DNA from: Argopecten irradians
Lineage: Eukaryota; Mollusca; Bivalvia; Pectinida; Pectinidae
Length of the DNA stretch: 64,000 nt
Direction: 5' to 3'
NCBI RefSeq assembly: GCF_041381155.1
Contig: NC_091134.1
Coordinates: forward strand, 10,758,755-10,822,754
The translations under genes and the position numbers were made by a program. The notes beneath the pieces are model-generated. The model was not told the origin of the DNA, made no database searches, and was given only the letters and a program-made list of their open reading frames with translations. How positions within the stretch are numbered: the first letter of the stretch is position 1; every line of letters begins with the position of its first letter. Below, piece by piece: positions 1-64,000 of the stretch.

Positions 1-951
1 AACACATTTTTGATTTTACTTATTAGTTTGAAAAAAAAATTACAAGTATCGATGTCACTATTTTTGAATTTCATCGATTTATATTTACATTTTCACTGCG
101 GCCCATCTAGATACATAACCTTACAAAAGGCAGTTGGCATTCACAAGATTATAAACTTCCAACCACTTAATATAAATTATGGCGTCATTATAATTGTGAT
201 GTCACAATTGCCGTATCAGCTTATTATGACGTCATTATCATTGTGACGTTATACTTGTGCCAGCGATCACGGAAGGTGGCTGTTCAAATAGCTGTTTTGT
301 CTTGGACGATAATGAATTATTTACTTATTATAATATCTTGGGATTTCATCATAAAATTGTAAATATAAGCAACGAATGTTCAAGATGAAGAGCTAACGCA
401 CTACGCGCTTCATGGAATTTGCCTCAGCCCAGTTGGCATTCATATTGGCTATGAATGCGGTCTGAAAGACGTTCAATGCTTAAATGAAAAAAGCAATTCA
501 AATTGTGTCATTTTTTGCATATTTTTTGATGATTTTTGTCTAAGAAACAATAGAGTGCAATCGTGAACAAAATTAACATTATTTCAGAATGTGTAAATAA
601 AAAAAAATGTTCAAGAATGCGTTCTGGTTTCTAGATGAAAAGCTTAGGAAAAGGGGCCAAAATAGACTTTTTTACAATTTCCTAGTTTTTACATATTAAG
701 GATGGTTCCCATAGCAACTACAGCTCCAATGATATATCACAGATGTACTTGGTATATTATGCCCATCAGTTTAATCACTTAATAACAGGTTTGAAAAAAT
801 GGATTTGAGGACAAAAAGTAAAATGCTGATATGTCCTATAATGGCAGATGATTCAACGAGTTTTTATTCACCTCCTGGCATAAATAAGGTTATTGAATAC
901 AAATATCAGCGTATGTCTACGTATTGTTGACAGACCCTGTCCCATTCTGGA

Positions 952-1089
952 CACAGGGACTTGTAACGTAGGTTGTGAGAAAGTCTGCTGTGTATACATG
1001 TGTACTATATACTATGTCCTTTTATATAGTATATAGTACACATGTATACACAGCAGACTTTCTCACAACCTACGTTACAAGTCCCTGTG
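952..1089. mobile_element. 138-bp palindromic MITE, left-arm copy
   Basis: Two perfectly complementary 64-bp arms surround a 10-base loop. The ends read CACAGGGAC and GTCCCTGTG. An 8-bp direct repeat, TCCAGAAT on one strand, lies on both sides, as expected for a hAT-type target duplication. It lies 24 bases past the stop codon of the minus-strand lectin gene, so probably in its 3' UTR. The mirror copy is at 23405-23542. Confidence 0.85.
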
Positions 1090-1113
1090 ATTCTGGATGG
1101 CAAACATGACATT

Positions 1114-2957
1114 TTATTTCCGTTCCTGACATGCGTAGAACATGAGATCTAAGCATTGTTGGTCATTTATCCCAAGAGGATGGAGGTACAAGTTTATACA
1201 TTGTTCTGAGTCGCAGTCCGGCTGTGCAGGATGGTACCAGATAGCACTAGGTATGTCAATGTTCTCATTGTTGAGCCATTTGGTTCCGTTTTCATTGTCA
1301 TAGCCTCCTAACCACCATTTATGAGTTTCTGGATCAAAAACAAATAACGCCATAATATATTAGACCTTCACATTGTAATAGTAAGCAGACTCGATTACGG
1401 TAGGTGCATGTTTGTAACGAGTATTTCTACAAATAAAACGAACGAGTCAGGATTGGCAACGCTAAATGACTCCCTGAAGGACCAACCTGAACTCATTTCA
1501 TCGATTTACGCTCTTCTTAAGAAGAGAAGTCTTCTCGGAAGATCTTCCCGCCTTTAGACGGAAGAGCTTCCAGAATTAGAAGAGCTACAACCGAGTGAAC
1601 GGAAGTTATATTCTGGAAGTAGAAGAGGGCAAATCGAGTTAAGCTCAGGGTACTGTCGGACACTTCCGCAATCTGTATTGTATAAACTATTTTGTCTAAA
1701 ATCTAAGATGAAAGCTAAGCAGCCATTTTGAATTCAGTTAGCCCAAAATGTTTTTGTCATAGGTAATTATCCTACTAGATCTAAGAAAAAATAAATGATA
1801 AAAAAATCAATCCAATATGGTCGAAAAACTTTCGCAGGACCAAACATCTTAAAGTGAAGAGTCGGGCAAAGAAAATCAGTCTCAATGCGTTCATTGGCCT
1901 TCCAAAAGTTCTCACATACTAATACGACGGTCAAGTTCTGCTTACGTTTCTCAGTTCTGACCATTAAAGTAAAGAAAGTTGAAAGCATTGAAAGCGAGGC
2001 TGCATGGAAATGTAACCACGGACATGAAAGCCGGGAGGACGTTTTAGGATTGCTATAGTTTAAATAAATTTCTTTGTACGCAGACAGATTTTGACGAGAG
2101 ATTTTATTTTTCTATTTCATAAGAAATTATACTGGATACATTCACACCATTTTTACCGACTTTAGCCATCCTTGCCCGACTGGTCACTTTAACTTTTGTG
2201 CCATTGAAAAGTTGGGAGTTAATGATAGGTGATAAAGCATTGTTTCCGCAGTATATTCACCGTAAAATAAAGCAAAAGCTGTTACACGGGGTTTATGTTC
2301 TGACATATTGTTTTTTTGTTTCTCTCCGGTTGCACGGGCAATGAGACATGTCTCTGTTACTAACCGGCGAATATATTCTTGTGAAGCCCTGTGACCGTTG
2401 CCCGAACTTTATCAACCGTGTCCACTATGAGGAGATGAGCCGCGTCTGCATAACACGCTTCTAAAGCCTGGAACCAGGTCTGAGCAATGGGGTACAGACG
2501 GATACACACACGGAAAGCGGGGTCGTACGTATACCCAGACAAACGACAAGTCTCTGTAACAACGAAAAAACGCAAAGTGAAAATAAAGATGAATAAGCCC
2601 CATTAAAGCAGCAGTAAGCAAATAATATGTAGCTAGTCCAATAGTTTATGAGATTTGTTTGTTTTTAATAGCTAGATTTTCCCCTAATATTGTTTGCGAT
2701 GTTTTGTAAATACTTACTTTTCCACATCTGAGTGTCTGATTGGCTGATAAAGTCATGTGACAGTCCATCGTACCCTCGGCACTCTTCTGTCGTTGTCGTG
2801 TAGGAATAGTCTAAACACGGCACATAATGTCTTTGGCAGGCTCGTGCACATTTAATAGCATTTGGTAGTTGTTTAATAAAGACAACACCATTCGTATAGA
2901 TAAGGTTCGCTTCCGTTATATCTTCCTCCCAGATCTTATTGATGTTTAAGCACACAG
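1114..2957 (-). CDS. PAN + C-type lectin gene, left copy (no signal exon)
   Basis: Three exons on the minus strand: 2718-2957 (PAN/apple-like), 2365-2553 (CTLD N half) and 1114-1328 (CTLD C half, ending TAA). All introns are phase 1 with GT/AG ends. The PAN exon has the cysteine pattern CARAC, VPC and EECRGYDG. The CTLD shows CRLSGYTYDP, TWFQALEAC, then WWLGGYD, a QPD motif, CINLYLH and YACQE. QPD is the galactose-type signature in C-type lectins, but the usual WND is replaced by IND, so calcium binding is uncertain. The product should be a secreted sugar-binding protein. The arm ends inside what would be intron 1, so the signal-peptide exon seen in the right copy is absent here. The PAN exon is in frame, unlike that of its twin. 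Whether it is transcribed is unknown. Confidence 0.8.
1487..1650. repeat. Short inverted-repeat element in lectin intron 3
   Basis: Ends CCTGAACTC and GAGCTCAGG-like sequences pair over about 25-30 bases with gaps, including ATCGATTTACGCTCTTCT against AGAAGAGGGCAAATCGA. The interior is rich in GAAG/CTTC palindromes. It looks like a small MITE; the mirror copy is at about 22845-23007. Confidence 0.45.
1849..2192. mobile_element. TTAA-flanked MITE, copy A
   Basis: Terminal inverted repeats TTAAAGTGAAGAGTCGGGC and GCCCGACTGGTCACTTTAA bound a 344-bp non-coding element inside intron 3 of the left lectin gene. Two more copies are at 6189-6531 and 22302-22645. TTAA at both edges suggests a piggyBac-like target preference; that is inference from the flanks only. 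Confidence 0.8.
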
Positions 2958-3278
2958 CTTCAAAATCAAAGTACATTCAAGATAGAATAATTGCATGTCA
3001 AACTCTATCTAAAAACACGCTTAGTAAAATGAATGAATAAGGACGCAAAAGTGAGATAAGAATTTTTCTCATAATTGATACCATGGATATTTTGGAAGTC
3101 TTTTATCAGAATACAATTATATCAAAACACGCACGCATGCTTAGGATATTGACATGGAACTTGAAGGACTCCACTGCAATTTGAATGATGCAGGGATCAC
3201 GCTTATAAAACATACTTTTGCTTCAATGTGTCGTTAGAGTGTGTAGTCTAAAAATAATGGGACAGATTGATGTTGCAG

Positions 3279-3505
3279 TGTCCAATGGCTGGTGGGTTGG
3301 TGGTTATGACTATGATAGTGGGCCCAGCGACGACTACAAATGGAGTAATGGAAACGGTATCCCTGCACCGCCCAATGATCTGTGGTTTCCTAATCAGCCG
3401 GACACTCAGAGAGAAAGGTGTGTCAATCTTTATCTATACCTGATCGGACTCTTTGATAACGATTGTCAAAATCAGTTGTATTACGCTTGTCAGGAAACTA
3501 TCTAA
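3279..3505 (+). pseudogene. Orphan C-type lectin last exon
   Basis: A plus-strand CTLD C-half exon begins after the acceptor TTGCAG and ends with TAA; AATAAA follows at 3597. It encodes WWVGGYDYDSG, a QPD motif, CVNLYLYL, NDCQ and YACQE, and enters in phase 1 like all the other last exons here. It is clearly a different paralogue from the two arm copies. No upstream exons of its own are present: the sequence directly upstream is the inverted-repeat arm, which carries a gene on the opposite strand. It is therefore a beheaded exon, and it could only be expressed by splicing to something outside this view. Confidence 0.8.
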
Positions 3506-6188
3506 AATTTACAAATAATCAATGTCTTTTCTCGGGAGTTCGCCCCCATACTTGTGTATTAGCAAGCATTTCCAACAGATTTGCTACCTTTATGTAAATA
3601 AAATACTTCGTTTTTCATTTGAATAATTGTTTTATTTATTTGAAAATGAACATGACAAAACTTGGCAGGATTCAAAATATGTATTTACAACCTTTCACCC
3701 AGTAAATTAAAGGACAATCTTCGAGTTCGCGCGCCATGGCTTGCAAAGTAGTTACGTCCCTTGCTTGGTCGCAACTTCCGCAGAAGCGATGTAAGTATTG
3801 AATACAAAGTAGCAATATCAAACATTAGTTACTTCCCCTAGACCGTACTTGTGATAAGTAGATATCTCACGATTAGTATACCATCTACATAACATGCTTC
3901 CTGGAAAAGAAATGAACGCAGTGATATTTCAAAACTGGTCGTGAAACATTTACATCAACCAATGTCATTGCACAATTATGATATAATCAGACATAAGTAT
4001 TATATAAAAGTGACAAGAAAATCAACGACACGTGAAAAATGAATCAAAATGACTATTGCAATATTCTCCAGAATTATCATCAAACATAGTTAACAAGTAT
4101 GTTCTGTATGGATAGAGTTTTACAATGCATAGACATCAACTCCACTCAAATGGAATCGAATGCATGACTTAACGTATATATGCTTTACTACATGTTTTGA
4201 CATGTGCCTCTGTTAAATGTCATAAGGATATATCAACAATGACTTGTATCACACTTCTGTTTTTCCATACACATTTACTAAGGTTAAATGGCACGTTCAT
4301 CAAAGTAGGAAACAGCTTTTTATTCTATATTATCCATATAACTGCTTAGCATGGCCATACATATAGCATATTGACAATTTTTGAGTAATAAGGTCAAACT
4401 TAGAGTTTTATATTCAATCATTCAAGATTTTTGTGCCATAACGATTAAACATCATTAATAAGTGTGGAAAATGAAGCATTAGTTATGACAGCTGGTATGA
4501 AATAATGTGAAGGCTGTGACATACGAATGTATGCATCTTAAGTCAAGTGAACTGGACGACGTAATATGTCCCTGAATATTTGTTGCGTAGGAATACTGTG
4601 TTTAATGTAGTGTTGTTTTCTACGAGAAATGGACCAGAGTATTGTTTTTTCTGGCCCTGTCCACATAAGCATCTGGTCCAACGCTCAGGTGATTAATTTT
4701 GGAGTTGGCTTTCTCCAACAATGTATGCATTCTGTCTCATTTGGTCCAGGATACCCATAGGCTTTGTTCAATTTCTTCGAATAGTCATGTTAACCATTCG
4801 GCCATCGCGGTCCCAAAGGTACTATGATAACTTGACCCAATAAATCGCCAAGTTGATTAACTACATTACGTTTGTTCAGAGGCGGATGATGTCGTTGATG
4901 TTTCGGCTTTATGTCTGGTTTCATGACGACCTTGTGTTTACCACAAATCTTGAAGATGATAATTCATTCTCGGTTGGTGTTAAGTGTTCTGGGGTTTCAA
5001 ACAGTGAATTGAATGAGCCGTGATGGTGATGATGTGCATAGCCAGTGGACGTCTGCACATTTTTTTACGATATCTGCAGAAAATTTGAAATATCATATCC
5101 CAACAAATATTCAAACTTAGTACAAACTTTCCCAGTTTTAAGAGGTACAACGGTTATTTTGTGCACATGTAACAAGCCATGGTTCGAAACAATACGTTTT
5201 CCAGACTGAGGACAAGTATGTGGATAAGGATTTGTATTTTGTGGCAAGAAGGAAGTAATATTATCGTGCACTTTCTTATCCAATGCAAAACGTTATTTGA
5301 AAAAAGGAACATCTGTCTGACAATGTCATAATCATGATGTAACAACGAACTATTTGACGTTTTCGGAACTGAATGATACATTTAAAGCTAGTGTTTATTA
5401 GGCACTATGCATGGACATTGCCAACGACATATGTTTATATCGGAAAAAATATCGGTATTTTGAGGAAATAAGACTATGTATGTAATTGTTGTATGATAAG
5501 GAGTCATGAGTTCAAAAAAAGAGGTACGTTTTTTCTACCTGAAATTTAAGTCATCAATATCCTAAATGTAAGAATTGCAGATAAGAATTATTTTGTGCCT
5601 GAAGGTTTCTATAGAGCATACTGGAATATTTACCTGAACTCTGGTATTTGTTTGTCTTACGATATTTCTGTTAACAAAAACGTTGTTCTGATATTTCATT
5701 ATCTGTTCCCTGCGTGGTCTTTGTACCCGTCTGTCTGTCTGTCTGTCTGTCCGGATTATGTTTTCATGTGATAACTTGAGAAAAATTGATGAATTATAAT
5801 TAAACTACACACGATGGGACTGAATTTGGAGTCTAAAGGTCACTGTTACTTAAATCAGATTGTTTCACTAATTTTAGTTTCCGGACGATATTTGAACATG
5901 AACAGAACTTGCTCAAACTTCATACAACGGTAACATAAGTAAATGATAATAATTTGCCATATATTTAGAAAATGTAATTGACGGCAGGGGACCTGTGTTG
6001 CTTGCAACACTTACTATTAGCTTGTTTATGTCTGCCCTATTAGTCTACGTAAACATGACAATGGTAGGTTGTTGATCAGGTGACAAACTGGATAGGTCGT
6101 ATATAGTCATGGAGTCCAACTAAACTATCTGCATTTGATTTTGTCTGTGAAAAGACATCCGATATGCTGTCTAAGTCTGAACCTAAAG
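3506..6188. other. Intergenic, no gene recognised
   Basis: AT-rich sequence without a convincing exon. It includes a (TCTG)n run near 5729-5750 and, at about 5755-6020, a degenerate copy of the 'gataacttgag' family that is tandem at 13.8-14.4 kb. Confidence 0.6.
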
Positions 6189-6531
6189 TTAAAGTGAATA
6201 GTCGGGCAAAGAAAACCAGTATAAATGCGTTCATTGGCCTTCCAAAAGTTCTCACATATTAATACGACGGTCAGGTTCTGCTTAGTTTCCCAGTTCTGAC
6301 CATTAAAGTAAAGAAAATGAAAGCATTGAAAGCGAGGCTGCGTGGAAATGTAACCACGGACATAGTGAGCCGGGAGGACGTTTTAGAATTTCCATACTTT
6401 AAATTAATTTCTTCGTACGCAGACAGATTTTGAGGAGAGATTTTATTTTTCCATTTCATAATAAATTATACTGGATACATTCACACCATTTTTACCGACT
6501 TAAGCCATCCTTGCCCGACTGTTCACTTTAA
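6189..6531. mobile_element. TTAA-flanked MITE, copy B
   Basis: Ends TTAAAGTGAATAGTCGGGC and GCCCGACTGTTCACTTTAA; the interior matches copies A and C with a few percent divergence. This single copy outside the inverted repeat shows that the element is mobile and not merely duplicated with the arms. Confidence 0.8.
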
Positions 6532-6814
6532 ACAAAACGTCAAACCATTTTGTTGTTTCCATATGTCTGGCTGCTTTGTAACTACTGCTCTTCTCATGAC
6601 GACGCCATCATGTCACACACAGTAAAACACGGTGATAATGAAACTCAGCGGACCTACGATATTAACTCGCGATAAAGAGTATATGAGAGATTACTCTTTA
6701 TCATGTAGTTGATGATATCAGATTAAATAGGCAGGGTGCAGCTTTACAATAGGAGAGATAGGACCACCGATATATTTTCAGGTCAGATACTAACGATTGC
6801 AGGATGTGATAAAA

Positions 6815-6905
6815 CAGTGGTATATTTACATACAAATCAGACAAAGACTAAGTATTTCTGACAGTGGTATATTTACATACAAATCAGACAAAGTCTAAGT
6901 ATTTC
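6815..6905. repeat. 47-bp direct duplication upstream of the receptor gene
   Basis: Two adjacent copies, starting at 6815 and 6862, of a unit beginning CAGTGGTATATTTACATAC differ by one base. They end about 135 bases before the GPR157-like start codon, so they could lie in its promoter or 5' UTR. Confidence 0.85.
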
Positions 6906-7041
6906 TATTGTCGCTGGGAACGCATGATATAATTTATATTGAAATGGCCTTCTAGAAGTGTCAGTGTCTAAATAAGTGTGATTAAGGACTTAACGATCGG
7001 TCATATCCCTACTCGTAACGCTGAGCATTTCACGGAGAAGG

Positions 7042-10000
7042 ATGGAGGAGTCTGTCGAGAGCACGACCATAATCGGTAACATCACCATGACACCGTCACG
7101 ACATACCCCTTTAGACCTCTCTAACTGGGTTGAAGCGCTGACACTATTCTTTACAAATTTGTCCATACTGTTTTCAATATTATTGGTGGTTATTTTCAGA
7201 TACATAGTACGAAGACCTGGAGATTTAGTTATCACTTTAGTTCAATGTCTTGCGGTGGCGGACGTGTTGTTTTGTATCGGAGAGGATATGGGAATGTTAT
7301 ATTACTCAAAATACCTTACTGTTGACGCGTTGTGCGTTACCCAGAGTTTCTTTACTACCTTCGCGGATCTAGTGTCATTTTGCTACGTTTTATATATCAT
7401 CATACATGGTTTCAGTGAAGAAACGTTGAACTCACAGTGGATGATGGGTAAAAACAAAATGGATATATCATATAATAGCTTGGCTTTTACCAGGTAAGCG
7501 AATTTGTCTGTTTTATTGACTTTTGTTGTATTGACTGTACTAAAAAGTATCTGCACCTTTTTTATGTAGTTACGATTTAAGACCTCGTTTAAAATAGTGA
7601 TTTTTATATGCCTATACATGTATATCACTTGCAGTTGAACATAACTTAAGTTACTAAAAAGTGTATTTTAAGGATGGCGGATGATGACAATAAGTGGATG
7701 GTGGTTTGGTAAGGGTGGCGGATGATTACAATAAGTGGATGGTGGTTTGGTAAGGGTGGCGGATGATTACAATAAGTGGATGGTGGTTTGGTAAGGGTGG
7801 CGGATGATTACAATTATTGGATGGTGGTTTGGTAAGGGTGGCGGATGATGACAATTGTTGGATGGTGGTTTGGTAAGGGTGGCGGATGATGACAATTGTT
7901 GGATGGTGGTTTGGTAAGGGTGGCAGATGATGACTATTGTTGGATGGTGGTTTGGTAAGGGTGGCAGATGATGACTATTGTTGGATGGTGGTTGGTAAGG
8001 GTGCGATGATATTGTTGGATGTGTTTGGTAAGGGTGGCAGATGATGACATTGTGATGTGTTGTAAGGGTGCAGATTGACTATTTTGGATGGTGGTTTGGT
8101 AAGGGTGGGATGATGACATTGTTGGATGGTGGTTTGGTAAGGGTGGCGGATGATGACAATTGTTGGATGTGGTTTGGTAAGGGTGGGAGATGATGACTAT
8201 TGTTGGATGGTGGTTTGGTAAGGGTGGCAGATGATGACTATTGTTGGATGGTGGTTTGGTAAGGGTGGGGGATGATGACAATTGTTGGATAGTGGTTTGG
8301 TAAGGGTGGGGAATGGTGACAATTGTTGGATAGTGGTTTGGTAAGGGTGGCAGATGATGACTATTGTTGGATGGTGGTTTGGTAAGGGTGGCGGATGATG
8401 ACTATTGTTGGATGGTGGTTTGGTAAGGGTGGCGGATGATGATAATTGTTGGATAGTGGTTTGGTAAGGGTTGGGGATGATGACTATTGTTGGATGGTGG
8501 TTTAGTTACGGTGGCGAATGATGACATTTTGTGGATGGCGGTTTAGTAAGGGTTGCGGATGATGACAATTGGTGGATTGTAGTTTGGTAAGTGTGGTGAA
8601 TAATGATATTTGGTTAATGGTTGTTTGGTAAGGGTGGTGGATAATGACATTTTGTGAATGGTGGTTGAGTAATTTTGATGAATGATGACAATTGTGGATG
8701 TGGTATGGTATAATGCCGGATGATGACATTTGGTGGATGGTGGTTTGGTCATGGTGGCGGATGATGACAATTGATGAATGGTTTTTGTGATGGTTCGGAT
8801 TGTTAAATATGGTTGATAGTGGTTGTTGATAATGGTGGATGGTGATATTTGATGATAGTACCGAAATCTGTAAATGATGGTTTGAATAGTGTTTGTCATT
8901 GTGTTTCAAAGTAGTAATTGCAGTCATGAGACAATGAAAATATACTTGATAGTTTTGGATGGTGCAGTTGGGTGGTGTTACTGATGTTCAGAGTACTGTA
9001 ATAAATTAGTTTGAAATAATATTATGATAATCTACAAGCGGTAGTCAGAATCGTGAAACGAATGTTATTGAATATTTATTCTATATCAAATTTGACGAGG
9101 TTTTGGCTTCTTGCATATTTGAATAAATTCAGTTTCGGGTATTGTTTAGTAAGTGATTCACATTGCAGGGGTTATTACAGTATCTGCAGTAGCTACTGGG
9201 GCCCTTGGCGATGCCTTGTCACGATTTGGGTCCTGGTGTTGGATCGATGAAGATACACTGACCGATAAACAGCGCCTTCTATGGATGTTGTTTACCAAAC
9301 AGATCTGGGAAATTCTTATCTACATTCTCTCTGGCACTCTCATTGTCATCTCCTTTTGGTTAAAGAAAAGGAAGGAACGAAAGAAAAGAATCCAAAGAAA
9401 ATTCCGTCATTCGGTAAAATATTTATAATTAGAGTGGGTAAAAACTTGAAATGGGTCATTTTTGACAAGATTAAATATGCTAGGCCTCATCATAGATATA
9501 TCTTATCAAACATATTTATAATGTTATAATGTTATAATGCTATCTTTTTTTATAATGAAAATTTTGCTACATACCCTCATTAACATACACTGATACGTCA
9601 AATCTCGTTTTTATATATATATATATATCTCTTTCGGTATTAGTTTTAATATAATTTTAAGCTTAGACCACGGATTCGTTAGTCTGTTGACACTAATCTG
9701 CGATTCCAAATCATGATTGTTTCTGTTATCACTTCAAGTAAACAATTGTAATGTCATATTTCATAATCAATGTTATTCCATTACAGTATAGTACAAACAA
9801 CCTATCCTATAGTGAGAGCAGCCAACTTACAACTAACAATGCCGATAATAAACGAAAAAAGCCGAAGTTCAATGTGATGATTTGGATGCTGTTCTATTTC
9901 TACCTAACAAGGATCTGGGGTACTACACGCAACTTTGTTACCATCATCGGTCTGGTTGTTGGGTCGAGAGTTCCCGGGTTTACACCACTGGATGAACACT

Positions 10001-10197
10001 TCTTCATACACGCGCAGTCTGTCGGTGACTCGCTGCAAGGAACAATTAACTTCGTCATGTTTTGTTTTTTGGATGACAGTGTTTGGAAACATTTCAAAAG
10101 ATCAGTTAAAAAGAGATTCTGTTGTGTAACTGAAGACAATAAGAGTGAGGAAACCGAACCAATAATTGATACAAATCTAATGCGGGCTATTAAATGA
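7042..10197 (+). CDS. GPR157-like seven-transmembrane receptor
   Basis: Exon 1 is 7042-7447 (donor G|GTAAAA, phase 1), exon 2 is 9169-9413 (phase 0 exit) and exon 3 is 9787-10197 (TGA). The product is about 353 residues. The N-terminus has an NIT glycosylation site. TM1-TM3 lie in exon 1 (FTNLSILFSILLVV; LVQCLAVADVLFCI; FFTTFADLVSFCYV). Exon 2 carries VITVSAV, the family-like GSWCWID and LLWMLFTKQIWEIL. Exon 3 carries TM6 (WMLFYFYLTRIWGTTRNF) and TM7 (QSVGDSLQGTINFVMFC), then a short basic tail. This matches GPR157, an orphan receptor related to cAMP-type/family B receptors; the ligand is unknown. Compared with remembered GPR157, about 20 residues around early TM4 are missing. Either a small exon between 7448 and 9168 was not recognised, or the donor is wrong (another GT lies at 7494). 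A second, partial copy is at 52075-53514. Confidence 0.83.
7672..8860. repeat. 41-bp minisatellite in receptor intron 1
   Basis: About 25-28 head-to-tail units of roughly 41 bases, with core GGATGGTGGTTTGGTAAGGG. The units are nearly identical from 7672 to about 8500, with a patch of short deletions at about 7990-8110, and they decay steadily towards 8860. The reading frames across it are by-products of the repeat and not genes. Confidence 0.95.
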
Positions 10198-10277
10198 AAG
10201 TAATAGAGTAAAAGAACTTATTTTGTTAGCTTCTTATCATAAAATGTGATTAGATTTTAGCATTTTAACACCAAACC

Positions 10278-11470
10278 TGATGACCCTGTAAGACATTATC
10301 GACTGATTTGTTGTATGACTTTGTAAGACATAATCGACTGATTTGTTGTATGACTTTGTAAGACATTATCGACTGATTTGTTGTATGACTTTGTAAGACA
10401 TTATCGACTGATTTGTTGTATGACTGTGTAAGACATTATCGACTGATTTGTTGTATGACTTTGTAAGACATTATCGACTGATTTGTTGTATGACTTTGTA
10501 AGACATTATCGACTGATTTGTTGTATGACTTTGTAAGACATTATCGACTGATTTGTTGTATTACTGTGTAAGACATTATCGACTGATTTGTTGTATGACT
10601 GTGTAAGACATTATCGACTATGATTTGTTGTATGACTGTGTAAGACATTATCGACTGATTTGTTGTATGACTGTGTAAGACATTATCGACTGATTTGTTG
10701 GTATTACTGTGTAAGACATTATCGACTGATTTGTTGTATGACAGTGTAAGACATTATCGACTAATTTGTTGTATGACTTTGTAAGACATTATCGACTGAT
10801 TTGTTGTATGACAGTGTAAGACATTATCGACTGATTTGTTGTATTACTGTGTAAGACATTATCGACTGATTTGTTGTATGACTGTGTAAGACATTATCGA
10901 CTGATTTGTTGTATGACTTTGTAAGACATTATCGACTGATTTGTTGTATGACTTTGTAAGATTTGTTGTATGACAGTGTAAGACATTATCGACTGATTTG
11001 TTGTATGACTTTGTAAGACATTATCGACTGATTTGTTGTATGACAGTGTAAGACAATATCGACTGATTTGTTGTATGACTTTTTAAGACATTATCGACTG
11101 ATTTGTTGTATGACTGTGTAAGACATTATCGACTGATTTTTTGTATGACTGTGTAAGACATAGTCGACTAATTTGTTGTATGACAGTGTAAGACACTATC
11201 GACTGATTTGTTGTATGACTGTGTAAGACACTATCGACTGATTTATTGTATGACTTTGTAAGACATTATCGACTCATTTGTTGTATAACAGTGTAAGACA
11301 CTATCGACTGATTTGTTGTATGACTGTGTAAGACATAATCGACTGATTTGTTGTATGACTGTGTAAGACATTATCGACTGATTTGTTGTATAACAGTGTA
11401 AGACACTATCGACTGATTTGTTGTATGACTGTGTAAGACATTATCAACTGATTTGTTGTATAGCTGATTA
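10278..11470. repeat. 35-bp minisatellite just past the receptor stop codon
   Basis: About 33-34 units of 35 bases with core AGACATTATCGACTGATTTG. Units differ mainly at one site (GACTTTG, GACTGTG or GACAGTG), so subtypes can be followed along the array; one unit near 10960 is shortened. The array starts about 80 bases after the TGA at 10197, so it may be transcribed in the 3' UTR. Confidence 0.95.
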
Positions 11471-12160
11471 TCGATTTATTTGTTTAATGGCTGGTATTTA
11501 ATACACGTATTTAAAAGACATTATAGCATTTTTTTTTAAATTAATACTCGGAAAATGAAGAGATAAAAACAATTAGGCCTTTGAAATATTTGTTTATCAA
11601 TAAGATTAATTTACCATGCAATCTGAGTGAGATATATTATGTAGTATATATCCTAATTATCAAACTACATGTACATATGTCATCATGCAGAATACAGATT
11701 TGGCTGATCATGAATATCACACATGTCCTTTATTATTAAGTCATCAAGTGACATTTGATATTTTTTATCTGGAAATTTTTCTGAGCCGTTTTAAGTTCAG
11801 AGATATGCATTTTAAAATTTAATTTGTCTTGCATTTAGAATTCAATTTTTTTTTACAATCTACTAGTCATTGATCATAGTATTCTTAAAGGTTTTATTCT
11901 CGAAGAAATGAAGAGCTTCCTAAATGTTTTATTGTTTTTGAAGAAATGCACAAGAAATGAAATCTGTGTCGCTGGCCTAGAATGGAGACTGTCATCAATG
12001 CAAACCTCACTGCAGGTACAAATGTGTAATCTGATCCAAATCCTTAATTTACACTGCGTATATACTTAGCTGTTATGGACATGTTTTTAATCAATAAAAA
12101 ATGGTCAGTATATTATAGCTAAGGCCTTTCATTTTGTAATTGATTAAAACCCCTCCTTAG
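11471..12160. other. Non-coding AT-rich stretch
   Basis: No exon, RNA gene or clear repeat seen. Confidence 0.5.
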
Positions 12161-12164
12161 GAAG

Positions 12165-12350
12165 CAGTGGCCTTATGGCTATATAAAATGAGGTGTCAAA
12201 TTACCACCACCTGTGTTACAAGTTCAAAACCTGCATTGGGAAGTTGCCTGCATGTACTAATAGTAGGTCGATGTTTTTTCTGATACTCTCGACTTTCCTT
12301 CGCCTCTCTTTCACCCCCTTAACCTGGAAGGTCCGTAAATGAATAAAAAT
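12165..12350 (+). repeat. Decayed tRNA-derived SINE-like element
   Basis: A box-A-like GCAGTGGCCTTATGGCTA and a box-B-like GTTCAAAACCTGC lie about 60 bases apart, followed by a segment resembling the common molluscan SINE body (TGATACTCTCGACTTTCC, then CCTGGAAGGTCCGTAAATG). Similarity to SINEs is from memory and inference; boundaries are approximate. Confidence 0.45.
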
Positions 12351-12800
12351 GAATACCTTTCCTATACTGCCTTCCTACACCTATTTTGTCAGAGGAAAGG
12401 CAAGGACCATATTTGGGATATTCATTTTAAGATCAAAGTTGTATGAATTTACAGTCCTTTGAATATGAAAATATTATTAGGATTGTTAATAAGAAATATC
12501 AATTGATAAAAACAAATAGTGATGAATATATCTTGTACCGATATATAAAAATATATCATTCTTCACACATGCAAAAACTATTAATGTTTTCTGTTATATT
12601 ACATGTATTTCAGACACTGAAGTAGACCGTGATTACAGAAAGACATATGCTGTTCACAAACAGACACAAAAAAACCAAAATGTGAATTATTTCAAAGTTA
12701 ATTTTAACAAAGAAGAATGAAATCAAATGAGTCAAATGAGGAAAATTAAAATTCATCAGTTATAAAATATTATTGTGTCTCCTCATATATAACTATAAAA

Positions 12801-12945
12801 AAGAGTTGTCTCCCTTGCGGGTAGGTATCCATTGTGATGTCATTATTTTGTGTGCGAGATTTTCTCTTAAAAGTATGATGTTATGCCTGCAAACAAACGA
12901 TATCACAACCAATACCTACCTGCTAGGGCAGATAACTCTGTAATT
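12801..12945. mobile_element. Palindromic MITE, copy A of a two-copy family
   Basis: AGAGTTGTCTCCC and TGCGGGTAGGTATCCATTG at the left pair with CAACCAATACCTACCTGCTA and AGATAACTCT at the right, leaving a short unpaired centre. The same family is at 54868-55053, and a half copy is at about 33689-33745. Confidence 0.7.
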
Positions 12946-13359
12946 TGCAAATACGGGATCATTAGTCAATATCTGTACTATAAAGTAATGACTGTGCTGT
13001 TATATTACAAAAATATATTTTAGTTAATGAGCATTTAGAGGATTATATGTAGATTGACATGCATGTTTTCCTGTTATTATGGTATTATTATATGTTTTAT
13101 CTATGAATGTATTTTAAAAAAAATTCAATAATAATAATTTATCTGAAATAAAATACACTATTATTTAGTTGTCACTTCTGTTATTTTTCAGAAATAAGAG
13201 CTATTCCAGTAAAACATCTTTCACAAACCCCTGGACGCCAGGTTTGCTTAGAGATTAAAACAACAATTGTTAAAGCAGTTTTTTTTTTATTCCTTTTAAG
13301 CCAGAAGTTACCAAAGATGATTTTAATAAAATAGCTCTTGTTAAGCACCACTTGATTTT

Positions 13360-13715
13360 TAGATGCTTCAAATCCCTTAAGTGAGACCCCTTCAAATCCC
13401 CCTAAGGATACCACTTCAAATCCACTGGTGTCCTCATTTACATATTTTAGACGTTTAAGATCCCCTTTGCGCGACCACTTTAATACCTCTTAGCTGGACC
13501 ACTGCAAACCCCCTTATATTAGTTGGGCTACTTCAAATCCCCTTATCGAAATCACTGGAAAACCCCGAAGCTGGACCACTGCAAATCCCCTTAAGTGACC
13601 CACTTCAAATCTCCTTAGCAGAACCACTTCAAATCCACTGGTAACCTCATTTAAATATTTTAAACACTTAAAATCCCCTTAAGTGACCCACTTCAAATCC
13701 ACTTAAACTACTGTT
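13360..13715. repeat. Degenerate short tandem repeat
   Basis: Irregular units of about 20-24 bases around CCACTTCAAATCCCCTTA recur roughly a dozen times, some of them separated by a longer block containing CTCATTTAAATATTTTA. Confidence 0.7.
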
Positions 13716-13798
13716 ATTACGCTTGCAGCATACATTTTACATTCTTAGGTACCTTGACCATAGGTCATAATGACCTATTGTGATAGTCTTTTGTCCGT

Positions 13799-14420
13799 TT
13801 TTTTTGTGAACACGATAACTTGAGTAAATATGTACCAACTTAATGAGTAAATGAGTTTGAAAATCAGTTTGATTTGACTGTAATTTACGGAGTTATTGCC
13901 CTTTGCACTAATAATTATAACTGGACTTTGTTTATACCATAACTTGAGGAAGTATGCACTGAGCTTAATGAAACTTTGTGTGTAGCTAACATTGGATAGA
14001 TATCGATCGTTATTTACAGAGTTATTGCCCTTTGCAATAACAATTAATGAACATTGTGAACACTATAACTTGAATATATATGCACAAAGTGTAATGAAAC
14101 GTTATGTGTAGACTAACATTAGAAAGATCTCATAGGAGTGTGAAAATCAGCTTGATTCGACTGTTAGTTACGGAGTTATCGCCCTTTGCACTAACAATTA
14201 TTACTGGATCTTGTTAACATGATAACTTGCGTAATGACCAACTTCGGAGAGATCTTCGACAAGTTCGACCACAATAAATATGCACAGATCTTAATGAAAC
14301 TTTAAATGTAGACTAACATTAGAAAGATCTCGGACGAGTTCGAAAATCAGCTTGATTCGACTGTAACTGACGGAGTTATTGCCCTTTGCAATCATAATTA
14401 TTGTTATTGGACTTTGTTTT
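13799..14420. repeat. Tandem array of about 130-200 bp units ('gataacttgag' family)
   Basis: Four diverged units starting near 13807, 13931, 14058 and 14214 share GATAACTTGAGTAAATATG, CTAACATTAGAAAGATCTC, CAGCTTGATTCGACTG and GGAGTTATTGCCCTTTGCA. This family is familiar from bivalve genomes (from memory); no coding function is apparent. Confidence 0.8.
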
Positions 14421-16910
14421 TTAATGGAATCTATCCATTTATTTCTTATTTTTTATTTGTTATACCTACTTAAATTATTTTTCTCTCTTTCTCAATAACT
14501 ATTGGCATATGTATAAAATTTGTCTCTTTCTAGAATCTAATAATTTCTTGCCAGTCACGGAAAAGTACATACATTTATGAAAAAAATTGTAATCGGCCAA
14601 TTTACTCCTTTCATTACAACGGTAATGGTATTGCTATTAGTACCAACTTGATCAGGAGCCTTTGTGTTTCAGTACTTTCAGTACTTTGATTATTACTTGG
14701 ATAGCAGCCAAGGTCTATATTGGTTACCAAATAGGGAACTGTGAGTGTGAACATCTACAGACAATGAATTCAGTGTCTATATTGAATCACCAATACAAAT
14801 GAACTTTGATTTTATTGTTATGTCATGACCACAATTTCTTATGTAGAACCAAATGCGATACAATTAAAAAAAGCAAAAAGCCATTTGGAATCCTTTTTTT
14901 GTGTCCTGCAAAGTTAACTATAACAACGATCCGAAAACAACCAAACAATATACTTTATTATGTTCATCAAATATTCTCTATCATAGAACACTAAATACTA
15001 GGGTTGTGGGCTATTGACGCATGCTTAAAAGAAACTATTCAATTATTTTATGTCATATAGAACAAAAAAGGTTAACATAAACAGAATGCCGCCAGCACTG
15101 TCTGTAGACCCCGGTAAATTGTCACACCATTGATATATATATATATATTCATCCTTGATCCACTCCTGGATCATGTCATAGCAATACTGAAGGATCTGTG
15201 TGCGGCAACAAATGAGACAGGTAGTTTGGTGCATATCAAAATGTAAAATAACTGTAAACGGTATGGCTTTGATTTGAAGTTGGGCGGCGTTTGTAAATCT
15301 TCAAAGGAAGCTTCTATTGGACATGTGATTGGTCCGTTTGTTTTCCTGGGCCCAGTTTCACGAACATTCCTTAAAAAGGGAAACGATACTCTAAATTTAA
15401 TAAATTAATTAAGATTTCAGGGAGGCTCCTTAAATATTTATTGACTTTCAAGTCCTGTAGACATACAATAATTTATCATATTCAAGTTCGTTCTGGACAT
15501 CTTTCATTTACCGAAACCACCTCATACACCGAATACCGCTATACGGTGTCACATTTATCATTGATTGTTTAAATAAAAAGTGTTATATATACAACCACAA
15601 TATTTCATCCGTGTTTACATTCAGCGACGTTGTCGTATTGTGGCTTACCTAGAAATTGTTTTAATGTTTGTTTATTGCAATCAATAATGCATTTTCCAAT
15701 AAAGCAATTACGGCTTTTCACTAAAAGTTATACAAATCGTATATATTTGTTATGATATTAATTTCCTTTACAAATGTATTTTGAGTAGCTTATTGATAGT
15801 CTGTATATATCATCTCTAAATAATTCATTAATTGAATGGCTCTGGTAATTGAAATAATAGGATATGTATGCATGGTTTATGATATATGACTATTAAAGTT
15901 TGAGACGTTAATACAGTACTATATATATATATATAGCACTGTTGATCAGAGTCAGAAGGTAACCAACTCGGTATTGAAGCCGGCTGTTCAGACAATATTC
16001 CTCATCAGTGGTCGGTGGGTATGATTAGAGCGGGGTATTAAGACACGTGATAGGTAAGATGTGCTGATTTTTGTTTTCCTTCCATGCATCCATCCATGTC
16101 AGGAGGTTTGTTTTTAATATTTAGTATTTCTGTAGATTACTCAGCTTTTATATATTTCATTAATCCTTCTACATACATTGTAGTTTAGAATAAGTTTTGT
16201 TTACATATGTATTCACATTTTAAAAACAGTTAGGAGCTATTTTCATTTACTCGTTTACAAAACTGTCATTCCTCATACAAAAATTCCGTATTACTATATA
16301 GGGAATCAGATGTAAGCAATTCCATTAAGACAAGACAATATGTTCACCGATTCTGCCACATGCAATCCATGGGAACGGTTTTTGGTATAATTTTTCCTAT
16401 TTTGTTTGTATTCTTTGTTAACCTCACCATAATTATGCTCGGTTTTAGTGGGTTTTTTTTTTACATTCGACTACAGTATTATTCCTATCTGCTATTTTAA
16501 AAAAATCAGTCAACAATAGGGTGACCAGGTCACTGAAAGGTCAATCTTAAATCTTTTATATATATATTTTTCTGTTAAGGCGTATTTAATACTTGACAAT
16601 TTAGAAGTACTGTTTCTCGAAGTTTTTCGTAGTTTTTTGCATAAAAATTTATCTCAGCCAGTGATTGCCTATGTGTTCCATGAAGTGGTTTCAGCTTTTT
16701 AATATTATAAATGAATTTTACTTGTTATGTTGAGGTCTTTAATACCCAATATCAAATCACCTAAACAGAAAAGAGATTTCTTGTTTTCAAGGTTTTTAAA
16801 CAGCTGTGAATCTTATTTAATGTTTCCTTCCATAGTGCATAACCATCTACAATATTTCTATGGAAGAGCCCTAGAGTGTTTACTTTTGTCTTTGGCCAGT
16901 TTATAGATCT
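14421..16910. other. Non-coding stretch with minor repeats
   Basis: No gene recognised. About 15255-15345 is a short element whose reverse-complement relative lies at about 40855-40930 (shared GGGCG, CTTCAAAGGAA and TGTGATTGGT blocks). Short TA runs occur near 15136 and 15920. Confidence 0.5.
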
Positions 16911-16911
16911 G

Positions 16912-17028
16912 GCGTGTATTTCCATCTACCAAGGTACATAGATGACGGGGGCGTGTATTTCCATCTACCAAGGTACATAGATGACGGGGGCGTGTATTTC
17001 CATCTACCAAGGTGCATAGATGACGGGT
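16912..17028. repeat. Three 39-bp tandem units
   Basis: Three nearly identical copies of a unit starting GCGTGTATTTCCATCTACC. The repeat number is divisible by three, so the reading frame stays open, but nothing suggests that it is coding. Confidence 0.9.
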
Positions 17029-17061
17029 TTTTTTTCGAAGTTGACTTTAGATCCAGATATT

Positions 17062-18168
17062 TTAAAGGGACAATTCAATCTAAGAGAACATTAAAATTTG
17101 TACATATATCGGAAAAAACCCAGCTCTAATGGAAATTAGATCAGTCGGTTTTTCTGTGATATGCTAGAAAAGCCCATGGTGGTGAAATGCGTTTGAAACT
17201 TTCAAACTCGCTCGCTGTCCGCCATTACACATTGTGGTCGAACATCTTGAATGCCGAACCATGTCCCTTGCTCGTAGAGTAATGCAACATTTGTCTAGAA
17301 CCACTCAAATCGCTCTGACAGTAAAGGTTTAACCTTATAAGGTAAATTGCCTGCTATAAACTCGGTTTTAGGGGGGGCGACACCTCAGCTGGGTTAAGCA
17401 GTCATTATGTTTAAAACGTACGTGACTTTGGCTCGGGTATGGGTACAGAGTACATATTGTACCTGCTTAATCGTATTGATTTTTTGTTTTGTTTGATTAA
17501 TTAACGTCCCATTAACAGCCAGGGTCATGTAAGGACGGCCTCCCATGTATGCTGTGTGTTGCGTGTATGTTGTGCGAGGTGAGAGTTTTGGGAGACTGCG
17601 GTATATTCATGTTGTGTCTTCTTGTATAGTGGAACTGTTGCCCTTTTTATAGTGCTATGTCACTGAAGCATGCCGCCGAAGACACCAAGCAACACACCCC
17701 ACCCGGTCACATTATACTGACAACGGGCGAACCAGTCGTCCCACTCCCTGTATGCCGAGCGATAAGCAGGAGCAGAAACTACCACTTTTATAGACTTTGG
17801 TGTGTCTCGGCCAGGGGACAGAACCCAGAGCCTTCCTCACAGGGGTGAACGCTCAACTCAAGGCCAAAAGTGAGGCGGTGCCAAGGGAGGCATTAGGAAA
17901 GATAAAGTCAGTTAGGAAGAAGAAAAAAGATAAGATCCTAAATTTAGTCGCCTTTTACGATCATGCAATAGGGGCAGCAGGTATAATTCTAACGCCCTAC
18001 CCAACGATTTGTAATTACAACGGTATCATCTGAAATACTTAACAATAACATGGAATTTGTCAATATATTGTGTTAAATGTTTCATAAGAAATGTAGATCA
18101 ATATATTTATGCCATATTTTGCTTCTTGGTTATGTAAAAGAATTAGCCTGAGTGAATTGTCCCTTTAA
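17062..18168. mobile_element. TTAA-ended MITE split by a SINE-like insertion
   Basis: The ends are a perfect 16-bp inverted pair, TTAAAGGGACAATTCA and TGAATTGTCCCTTTAA, with TTAA at each edge. The non-coding interior is interrupted at about 17494-18003 by a copy of the 0.5 kb repeat that also occurs at 18966-19497. Without the insertion the element would be about 600 bp. Confidence 0.75.
17494..18003 (-). mobile_element. 0.5-kb SINE-like element, copy 1
   Basis: About 96% alike to 18966-19497. Read on the minus strand, it starts GGTAGGGCGTTAGAATT, contains a box-B-like GGGTTCTGTCCCCTGGCC and ends with the block ACATGACCCTGGCTGTTAAT followed by an AAAC-type tail. The box-B-like motif and the tail suggest a short retroposed element; no protein is encoded. 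Confidence 0.7.
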
Positions 18169-18477
18169 TATACATATTTATAACTTTAAAAGACTCAGTA
18201 ATTGAAGGTTCATGTTTTAATAATAATTGCATATCGTCATAAAACATATTTTTCTTCGATTTTATTTTTCCACATCTTCAAATTGTAGTAAAATACGCAA
18301 TAACGTCCTGCACTACATTTTACATGTTGAATATATTATAATCATTATGGAATACATATAAGATTTATTGACGGAGGAAAAAGAACGCAATTTAAGATCA
18401 TACCGAAGATTTCACCAAATGTAAAATTCACATACCTTCGTCTATTCTTCACAAGATTTTTTTTTTATATTATACAA

Positions 18478-18612
18478 ATATAGCATTTTGATGAGGTCGA
18501 TACATGGTTATATTGACCAAAGAAAAAATATTGACCGAGGACGTAGTCCGAGGTCGATATTTTTTCTGTGGTCGATATAACCATGTATTGACAGAAATCA
18601 AAATGCTATAAT
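18478..18612. mobile_element. Foldback (hairpin) element
   Basis: Imperfect arms of about 60 bases: TATAGCATTTTGAT, GATACATGGTTATATTGACC and AATATTGACC pair with GGTCGATATT, GGTCGATATAACCATGTATT and ATCAAAATGCTATA around a short centre, GAGGACGTAGTCCGAG. No coding content. Confidence 0.85.
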
Positions 18613-18965
18613 TGTTTTATTATTTTTCTGGATTTTTTACATTTTGAAATGAGTGTGAAACTAAATAAGCACGCATTGTAAATTCTGCTTCGTTAAGACA
18701 GTTACAATTTTATAATTTTGTAACAAGTTTAGTTTAAAAAACCATATGAAAACAGTATCAATTGATGCACTTCACGCTTTTATTACATGCACTCGGTGCA
18801 TGCGTGCTTGTAAATTGCATACATGTACATGTACTCCATTATACCTGTAGCTCCATGTCGGGCACAGTCAGTTAAATGTATAGTTTGTTCTCCGTTGAAA
18901 TAATCCACTTCGACTCCAAACATACATTAAAAGATTGTGATTGACATGAAGATAATTCTCTTATG

Positions 18966-19497
18966 CTTAGTTTGTTTGTTTGTTTGTTTGATTTATTAAC
19001 GTCCTATTAACAGCTATGGTCATGTAAGGACGGCCTCCCATGTATGCGGTGTGTTGCGTGTATGTTGTGCGAGGTGAGTGTACTGGGAGACTGCGGTATG
19101 TTCGTGTTGTGTCTTCTTGTTTAGTGGAACTGTTGCCCTGTTTATAGTGCTATATCACTGATGCATGCCGCCGAAGATACCGAGCAACACACCCCACCCG
19201 GTCACATTATACTGACAACGGGCGAACCAGTCGTCCCACTCCATGTATGCTGAACGCTAAGCAGGAGCAGAAACTACCACTTTTATAGACTTTGGTGTGT
19301 CTCGGCCAGGGGACAGAACCCAGAGCCTTCCTCACAGGGGCGAACGCTCAAATCAAGGCCAAAAGTGAGGCGGTGCCAAGGGAGGCATTAGGAAAGATAA
19401 AGTCAGTTAGGAAGAAGAGAAAAGATAAGATCCTAAATTTAGTCGCCTTTTAAGATCATGCAATAGGGGCAGCAGGTACAATTCTAACGCCCTACCT
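18966..19497 (-). mobile_element. 0.5-kb SINE-like element, copy 2
   Basis: Same family and orientation as 17494-18003. Here the tail is a clean (TTTG)4 on the plus strand, that is (CAAA)n at the 3' end of the minus-strand element, which supports target-primed insertion. Confidence 0.75.
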
Positions 19498-19738
19498 GCA
19501 GGGCCATTATGCTTAGTACTCCATTCCGTAAAATAAAAATCGTATACATACAGTAGGATTAGCCTAGGCCTACTAATGTTGTAACTAGCCCAGGTGGAAT
19601 TTAAAAAATAAACATCAAATGTAATCACTATCCAATAGCTCCAGATGCTTAATGAATGTTATTCGATTATTTCCTACTATCCTACCGTGTTTATGTTGAA
19701 AATTTAAAAGTTTAAATTGTAGTCATCAGCTGGAAGTC

Positions 19739-20278
19739 TAGACTGGTTCCCTTCCCTTAGTTCTCTACTCTCCGCCAGGCTGCGCTCCGCTCACTAGGGA
19801 CCGGTAGCGGGTAACCATGATGATTTTTATTTGATTGGTCAATCTACATATCCGGTTCGCTGGTATCACTTTTTTTAGACGTGGGAAACCCCTTTACGCA
19901 CGAAGCGACGGATCTTATAAACTGGTTCCCGCCTCAGTTACCTCCCTTGCGTACGCTTCACTGAGGACCGGTAGCGAGTAGCCATCTTGAGTGAGAATCT
20001 TGAAGACTAAATAATTTATTTGAACGATATATAAACAAAATTAAAAAAGATCTTAAGTTTTGAAATCATTTCGTGCTAACAGAGTTTAGTGTGTTCATAG
20101 GAACGACGTTAATGACGGTATTTTCTCCTAACGGAAGTAGCCGTCTCCATGATGACATATCATGCGCAGAAATGATGCTCACTACTCTGGAGTTGGAATT
20201 CTCACTCAAGATGGCTACTCGCTACCGGTCCTCAGTGAAGCGTACGCAAGGGAGGTAACTGAGGCGGGAACAAGTCTA
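19739..20278. mobile_element. Foldback element with 9-bp target duplication
   Basis: CTGGAAGTC stands directly outside both ends (19730-19738 and 20279-20287). Near-identical 80-90 bp arms lie at about 19918-20004 and 20188-20275 (CCTCCCTTGCGTACGCTTCA against its complement). A diverged third arm-like block at 19741-19830 shares ACTGGTTCCC and GACCGGTAGCG. A 9-bp duplication and long arms fit a MULE or foldback type; no transposase is present. Confidence 0.8.
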
Positions 20279-21098
20279 CTGGAAGTCATCTTTGATAGAA
20301 ACCGAAACAATCAACGTCGTCTGTCACATTTTGTGGTTACGCTTCAAACTCGGGTCATCAAAGCGTTTGTTTCAAAGCGCCAGGAACACGAAGCGTTTTG
20401 GTAACGTAGATGATAACGTTATCTAAAAATAACCGTGCAATATACTTTTTCTATAAACTACTTCCGGAAAAATCGTGCAATATAGTTTTTTATCGGTGAT
20501 CATGTGGCGTGTTTTTGACCAATGAGAAGTGACAAAAAATCCAGAAAAATAATAAATATATATAAAATTTCACTCCAGACGAAAAACAATAGCATGGAAA
20601 ATGTTCTTATCAGCTTTAAATATTGTGTATTGTTTGCCATCTTTTTGCTTCTGATTTTGATGGTCAGAACGTCAGAACGTACTGACAAACATATCTCTGG
20701 CGAATTTGCATTGAATCCCATCATTGTGAAGCTAGGTGTTCCGGAGCGACTGAAATGTACAACAGTAGCAGTGTACTCAGCATATTTACATGGAACACAT
20801 CGAACAGGTCAAACGCCAGTCTTGAAGCACAATTTAATCTAGGTTACCAGTGCTTAGCTTTTGACGCTGTATGTACAAAATACATAACTCGGAGCAAGTA
20901 AAATATCAACGTGATTGAAATGATTGAAATTAATTTATAGAACAAAAGTATTACATAATTAATTTTGATCATTCTATTATCTAGTAATTTCTTTATTTTT
21001 GTGTTTCTTTAGTTTGCTTCTGAATGGTCTTTCTGTGAGTAAAATTTCTATGGGTCTACCATAACCGCCAGTGTCTGTCTTCTGAATACAGATGAACA
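20279..21098. other. Non-coding, upstream of the right lectin copy
   Basis: Contains an open frame of about 100 codons at 20522-20842 without recognisable motifs, and a segment near 20655 (TTTGATGGTCAGAACGTCAG) resembling the MITE family of 6189-6531. No clear TATA box. Confidence 0.4.
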
Positions 21099-23380
21099 AT
21101 GAGGACTACTACATTTGCTGGTCTGATGCTGTTTTTATTTACACAGATATCAACAGGTGAGATATATAATCATCTAAATATGTGTATACCTTCGGCCGGA
21201 TCGTTACACATATTTTGATCGATATATCTGTCCCATTATTTTTAGACTACACACTCTAACGACACATTGAAGCAAAAGTATGTTTTATAAGCGTGATCCC
21301 TGCATCATTCAAATTGCAGTCGAGTCCTTCAAGTTCCATGTCAATATCCTAAGCATGCGTGCGTATTTTGATATAACTGTATTCTGATAAAAGACTTCCA
21401 AAATATCCATGGTATCAATTATGAGAAAAATTCTTATCTCACTTTTGCGTCCGTATTCATTCATTTTACTAAGCGTGTTTTTAGATAGAGTTTGACATGC
21501 AATTATTCTATCTTGAATGTACTTTGATTTTGAAGCTGTGTGCTTAAACATCAATAAGATCTGGGAGGAAGATATAACGGAAGCGAACCTTATCTATACG
21601 AATGGTGTTGTCTTTATTAAACAACTACCAAATGCTATTAAATGTGCACGAGCCTGCCAAAGACATTATGTGCCGTGTTTTAGACTATTCCTACACGACA
21701 ACGACAGAAGAGTGCCGAGGGTACGATGGACTGTCACATGACTTTATCAGCCAATCAGACACTCAGATGTGGAAAAGTAAGTATTTACAAAACATCGCAA
21801 ACAATATTAGGGGAAAATCTAGCTATTAAAAACAAACAAATCTCATAAACTATTGGACTAGCTACATATTATTTGCTTACTGCTGCTTTAATGGGGCTTA
21901 TTCATCTTTATTTTCACTTTGCGTTTTTTCGTTGTTACAGAGACTTGTCGTTTGTCTGGGTATACGTACGACCCCGCTTTCCGTGTGTGTATCCGTCTGT
22001 ACCCCATTGCTCAGACCTGGTTCCAGGCTTTAGAAGCGTGTTATGCAGACGCGGCTCATCTCCTCATAGTGGACACGGTTGATAAAGTTCGGGCAACGGT
22101 CACAGGGCTTCACAAGAATATATTCGCCGGTTAGTAACAGAGACATGTCTCATTGCCCGTGCAACCGGAGAGAAACAAAAAAACAATATGTCAGAACATA
22201 AACCCCGTGTAACAGCTTTTGCTTTATTTTACGGTGAATATACTGCGGAAACAAAGTTTTATCACCTATCATTAACTCCCAACTTTTCAATGGCACAAAA
22301 GTTAAAGTGACCAGTCGGGCAAGGATGGCTAAAGTCGGTAAAAATGGTGTGAATGTATCCAGTATAATTTCTTATGAAATAGAAAAATAAAATCTCTCGT
22401 CAAAATCTGTCTGCGTACAAAGAAATTTATTTAAACTATAGCAATCCTAAAACGTCCTCCCGGCTTTCATGTCCGTGGTTACATTTCCATGCAGCCTCGC
22501 TTTCAATGCTTTCAACTTTCTTTACTTTAATGGTCAGAACTGAGAAACGTAAGCAGAACTTGACCGTCGTATTAGTATGTGAGAACTTTTGGAAGGCCAA
22601 TGAACGCATTGAGACTGATTTTCTTTGCCCGACTCTTCACTTTAAGATGTTTGGTCCTGCGAAAGTTTTTCGACCATATTGGATTGATTTTTTTATCATT
22701 TATTTTTTCTTAGATCTAGTAGGATAATTACCTATGACAAAAACATTTTGGGCTAACTGAATTCAAAATGGCTGCTTAGCTTTCATCTTAGATTTTAGAC
22801 AAAATAGTTTATACAATACAGATTGCGGAAGTGTCCGACAGTACCCTGAGCTTAACTCGATTTGCCCTCTTCTACTTCCAGAATATAACTTCCGTTCACT
22901 CGGTTGTAGCTCTTCTAATTCTGGAAGCTCTTCCGTCTAAAGGCGGGAAGATCTTCCGAGAAGACTTCTCTTCTTAAGAAGAGCGTAAATCGATGAATTG
23001 AGTTCAGGTTGGTCCTTCAGGGAGTCATTTAGCGTTGCCAATCCTGACTCGTTCGTTTTATTTGTAGAAATACTCGTTACAAACATGCACCTACCGTAAT
23101 CGAGTCTGCTTACTATTACAATGTGAAGGTCTAATATATTATGGCGTTATTTGTTTTTGATCCAGAAACTCATAAATGGTGGTTAGGAGGCTATGACAAT
23201 GAAAACGGAACCAAATGGCTCAACAATGAGAACATTGACATACCTAGTGCTATCTGGTACCATCCTGCACAGCCGGACTGCGACTCAGAACAATGTATAA
23301 ACTTGTACCTCCATCCTCTTGGGATAAATGACCAACAATGCTTAGATCTCATGTTCTACGCATGTCAGGAACGGAAATAA
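21099..23380 (+). CDS. PAN + C-type lectin gene, right copy (with signal exon)
   Basis: Exons: 21099-21156 (signal peptide MRTTTFAGLMLFLFTQIST, donor G|GTGAG), 21536-21776 (PAN), 21941-22129 (CTLD N half) and 23166-23380 (CTLD C half, TAA); AATAAA at 23626. All introns are phase 1. The intended product is about 233 residues: signal, PAN/apple-like module, one CTLD with QPD and IND in place of WND, so a secreted lectin. Compared with the left arm, the PAN exon has one extra T in a T-run near 21677 (four instead of three), which shifts the frame after HYVPC; exon length 241 instead of 240. This is either a true loss of function or a homopolymer error. The gene runs divergently from its left-arm twin; the signal exon lies just outside the repeated arm. 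Confidence 0.78.
22302..22645. mobile_element. TTAA-flanked MITE, copy C
   Basis: Mirror image of copy A, in intron 3 of the right lectin gene. It shows that the insertion happened before the arms were duplicated. Confidence 0.8.
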
Positions 23381-23404
23381 AATGTCATGTTTGCCATCCA
23401 GAAT

Positions 23405-23542
23405 CACAGGGACTTGTAACGTAGGTTGTGAGAAAGTCTGCTGTGTATACATGTGTACTATATACTATATAAAAGGACATAGTATATAGTACACATGTAT
23501 ACACAGCAGACTTTCTCACAACCTACGTTACAAGTCCCTGTG
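23405..23542. mobile_element. 138-bp palindromic MITE, right-arm copy
   Basis: Perfect 64-bp arms, 10-base loop, and TCCAGAAT on both sides. It starts 24 bases after the lectin stop codon and before the AATAAA at 23626, so it should be transcribed in the 3' UTR and fold into a long double-stranded stem. Confidence 0.87.
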
Positions 23543-24496
23543 TCCAGAATGGGACAGGGTCTGTCAACAATACGTAGACATACGCTGATATTTGTATTCA
23601 ATAACCTTATTTATGCCAGGAGGTGAATAAAAAACTCGTTGAATCATCTGCCATTATAGGACATGTCAGCATTTTACTTTTTGTCCTCAAATCCATTTTT
23701 TCAAACCTGTTATTAAGTGATTAAACTGATGGGCATAATATACCAAGTACATCTGTGATATATCATTGGAGCTGTAGTTGCTATGGGAACCATCTTAAAT
23801 ATGTAAAAACTAGGAAATTGTAAAAAAGTCTATTTTGGCCCCTTTTCCAAAGCTTTTCATCTAGAAACCAGAACGCATTCTTAAACATTTTTTTTTATTT
23901 ACACATTCTAAAATAATGTTAATTTTGTTCACGATTGCGCTCTATTGTCTCTTAGACAAAAATCATCAAAAAATATGCAAAAAATGACACAATTTGACTT
24001 GCTTTTTTCATTTAAGCATTGAACGTCTTTCAGCCCGCATTCATAGCCAATATGAATGCCAACTGGGCTGAGGCAAATTCCATGAAGCGCGTAGTGCGTT
24101 AGCCCTTCATCTTGAACATTCGTTGCTTATATTTACAATTTTATGATGAAATCCCAAGATATTATAATAAGTAAATAATTCATTATCGTCCAAGACAAAA
24201 CAGCTATTTGAACAGCCACCTTCCGTGATCGCTGGCACAAGTATAACGTCACAATGATAATGACGTCATAATAAGCTGACACGGCAATTGTGACATCACA
24301 ATTATAATGACGCCATAATTTATATTAAGTGGTTGGAAGTTCATAGTCTTGTGAATGCCAACTGCCTTTTGTAAGGTTATGTATCTAGATGGGCCGCAGT
24401 GAAAATGTAAATATAAATCGATGAAATTCAAAAATAGTGACATCGATACTTGTAATTTTTTTTTTCAAACTAATAAGTAAAATAAAAAAATGTGTT

Positions 24497-25294
24497 AGTA
24501 TTTGATTCCGCTGACTAACCAAGGTATTATTTTTCCAATGGGCCTTAACGATCAAACTTTATTGATGTGCTTATGACTACTAGGTTTTTTTTTTCAAAGC
24601 AAATTCCTCAGCTTCAAATTTTACAAAATCTGTTCCCCTTCACCCAATGTGGTTTCTGGTCACATTTGATTTAAATCCAATAAGACCTTTATGACAAGTA
24701 GCGTTTTGAAAGAATTTAAGCTTCTTAGCAATTTCAAATGTCGGAAATGAAACCACGATCCGCGGGGGACCATAATGGTACAAAACACGCGTTTTTTTAG
24801 TAAAACGTAGTAACAAGTCACGTGCTTATACCTCATTCATGTCATTGGCCGAGAGTATGGGTAACTACATGTAGTAATCACAAGATTGTGTGTTTACTTT
24901 GACTTTGATTTCTCTGACATTGTATTATAGTATATATAATTTGGCCTTTTGACCAAGATTTTATTTTACTTGTGTTATATTTATCTGTTCTGAAACCTAA
25001 AGCAGGTAAATATGAATTTAGAATTTTATGAATTAAACCGAGAGTAGCCGATCTTCGCTGATCCTAGATTAGACGGTTAGACCGATTGAATTTGTCAATC
25101 CGCATTATATCATTTTATAAATAGAACGTGGCAATGGTTATCTATGACAAAATAGTACATATGTGCAAGTTAAAATGATATGCATACAATATTAATAACA
25201 TTTGGGGTCTAAATATTTTTTCAATAAAATCAATTTCTCCGAAAAAATGGCAAGCAAACTATCACTATATTTGGAAGTAAACACACAATCACGT
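24497..25294. other. Non-coding stretch
   Basis: AT-rich, no gene or clear repeat recognised. Confidence 0.5.
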
Positions 25295-26379
25295 CAGTGG
25301 CGTAGGAAGATGAAACGTCATGGGGGGGGCAAAGGTCCTCAATATTTTGTAACACCCCCCCCCCCCCCCCCACCACACCTACAGGAGGAGATTAATTCAA
25401 CTCCCAAACCATATAATATATGCTTTATGTTACATTTTTCATATATCACTCACTAAATTTAATCCTTGTACACATTTATAGACAGTGGGGTCGATAAAAG
25501 GAAATTAACGAATACGCAAATTGGCCAAATTAGCGTGTGAGCGTCGAAGGCGCAAGATTTTGGTGTTTTAAATTAGGGGTCTGAGAGGTGACCCCCAGGG
25601 ATGAGTATTTATGTATTTTGATGATTTTGCGATCGCCCGAAAGCACGAGAAATTTTGGTGTTTGGGGGTCCGGGGGTCTCCCCGGGGAAAAAATTACAAT
25701 TTAGAATAGCTTAGATGAGTTTTTCGATGCATTTTGATGAATTTGCAGCAAGCGCCCAAAGGCGCGAGAATTCGGTGTTAAGGGGGTCCGGGGGGTCTTC
25801 CCATGGAAAAAAATTACGATTTAGAATGGCTGAAGATGAGTTTTACGATAAAGTTTAATGATTATAAAGCGTTCTTAACACGGTAATTTTTCGATTTAAA
25901 GCTATCCTGCATTTAGAAATGATAATTGTGTCGTCATAACATTATGGAACCCTACTCGATCTGAATATACCGGCTTCAACACCATCGGTACATTGTGTAA
26001 CAGAAAAAAATGAATTAATTGTCTCGCTAAGACATATAAACAAATTGATCTTTTAAGAGACATTTTTTAAATAGTACATAGAATCCCCTTGAATGGACAT
26101 TTTTAGTCTAGTTTTGTGTGTATTGAATTTTTACAATTTAAGGTTTGACATTATGTGCTTGAACCGTTTTAGGAAATGCGCCGCGCAGCGGAAAATTTTT
26201 CTAGAATGAAGTACGAAAAATGTGCAGGAGGACCCTTTTTTTCTTTCAAATAAGCTTTTTTTAGATAAAATTTTCAGTCGGCGAAAATGGGGGGGGGGGG
26301 CAAAAAGACATGTTTGCCCCCCCGTCCTGGCAGTTGCCCCCTCTGCCCCCCCCCCCCCCCCCCGCTTCCTACGCCCCTG
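25295..26379. mobile_element. 1.1-kb non-autonomous TIR element
   Basis: Ends CAGTGGCGTAGGAAG and CTTCCTACGCCCCTG form an inverted pair, and the 5-bp direct repeat CACGT stands outside both. Just inside each end are long G and C runs. Internally, a unit of about 115-130 bp with GGGGGTCCGGGGGTCT and TTACAATTTAGAATAGCT recurs about three times (25540-25860). No transposase is seen; the superfamily is not identified. Confidence 0.8.
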
Positions 26380-28519
26380 CACGTGGTCACTAGTTACCCA
26401 TAAAACAATTACGTGCTGTATCTCCATTTGCCCACTTTTTATAATCTGATAATTAGCAGAATGGTTTATTGACAAATTATATCTCTATTTCAGAGAAGAG
26501 TGAACCTGGGATTTACCTGTGTTTTACCTGTGAATTTCCACCTGTGCTATACTGTACTTATTTCATAAGGGTATCATTTATGCATAACAATGTACATGCA
26601 ATGGAAAATCTTATTACATGGAAAACTCTATTAAAAAACATAAAATTAATATTTTGGTACTAACTTCCGCAAAAAGTTCTTTCTATCATTATTGACAAAC
26701 ATGATAATACATACATACCATACAAACAGCAACATAAAACTTCATCTACAATATATAACATGAATATGCTAAACATAGAAAAAAAAAACGTGTGGAGTTG
26801 GGGTGTTATGGTTATCTAGTCGTATCAATACATTTTAATAATCATATATATTAGCGGCTCTTTTCATACAGAAATAAACCTTCTCATTGACATTTTACTG
26901 AAATCTGAGGGTCTTATTTTTAGGGCACATTGGACATCCAACAGTGTCAAAATGATTAAAATTTCAAAATATACCTCAGGACCAAAGTTCACATGATTAA
27001 AATTTTTCAAAATTTGTTCACAGGTTTGATGGAAGCAAATCACTCTTCATAATCAAAAAAGTCAAATTTATAAATCACTGACCAACTTCAAGGCCCAGCA
27101 TATAGTGTTTATATGTCTTCAATTTGTTTCATTATTTGTTTCATTATATATTCTAATTCAGGTGACCGTTAAGGCCCATGGGCATCTTGTTACAGTGTGA
27201 TAAAAGTGATGCGCATTGATATATATAATACATGTCAATTAATCCAAATATTACATTCTGACAAAAAAGGATATTTAATCTATTAATATCTCATACTTAG
27301 TAATTATTTCATGGAGGATATTTTAGCGACCAGCTGGATGTTTCCAACAAATTGCGAAAATATCATCCTTGATGAAAAATAGCTGGATTTTCTCAATGTC
27401 TAACCTATATATACAGTACATGTATGTTTAACTTTCTTGTTACTGTAGAATTGGAATGTCGGGACATCAGTGAAGTTTGATATACAATGTATATGGAATA
27501 CAACTGTATATGATATAATTAATTAGATACATGTATATTTATATGTGTATTGACACATGTATCATCCTACAGAATTGAACAGTTTCTTGTGATATATTCT
27601 CTATAAAGCTACATAAGTACACATGTCAACATTACAAGCATTATTGTCTTGATTGGGTTTTCCTAATAACGACAGATGTAGATGGGTTTTTTTTTTTTTT
27701 TAATTTTAACTAATTCTTGAAATTGAAACAGTTGGTAAAAAACAATTTGCTCTTCCTATGACACTTCGCCTAAAACTTGGATGCAAATTTGTTCTTTATT
27801 CTTATCTCAACGTTGAAATTTACAAAGATGTCACATATAAAATATTATGCAAAATTTTCTGTCAAAATGATCAAATATATATAGTACATTGTACGTACAC
27901 TGTACTGTATATATTGATATCTTTCTATTTCCAAGACTTTTGACAAACTATCGGTAGCGCAGGTAAATGAATACAGGTAAGCTCAGGTAAAAATTATTAT
28001 GAAACTGACTATAATTGGTTTTCCATTGTTCTCCTATACCAACACTTTTCTTTGTTCTCTAAAAAGTGGGCAAATGGAGAACACACCATCTGAACCATCA
28101 GATATAAAATACAGCATATATTTACTATCACAAGCCTACTGAAAATCCAACGTCAAAGTGAAGATGTATGATTTTTTTCCGCAAGATCTGGTCATAGCAT
28201 ACTTTCTTAGAACAAAATCAAAGTTAAAGCACTGAACAAATTTTAAAATAGTTAAAAAGGGTGATCACTCTTAAAACTGATGCCATCACGTCAGAAACAA
28301 AACTACAACACATGATTGTAGACAATATCAAACCTTAATGTTCATAAATAAAATTATATGATAATGACTAATATATAATATAGTGATAACAGTGACAGTT
28401 ACAATGTTGATGACAATGATGAGGATGACGAAGATGATTATGGTGATGAGGATGATGATGATGATGACAACATTGATGATAATGTCTGAAGAAAGTTATG
28501 GAGTTCATTTAACAAGTCA
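26380..28519. other. Non-coding stretch with repeats
   Basis: No exon recognised. A block ending GTGACCGTTAAGGCCCATGG at about 27165-27185 is a widespread bivalve repeat (from memory). A GAT/GATGAG microsatellite fills about 28405-28480, just downstream of the next gene's stop codon. Confidence 0.5.
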
Positions 28520-28973
28520 TCACTCCATCTCAACATCGCTTTCGTCTTGACTATCCTCTTCCACCTCCTCCTGCTCACAGCTATTGTCCATGACTTCTGC
28601 CTCATTGTGTACTTGTGACAGAACCTGTTTGGCCAAAGCTCGCACTGCGTTTGTTGGACGGGGATCCTGAATCACTTGTTCCAATAAATCAACACCTCCT
28701 TCCTTCTTCAATAAACTGCAGTATTTCCCCGCTACAGGTCAACAAAAGATGTTGCAGTTTTAAAGTGCACTTAATCATGTAGAAAAATTCTTAGTATTCG
28801 TTAGGCATAAAATAAAACAGGTAGTAATATAGCTAGTACTTATGGTAAAACAGAGTAAGATTGACCAGTACTTACGGTAGACTAGGGTGAGATTGGCCAG
28901 AGCCCAAACTGACCAGTGTTGAGCTGCTGTTGTGTCAAATGCTCTGAGTAGCTTAAAGATCGGCATGAACGAC
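28520..28973 (-). CDS. ZYG11/ZER1-family gene, last two exons only
   Basis: Minus-strand exons 28876-28973 (FMPIFKLLRAFDTTAAQHW then VWALANLTLVY, donor C|GTAAGT) and 28520-28731 (GKYCSLLKKEGGVDLLEQVI, then an acidic tail ending VEME and TGA). Joined in phase 1 they read LVYPGKYCSLL. The armadillo-like WALANLT...KYC..L..EGG pattern is that of the C-terminal repeats of ZYG11B/ZER1, CUL2 ubiquitin-ligase substrate receptors that recognise N-terminal glycine degrons. Only about 100 residues are present. The first exon enters with two bases owed by a previous exon, and nothing matching is visible upstream before the lectin gene at 31142. It is either a gene with a very long intron or a stranded 3' fragment. 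The acidic tail is not a feature I recall for the vertebrate proteins. Confidence 0.68.
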
Positions 28974-29409
28974 CTAAAATAGTCAAAATATAAACCTAGA
29001 ATGAGGGAGTAGGTGACTTACTCACAAAAACTTCCTTTTTCAATGAGAAAAATGTGCAAGCTAAAGCAAAATGTCAGATGATCACTAGTTAAACTTTTAC
29101 ACTTTTTATGTTTTAAAAAAATATCCAGGAATCTTTCCATATGTCTAATGACCTAATTACATGAAGATATGATCCTGTCAGAGCCTCTTTATTCCTGTAG
29201 AGATTAAATATTTATGCTAGACTCCCACCAGCCATTGGACACTGCAACATCAAGCATGATAATCAAAACCAAAACGGCGGTAATACAAATATTAATATGC
29301 ACCGAGTTTGAATTTAAAAATGACGTTAGCACGCAGCTTATTGAATTACAATCGAAAGTATATTTAGCAAGCAACGAGACGGAATTAAAGATATTTCATA
29401 CTTATGCAT

Positions 29410-29565
29410 CTTACTCATACTAAATCAGACTTTCTGATTGGCCGATTTTTGTTCTTTGTATCTCTATGAAGAAAAATTCAAATGGCTCGAACACCCAAAA
29501 TTACCGTGATGCCTTAATTGAGACATCGACGTTGCATATTGATTTGGGAAAAAATAAATTCTTGG
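29410..29565. repeat. Interspersed repeat, copy 1
   Basis: Shares CTTTCTGATTGGCCGATT, a CTATGAA block and GAGACATCGACGTTGCA with 34615-34770; about 75% alike. Confidence 0.6.
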
Positions 29566-29589
29566 AATCGGACTTATAAACATCTGACA

Positions 29590-29850
29590 AAAGTCTGATA
29601 AAAAATATATTATTGTTAACTGAATTAAGCAGAGAGTTATGATAAAAAGGCATAATATATATATATTGTTAATAGAATTAATAACAAGAGTTTGATAAAA
29701 AAGGCATATATATATTGTTAATAGAAATAAACATAGAGTCTAGATATAAAAGGCATTAAAAATTGTTAATAGAAATAAACATAGAGTCTGATAAAAAAGG
29801 CATAATATATAATTGTTAATAGAAATAAACATAGAGTCTGATAAAAAGGA
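29590..29850. repeat. About 55-bp tandem repeat, five units
   Basis: Units with AGAGTCTGATAAAAAAGGCA and TTGTTAATAGAAATAAACAT; the later units are most alike. Confidence 0.85.
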
Positions 29851-30985
29851 ATAAGACATACTGTGAAAGACATATTGATCCTGATTACAGTCTCCCAAAA
29901 CACGCACTTCGCACTATACATACGCTACACACTGCATACATCACTGTACCCAACCCAATAAAGAAAAAAAAAGATAGTGGACATAACTTCAGTAGTTAAC
30001 AAATTATTTCCAATCATTTGATACTTGTTTTTATATAAATGATTTAAAATTTTTGCGCCATTTGACACTTCAAAAACTAACAACAGCCAAAACTTTCAAC
30101 TTTTCTAGAGGTATGCAAATAATCGACTAATCAGGAATACAGATATAGTATGAAAACAAAGAAAAACTAGAAATTGTCACTGGACAATTTGACGGGCTTT
30201 TCACCAACAAGAATTTTCTTTCGAGGTCATTCATATTAACAAACTTGGTAGCAGTAATCGCAACGTGTTACAGGTCCAATTGCAGAAAAAGTCATCTAAA
30301 AATTTAAGGATTTTTGGCCCATATGACCTTGAATGAAGGTCAAGGTCAATGATATTATTAAACTTGTTAGGAATTTATGTCAGCATGCTACAGACCAAAA
30401 ATTAGGTCTATGGGTCTTCTAGAACTGAGCAGACAATTTTTTAATGATTCTTTTCGAAAAATTGCACTTGTAAACTTTGACCCTTATTCCAACCGAAAGT
30501 TGACGTTTTACAGAAAAGTGTTACTATAGTAATTTGCTCCATTTTTTATTTTACATAACATATTTAAAACAGAAAAAAAATGCGTCAGGCCGTCAACGAA
30601 ATATTGACATAAGTTTAAAACCGGAAGAGAGGTCATAGCGGCCATATTGAATGTCCGACCAACATAAAAATGCTGCTATCTCGCCTTCAACTCATGCCCT
30701 ACAAAATGGTGACATGAACATTGGTATATATCTTGTCATTTCAGAGATCCTTTGTATACTAGTTTCTGTGCAGAACAGTAATAACAAACAGAACAAAAAC
30801 AACAGGTCTTTTCATTCATTTGTGAAAAGCCCTAAATATGCATGAATATGCATGAATAATGAAAAAAAAGTATAATAGGTTGGTCGATCAAAACCTAATT
30901 CGTCAGTTACGCTCCATGTTTGTCAAATACCCACCATTCACCTAAAAATTAGTTACGCAACTTTAAATTTCAGTTACCCACTAAA
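29851..30985. other. Non-coding repeat-derived stretch
   Basis: No exon seen. About 30190-30480 resembles a common bivalve repeat containing GACCTTGAATGAAGGTCAAG (30325-30344). Confidence 0.5.
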
Positions 30986-30989
30986 TGTC

Positions 30990-31055
30990 AATACAGTGAT
31001 ACCTGGGAGGCCATCCTTACATAACCTTGGCTGTTAAAATAATCAAACAAACAGA
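30990..31055 (+). repeat. SINE-like 3' tail fragment
   Basis: CCATCCTTACATAACCTTGG, GCTGTTAA and AATCAAACAAACAGAC match the 3' end of the 0.5-kb element (17494-18003 and 18966-19497), here in plus orientation and without the body. It lies about 90 bases past the end of the lectin exon at 31142. Confidence 0.65.
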
Positions 31056-31141
31056 CATGTGTCCGATTACAGTCCCAATATTGATAATTATCATCTTGAC
31101 TACAAAGGAATGTCCTTTTGAATTAACGCTACAAAACTTAC

Positions 31142-32577
31142 CTAAGAAGGTGTCCTTGTGAGCACCAAACTTTGCGGCCCACATTTTTTCTTTTGTGTCC
31201 AGTATGAGGAGATATGCCGTGTCGTTAGAACAGGCTTGCTGAGCTTCGAACCAGGTCTGGGCAGTGGTATACAGACGGATACACACACCCAGGTCTGGGT
31301 CATACGTATACCCGGGCAGACGACATACACCTACAATCATATAGTATAAAGACAGTATTGTAAGTCTGTCTGCCGAAACGTTTTACAACATTTGATGAAG
31401 TAATAAATATGAAAAATGTTTAAACCTGCATAAAATCTGAAAATAAGTCTTCATGTTGAAAATTCTAAGCATTTCTTAAATTTGCGATATTTGGTTGTCG
31501 AAACCGTAAATAGTTTCTTTAATACATAGTTCGACTAATTTACAATGAGGTCCACATGTGTTATTTTGTTATTATTCTGTTACTAGTGAACTATTACACG
31601 GATTATCGACTGTGGATCTTCTCGATTCATTGACTGTAACTTCACTCAACATTTTTAGGTGTTTTCGCCAATGCTCATTTAAGAAGAAATTGCAAGACTC
31701 GTTTTATAATATCGTTTAACATCTTAATTCATTTTCAGAAATTGTCGATTTTATATGTTTGTTTTATGTTTTTTTCCCTGTTTTGTTTAGATTATCCGTA
31801 CTTATTTCCTAAATGGTTTTGTAAGATTTAGTTGTCTTACTTTTCCACATCTGCGTATCCAGTTGACTAACAGAGTCATGTGATGATCCATCGTACCCTC
31901 GGCATTCCTCGGCCGTGTTCGTGTATGTAAAATCACGACATGTGGGATACGTCTGACAGATTCGTGCACATCTGACGGCATTTCTGGTCTGTTGTATAAA
32001 CACAATCCCATCATTGTAGATAAGGTGTGCTTCGGTAAAACTTTCTTTCCAAATGTGACTTACGGTCATGCTCGCAGCTAAAATTAATTTTGTAAGACAA
32101 TTTATGATAATGTTTATCACTGAAATGTATTTGATATGTCATATTTATAACAAGAACACGTGATTAAAACAAGAACAATTTGTTCCCGGTACTGTTGTAG
32201 AAATGTTGAAAACACAGTCACGTGATTATTTAATAATCATTTAGATACTGTAAACTATTTTGGCCTAATTAAATTGAAGCGCAAATATGACAGTGGATCG
32301 CAATGATGAATTTGCGCAATCAACACAAAAGCGCTAAAATATTTACGACTAAATATGTATTTTAAAAGTAAAACAAATATAAATACAACAAACACGGATA
32401 AAAAAATATATGATTAATCCCAAAAGATCATTATTATTTATTAGAATTTACAAAATGAAATATTACGATAGTGGAAATGATTATTTTTTAAAAGATGACA
32501 ATGCACAAAGACTTACCTGTGTGTAGAAGTAGTATCAAGAACAATGGCTTAGTCATGCTATCACTCTTCATTGCCAT
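31142..32577 (-). CDS. PAN + C-type lectin gene without its last exon
   Basis: Exons on the minus strand: 32517-32577 (signal peptide MAMKSDSMTKPLFLILLLHT, donor G|GTAAG), 31841-32077 (PAN: IWKESFTEAHLIYNDG, CARICQTYPTC, EECRGYDG) and 31142-31330 (CTLD N half: CRLPGYTYDPDLGVC, TWFEAQQACSND, LLILDTKEKMW). All phases are 1 and the frame is open. The protein is clearly related to the arm copies (about 50-60% alike by eye). The CTLD C-half exon with QPD and YACQE is absent from 28974-31141, so the CTLD is half a domain. Reading through the last donor would add about 43 unrelated residues. A SINE-like fragment sits where the missing intron should begin. It is probably a truncated gene. Confidence 0.75.
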
Positions 32578-34614
32578 GATCTATCTCGGGGTGTTGAATT
32601 GGTTGATCCAGTTACTTATAGTATAGAAAAAAAAGATATATATTTAATTCGGATCGTTCGGATGAGATTGTATTAGAACAGAAACATCATGCTTTGTCTT
32701 TTTCCAGCTTGTAACAATTTATTAAAAGACAGTTGATAAAATAACCAAAAACCAAATAAAACTGGATTGTTGGAGTAAATCAAATTTGGTATGGCCATTA
32801 TCAAGTAAGGAACAATAAAACGGTAGCAGAATTATTTGAAGTTCAATTTATAAAAAAAAGAGTTTGTAATAATGAAATGCAAACCGTGTTAAAAAAGCGC
32901 TCAGAAGTAGGTTATTGTAAAAACAACTAAATAAATAATGATTGAATACACGTCACCCCAAATGTTCAGTAATGAATATCCGTGCGTACGTGCTCTCAGT
33001 CTGTGTATACTGGATAACTTGACCTCCGACTGCTTCTTCATTTGAAATGCTTCTTCTAATATCCCAATACAGGGGAATAATTATGAATTGGCCAGGTGAA
33101 TAAGCATTTTAAATCAAATCAATATTTAGAAAAAAAATAAAATGAGGGTATTAAACTAACGCTTAACGTGAGCAAATACACAGGTCGGTGGTTTCACGAA
33201 AATTTTTATTGTTCTTCTTAGTGAAATAAAACAGAGATACCAAAATCAATCAGTTCTATTTTTGTTTCATTTTAAAAAGAATCAATTATCACAATACACA
33301 AAGGCAATGATTTCGTCAACTAGGCCGTGTATGACCGGATATCATCTCAGTCGAGGGTGAGATCGGATGGTTTCGATAGCGTGTAAACAATTAAAAAAGC
33401 ATTGATTTATTAGGGTATTTACTAATCAAACATCATGGATATTAGATTGTGTGTATAAAACACTATAATAAAATCGTCTCACGGGAATCATCAATTCTAT
33501 AAAGGGTAATGCTTTAAAATGTTTATAAAAAAACTATTTTCGTCATGATGGAAAGAATGATTTATGAAATAAAAATGTTGCGTTTTGAAGATTATCATTT
33601 TTCCAAAATTTTTACAAATCCTGTTTTATTATGATTATCGTTATTTCGTCTTTAAGTGTGCTTCATCATTTGAATAGTGATACTTCATCTTTGCATATTT
33701 CAGAGTTACCTCCCCTGTTGATAGGTATACATTATGATGTAATTATACTGTCAGGGAAGCTCACTTCGTTCTTCTCTGAAAAGATGACATTACGGTTTTC
33801 TTATAGATATTACGTTTCGGTGCTATATTATCATAGTTTAAGAGCATTATCTAAATATAATTATTTGCCCTAGTTAATTTGAAAGTTTTTTTTTTAAAAT
33901 GAGTCTATATTTCTTGCAAATATCCGTTTATTTTGAATGCTGCGAAGAAAAGGGTATATGTCTCTATTTTGTCGCTACACTTAAAATACTGTTAAGTTCA
34001 AAAACGTGATTAGAATTAAATACATGTATATGTACGGCTATTCGTCAGTAGGACCTTTTTGAAGTTATCCTTCGTTTTATCGATATTTTATTTACTTTTT
34101 ACTTTCAGACTTTGCTTTATCCCTTCACGCAATGTCGTTATGTTCCAAATCCTACATAAATTGAAATGTTATATTATCGTAATTACGTAGACATTTACTC
34201 TATTTACCAAATATCGTCAGTTGAAATGCTAGAAACAAAAAAAATATTTATTGAATATGAAGTTGAGTTGCCTCTTTTGTTTATTTTGTTGTAAAAATTC
34301 GCTTCAGTACGAAACACTATAAAACCGGCATTAAAAAAAGAAAACAACGACGCATTTATCACTTGATTATCTTTTATAACATTTACATGTAATTTCGAAC
34401 TTCACAGGAACACGTCATGGATACGGAAAGGGTATCATATCTAAAAAAAAACAGAAGCAAAATAAAACAAATTCACAAAGAAAAGAAAATCTGCCTTCTT
34501 TTCTAAGAATTGTCAAGATTGAAACTTAACTATAGCTCGGAAATATTTCAATGGCATTTTTTACATTTTATACATTTTTTTCAACAGTTCTGCATTTCTT
34601 CTTTATGAATTTAT
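32578..34614. other. Non-coding, AT-rich
   Basis: No gene recognised. At about 33689-33745 lies a half copy of the palindromic MITE of 12801-12945 (TTTCAGAGTTACCTCCCC, then GATAGGTATACATTATGATG). Confidence 0.5.
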
Positions 34615-34770
34615 TTCATACCAAATAATAACTTTCTGATTGGCCGATTATTTTTTCATACCACTATGAAAACAAAACTCAGAGAATGATTCGAAAACCC
34701 GACGTTATCATGATGTTAAAATAGAGACATTGACGTTGCAAATTTATTTGGAAAAATAATTAATATATAT
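34615..34770. repeat. Interspersed repeat, copy 2
   Basis: Diverged match to 29410-29565 (CTTTCTGATTGGCCGATT, GAGACATTGACGTTGCA). Confidence 0.6.
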
Positions 34771-34920
34771 TTCATGTTATCAAATAGTCTAAAACATTAA
34801 TTATATGCAATAATGTAACAGTGTTTTTTTCGGGTTATGAAAAGAAATTGTTTGTAAACTTTCGTGCAAACATTTTTTTTACAATTTTATAAACTAGCAT
34901 TTTCATAACTTATACTTATA

Positions 34921-37900
34921 TCAAACGAAGAAGTTCAGCTTACTTGCGGCAATTTTGTAGCAATCCTGGCTATTGCACAATGTACCGGAGCAGCATGAGG
35001 AACAGATTTCGGGATATCCGTCCGTGGCGTCATGGCGTTTACCATGAGTAACACCCTGTACTCCTCCGTTAGCGATGAACGCATTACAGTGCTACAAAGT
35101 AGTAATAGAATATTAAAAAGATCATACTATGAGCAAACATTCATCAGAATATCTTATAGCTCCAAAATCTCACCTTTGTATTATCTCATCAAGGTTTGAG
35201 TTAGAAATGAATACATAATCATGTATAATAATACAATGTATTGCCAGTGTAAGAATGATAAAACTTACTGATTTAGTTTCACATCCATAGTAATACCGTA
35301 TTAGCCCACCGACCATGGTTGATGCTGTTGTAACATACCTTTAATAAATTGATTCATTTAATTTAAATAGACTTTTATATGATTCGATGAGAAAAAACAC
35401 CTTCATTATCCTTTTAAGTTTGCTATTTAGTTGATATATAAGACTTGTGGTAAAAAATAAAGGAGAAACCAGTTATATTTTTTGAGTTTTGTTTTTCTTG
35501 GGTTTTATTTTACATATTTGTATTAAGACATTTTCATATTAATATAATTTGAAAAAAAAATTAATGTTATGTATTATATATTCGATGCTTAAAATATATA
35601 CAGTAGTTGGCCAATCACCTATAGATAGGCCTATGTATGGCCACTTACCTCGGTCGGCTGGCAGAATGTTGTGTTGTGACATACTCCAACCGAAGATACC
35701 AAACCACAATTTAAACACTTATTTTCTGTTTGAATGAAAATGAGAAAGATTACTCGCACAGATGGTAAATACTGCCTGAATCTCATTTGCCCCAAAATTA
35801 AAATCAAAATCTGTTGATTTTATTTTTAAAATATTGGTGACGAGGGTGAAAAATGAAACATAATTAAGACGGGGTATCGTTACACAATACATACCTGGAG
35901 CGTCTACTCCACATAAGTGAGCGTTACATGTGTGCCCTGGGGAACTGTTAGAGCAGCAGCCGAAACAGTCGAGCGCTAGTTCACGTTTCTTTCTCCCCAC
36001 CGCAGGACTCGAGTGTTGCTGTGCTGCACATAGCTGAAACAGGATGTGCATAATGCCTCGATATATTATCCGCTTGGGATGTTCACGATTTAGTAGAAAA
36101 AAAAATGAAAAAATCCGGTCGCTTATTACGCAAAAATGAGACTGAAATAAATTGAAGGTGGATAGGATATGACACACTGGAGCTCTCCCTGACATTTAAC
36201 ATACTTGGAAGACGGATATTAAAGTTATGTATAACTGTTTGATCAAAACAATCTACATCACTCAATTTTCTGTGAATGTGAATTAGTATATTTTCCCGCC
36301 TTGTTCGATTACACACCTGAGACAGCATACATGTACAAACATCGAATATCACTGTATATACATGTATGAAATAAATGTAAGTTATACTCACTAGTTTACT
36401 TTTACATCCCGCATTGTACCGCACAACATCATGTTCGTCTTCAGTTACCTCCATGAAACATTCCTGTAAAACCAAGGTGTCATAAACAGAAAAAAACAGA
36501 ACATGCGTACAACAATTTCAGGAATATATTTAAACGTTTTAAATGTGATATTGTGATGTATTGAAATATAATAATATTCTTCCGCGGTGTTGGTTTTTTC
36601 TGTTGTTTCTTATTTCTATGAACGAAAGTTGATTTGTAAATGTAACAGAAAACGGACAAAGATTTACTTTTGTTGCAGAGTTGAGATTGAAAAACGTTAA
36701 GGTTCTGTTCAGTTGAATTAAATAGAGATACTAGCGGTATGACACCATACGAACCCGAACTACAAGTGGTCATTTTATTTACCTCGTCAGAACCACAGGT
36801 CACAATATTGGTTTTACACGCCTTTATGTCTGACACGTCACTGCATTGGATGCACTGTAAAGGTGCCGGGGTCGTAGCAACTGGGAACAAAGTAATTGAT
36901 ATCATTTGAGAACCGATAAGGCTAGTTCATACATATAATGATATTGTACTTACATGTACACATCCGTCTGTGTATATCTCCTCTGGAGATTGTTGCTTAC
37001 GTCATTAATCTAGGTGTGACGTCACACACGCAAACCTATGACCTAACAAACACATGGATATTTAACATTTAGTTTTTCAGCTAGTTAAGGCAGTTATGAA
37101 AGTGCAATCTTAAACCAAGTGCGATTAATAAATACCGACACACAAACTGTGTAAAGATATCGGTATAATAGGTCCAACGAAGATTTATATTAAAAACACC
37201 AAGGTTAAAGTTATATGTTATAAATGTCAGTAATAATGGACATTGAGTTCCAAATACAAATTTCTTAGCATGGACACTGGCGTGTTCAAATCCAAACCAG
37301 CTAGTCTGCAGCTAGTGAAGGCAGTTGTGAAGAGTGCAATCTTAAACCAAGTGCAATTAACAAATACCAAAACACACAAACTATGTAAAGATATCGGTAT
37401 AATATGTTAAACGAAGATATATATAAAAAACACCAAGGTTAAAGTTATACGTTATAAACGTCAGTAATGATGGACATTGAGTTCCAAATACAAATTTCTT
37501 AGCATGGACACTGGCGTGTTCAAATGCAAACCAGTATTTAGTTCGATTAAACATAACTGTTGACATCAAAATAAACACATACAGTGATGGTTGGATGGGT
37601 AACACAGACGATCGTTGCAGTTGTCATATGTTGCGCAGCATTCAGAACAAATGGTAGCTGTTCTATCACTCGGAATATTCCTCCGACTGTCGTAGTTTCC
37701 ACCCAGCATTTCTATGAGATTGCATAGCTGGAAATATGTTGTTCATTTCATTTAGAAATTCTTTTATGGCGGACATCGCCTGATTTCATATGGCATAACT
37801 AATTTCATAATGAAAAAGATGCATATACCACATTGAATTGAAGAACTTTATCAAATTACCCCACGACAAAATGATTATGTCATTGGTAGTTAAAAATGGA

Positions 37901-38840
37901 AATTAATATCAGCTGAACTCAAGATACTGATATTAATCTCAGTTCGTTGCATTAGCGGATCTGACAACATCCCATCAGAAGTCACGTTGTGGTGACTTTA
38001 ATCCTGCATATACTTCAGTTCCAATGTAGTTTGCCAGCTGGCTACAACATTTGACGTTAGGCGACACACAGCATAGCTTGTGTATTAAAGTATGGTGTGC
38101 TCTGTAAACTAAACGATTACATAGACGAAACTGATCATGATGGTTCTGTAAACTACATGAAACGAAATGAGAATAAGGACATTATTTAGATTTGTAAAAG
38201 AAGACTCGTAACACTAATTGGGTGGAACATCTTTCTCATAGTAGATTTTGTCAAGCTTTCTTAATTTTTAATTAGTCGTCAAGTGTTAACTAACTTGGTC
38301 AGTACTCACATGATTTGAGCGACACCCGGCTGTGTAAGTTCTCCTGTGGGTTGTGCTGTTCCGAATTTGCTCCAAAAAGCATTGCTTAAAAACATAGAGA
38401 AGCAAATCAAACATGTAAAGCACAAAATCTTCAGTATGTGTAATAAAGTGGTTAATAATTTCTTAGTAATAGCACTTGGATCATGGAATGAGTTAATGAC
38501 TGTGTTACTCTAGCTACAGGAAAGCAAACCTTAATGACTGGAAAAGAGCCGAAATAACGAAAAACACAACTTAACAAAGCAAACTTCAAATGACTAAAAG
38601 ACGAAAGGGCACAACACAGTTAGCGAACACCTGGCCTTATACTTTTACCACCTAATGGTCATTACCAGGCAAATAAGAATGTGTTATAGAAGTTTCTACC
38701 TCGTCTGGTTTACAGGTGGTGAAGTTATGGCGACAGTCAGAAGTCCAATGGTTAGACTCGGTACAGGACAGACAAGTCAGAGTGTGTACTGGGGAACATA
38801 AAAGCATCCACTTTACAATCCACATTTTGTACAACAACAA
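34921..38840 (-). CDS. Secreted protein with three Ly6/uPAR (LU) domains
   Basis: Nine minus-strand exons in three triplets. Domain 1: 38700-38840 (signal MWIVKWMLLCSPVHT, then LTCLSC), 38310-38384 (QCFLEQ...YTAGCRS) and 37583-37727 (LCNLIEM...CSECCATYDNCND). Domain 2: 36783-36880 (LQCIQCSDV...CGSDE), 36392-36463 (ECFMEV...YNAGCKSKL) and 35895-36033 (...DCFGCCSNSSPGHTCNAHLC). Domain 3: 35649-35725 (CLNCGLV...CQPTE), 35269-35338 (...RYYYGCETKS) and 34921-35091 (HCNAFI...CSSCCSGTLCN). Introns within a domain are phase 0 and those between domains phase 1. Spacing of the cysteines and the final CC...CN fit three-finger LU folds. The middle exon of domain 3 is 70 bases, not a multiple of three, while its counterparts are 75 and 72, so domain 3 as read is out of frame (true damage, sequence error or an unseen splice choice). 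No GPI signal is obvious; ligand unknown. Confidence 0.75.
37079..37534. repeat. 231-bp tandem duplication in the LU-gene intron
   Basis: 37079-37300 and 37310-37534 are about 93% alike (shared GTGCAATCTTAAACCAAGTG, TTAGCATGGACACTGGCGTG). It lies between the last exon of domain 1 and the first of domain 2. Confidence 0.9.
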
Positions 38841-39616
38841 TTATCGTATCTTCCCTAACATAAACCACCTTGGATTGATGGGAAAGTTCAGACTCAATAT
38901 ACGTAGAAAAATTAAGATTATGTATTATATTTTCATTTAAAATGAAGGACTGAAGAAGGCCCTATAGTGGCTGAATATATATTCAATAGAATTTATTTTG
39001 GCTTTTATTTTGGATTATTAATATACTAGCTTTATACTGTGTTTACCTCATTATGTTTCATTTAAATGATTTTGCTTTTGTTATGTCAGTAAGCACAAGG
39101 TAAGTAATTGCAAACCTCGGTTATCTTACTATGACTTACCATGAACAAAAGGTTTCTTAAATACAAAATGGCTGTTCGGTAACGAGAGGTAAGTCGCGAG
39201 TCATCATCATATGATCAATACGCGGTGAAATATACTGACCTGTATACAGCAATGACGAAAGAATAAGGATTCCTAAACAGAAACGGTAAAACAATTTACT
39301 TCTATTTCGGTTATTTCAATAATTTGCATCGTCTTACTGATATTATTAACATAACAGACTCAACAGAACTTGTATAACTAACAAAACATTTCAATGGTAA
39401 CCATCAGGTTTTACGTCAAAACAAAACTAAACCAACCAAAAGTTTTTTTTCTCACGAACTTACGGTTATTGAAATAAAGTGCAAATTAACATGTATGATT
39501 GAATTGAGATTTTGTAGTTATTAAACCCTTACCAAAACAAGTGTAGGCCATTTTAGTCGAAGTGTACTGCTATTTCTTATCTTTCTACAATTTCCTGAAA
39601 GACGAAAATAGTCAAG

Positions 39617-39886
39617 ATGGCTGATAAGGTATATCTCTGTTTCGTGTTTAACGACCTTACCGACATTCCGATAAGGACTCCAGGAGCGATTTTCCGTACT
39701 ATTACACAATCAACAAGAGAAAGTGTTCGAATTGGGTCCTCTGGGCCCTCGGCCCTGGTTGTCAACAGTGACACTCTCAACGACCTCCACGACCTGACAG
39801 AGCAAGATCGTGCAAAATTTGGAACATTAGTAGTGTTGTGCCACGCTATCTACGTCAATAGAACATTCTCTTTTTGGGTGATATAA
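39617..39886 (+). CDS. Unidentified small open frame, 89 codons
   Basis: ATG to TAA without interruption: MADKVYLCFVFNDLTDIP near the start, then a D/E/R-rich middle. Composition looks more protein-like than surrounding frames, but there is no domain, splice or neighbour support. It may equally be part of a repeat. It sits upstream of, and divergent from, the LU gene. Confidence 0.2.
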   Translation: MADKVYLCFVFNDLTDIPIRTPGAIFRTITQSTRESVRIGSSGPSALVVNSDTLNDLHDLTEQDRAKFGTLVVLCHAIYVNRTFSFWVI

Positions 39887-41384
39887 TCACCAACCGTCAT
39901 TTGTATGACGATGTCAAAAATGACTTCTTGTGTATGCTTTTATAAAGCCGCATTCGGTCAAACAATCGTTTTTTGTACATGCTATAAACACTAGTTAATA
40001 TAATGACATGGTTATCTGTTGATATAAATATAATCTGAACCATGTAGACTTCTTTAAATGAAACCTACAATTGTTTGCATATTTTGCGAAACTTTACAAG
40101 CTTTACAATGGTATGCGGTAATACTCAAGTTTAGGCCCGATGTATACACACTTTTTTATCAACTTGGATTCAAAAACACCTAAGAAGTGGTATATAGGCA
40201 TAGCAAATATCACTACTTAAATAGGAGCTAATGTCTTAAATTAGCTTCATATGTTTGAGAAAACCAACGTCATTTTTAGATATCATATAAAAACTTAAGG
40301 ATCTCAATCCATTTTGCAAGCTTGAATTTAGTTATTCATAAACCTCCCCTATTTCTTTGTGTTCTAAGATGGGTCATATTTGACTAAAAAAAACAAACCA
40401 CAAAAGCATCATTTCACATCAGCTCAAATCATCGCATATTTTACCAAAATTTACAAGCTACACAACAATTTACGAATCAATAGTTATACCCACTGTTGGC
40501 ACCTACGCATACACTTTTTATCGATGTATCGCTATGTTCAAATACACATAAGAAGGGATATATTAACATAACAAAATATCATTGGTTTAATCAGGGTCTA
40601 AAAACTTAAATGGGGATTTCAGTAAGGCTAATATTGTTACATAACCATGAAACGAAATGCAACATTCCTTATGTGAAATTAAAAAGACAATTGAAATGTA
40701 TCGATAAATGTTGTATAATTGATATCATTGGAATTTTCATACAATATATGTACGCTCTCTTACTACTCGAGCCAGGCTGGTTTCATATAAGTTAAAAAAT
40801 GCAATAAATAAACACCCCTGGATTATCTCGTAATAAAACTTAAGGCAGCCCAGAGGGGAAAATCTGAACCAATCACAGGCCAGCAAATGTTTCCTTTGAA
40901 GAGAGCGACGCCCAATTTCAAAGCTGTACAGTCAATCACAATGTACGGTTGTACGGCTCTTTTGATGTGCTTCAAAAAGGACTAAATTACCTGTTCTGTT
41001 GCTTCCAGTTTTACTATAGAGTAGTCCAGGGCGTAAGTGATCGGAACCCCTGGAGTATCGAGGATAATAGTGTAGAAATAGTGATTGTAAAATTAGAAAT
41101 AGTGTAAAGATCGTAAGTGGTTGGAACCTCTGGAGTATCAAGGATGAACCTATGTTCTGAAAAATCGATATATTATGGGAATGTGAAATGATCCATGCAC
41201 ATCTGAAATGTAAATAAAGGCTAAAGTTATTGTGTGGTATCGAGGCCGTATGGTGACAATATAAACAAAGTTAATGGAACCTTTGTTGTGTTTATTGTCT
41301 ATTGTTTGTTCAGCCTATATATAGGGAAGTAACAAATAACTCAATATGTATCCTACCACCCGTAGACTTTATACTCATAATCTA
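39887..41384. other. Non-coding stretch
   Basis: No gene seen. About 40855-40930 is the inverse relative of the element at about 15255-15345. At 41033-41063 and 41110-41150 a short block with GGAACCCCTGGAGTATCGAG recurs. Confidence 0.45.
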
Positions 41385-41445
41385 TACAACTGTCTGCCAT
41401 TCCACGTCTTTACATGACCATGGCTGTTTATATGACGTTAAACTA
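41385..41445 (+). repeat. SINE-like 3' tail fragment, diverged
   Basis: CACGTCTTTACATGACCATG and GCTGTTTATATGACGTTAAA match the tail of the 0.5-kb SINE-like element. Confidence 0.55.
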
Positions 41446-41556
41446 GTAAAACCAAATGTCTGCCGTGGTTTTGTACATATAATAAATGGGATCGACACAC
41501 ATTAGTCGTGATGTAGAGAACATCCTATATGTATTCTTTGTTGATAAAATATTAAA

Positions 41557-41800
41557 GGTATTCATCAAGAAACATTGGAACGAGTGAAAATATCAAAGTT
41601 ACCACTTCATGAATGAGATGAAATACTACCGGTATTCATCAAGAGACATTCGCACGAGTGAAAAATATTAAAGTTTACACCTCATGAGATGAAATACTAC
41701 TTAGTGGTAATCATCAAGAGACATTCACATGGGTAAAAAATATCAAAGTTACCACCTCATGAGATGAAATACTACTGGTATTCAACAAGAAAGAAGGAAT
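41557..41800. repeat. About 74-bp tandem repeat, 3.3 units
   Basis: Units start at 41557, 41631, 41706 and 41777 with GGTATTCATCAAGAGACATT and contain CACCTCATGAGATGAAATAC. Confidence 0.85.
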
Positions 41801-43329
41801 GCTCTATTCATTTCATTTGTTTTCTCTCTTCCATTTACAGAAGACCATCACTACTAGTTCCGCCAAAGGTTATTCCGCCATTTTATTGAGTTATTTGCCC
41901 TTGCGATTATAACGTCATATTTCTGCTCAAAAATATGACGTCATTTTTGTGCACAAACTACTGACGTAACAATCAATATTATATTTTCATTGTCAATGCT
42001 GCATTCCGATTGGTCAAAAGCGAGTGGAGTATATCGTTTTTATGTTCACCGTAAAACGTTATATTCAACTGCGGAAAATGCAATAAAAATCAGAAGTTGC
42101 TCCCGTTGCAGCGATCCATTTATATCAACATCTTTTCGCAACCGCGCCAGTTACTGACTCTTGTTAAACTCTGTGTTTCTGCCATAAATATCTGAATTTG
42201 TTTGTGGTCGCTTCACTCACGTTATTGGCCAGCTATGTTGTTTATTATCATTTCATTATCGCAGTGCATGTAGGGAGGTCACGAAAGTTCAATACTGCTA
42301 TTTCTATTGCACTCGGTCTACGTTTTCAAGGCCATGGCAATTTTAGAATCAAAGAGATACAACGTTTCGGTGCATTTCGTCGAACAAATAATATTAGAGT
42401 TAAAATGAGAGTATTGCGCTTTCCTGTCTTTGAGAAATGGGTTGGGAAACTTCATAATGTACTCGACAACGGGGGAAATATGTTTTAACAATCGATGTAC
42501 ATATTTATGTAATAAAATGGCTGGAAATTATTTCAAAATCTAAGACAATATCGTGTTCATGTAATTTCCTCAAAATGTGTTAAAGATGCTCCACCGCCGA
42601 CAGAGCATAAATGATATTCATCATTTGAACAATAATTGGTGTTTAATCGTGTATATACATGTCTAATTAACACAAAAAATAATATGAAATCATTTTTTTC
42701 GCCTTTGGTGGATGCGCAATCAGTACTTCATTCCATATAGGATATAGTGACACTGAATTTTTTCGGGATGCAATTAATTATTTTTCATATCTTTAATTTG
42801 AAGTAAAATTAGAAGTTTAAACTTTTCAATGGTGGAAATGGTGTAAAGTAAGTAACTTTCGTAACTGAAGAAAAATACTAAATCGTCTGCTCCTGTTTTT
42901 GATAGTGAAAAAATACCATTTGTCAGCGGTGGAGCATCTTTAAATAAGGTAATGAATAACCTGATTTATGAAAAGGTCATCATTCCTACACGAAGAAATC
43001 TGCTGTTCGGGGGTGTAAATGGGTATTTAATTTATCATCTTTAGACCTATAATAGGGTATTTGTTACGTTATTTTGAAGACACCAACAGAATGTCGATGA
43101 AACTAATGTTTGACAAAGTGGACTCCGCCGAAACCTTTTCTGCTATTTCAAAATAGACTTTCTTTCAATTATGAACACCTTGCTAAACTTTCCACACACA
43201 CCATGTTACAATGTTGTACAATGGTAAAATGTTCTAAAGCATATGAACACGCATGAATTAATTCCAGACCTTGCAAAGCCAATAAAAACGCCCAGGCTAT
43301 ACTACATGTTATCACATAATCCATCAGTA
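41801..43329. other. No recognised gene
   Basis: Contains an open frame of 96 codons (42198-42488, +) without recognisable motifs and several TGACGT-containing palindromic bits at 41900-41970 (AAATATGACGTCATTTTTG). I see no splice-supported exon. Confidence 0.4.
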
Positions 43330-43765
43330 AACAATAAGAAGTATTAGCTTCCCAAAAAGCAAAGAAGGCTTCCATACAGCATTATTTATTAAGAAGCGAT
43401 GACAGGAAAGCTTGACGCATTGTTCTGTTCACAGTTAGCTGCCATAGTTCTTATGACAATTCATTTTTGAAGAATGATAATTTATATGCTTTCGCATTCA
43501 AAGAAAAAGATAACCAACTTCATGATATTCATGAAAGGGCCACTAGGCTACCTTTCCGAAACAAAAAAAAAAGTTTCTTTAAAACAATTTTAGCATAATT
43601 TCAACAACAAGAAACCAATCAACACACGTAAATCGTTTTGGCCAGCCAATTAAAGTGAACAGACTATTTATAACCATGTGAAATCCCAACAACGTGGCAG
43701 GCAAAGCGACCGATTATAATAGCTACCATCCTGGGATTGTAGCAAAAATACATCATGTGACATTT
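43330..43765 (+). repeat. Duplicated block, copy 1 (uninterrupted)
   Basis: About 88% alike to 45245-46292 minus its insert. It shares TTAGCTTCCCAAAAAGC, GCTTGACGCATTGTTCT, GTTAGCTGCCATAGTTCTTA, CGTTTTGGCCAGCCAAT and CTATTTATAACCAT. Confidence 0.85.
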
Positions 43766-44104
43766 TACCTGTAGTGTATTTTTAACACGAATAAAATTTG
43801 TAGGCGACCTAGGTCGTAGTAGGCGGAAAGCAAACATTTTGGCAATCGACGGCATCGTTATATTTAGGATATAAAGCCGTGTTGTTTAAAAGTACACAAT
43901 TTTATTAATTACATACATATGTATATTGGAAGAAAAGAGTGGAAGAGCAATAGCAATTATTACTCTATATTTAAAAACTATTCTGGACTTGAAAATTATT
44001 TAATACGATTAAACGAAAAAGACAGAAAAACAATGTGAAACCGGAAGATGGAAACAGAATATGTCATTTATGCAATACCGGTATTGGTGATGAATTTCAT
44101 TATT

Positions 44105-44262
44105 TAAGGATTAACTTGAATAGATTTATTATGTTATGGAGATATAACACAATAATCTGAGTGTACTCTAAATAAACCGCGAAGCGGTTTATGATGAGAG
44201 TACACTCAGATTTTTGTGTTATATCTCCATAACATAAAAAATTTATTCAAATTATTCCTTAT
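44105..44262. mobile_element. Foldback (hairpin) element
   Basis: Arms of about 60-70 bases: TTATGTTATGGAGATATAAC and CTGAGTGTACTCT pair with AGAGTACACTCAG and GTTATATCTCCATAACATAA. The centre AAACCGCGAAGCGGTTT is itself a hairpin. Confidence 0.87.
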
Positions 44263-45240
44263 AATTCAATTTACTAAAGATAATCTCTTCAACATTTAAA
44301 ATTCATTTTGGGACTCTTTTGTCTATGAAATCATCACGCCGTCATCTCAGCCAATCAGAAGCAACGTCATAAACGGCGACGCCATTTTTTCCTTTATGGG
44401 CTGATAAAGTAAATTTTTAAGCCAATGAAAATGCTCGTAACAAGCAAAATTGAATTATTTGTTTTTATGTTCGATTTATAATGTAAGCCAGTTACGTGGG
44501 GATTACATTCCTGCATATTACACAAAACATCCTTATCATATTAAGATGAAAGGCATGTTCTTCATTCTTCATAAAAAAATATACGCAAATTTCTGCTTTT
44601 TTATTCAGAAATTATGCCATTTGTTATAATATTAATAGCAGCTCAAAATTATCAGATATATATATATGTATTTTTCTAATGTATTAATATATACACATAT
44701 GAATAAGTCAATTATTACTATACTCAATACATGTATATTAATATCTGTTATGTTACCAATTTTAAAGGTGAAACAATTTGTTGGACAAAATGTTATGATA
44801 CACTGAATTTTGTTAGTAAATGTTTGAATCTGTATACAAATAATGCATTTAATTTCGCCTGTCCTGCCTTAAAAATATAATTATATATGTATGAACCCTT
44901 GTTATACACTATGTGTATCTGAGAATTGAATTGAAGCAATCCCTTATTTTGTCATGTCAAATAGGTGTTTTGAATTTATATGTGATATCAAATATATGTA
45001 ACCAAAGACAAGTGTTTGATAAAAAGTACCCGCATTAAAGTGTCCTTTTAGTAACCCAATCGTGTCACGTCAACCTTGGTTAGGAAAGAATGAGTATGGG
45101 TTAATAACTCATATAAATATACTTTAATTTCACAACTAACTATGTATCTAATTTATGAACTGTTTGAGTAGTAAATTCTGCTGAGTTTGGCGTTTATTAT
45201 GCGAACAATTCAATAGGCCATGACAATTTATTTTGGATAT
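44263..45240. other. Non-coding AT-rich stretch
   Basis: No gene or clear repeat beyond short TA runs. Confidence 0.5.
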
Positions 45241-45244
45241 AAGA

Positions 45245-46292
45245 CATATACAAGTGTTAGCTTCCCAAAAAGCTAAAAATGCTACGATACTGCATTATTT
45301 ATTAGGAAGCGATGATAAGAAAGCTTGACGCATTGTTCTTATCACAGTTAGCTGCCATAGTTCTTATGACAATTCATTTTTGGAGAATGATAATTTAAAT
45401 GCTTTCGCAGTCAATGTAAAAATTAATCAACTTCATGATATTCATGAAAGGGCCACCAGGCTACCTTTCCGACACAAGAAAAATAAATTTCCTTTAAAAC
45501 AATTATAACATAATATGGCCAAAGATGAGGTTACAACACCAAACAAGTTTTGCCGCCTGGCGCAGAAATAGTCAACTAACGCGTTGTAATTATGACGACG
45601 TCGGGAAACATAATAGGACGTACGTTATGGAAATAACCGTTTTGTTTATTTTAATAAAGTTGTTCAGAAGGTGCAATGGGCCTTTCCTAATGCAAACAAG
45701 TTTTCCGTTTAATAATACTGTACTGATATGCATGTACGTGTACTTGGACCAGTTGGTGTATTACACACCATACGCATAGAAACATGCATAAGATGTCGGT
45801 TAAAACTGTACTATACGCATATAGTTCCACAAATATCCTCAAAGTAAAGCCTAACTTTGTTTCAGCATCTCACATCACTCTAACAGTACTAGTTAGGCTA
45901 TATATAGATGCTCCACGCGCTCCCGACAATGTAAACAAAACTCGGCAAATCAGATAAATATTTCCGTCAATTTCTCCGAGGGGATCCGATTGCGAACTTA
46001 TGTTCTATGCAGTACGTGTAGCGCCGCCTTGTGTAATCTGAGAATAATCAGAAACCAGAAAAAAAACATTCGGACTTCTCTGGGTTTATCTAATGATAAT
46101 TTGTTTGTAATAATTTCCCCACTGGTAACCCTTACACACATGAACTATTCAACAACAAGTAACCAATCAAAACACGTAAATCGTTTTGGCCAGCCAATCA
46201 AAGTGAACCGACTATTTATAACCATATGAAATCCAAACAACATGGCAGGCAAAGCGACCGATTATAATAGCTGCCAGGATGGTAGCAAAAAG
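45245..46292 (+). repeat. Duplicated block, copy 2, split by a 630-bp insert
   Basis: It matches 43330-43765, but about 45516-46148 is extra sequence with no counterpart in copy 1. The downstream half has TTTGGCCAGCCAATCAAAG, a TATTTATAA motif and, about 25 bases later, an ATG (46241) opening 38 codons (MAGKATDYNS...). In copy 1 the ATG reads GTG. The short frame has no known domain; it could be a 5' exon fragment. Confidence 0.75.
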
Positions 46293-46997
46293 AATCGAGG
46301 ACTTCATGACAAAATGACTCGCTTAAATAAAAAACTTCTTAAATTCGTTTCATAAAATATCATCTGAAATGAAGCTTCATTTAATATGCTATATATTGTC
46401 GTATGAAATATTATGTTTCAAGTTTTTAATAATTAGATAATAGGCGGACTATTTGATCAAACATTGAATAATGTTTATGTCAATGATTTTACATTTCTCT
46501 CAGCAGAACCCCCTGCCTGGCCAATATCGATATATATATTTAAGCATTATTATCAATACTTTTTGGGGTCATGCATGGCGTCAAAATACTTTACGTACCA
46601 TTTTTTCGGTGTATGAAAAAATAACCTCAAAGATCTATCCAATAGAAATACATTTGTAGAATTAAATTAAATTATTAAATGTTCTATATGATAAAATATA
46701 TCGAATCTCCCCTCGAAACTATTAAGTGATTTCCTGAACAATGTTTTTTTCATATGCAGTCGCTTCATAATATCAACATTTTCAGGATATAAGCTAAATT
46801 TCAGTAAGCTCGAACAAATAAAACAGGCTTTGGATCGTGTGTTGTTGTGTTGACAGAGATCCATATTCAGTTTTAGTTAATGTCACTAGAAAACCTTGAT
46901 TGCGTGCATAACACGTAAGTATTAGTCACATCTATTGTTCTTTCAGCTTTAATGATAATTAACCAATATATACCCATATTTATATATATATAAATAT
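46293..46997. other. Non-coding stretch
   Basis: Nothing recognised. Confidence 0.45.
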
Positions 46998-47096
46998 GAT
47001 AAACAGTGATTTGTTTGCCTGGACCTTCAGGTTTCTCTATATCTACAGGCAGATGTATCGATTTGTATTCACCTAAGCTCGTATGACTCCGACTAA
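46998..47096 (+). promoter_or_regulatory. Upstream/5'-UTR block of the fifth lectin gene, repeated in its intron
   Basis: About 95 bases ending 15 bases before the lectin ATG recur at 47544-47638 inside intron 1 with one or two changes (ATTTGTTTGCCTGGACCTTC, CTAAGCTCGTATGACTCCG). Position suggests promoter or 5' UTR; function is inferred. Confidence 0.6.
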
Positions 47097-47543
47097 ACTA
47101 GAACAAACTACATGGCTATGACTTCATTTTGTCTCTGGATACTAATCTTTTCAGCTGCAATAACAACAGGTAAGAATGGAGATATTCTGATCTTTCACAG
47201 TACGTTTGATGAATATGTAGACATTATACATTGACTGAGTTTGAGTTCAAATATTTGATATGTTGAACTAAAAGGGCAACAGCTCGGTCCCATAATTCAA
47301 CATAACACGTGTTGACCGAAAACTCAGTCTACAAATGTTTTGTTATGCCTTCTATAATTATTTATATATATATATATATAAATACGAAAGAAGCTCATTC
47401 ATTACGCACGTATAATTAAAATGTATTAATTGAAGCCAATGACATGAACGCGGTCAGTTACAGCTTTGAAGTTATATTCTGCAAAGGAAGGATTTGTGAA
47501 CCATTTCAATTATATTTTACAGTACACAGAACGATAGAAAATT

Positions 47544-47640
47544 AATAAACAGTGATTTGTTTGCCTGGACCTTCAGGTTTCTCTATATATACAGGCAGAT
47601 GTATCGATTTGTATTCACCTAAGCTCGTATGACTCCGGCA
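47544..47640 (+). repeat. Second copy of the lectin upstream block
   Basis: Direct repeat of 46998-47096, here within intron 1. Confidence 0.9.
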
Positions 47641-48977
47641 TCCTGGGCACGGAGTTGCCGTGTAGTACCGAATGCTAATGACTGGTGACGTCATCATGAC
47701 ACTTCAATGTTGTCCGGTCAACGACAAAATACGTTGGCTACAAGCAGGATCTTGATGGAAACAATCATAACGAAATCAAAATTGCTAGTAAGACTAAAAG
47801 AACAAGAATTCGTCCAAAATAACCGCGCATATACATTTTTGTAAGTAAAGATTCTACCAACGGCAAGTAAATGGTACCAAATAAGATATATATGTCATTC
47901 AAATCTACTTTTGTACAAAAGCTTATTTTGTGTATTTTGCCGCGGCCGATCAGAATTGGCGAAAACATCGCTGAGCATGATTATGCAAAATTAAATATAA
48001 TAGTGATATTGTGTATGTCTATATATGACGTCTTAGGTGTACGTAATTAAACACAACACAGTTGATAAAAAGTGTGTATGCATTATTGATAAGTCGTCGT
48101 GAAATGTTGTTCATCTTGTACAATGCGGTAAAGATGCCAACAATGTACATTTCATGAAAACAAGTCTACAGGGTTCGGAACATAATTTTGTCACCAAATA
48201 AACATGCCGTTACGTATACTGATATTTATAGCAGGTCCAAGGAGCGTTTATTTGACCCGATTCAACTTAACAAAAGTAAGTATGCACATCGTGTTCTTTT
48301 GATATTTTCATTCAGATTGCGGTTGTAAAATTTCTCATGCAAATATGGCATATATTCCAAATGCAACTATTCATTGGTATTTTATCATTTGAACATAGAA
48401 TATTGTTAAGAAAAAATGCCAAAGGGGGAGTTGTAAAATCCGACCATGCTTCGATTATTCCTATTAACTCATATCAATTAAATTCAATTTTTTTTTTTTA
48501 ATTTCAATTATTGATTTAGTAAAACGGGGCTAATAACTCAAGTCACCGCGAAAACATGTGATAAAACAAACCAGAGTGTGTTAGTCCTGGTAAATGTCGG
48601 CGATGACGTGACAAACATGGCGACACAAATGGAGTTAAGTGGAAAGCTAGAAACTGTATATGTTTTACTGGTATTTGACTTAAAATTATGATATCATTGA
48701 GTTTTAGTGTAATATATCACACCATGTCTCTAAACACGAGTCAAATAGTCTGTGATTAATGACTTTCTTGATTGACAAACTTTTTAACACTTAAAATTCA
48801 TAAATTACGTAGCTTATTATTATGATCACTGGAAATCCATAATTGTCAACACAATGATGGCACAGTACAGGTTCAAAATCGATTAAATTTGTCACAATCT
48901 AATCTTAAGGATTTGGAAAGAGAAAAAAAACAGAACCAGGCTCCGGGATCATTAAATAATGTTAGACTTAAATTTGG

Positions 48978-49036
48978 ACTTAGCCAATCATTAATGACGT
49001 AACTTTTTGTAATGTCATCTTTGATTGGCTAAGTCA
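48978..49036. repeat. Short inverted repeat before the CTLD exon
   Basis: GACTTAGCCAATCA and TGATTGGCTAAGTC pair across about 30 bases, 33 bases upstream of the acceptor at 49068. Confidence 0.7.
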
Positions 49037-49892
49037 TTAAGAGTCATTAAGGTTCGGTTGATTTACAGATTTTTGTCGTCTGGAAGGTTACACCTACGAC
49101 CCAATCCTGAATGTGTGTATCCGCTTGTATACCACTGCAAAGTCATGGCCCGACGCTGAGGCTGCATGTTCTCATGAGTCGGCCAATCTTCTCATACTGG
49201 ATACGATAGAGAAAGTGAGGGCCACCAAGAATGGTGTACATCAGAACCTTTTTGCAGGTAAATATGACGAATGCTATCGGTAGATGTTTATTTGTTTGTT
49301 TACACAGTCCACGTCAACAGTTATATTCTTTCAAATTTCCGGTTTAGGAAACGATGTCCTCCATTTTAAGGATGTACACCTCTGAGAAGTCTAAATTTTC
49401 TTGTATTCAACATTTTTTGGAAATTGGTGTACATATCATAAAAGAAAAAAATAGAATAAAAATATATGTTAGTGTGCTCGTGTTTTAGCTGTGGTCACTC
49501 AAAGATACCAAGTTGACAAAATATTTTATGAGAATTGTGCCATGTTGACCAGCAGTTATGATTAATAAGACTCCTATTATTTGTCAGAATAACAATATAT
49601 GTTATCCCTACCTCTTAATTTTGAGCTGCGAAATCCACCATTTTCCGTCATTTTTACCTGATTTAACCATTTTATAGAAACAGTTGTGGTATTAAACTTT
49701 TGTAAATATTTTGCATATCAATAGGAAAAGTTGTTATTTCTAAATCAGGCAGAAGAATAGGGGGTCGGTGTGATAACTTTTTTCTCATAACTTATTAATA
49801 CTTTAATACTTTAATACATTAATACTTACTTTTCATGTCATAGGCTAAATGAAACGTACAGAATCGATGGGATAAAACTAGGGTGAGAGTTT

Positions 49893-51240
49893 AAGGCCCA
49901 GTCACACTAAAGAGCGGATTAATTACGGATGAATTAAGTTAACAAATTTTGGCCGTTCGTTGTCATCCGCGACAAAATTGGCTAAAAACAACAAATTTTC
50001 AAGTCTAAATTACGGATTTATTAATAAAATTTTGCTAATTTATGACGAACTAAGGCCCGGTCCCACTGGCGTTTAGGAAGATTTGCGAATGCATTGCGCA
50101 CAAAATTGGCTGATATTCGCTGAGCATACGCAATATTCGTAAAACGAACTTGTATCTGTCGCCTAACATCCGCACACCTCCGTAATTATCCGCAAAGGAG
50201 TGTTTTTCCGTTCCCAGGATTTTTGAACTGCACAAAATTTTGATTGCGGAAATCATTCGCATTAGATACGCTATTCGCTCGTAATATATACTCAATACAT
50301 GCTTATGATATGCGCTGTATATCCGCTGTTATTCGTTGATATCCGCAACTGACAGGGTTTTACGGCTTTATACCGAACTGGGACAGTGTGTAAAACGAAT
50401 ATATAGCGTACCTATCACGTTGACATCACGAGTCAAAATAATTTGTAGCGAATGTATATCGAGTTCAGCGTTTGTATTGCGTCTGTTTTGCATTTGATTT
50501 GAGAATAATTTGCGAATGTATAACAAACATGTTGCGTAAAACAAAACTACTGTATAAATATGGCAAAAAATCGACATATTCATCTATTATTTCCAGTCCG
50601 TCGAGAAGTACAGGTGTAATAATGGTTCCTCGGCAATAATACCAATGCAACATAACAATGGTACAAGTCATGAAATTAATTCAAAGACATAAAAGAAAAA
50701 GTGTTTTGCTTTGATTTGAATCAGACTGGACCTTCTTTGTATCTGGAGGATGTAGGATGAAAGTTGCAGCTTGCTTATCTTTGTAGCAGTCGTGTTGTTG
50801 TGAAAAGCGATATCCAAAGGCCCGAGTGCGCTTCTTTTCCTACCGTAATTCAGATGCCCAACATGCGCAATACAACCGTTCTTTCCGCTACATCTACGCA
50901 ATGCATTATTAATAGATTCGTAATACTTCCGTAACAATCGCAATACTTCCGATCTGTTTCCTCAATTTATGCGTTATATATTCGTTATTGATTGTTATGT
51001 ATCCGCATTGTTGGATAATCTTACCGATTGTACCCCACACGGGAGAGCATCCGTTATCGTATTCGTTTTTATTCGTGAAATATCCGCATTTGTTCGTAAT
51101 AAATTCGCAGAATGTTATTAACATATCCGTAATTTATACTTGAAAATTTGTTATTTTAAGCCAATTTTGTTGCGGATGACAACGAACGGCCAAAATTTAT
51201 AAACTAAATTCATTCCGTAATTAATCCGCCTTAATATATA
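49893..51240. mobile_element. 1.3-kb element with long terminal inverted repeats and nested start motif
   Basis: About 110-bp arms at 49914-50030 and 51118-51230 (CGGATTAATTACGGATG, TTGGCCGTTCGTTGTCATCC against complements). The first bases, AAGGCCCAGTCACACT, recur inside the left end as AAGGCCCGGTCCCACTGGCG (50052-50071), so a second related element seems nested in the first. It fills most of intron 2 of the fifth lectin gene. No transposase. Confidence 0.75.
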
Positions 51241-52074
51241 TTAATCCGCCTCGGTATCGATGTTAGTATACAATATTTGTAATCCCAAATTTATGTTAAG
51301 CTTGTATTGTCTGGTCTAAGTAAATGAGGTTAGCAGACCAATTTGACATTTAGTCATTTTTATGCCATATCCGTATATCAAATGATAAATATGATGTATG
51401 ATCATCTTTAATGTGTTCGTTCCCAAAGCCTCAAATGAATGGTGGATGGGAGGATACGACTAGGACCCTGGATTTGCAAACTACTTCCGATGGCTGAATG
51501 GAGACAGTATTGCTATTCCCAGCGCTATTTGGTTCGACCCGACCCAGCCGGACATCGATGTCGAACGCTGTGTCAATCTGTTCATCTCCCACTCTGGAAT
51601 AGATGATCTCGCGTGCTATCTACAATTGTTTTACGCGTGTCAGGAAGACGTTTAGAACGTGTATTCATTGATCTGATGTTCTGCGTCTGACAGAAAGAGG
51701 TCCAGAATCATATTGATATATTTGTATTTTGTCAGGAAAACGCTAGGACATGTCATTACACTGATATTTTTCTCTTTCGCGTCACAGGAAGAGGTTCAAA
51801 AATATGATCATATCAATATACTAGTATTTTGTCAGGAAAACGTTAGAACAAGTTATTTCTCTGTCATTTTTCACTTTTATTTATTTAACTCTTTTGTCAT
51901 GTGCCACAGTTTAGGTTGTCCACTAGCGAACACGTACCCGGTAACTTAAAAAAAATACTCCTATACTTGTCCCGGTAGTATCATAATTTTTAAAATTTGG
52001 AGCAAAATGCGTTAAAGTAAGAATACAACTTTAATTATTGTTTTCCCATTTGTCAAAGTTAAATAAAAAAATCT

Positions 52075-53514
52075 TTATGGTGTAATGTCTTTCTCACTGG
52101 ATCCTTGTTCCTCCTTTTCTTTGCATTTACAGAACAGTTTATGCCTCATATCTTTATCTTTCAAAACAAAAATACAAAAAGTAATGGTGGCCTGCAAGCT
52201 GTCTGCGACACTTTGGAAAAGAACGAAGAAATATTTTTCGACAGGACGAAATCCTGAGATGTCAGCGTCAAACGCAAGCGAGTAGATATGTACACTGTAT
52301 CTAATGGTTCCCCACATCTTGGCGAGGTAGAAGTAGATCCCAACCCACACTAGGATGGAGTTGACAGACGATTGTTGACGTTCGGCGTTGTCTGTTGAAT
52401 TTCCACTGTCAAATAACCTTCTCGATTCGTTGTAAGAATTCTAAAAGTAAAGACATAAAGACGTTTATGGAAGCTATATTCAAATACTATGAATACTAAC
52501 AATAATTATTTTCGATAAAAAGAAACAAAAAATCATATTATTGTGTTGTTTATGCTCCGCTCGCTAAATAATACAAGCTAAAAAGACAATTTGACAAAAT
52601 TAAAACAAACAAAATACCCACGGAGATCGCAGCGCCTATTAAAAAAAGGTTTATGTCTGACTAAAGAAAGAGAAATCTTTTCTCTGTTTTTCGAATTTCA
52701 ACTATCAAAATCTATAATAGTGGCCTGTCAGCCATCTTGTTGACTGATCGGTCTAAAATGCAATATGCACAACTGGGACCTTGGGGGAACATACATATGA
52801 AATAGCGGTAACAAACTTCAACTATGAAAATCCAAGAAAGCTGCCGATGGGCTATCTTGTTGACAAATCGGTCCCCTAATGTAATTTGCATAACTAGAGC
52901 CATAAGGAAACCTACATACTATAATTATAAAATTTGCGACAGATCTCTTCAGCAATTTCTGAAGAATAGCGGTAACAAGCTTGAACTATCAAAATCAAAG
53001 ATGGTTGCTTGTCAGCCATTTTCTTGACCAATTGATCCCAATATGCAATATGCCTAACAAAGGTTCTTGGGAATCTGCACATGAAAGTGAAAAGATCCGC
53101 CCTGTAATTTCTGAGAAATAGCGGTAACAAGAATTACGAACGGACCGATAAACGAACGGATGACGAACCACGGACGAAATGCGATTTGAATAGCGGGCTA
53201 AAAGGATTGTTTATAGCTTCTGTTTATGTCCTATGAATAACACTTAAAGTAGGCACCATTTTAGGGGTGTGTGAAGTGAGGTAAACTTACGGTTATAGAG
53301 GGATGAACTTTTCTACAGTATCGTTGGTAGATTATGATGATGAACATGAAACAGGTACTGAGATACACTACCAGTTCCCAGCCTTGCTTGGTGACGACCA
53401 TCCAGACCCACCGTTCCTGTTTAGATACTCCATCACTGATCCAGCACCACATCCCAGCTATAGTTTCAGATTCACCTAACGTGCCACGTCCCCAAGCACA
53501 CAGCACGATGATCA
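52075..53514 (-). CDS. Second GPR157-like receptor, last two exons
   Basis: Minus-strand exons 53291-53514 (VIIVLCAWGRGTLG, then GMWCWISDGVSKQERWVWM, KQGWELVVYLSTCF) and 52075-52440 (NSYNESRRL, then WVGIYFYLAKMWGTIRY, FQSVADSLQATITFCIF, a lysine-rich tail and TAA). Splice positions and phases (1 in, 0 between) equal those of the gene at 7042-10197, and the WCWI, WGTIR and QSVADSLQ motifs align with it; about 45% identity by eye. The exon with TM1-TM3 is not found between 53515 and 64000, a stretch full of mobile DNA, so the gene is either continued outside the window or lost its 5' part. It is a plasma-membrane receptor by family; ligand unknown. It is convergent with the fifth lectin gene. 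Confidence 0.78.
52690..53200. repeat. Three-unit tandem repeat in the receptor intron
   Basis: Units starting near 52697, 52818 and 52983 share AACTATCAAAATC, TGTCAGCCAT, TTGTTGAC, AATATGCA and GAAATAGCGGTAACAA; the array ends in CGGACCGATAAACGAACGGA. This is a familiar bivalve intron repeat (from memory). Confidence 0.75.
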
Positions 53515-53859
53515 CTGAGAATAGTTTTTTAAATATTTTGTTTATGAAATCTTGTTCCAAACTGTTTTGAGCATATATGCATTTATACTCAACAAATTAA
53601 GGTAAGGGTCACATTTAATTAGATAGGATTTAAACTAATTTATTACAAATAGTATTCCATTCATTGATTCAAAATGATTCCTCTTCAGAAAATTGTACAT
53701 CAACCAATCTACAGGCATGTAACAAGGCATACACAGGCAACATTTCTTCACTTCAAGAAATATTACCTGTGTATCCCTAATTTAAAGGTGGAAACACAAG
53801 GTGATGAAAGGTAAATTTCCTTCAGGAGTGGTCATTTGATTGTCAGTACTCAGTGTGAC

Positions 53860-54640
53860 CTTAATTAGCCTCAATTACGTCACGACACCGCCTGATGAAG
53901 CTGCGGATATTTCTACGGATAGTCAATTGTGCCAGGGTACGCCGTTCCTGTAACAGGACGGTTTCCAGTTCAAGAAATGACGACGTTCCGATTCTGAATC
54001 TGACTCTGAAAAACATTTCAGGTGTGTCCCGTAGGATTCGTGGGCCAGCACATGCACTCGAAGGTTCCAGCTTCCGGGTACTCATTGACTATCATAGCAC
54101 AAGAGGACACGCATTATCACCCATGAGTACAAAATCGGTATGTATTGCAACAGTGAATTGCAACAAAATAGGGTCGAGGTTTTCGTCAATATGGCGATTT
54201 CGAGTCAGTGTATATCGTTCCGTCTAGAGAAACCCACACTATAACCGCGCCTTCACCACAGCGATAGTGTTGTGTCACTGAATTGTCACGCCATTGTTCG
54301 TTTTTCTCTTGCCACACTTGTCGCGTTATGAAAGTCCACGCAAAATTTCGACTTGTCAGTGAAAAGAATCGGTTGAATATGGCGCAGTCCTATTCATCGC
54401 GATTAAAAGTGGCCTCACAGCTGGTTGACGAGCGCGTTGGTTAACTTCATGGAGGCGACTCCTATAGCTTTGAGAAGAAATACACAGTCCCTGATGATTG
54501 CGAAGGCCTTTATTGAGCTCAACACCAGACGAAATCGATTACGTATAGATTGCAGAATGGCACGGTCCTCACGGGCTGTCGTACATCTTGGTCTGTCATC
54601 CCTTGGTCCATGACTACCGAACTAGTAGCATTGAAGGGCT
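53860..54640 (-). pseudogene. Decayed Tc1/mariner-type transposase
   Basis: On the minus strand, pieces in several frames match Tc1 transposase in order: GRPRCTTAREDRAILQSIRN-like helix-turn-helix end (about 54600-54540), FTDKSKFCVDF (about 54350), VIVWVSLDGTIYT (about 54250), DFVLMGDNACPLV in the place of the usual DNARPH motif (about 54130) and TIRRNIRSFIRRCRDVI near the C-terminus (about 53885). Stops and frame changes are frequent, so it is an old copy without activity. Inverted ends were not identified. Confidence 0.7.
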
Positions 54641-54867
54641 AGCGTTCCAATAACCTAACGATGACTCCTATTGTCAGCAACATTTCGATGCAGTCAATCT
54701 CTATTGGAGCATTACCTATGGCAGTACCTATCTTTTGTTCACTCAAGTGATGTCGTCTTAGGCATTTCTTACTATTATTACTTAAAATGGCTTTTAGTGT
54801 GAAACAATGAAAAACGCTGTGAAATTCAAATCATTTACCCACGTGTCGCCATCACTGTCCCATTTAC

Positions 54868-55053
54868 GTATTCTGTATTTGTATACTACAGAGGTATCTG
54901 CTTTTCCGGGTAGGTATCGATTGTTACGTCATGTGTATACTAGTGTAAAAATTTTCGGAGAAAACGACGTGGACTGCGCTCACAAAATAATGACGTAACA
55001 ATCGATACCTACCCGCAAGGTAGATACCTCTGTAATATGCAAAGACGGAATAC
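54868..55053. mobile_element. Palindromic MITE, copy B
   Basis: About 185 bp. GTATTCTGTATTTGTATAC, ACAGAGGTATCTG and CGGGTAGGTATCGATTGTTA pair with TAACAATCGATACCTACCCG, TAGATACCTCTGT and the final GACGGAATAC. Same family as 12801-12945. Confidence 0.85.
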
Positions 55054-56552
55054 TGCCTAAGTAGTCTGACCTTCACGTTTTCACTCATATGTAAGTCTTT
55101 GTCAAATGGACGCTTTAAAAAAGTTATATGATATACTTCTATTTTTTCTGATTCTCCAAAGATGTGACCCTTAACTTATGTTGCTGAGTATGTAAATAAA
55201 TAAACAATAAATCTTCATTAGAAATTGTTTCAAATGAGAAGTCTAAAGAACATTAATTACAAAAGTACACAAGAAAATATCTCGTCCTAACAAGACCAGT
55301 TCCTATTTGGGTCAAGTGGTACGAACGTTTATTATCTAACTAAACAAACTCCTTAATAAAGAGTCGTAAAGTCTTATGCAATAGATTGCAAAAATACAAA
55401 TTTACCCAAAATTCTGTACCCGAGGGTGGAATAGTTCTATCCTACATAATTTACATATGAAAGAGTTATTTTCTCACATTGCTTGTCGAATTACTTGCAC
55501 GAAAGGTGAGGCAGCTATTTTGTGACAAAATCTTAACTTCTTAAATAATCGATCGATTTTAAAAATAAGAACGCCATTCGAAAGAGCTCATCAAAGTTTG
55601 GTTTATATTGAAAATATAAACAAGAAATCTTAGGTAAAACGGTTTGAAATGCAAATTAAACAAATGAAATGGTAAATAAATCCGACAAATCAATCGAAAT
55701 AGAAGAAAAATGACGTCAACTTTGGCTGACATGACGTCATCTCATTGTTTTTTTCAATTGTGACGTCACAGCTATGTAAGATAAATTTATCTTACATAGC
55801 TGTCTTTCATGGGACAACTCTATCTTACATGGTTATCTATGTGAGAAAAATATGTATGTAGCTGTATCTTGTTACAGCACAGAGAGTTATGTATTCGATG
55901 AAGAACCGAAAGGATGTATAAAAAATGTAACATTAGCACAATCATCATTTTACGCAATCTTTTATTTCAGTGAGAATGTTTAACATAAATACGTCTTTTA
56001 GATGTGCCACTACATGATTATTGTTCACATAGGCACGATACTCAACATCTAGATAAACTCATCACAGAATATTGGGGATACCATTGATATTGTTATAGCA
56101 GTTATCGTTGATTATAGCCTTTATTTTACGCTCGTTAGTTAGTACTTATTTTCCATACGTTATTACCCTTTGAGTGCCACAGGAATCATCTTAGAGAGTG
56201 CCAAGCCGGGTTTCGATCTGACGTAGAGCAATTGAACAATAGAACAAGCGATGACGTCACGTCATTATCACGGCAAGCCTGGAATTCCTCTGTCACAAAA
56301 TGGATATTGTTGTGCACAACTGATAAAAGTACATGTTTGTGTACAGTTCCTAGCCAAGTGAATTTTAACCAAATTTGACATGCTAATGGGAAATTTTCTA
56401 CTCTTTCAGCTCATGATATTTGCATAGTTTCTCGTCACTGATTCTTTTGAGAAAAAACATATTTTATAAAAAAAAACGAAAAACATCTTCATCGCCATGT
56501 TTAGCATAACAAGGAAAAGAAGGTGTCAGCTTTGAGTTGTGCACAAAACTAA
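55054..56552. other. Non-coding stretch, contains a 36-bp perfect palindrome
   Basis: No gene seen. At 55768-55803 ACAGCTATGTAAGATAAA is followed at once by its exact complement. Related half motifs (ATCTTACATGGTTATCTATG) follow within 70 bases. Confidence 0.55.
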
Positions 56553-59500
56553 TGATATTGTTATGTATGACACTAAATACATGTAGTTATGAGCAAAGGC
56601 GTAAACAGTCAGTTCCTTCTGTGTTAGCTATGTCAAAGCCTAGTCAGAAACTTAGTGATATTGTGGAAGATTCTAAAGTGTCTGTTGAGATTAAGAGCTC
56701 AGAGTCTGATAGTGTCTTTGAGAAGTACTCTCCCTTCATTTCTGAAGGTTTTGTTTCACTTACTAGTGATATTACCAACTTGAAACCTGTGAAGATTTTG
56801 CGAGATACTGGGGCTTCTCATTCTTTGATATTAGATGGCGTAGTGCCTTTGTCTGAGGAGACCTCATCTGGTAGTAGTGTTTTGCTTCAAGGTGTAGAGT
56901 TAGGTTTTGTTAATGTGCCTCTCCATTGTGTTTATTTAAAGTCAGATTTGGTTACTGGGCCTGTCACCATTGGTGTTAGACCGGAACTTCCCATAGAGGG
57001 CGTGTCGCTCATTTTAGGCAATGACTTGGCTGGAGAGAAAGTTAGGGTAGATCCCTTAGTGTCCAGTATTCCAGATAAAACAGATGATGCTGAGACTATT
57101 CAACAGGAATTTCCTGGTATTTTCCCTTCTTGTGCTGTAACTCGTTCAATGAGTAAGAAGGTTTCTGATGTTGCAGTAGTTGAGGATCATTATAGTCCAG
57201 GGTTAGGTGACACTTTCTTGGCTCATGATATAGAGGATATCGGGGGCAAGTGTGATCTTTTGAGCAATCCTGTAGACTTTGATAGTGATGGAGTTGTTCC
57301 TAACAAGGGTACTTCTTTGTCTGACATGATGAGTAAATCATCTTTGTCTAGAGAGGAGCTTTTAGTAGAACAGGAGAAAGATCCTGAAATCTCCTTATTG
57401 TGTAATCGGGCTTTGAGTGAGGAAGAGGCTGAGAAAGTCCCGGTTTGTTACTTCCGTCAGTCAGGTGTGTTGATGCGCAAGTGGCGCCCCCCTGATGTGT
57501 CTCCCGAGGAAGACTGGAAGGTTGTCAATCAAATAGTTGTCCCACCGAGGTATAGGCAAGATATTCTAAGTTTGTCTCATGACGTACCTATGGCAGGGCA
57601 TTTAGGTGTGACCAAGACTTATAACAGGATCTTAGATCACTTCTTTTGGCCCAAGTTGAAACGGGATGTGGCTGATTTTTTTAGGTCTTGTCATACTTGT
57701 CAGGTGGTAGGGAAACCTAATCAGAAAATCCCTGTTGCCCCTTTGCACCCCATTCCAGCGTTTGAGGAACCATTTAGTAGAGTCATTATAGACTGTGTAG
57801 GTCCTCTACCCAAAACTAAGTCTGGGAATGAGTATCTTTTAACTATTATGTGTGCTTCCACACGCTTTCCTGAAGCCATTCCACTCAGGAATATTAAAGC
57901 CCCTAACATAGTCAAGGCTTTGGTTAAATTCTTTACATTGGTTGGTCTTCCAAAAGCTGTCCAATCGGACCAAGGGAATTTCATGGTATTTTTCAACAAG
58001 TCATGTACCAGCTCCAGATCAAGCAGTATAAGTCTAGTGCTTATCATCCAGAGTCTCAGGGTGCTTTAGAACGTTTTCATCAGACATTGAAGAATATGAT
58101 GAGATCTTATTGTTTTGAAAACAAAAGAGATTGGGACGAAGGTATACACATGTTGTTGTTTGGCGTTAGAGAATCTGTACAAGAATCTCTTGGCTTTAGT
58201 CCCTTTGAACTTGTGTTTGGACATACTGTACGTGGTCCTTTGAAAATTTTGAAAGACAAAATTTTGGACGAAGATTCTAAAGTGAATCTCTTAGAGTATG
58301 TGTCTAACTTTAAGCAAAGGTTGACAAGGGCATGTGAACTGGCAAAAGAAAATTTGGCCGTTACTCAAACCAAAATGAAAACATGGTATGATAAAGATGC
58401 CCGTGCAAGAAGTTTTGATCCAGGTGACAAAATTTTGGCTCTATTACCAATACCGGGTCAGCCTTTGCAAGCTAGATATTTTGGACCTTATGTTGTTGAG
58501 AAAAAGGTCGATGATGTTAACTACATTGTACAAACTCCAGGGAGGCGCAAGAAAACTCAATTATGTCATGTTAATATGCTTAAGAAATATGTAGATAGAG
58601 AAGAGAGCAAGACCTCTCAACCTATTGCTACTTTGGCCTCTGTACCATCACAAAGTGAAAGTACAGCTGATATTTGTAAATTAGACTTAGATGGTGGTGT
58701 ACAAGATGTAGGTTTAGACTGTGGTGTTAAGTTAAGGAATTCAGATGTGCTCGCGAACTTGGACAAGAAACTATGTCATCTATCGGAAAAGGAACGCAAT
58801 GAACTTAAAGATTTGATACTTGAGTATAAACATTTGTTTCCGGATACACCAGGCAAAACAGATGCTATCTATCATGACGTGGATGTAGGCGATGCGCCAC
58901 CTGTCAAGCAACATCCTTACCGTGTCAATCCTTTGAAAGAAGAACATTTAAAGAAAGAAATTCAATACATGTTGGACAATGATATTATTGAACCAAGCAA
59001 AAGTGAATGGAGCTCTCCATGTGTTCTGGTACCAAAGCCAGACAAGACATACCGATTCTGTACTGACTTCAGAAAAGTAAACTCTGTCAGTAAAACAGAC
59101 TCTTATCCAATTCCAAGGATTGACTCATGTATTGACAAAGTTGGCAAAGCCAAGTGTAAGCAAGTTTGACCTGTTGAAAGGATATTGGCAGGTGCCATTA
59201 ACAGAAAGAGCTAAAGAAGTGTCGGCATTTGTAACCTCGCAAGGTTTGTACCAGTACAAAGTTATGCCATTTGGTATGAAGAATGCCCCGGTAACATTTC
59301 AACGTCTTCTTAACAGCGTGATATCAGACCTGGAAGGCTGTGATGGATACATTGATGACGTCATCAACTACCACGACACGTGGGAAGACCATCTACGCGG
59401 GATTCGTGAATTCTTCGAAAGACTCACTACCATGAAATTGACTGTAAACTTATTGAAATGTGAATTTTGTCATGCAACTGTTGAATGTTTAGGCCATGTT

Positions 59501-60927
59501 GTAGGACAGGGGCAGGTTAAGCCTGTTCATGCCAAAGTAGAATCAATTATAGATTTTCCATCTCCTGGAAGCAAGAGAGAGCTGATGAGATTTCTTGGTA
59601 TGGCTGGATACTACAGAAAATTTTGTCAAAATTTCTCTGTTATAGCAGCTCCACTTACTGCTTTGTTAAAGAAAAATGTCAAATTTGTCTGGTCAGACGA
59701 ATGTAAGTCTGCCTTTGAGAAATTGAAAGCCATACTATCAATCTCACCAGTTCTGACTGCTCCAGATTTTAATAAACAGTTTAAACTGTTTGTTGACGCC
59801 AGTGATGTAGGTGTTGGTGCTGTTTTGATGCAAGAAGGTACTGAACAAATTGACCATCCAATTTGTTATTTCTCGAAAAAGTTTGACAAACACCAGAGAA
59901 ATTATTCCACCATTGAGAAAGAATGTTTAGCGTTGATTTTGGCCTTGAACCAATTTGATGTGTATCTCTGCACTACAGTTGTGCCTGTGTTGGTCTTCAC
60001 CGACCACAACCCTTTGACATTCATTGGGAAAATGAAAAACAAAAACCAAAGAATTCTCAGGTGGAGTTTGACTTTGCAAGAATACAATCTTGACATCAAA
60101 CATATCAAAGGGAAAGACAATATTCTAGCAGATGCTTTATCAAGGATTTAAATATTACTTGATATGTCAAGAAAGTTTCCTTTTCAAGAAAACTTTCTTT
60201 TCTTTAAGGAGGGGTGTGTTATGTATGACACTAAATACATGTAGTTATGAGATAAGGGAGATAACTCCTATAGCTTTTTTTATCAATACATCCTATCAAG
60301 GTCATATCATTGATTTAGGTTATAGAACTTTCTAGAATATAATCATGTATAAACAAATATGTTTGTAAACATGTTGATTTTAAGTAGAGATCTAGAATGA
60401 TCTATTTCCAGAAAGTTATGTGTGTTTACTTGTTTACTGTTTTTAGTTAGATATTTCTAGAAGTAGAAGGTTCTCCAATATTCTTGAATTACGGTTTAGA
60501 TATATATTCTCCAGCTGTCCAAGGCTAATCAGAACTGTAATGAGACCTGTAATAAGACATATCAAGAATTGTACAGCGCCATATAAGATTCTATTGGGAG
60601 AGCTATTGTGACTTTATCTGTGGATTATTACAACACTTTGTGTGGATTTATTCATATTGCCTGGAACTTTACAAATCATCGGTGGACATTCAATTTCCTT
60701 GTGGATTTGTGATTATTGTTAATTTGAAACCTGGAAGGATCAAGGATTATACCAGGACATTCGCATACAGATAAGTAACACTTTAAATCATCGTACTAGT
60801 CTTGTACCACCACCAATTACTTTAGATATTGTAAACCATCTCTGTATAATATTGTATATATAATTAAATTGTGTTTTGAATTTAGCTGCTGGTTTCTCCT
60901 TTCTGTTATTCGTTAATGTAACAATAT
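56553..60927 (+). mobile_element. Gmr1-type Ty3/gypsy LTR retrotransposon, broken
   Basis: The element is bounded by a 4-bp target repeat ATAT and by ends TGTTATG...TAACA. Parts in order: short 5' terminal piece; retropepsin-like segment (about 56.8 kb, DTGASHSL); integrase with H2C2 finger and core (about 57.5-58.3 kb, HLGVTKTYNRI, YHPESQGALERFHQ); reverse transcriptase (about 58.9-59.6 kb, KPDKTYRFCTDFRK, YIDDVI); RNase H (about 59.75-60.1 kb, FVDASDVGVGA, TDHNPLTFI); polypurine tract and full 3' LTR. Integrase before reverse transcriptase is the mark of the Gmr1 clade of Ty3/gypsy. No gag was recognised. It is a fossil with a small number of breaks, about three. The 5' terminal piece is identical to the start of the 3' LTR, so the insertion looks young. 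Confidence 0.85.
60217..60923 (+). repeat. 3' LTR of the Gmr1-type element
   Basis: About 707 bp, TGTTATGTATGACAC to GTTAATGTAACA, preceded by the purine run AAGGAGGGG. Confidence 0.85.
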
Positions 60928-62183
60928 CTTAAAAAAATAAACATTGGAGAACTATGCAAATATAATGAGTTGAACATATAGATGAATTTGGAAAAAAATC
61001 CACTAATAAAGAGATAAGAAAAAATTCAAAGATAAAATGAAAATAAAACAAATATATAGGAAAATCTAACAATGCGGAAAGACTTTTGACCCGAAACTGT
61101 TGATGTAGCGTTTAAGGTCATGTGCTATATGTCTTTTTTCAGATATTTTAACAGAAGTTTTTAAATAGAATTATATGAATCGTTGAAATAAAAAACAATG
61201 TATCGTCTCAAATCACATTTTATTCCAAACAGAAAACCAAACAACATTTATTCTTCGTGACGTCATCTGTACAGTATTCGCACATTTGTATCAATCTAAA
61301 ATGTATAAAAAAAAAACAACTAAGAATGATATAGGAAAAACAGACGGTCAGCCACCGAGATACATTGTATATCCTTTCGGTAAATAAATGATAGCGGTGG
61401 ATGGGGGGACGAGAGAATGGTACAGCGATACGGTATAAGCACAGGGGTTTGGCTCTATAGACAGTTCCCTCTCTCTCCCTCTCTTTATTTATATTATACA
61501 AGATACTGCGTCACAGTATTACATATATATATGTAATAGAGAGAAACATGTCTATAACCGCAACATAGCAAGCCAAGTACCCAAAACAGGGATAGTATCG
61601 TAATGGCTAGCGAGGTAGGTGTAATCGATAACTTCACTTTCATATATTTCTTTATTTTAAGATAAGGAATTCGAACAAATGATATAATTTTTTCCCGGTG
61701 CAGACTTTGTGCATTTTCAAAATCTATTTTTTTCAGAAAGATGAATAAGGCGGACGAGTCCGCATAAAATCCTATGCATGTATATGTGTAAGTTATTCAC
61801 ATTAATCAGAGACAAATCTGAACAGTATTGCCAGCCGCGCGAGTACACCAAAAAGCCCGCGAAAAAATATCCTACAATCGACTAAAGTTGATTTGTTAGT
61901 TACTTATTTTTGTTGATGTCGATATTTATTGACGTACATTTGATGTGTCGGTAATTATTAACATTCAAGCGAACGAGAGTTATTTGTCTAAGCATACATT
62001 TGTATTTAACATAAAACATGTTTTGTGCCTGTGCTTATCTCAACAGATAAGAATGCAACTGACAATCAATGTTCTCCTATATTTATGATATTGGTATATT
62101 GCGTTAATACCTGTGCATTTTATGTTGCCCTTAAGCATAAATCCCTTAAAATTAAATTATATAACGTAAATTTGATATTATGT
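60928..62183. other. Non-coding stretch
   Basis: No supported exon. ATGGCTAGCGAG followed by GTAGGT at about 61602-61620 could be a short first coding exon, but nothing downstream confirms it. A GAGAGG-type simple run is at about 61468-61490. Confidence 0.4.
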
Positions 62184-62324
62184 AAATACTACCTGCATTA
62201 GAGGGTGACAGTGCCTAGTGTCACCCCGAGGATATCACTGTCACCCGAGGCGAAGCCGGGGGTAACAGTGATATTCCGATGGGTGACACTAGGCACTGTC
62301 ACCCTCTAATGCAGGTAGTATTTA
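62184..62324. mobile_element. Foldback (hairpin) element
   Basis: Arms of about 65 bases: AAATACTACCTGCATTAGAG and GGTGACAGTGCCTAGTGTCA pair with TGACACTAGGCACTGTCACC and CTCTAATGCAGGTAGTATTT. The inner ATATCACTGTCACCC also pairs with GGGTAACAGTGATAT around CGAGGCGAAGCCG. Confidence 0.9.
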
Positions 62325-63886
62325 TTTTATTATACCGAAAGTCTAGAAACAAAACTAGTTTTCAAGTGTTTGCAATCTATTGAAACATTTTTACTGATTT
62401 TAGCAAAAGTCGAACAGTCACCGTCGGCAGTAGAATAGCTTACCAGCATCTACTCAGTAGCACTAACTATCACTGCATTGTTGTCATGTCTCCTGTGTTT
62501 GTTAAAATCTTAACGTTTTTTTTTTTTTAATCTCAATGAATTTTGGTTTCGTCCCGTCGTCTGTTTACAACATTAGCAACGTCAAGAAGACGCTTGAAAT
62601 CGCATGTCTTCCGTTCACCTAATCACCGACGGGTTCATAAAAACCAACATATAGCACTTGGACGGTAAGCGAAAAGGCGTAAACGGAAAGATCCGTCCTT
62701 AATTTGAAAAAAAATCAATAAACATACTAATTATACAACACTATTACTAAATAGATCCAGATAAATTTTGAAGCGTCGCTTAAAAAACAAAGATGGCGTC
62801 GAAAAAAGAAACGAGCGCGCATCTTTTTCGGGCGGTTAATATTTTGCACTGTCAAAAATACACTATCACCCGTTGCTAGGGGGTTGCTACGAACGTGTCT
62901 ATTGTTTCCTATTGTTCTAATGTTACCTGCCGTGTGATAGTGTAAAATACCAAATATCTCTCGACCAATCAGAATGCAGAATTCTCACTTGAGGTATAAT
63001 AAACTTAATTATCGCCTTTTGTCCGTCGTTCTTCAGCCGTCCGTAAGCATTAATAATTCTTTTTACCGCTACAGGTAATATATTCTCGGAAAGTATTTGA
63101 GGTGATTTCTTTTCATTCATATTTCCCGCTTCCTATGAACATGCATATTGTAACTTAGGACAAATCAGAAAACAACATGGCTGACATGGTCAATTTTGCA
63201 ATATAGATCTACCTGATTTTATTTATTCATTGATTCTAAACAAGTTGCCAAACATCCAGAAAATTATCTACTCTTACAGATCATACATCAGTAATTTTGA
63301 TTAATATTGTTTTTTTAGAAAACCGTGTCCTATGAGCAAGCATTTTCACGCTATTTGTAAAAAAAGAAAGTTTCATGGAGTTTTAACGGTGCAAAAATAA
63401 TGATATTTTGAAAATGAAACATCGAAAGACTCAGCAAATAGTATGAACTGAGAGAGCAGACAATATCGTATTGTTATACTAAATTTGGTAAAAATCCGTC
63501 GATAAATAAAGCCATTGTTCTTAGGTGAAAAAATTCGAAACCTTGGAGCAAACAATCACGTCGCCATTTTACCGTCGAGCCGATCTTCTGGAGCACGAAA
63601 ATGACGTTGCAGAATAGTTAGATGACGTCATCGCTATTGTTAAACTGTCGAATTTCAGAGAGCCTAAAAAAGGCCCTTTGGCACTCAACGGTAGTATCAT
63701 AGAGCCTATATATAGTCTCTGTGGCACTCTAGGGGTTAAGGACAAAGCACATTGACAAACGTTTATATTTTTCGTGACCTTGTAAAAATTCAATATGGAC
63801 CCTATAAAGATTATCATTTTCTCCAATTTCATATCAAATCCTTTTCGAATAAACGTGCTTCATATAGGGATTGGATTTCGTTTTTA
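62325..63886. other. No gene recognised
   Basis: AT-rich, short unrelated open frames only. Confidence 0.45.
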
Positions 63887-64000
63887 TGTTAACCATGCTT
63901 GTATGGAGCAATTCCTCTAAGAATATATTCTATGGGGCGCGTTAGCGCCCATATTGAATATATTCTTAGAGGAATTGCTCCATACAAGCTATGGTTAACA
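63887..64000. mobile_element. Foldback (hairpin) element at the window edge
   Basis: TGTTAACCAT, GCTTGTATGGAGCAATTCCT and CTAAGAATATATTC pair with GAATATATTCTTAG, AGGAATTGCTCCATACAAGC and ATGGTTAACA; the centre is GGGGCGCGTTAGCGCCC. The arms are about 50 bases and nearly perfect. The element may extend past the window end. Confidence 0.88.

Follow-up and report, generated by a model that had tools for sequence, protein, structure and literature searches.

Mirrored lectin gene copies in the Argopecten irradians genome suggest a reversed 24-kb piece with a leftover duplicate end

In Argopecten irradians, two mirrored copies of a lectin gene flank an 18-kb spacer on contig C1. The present analysis suggests that they represent a reversed 24-kb piece with a leftover duplicate end and not an unusual inverted duplication in the animal. 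Specifically, the pieces of genes found at the joins combined with a pattern of base errors confined to one of the two copies lead us to this reading, and as its cause we favor, with a probability of roughly 0.6, an assembly artifact in which a small contig was placed backwards and its overlap left unmerged. The window discussed here is the whole stretch of 64,000 nucleotides, C1:10758755-10822754; the genome comprises 845,758,899 bases distributed over 1508 contigs. The sequence examined comprised the window plus 60 kb upstream and 20 kb downstream (144 kb), and negative coordinates denote positions upstream of window base 1.

The initial annotation of this DNA described 3.27-kb arms that are ~99% alike. 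Positions 1-3267 and 21226-24496 are indeed reverse complements, with 99.2% identity over 3271 columns, but window base 1 proved to be the edge of the window and not the end of an arm: once the upstream DNA is added, arm homology extends to -3144 and 27420, and the true arms are 6.4 and 6.2 kb long. The left arm, D, occupies -3144..3267 on the + strand (1..3267 within the window, with its outer end at C1:10755610) and measures 6412 nt, while the right arm, D′, is the reverse complement of D, occupies 21226..27420 on the - strand, and measures 6195 nt. D′ is noisy from ~25200 outward and unalignable to D at ~26950-27195. Between the arms lies the spacer, S, of 17958 nt. The homology is interrupted by a 254-nt stretch present only on the left, a 121-nt unit present only on the right, and a non-aligning part near the outer end. 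The homology stops sharply at the inner junctions, 3267|3268 and 21225|21226, and no N occurs in the 144000 bases around the locus or in the other genomic loci examined. Among the matches scored (the best 40 of 4533 candidates), these two are the only full copies of the arm in the genome. A MITE-like repeat in the left arm (1849..2192) has a mirror copy at 22302-22645, a third copy at 6189-6531, and further copies on many contigs, and a palindrome in the left arm (952-1089) is likewise mirrored at 23405-23542. Because they occupy mirror positions, the MITEs are older than the two arm copies, in agreement with the earlier proposal that the mobile-element insertions predate the duplication.

In each arm, a PAN exon is accompanied by two CTLD exons, and the two sets point apart, as first described. 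In contrast, the “receptor gene” said to lie between them consists of two long hydrophobic exons that gave no Pfam match, whether singly or joined, and the receptor label is not borne out by a family match. The spacer also holds tandem arrays at 7669-8859 and 10280-11462, with respective periods of ~41 and 35 nt as judged from self-match offsets, the former sitting between the two hydrophobic exons. In addition, it contains a direct repeat (17476-18001 and 18972-19496) of ~526 nt and 94.7% identity, with related pieces near a lectin gene on C8. A genome search with the middle of the spacer returned repeat copies, nearly all at 64-92% identity.

The two copies of the lectin gene in the arms, gene 1, are not equivalent. 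The right copy, on the + strand, combines a signal-peptide exon (21099..21156; 19 codons with a phase-1 donor, GTGAGA), which flanks only the right arm, within the spacer, with a PAN exon (21536..21776) in which one extra base at 21681 shifts the frame, followed by the first and second CTLD halves (21934..22131 and 23160..23377). The frameshift may be one further base-call error of the kind described below. The left copy, on the - strand, has an open PAN exon (2718..2957, with boundaries assigned visually by transferring splice signals to the left arm), a first CTLD half (2363..2560), and a second CTLD half with its acceptor present (1117..1335), and no candidate signal-peptide exon was found for it within 2 kb. 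The PAN domain scores 20.1 bits against PAN_1, just below the curated cut-off of 21.4, and the two CTLD halves of gene 1 joined score 25.7 bits against Lectin_C, above the cut-off of 22.6. The signal-peptide exon lies 437 nt before the PAN exon and is the sole candidate within 2 kb; the scan gave 31 candidates in 144 kb on both strands, and a chance match within 2 kb (~0.2) is not rare. The exon is nevertheless credible because gene 2, described below, and the C8 paralogue have candidate signal exons of matching phase at similar distances, 499 and 465 nt before their PAN exons, respectively; all of these, including that of gene 1, end in T in the same phase. For gene 4, a fitting signal-peptide candidate lies ~2.4 kb upstream.

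Just inside the left junction lies an orphan second CTLD half (3279..3502, + strand). It is open, has an acceptor AG at 3277-3278, and is separated from the junction by 11 nt of intron (3268-3278). By itself it scores 17.8 bits against Lectin_C, below the cut-off of 22.6, and a search of the 60 kb to the left at E 0.001 turned up no partner exons. Beyond the right arm, on the - strand, gene 2 shows the complementary deficit: it has a candidate signal-peptide exon (32518..32577), a PAN exon (31836..32078), and a first CTLD half (31140..31337) followed by a donor, GTAAGT, and its second and last CTLD half was not found between 27420 and 31140. When 3268-27420 is turned round, gene 1 gains a signal exon on the side of the left flank, A, and gene 2, in the right flank, B, gains a last exon, with strand and phase right in both cases. 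Because turning it round completes both genes, this block, which we call X (3268..27420; S plus D′, 24153 nt), is most simply read as lying upside-down relative to both flanks, whatever the cause. With X turned and one of the duplicates removed, the gene order becomes normal.

Assignment of the orphan exon to gene 2 is suggested by its position, strand, and phase and by the absence of such an exon elsewhere, with weak support from trees. Protein identities are in partial agreement: the C8 gene is the closest to both the first CTLD half of gene 2 (69%) and the orphan exon (58%), but the last exon of the C8 gene is as near to those of gene 4 (59%) and gene 3 (57%) as to the orphan. In the trees, the first CTLD half of gene 2 clusters with its C8 counterpart with a support of 71, and the nodes for the last exons have values of 38-70. 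For the PAN exon of gene 2, gene 1 and the C8 gene come out equally close (59%).

The second line of evidence comes from the differences between the arms. The divergence near 1% that had been noted holds for the 3271 columns within the window, but it is very uneven along the arm and rises outward. The inner stretch 861-2811 contains 3 substitutions in 1951 columns, while -114..860 contains 17 in 975 columns, 12 of them transitions, and looks like real variation. Beyond -114, both substitutions and short indels climb outward, with substitutions reaching 23 and 19 per 300 nt in the last two bins. The indels are one-sided: between -2316 and 3267, the right arm is the one with extra bases in 39 of the 40 indels of ≤5 nt (two-sided binomial p = 7e-11), and 18 of the 27 single-base extras repeat a neighboring base. 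By comparison, the last 456 columns of the left arm, at junction 3267|3268, show 4 substitutions and 1 indel, with no excess of errors.

These differences could be polarized with a multi-copy repeat, E, located at 25295..26379 (- strand) in the right arm and mirrored at ~-1981..-1045 in the left, which is present in both arms and, among the matches listed, in at least dozens of places elsewhere in the genome. The polarizing set comprised eight other genomic copies (L056-L063), five listed in both arm searches and three in the left-arm search only. Relative to these, the right arm has 15 private insertion events (10 of a single base) and 15 private substitutions, compared with 0 and 1, respectively, in the left; 10 of the 15 substitutions fall into two tight clusters, and the events are thus fewer than the counts. 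Against each copy taken individually, the right arm shows 18-22 insertion events and the left arm 2-6, and among the top-listed copies the right-arm repeat exceeds 15 of 19 in length and the left-arm repeat 6 of 14. Where single-molecule reads are poorly corrected, one copy alone acquires private changes rich in insertions, whereas evolution would load both arms alike, and for this reason we read the right-arm changes as errors. The excess of sequencing-type errors is confined to the right arm, and, judged from these alignments, the outward rise in divergence would be mostly base-call error in that copy. Gene conversion was also considered as a cause of the gradient and was dropped, because the comparison with the copies of E reveals changes private to the right arm. 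The differences peak in the bins nearest the outer edge of the right arm, next to B. Since reads running from B into D′ should have corrected that edge if the two were truly joined, 27420 appears to be the end of an assembled piece. The left end of B, within the gene 2 intron, is formed by another multi-copy repeat of ~670 nt (27420..28088), which is longer, by 4 to 38 nt, than all 20 of the copies taken from the best 40 scored and which may also contain noise. It is followed in the same intron by a 1137-nt segment (28088-29224) that matches C4:20738080-20739215 with 0 mismatches and one gap and that has no third copy among the scored matches.

The anatomy of the locus, its two split genes, and the one-sided spectrum of errors with its gradient are all directly visible, and they suggest a cause in the assembly rather than in the animal. 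The true order would probably be A–D–S–B, with gene 1 in D and gene 2 in B, such that two PAN-CTLD genes on the same strand would flank S. Block X, in which D′ would be a second reading of D, behaves as a separate contig of 24153 nt might. Its D′ end would overlap the end of the neighboring A–D, and this overlap would have been left unmerged, owing to the other haplotype, to poorly corrected reads, or to both. If the contig was then laid in reverse, which could easily happen in scaffolding to a piece as small as 24 kb, two mirror arms around an 18-kb spacer would result, the left copy of gene 1 would be without its first exon, and gene 2 would be parted from its last. Also in favor of the artifact, a neighboring stretch of C1 has a collinear copy of 96-99% identity on C11, as a misplaced haplotype would. 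Of the three options first put forward, a young inverted duplication, arms kept alike by gene conversion, and two haplotypes joined by the assembler, the last fits best when recast as an unmerged overlap and a reversed contig, and gene conversion is not needed.

Several observations weigh against the artifact. Scaffold joins normally carry Ns, and a gap would be expected at the joins of X, where there is none; if 27420 is the end of a piece, joins in this assembly presumably need not carry them. Junction 3267|3268 is clean on both sides and the orphan exon beside it is open. The 17 substitutions in -114..860 and the 254-nt left-only stretch also fit a true old duplicate, true near-identical duplicates can also end up unevenly corrected, the C11 copy may have arisen by true segmental duplication, and the link between the orphan exon and gene 2 draws weak support from the trees. 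In favor of the artifact, published experience with long-read assemblies includes false duplications, produced by divergent haplotypes or located at contig boundaries, with an increase in error k-mers, as well as inverted mis-joins and, as an occasional exception, wrong gap filling in place of a gap; in one case, the better copy drew all of the reads used for polishing (PMC8081667, PMC9516828). The present locus resembles the false duplications in those accounts in having a few kilobases of duplicate that terminate a contig-sized piece, one copy of lower consensus quality, allele-like differences, and false gene copies. It departs from them in that such duplications are usually in the same orientation with a gap between, while here the piece is reversed and its joins are without N (PMC8081667, PMC9516828).

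An unlikely, although not negligible, alternative is a real inversion, in which end joining after staggered single-strand breaks flanking D, and after a further break within the intron of gene 2, inverted S and duplicated D in one event. The outcome, which we consider improbable to the same degree, would be one daughter of gene 1 without first exon and promoter and a gene 2 cut in two. This model predicts the same anatomy in a single step and agrees with the sharp junctions and the absence of Ns. It also has a precedent: in Drosophila mojavensis, inverted duplications of 1 to 7 kb accompany two of seven inversions and are attributed to staggered breaks, and one such duplication contains a gene minus its first exon (PMC3355041). 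As in the inversions 2h and 2q described there, inverted duplicates of formerly single-copy DNA flank a segment that here appears reversed relative to the ancestral order, and one duplicate is without a first exon. However, for 2h and 2q a relative with the uninverted order proves the inversion, whereas here the ancestral order comes from the split genes and not from a relative, and the errors in the right arm point to a contig end (PMC3355041). The real inversion also leaves unexplained why private insertions occur on one arm only and why they peak at its outer edge. No contig with the uninverted order appeared among the best-scored matches, for which ~40 candidates were scored per search and were filled by repeats. 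Correspondingly, we think it doubtful that a fairly recent staggered-break inversion in a lectin cluster generated, in one event, a copy without a first exon, a second lectin gene cut apart, and 6-kb mirror arms that could keep flipping the 18-kb spacer between haplotypes.

Far less probable is a tandem duplication D–D′ with a later inversion that turned over D′–S. Turning X round does give a direct tandem D–D′, but this route needs two events, one with a breakpoint exactly at the D|D′ border; it leaves the one-sided noise unexplained, and no other copy of the junction regions was present among the best-scored matches. Least credible of all is an inserted inverted copy of D with S in its original orientation and the arms kept alike by gene conversion, which would suit the near-identical inner stretch beside a divergent one (3 substitutions in 1951 columns and 17 in 975) but makes a coincidence of three features, namely the orphan exon, the exon that gene 2 lacks, and the signal exon on one side, and faces an outer divergence that is mostly right-arm error.

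If the assembly artifact is the correct reading, it has made one false copy of a lectin gene and broken two genuine genes, and this in a type of gene family in which copy number is often interpreted as expansion. If instead the rearrangement is real, it provides, in an organism other than Drosophila, a compact example of an inversion that both duplicates and breaks genes in one step. Moreover, genes that are completed by turning a block round and one-sided insertions polarized on repeat copies are two signs that can be checked without reads.

Other genes that combine PAN and C-type lectin domains are present in this genome at C8:24989211-24992434, in the right flank on C1 (window 67573-71046), and at C13:4676759-4680952. 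They have the same order as genes 1 and 2, a PAN exon followed by two CTLD half exons, with phase-1 split codons where checked. In contrast to genes 1 and 2, which are broken up, these genes have a fuller exon set in place; the proteins are 40-70% identical. A third lectin gene within the window (49065-51652, + strand) has an in-frame TAG in its last CTLD exon, and no PAN exon was found near it. The collinear copy of the right flank of C1 covers window 68160 to ~80000 (C1:10826915-10838754) and spans at least C11:477011-496648. It has ~7.6 kb extra, its left end is located between the first and second CTLD halves of gene 4, and it is either a misplaced haplotype or a real segmental duplication. 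In the left flank, a 987-nt tandem duplication of 98.3% identity lies at -45954 to -43981. Finally, window 56510-60151 contains a Ty3/gypsy-like retroelement in three overlapping frames, with the integrase upstream of reverse transcriptase and RNase H, an integrase-first order that we take to recall the Gmr1-like group.
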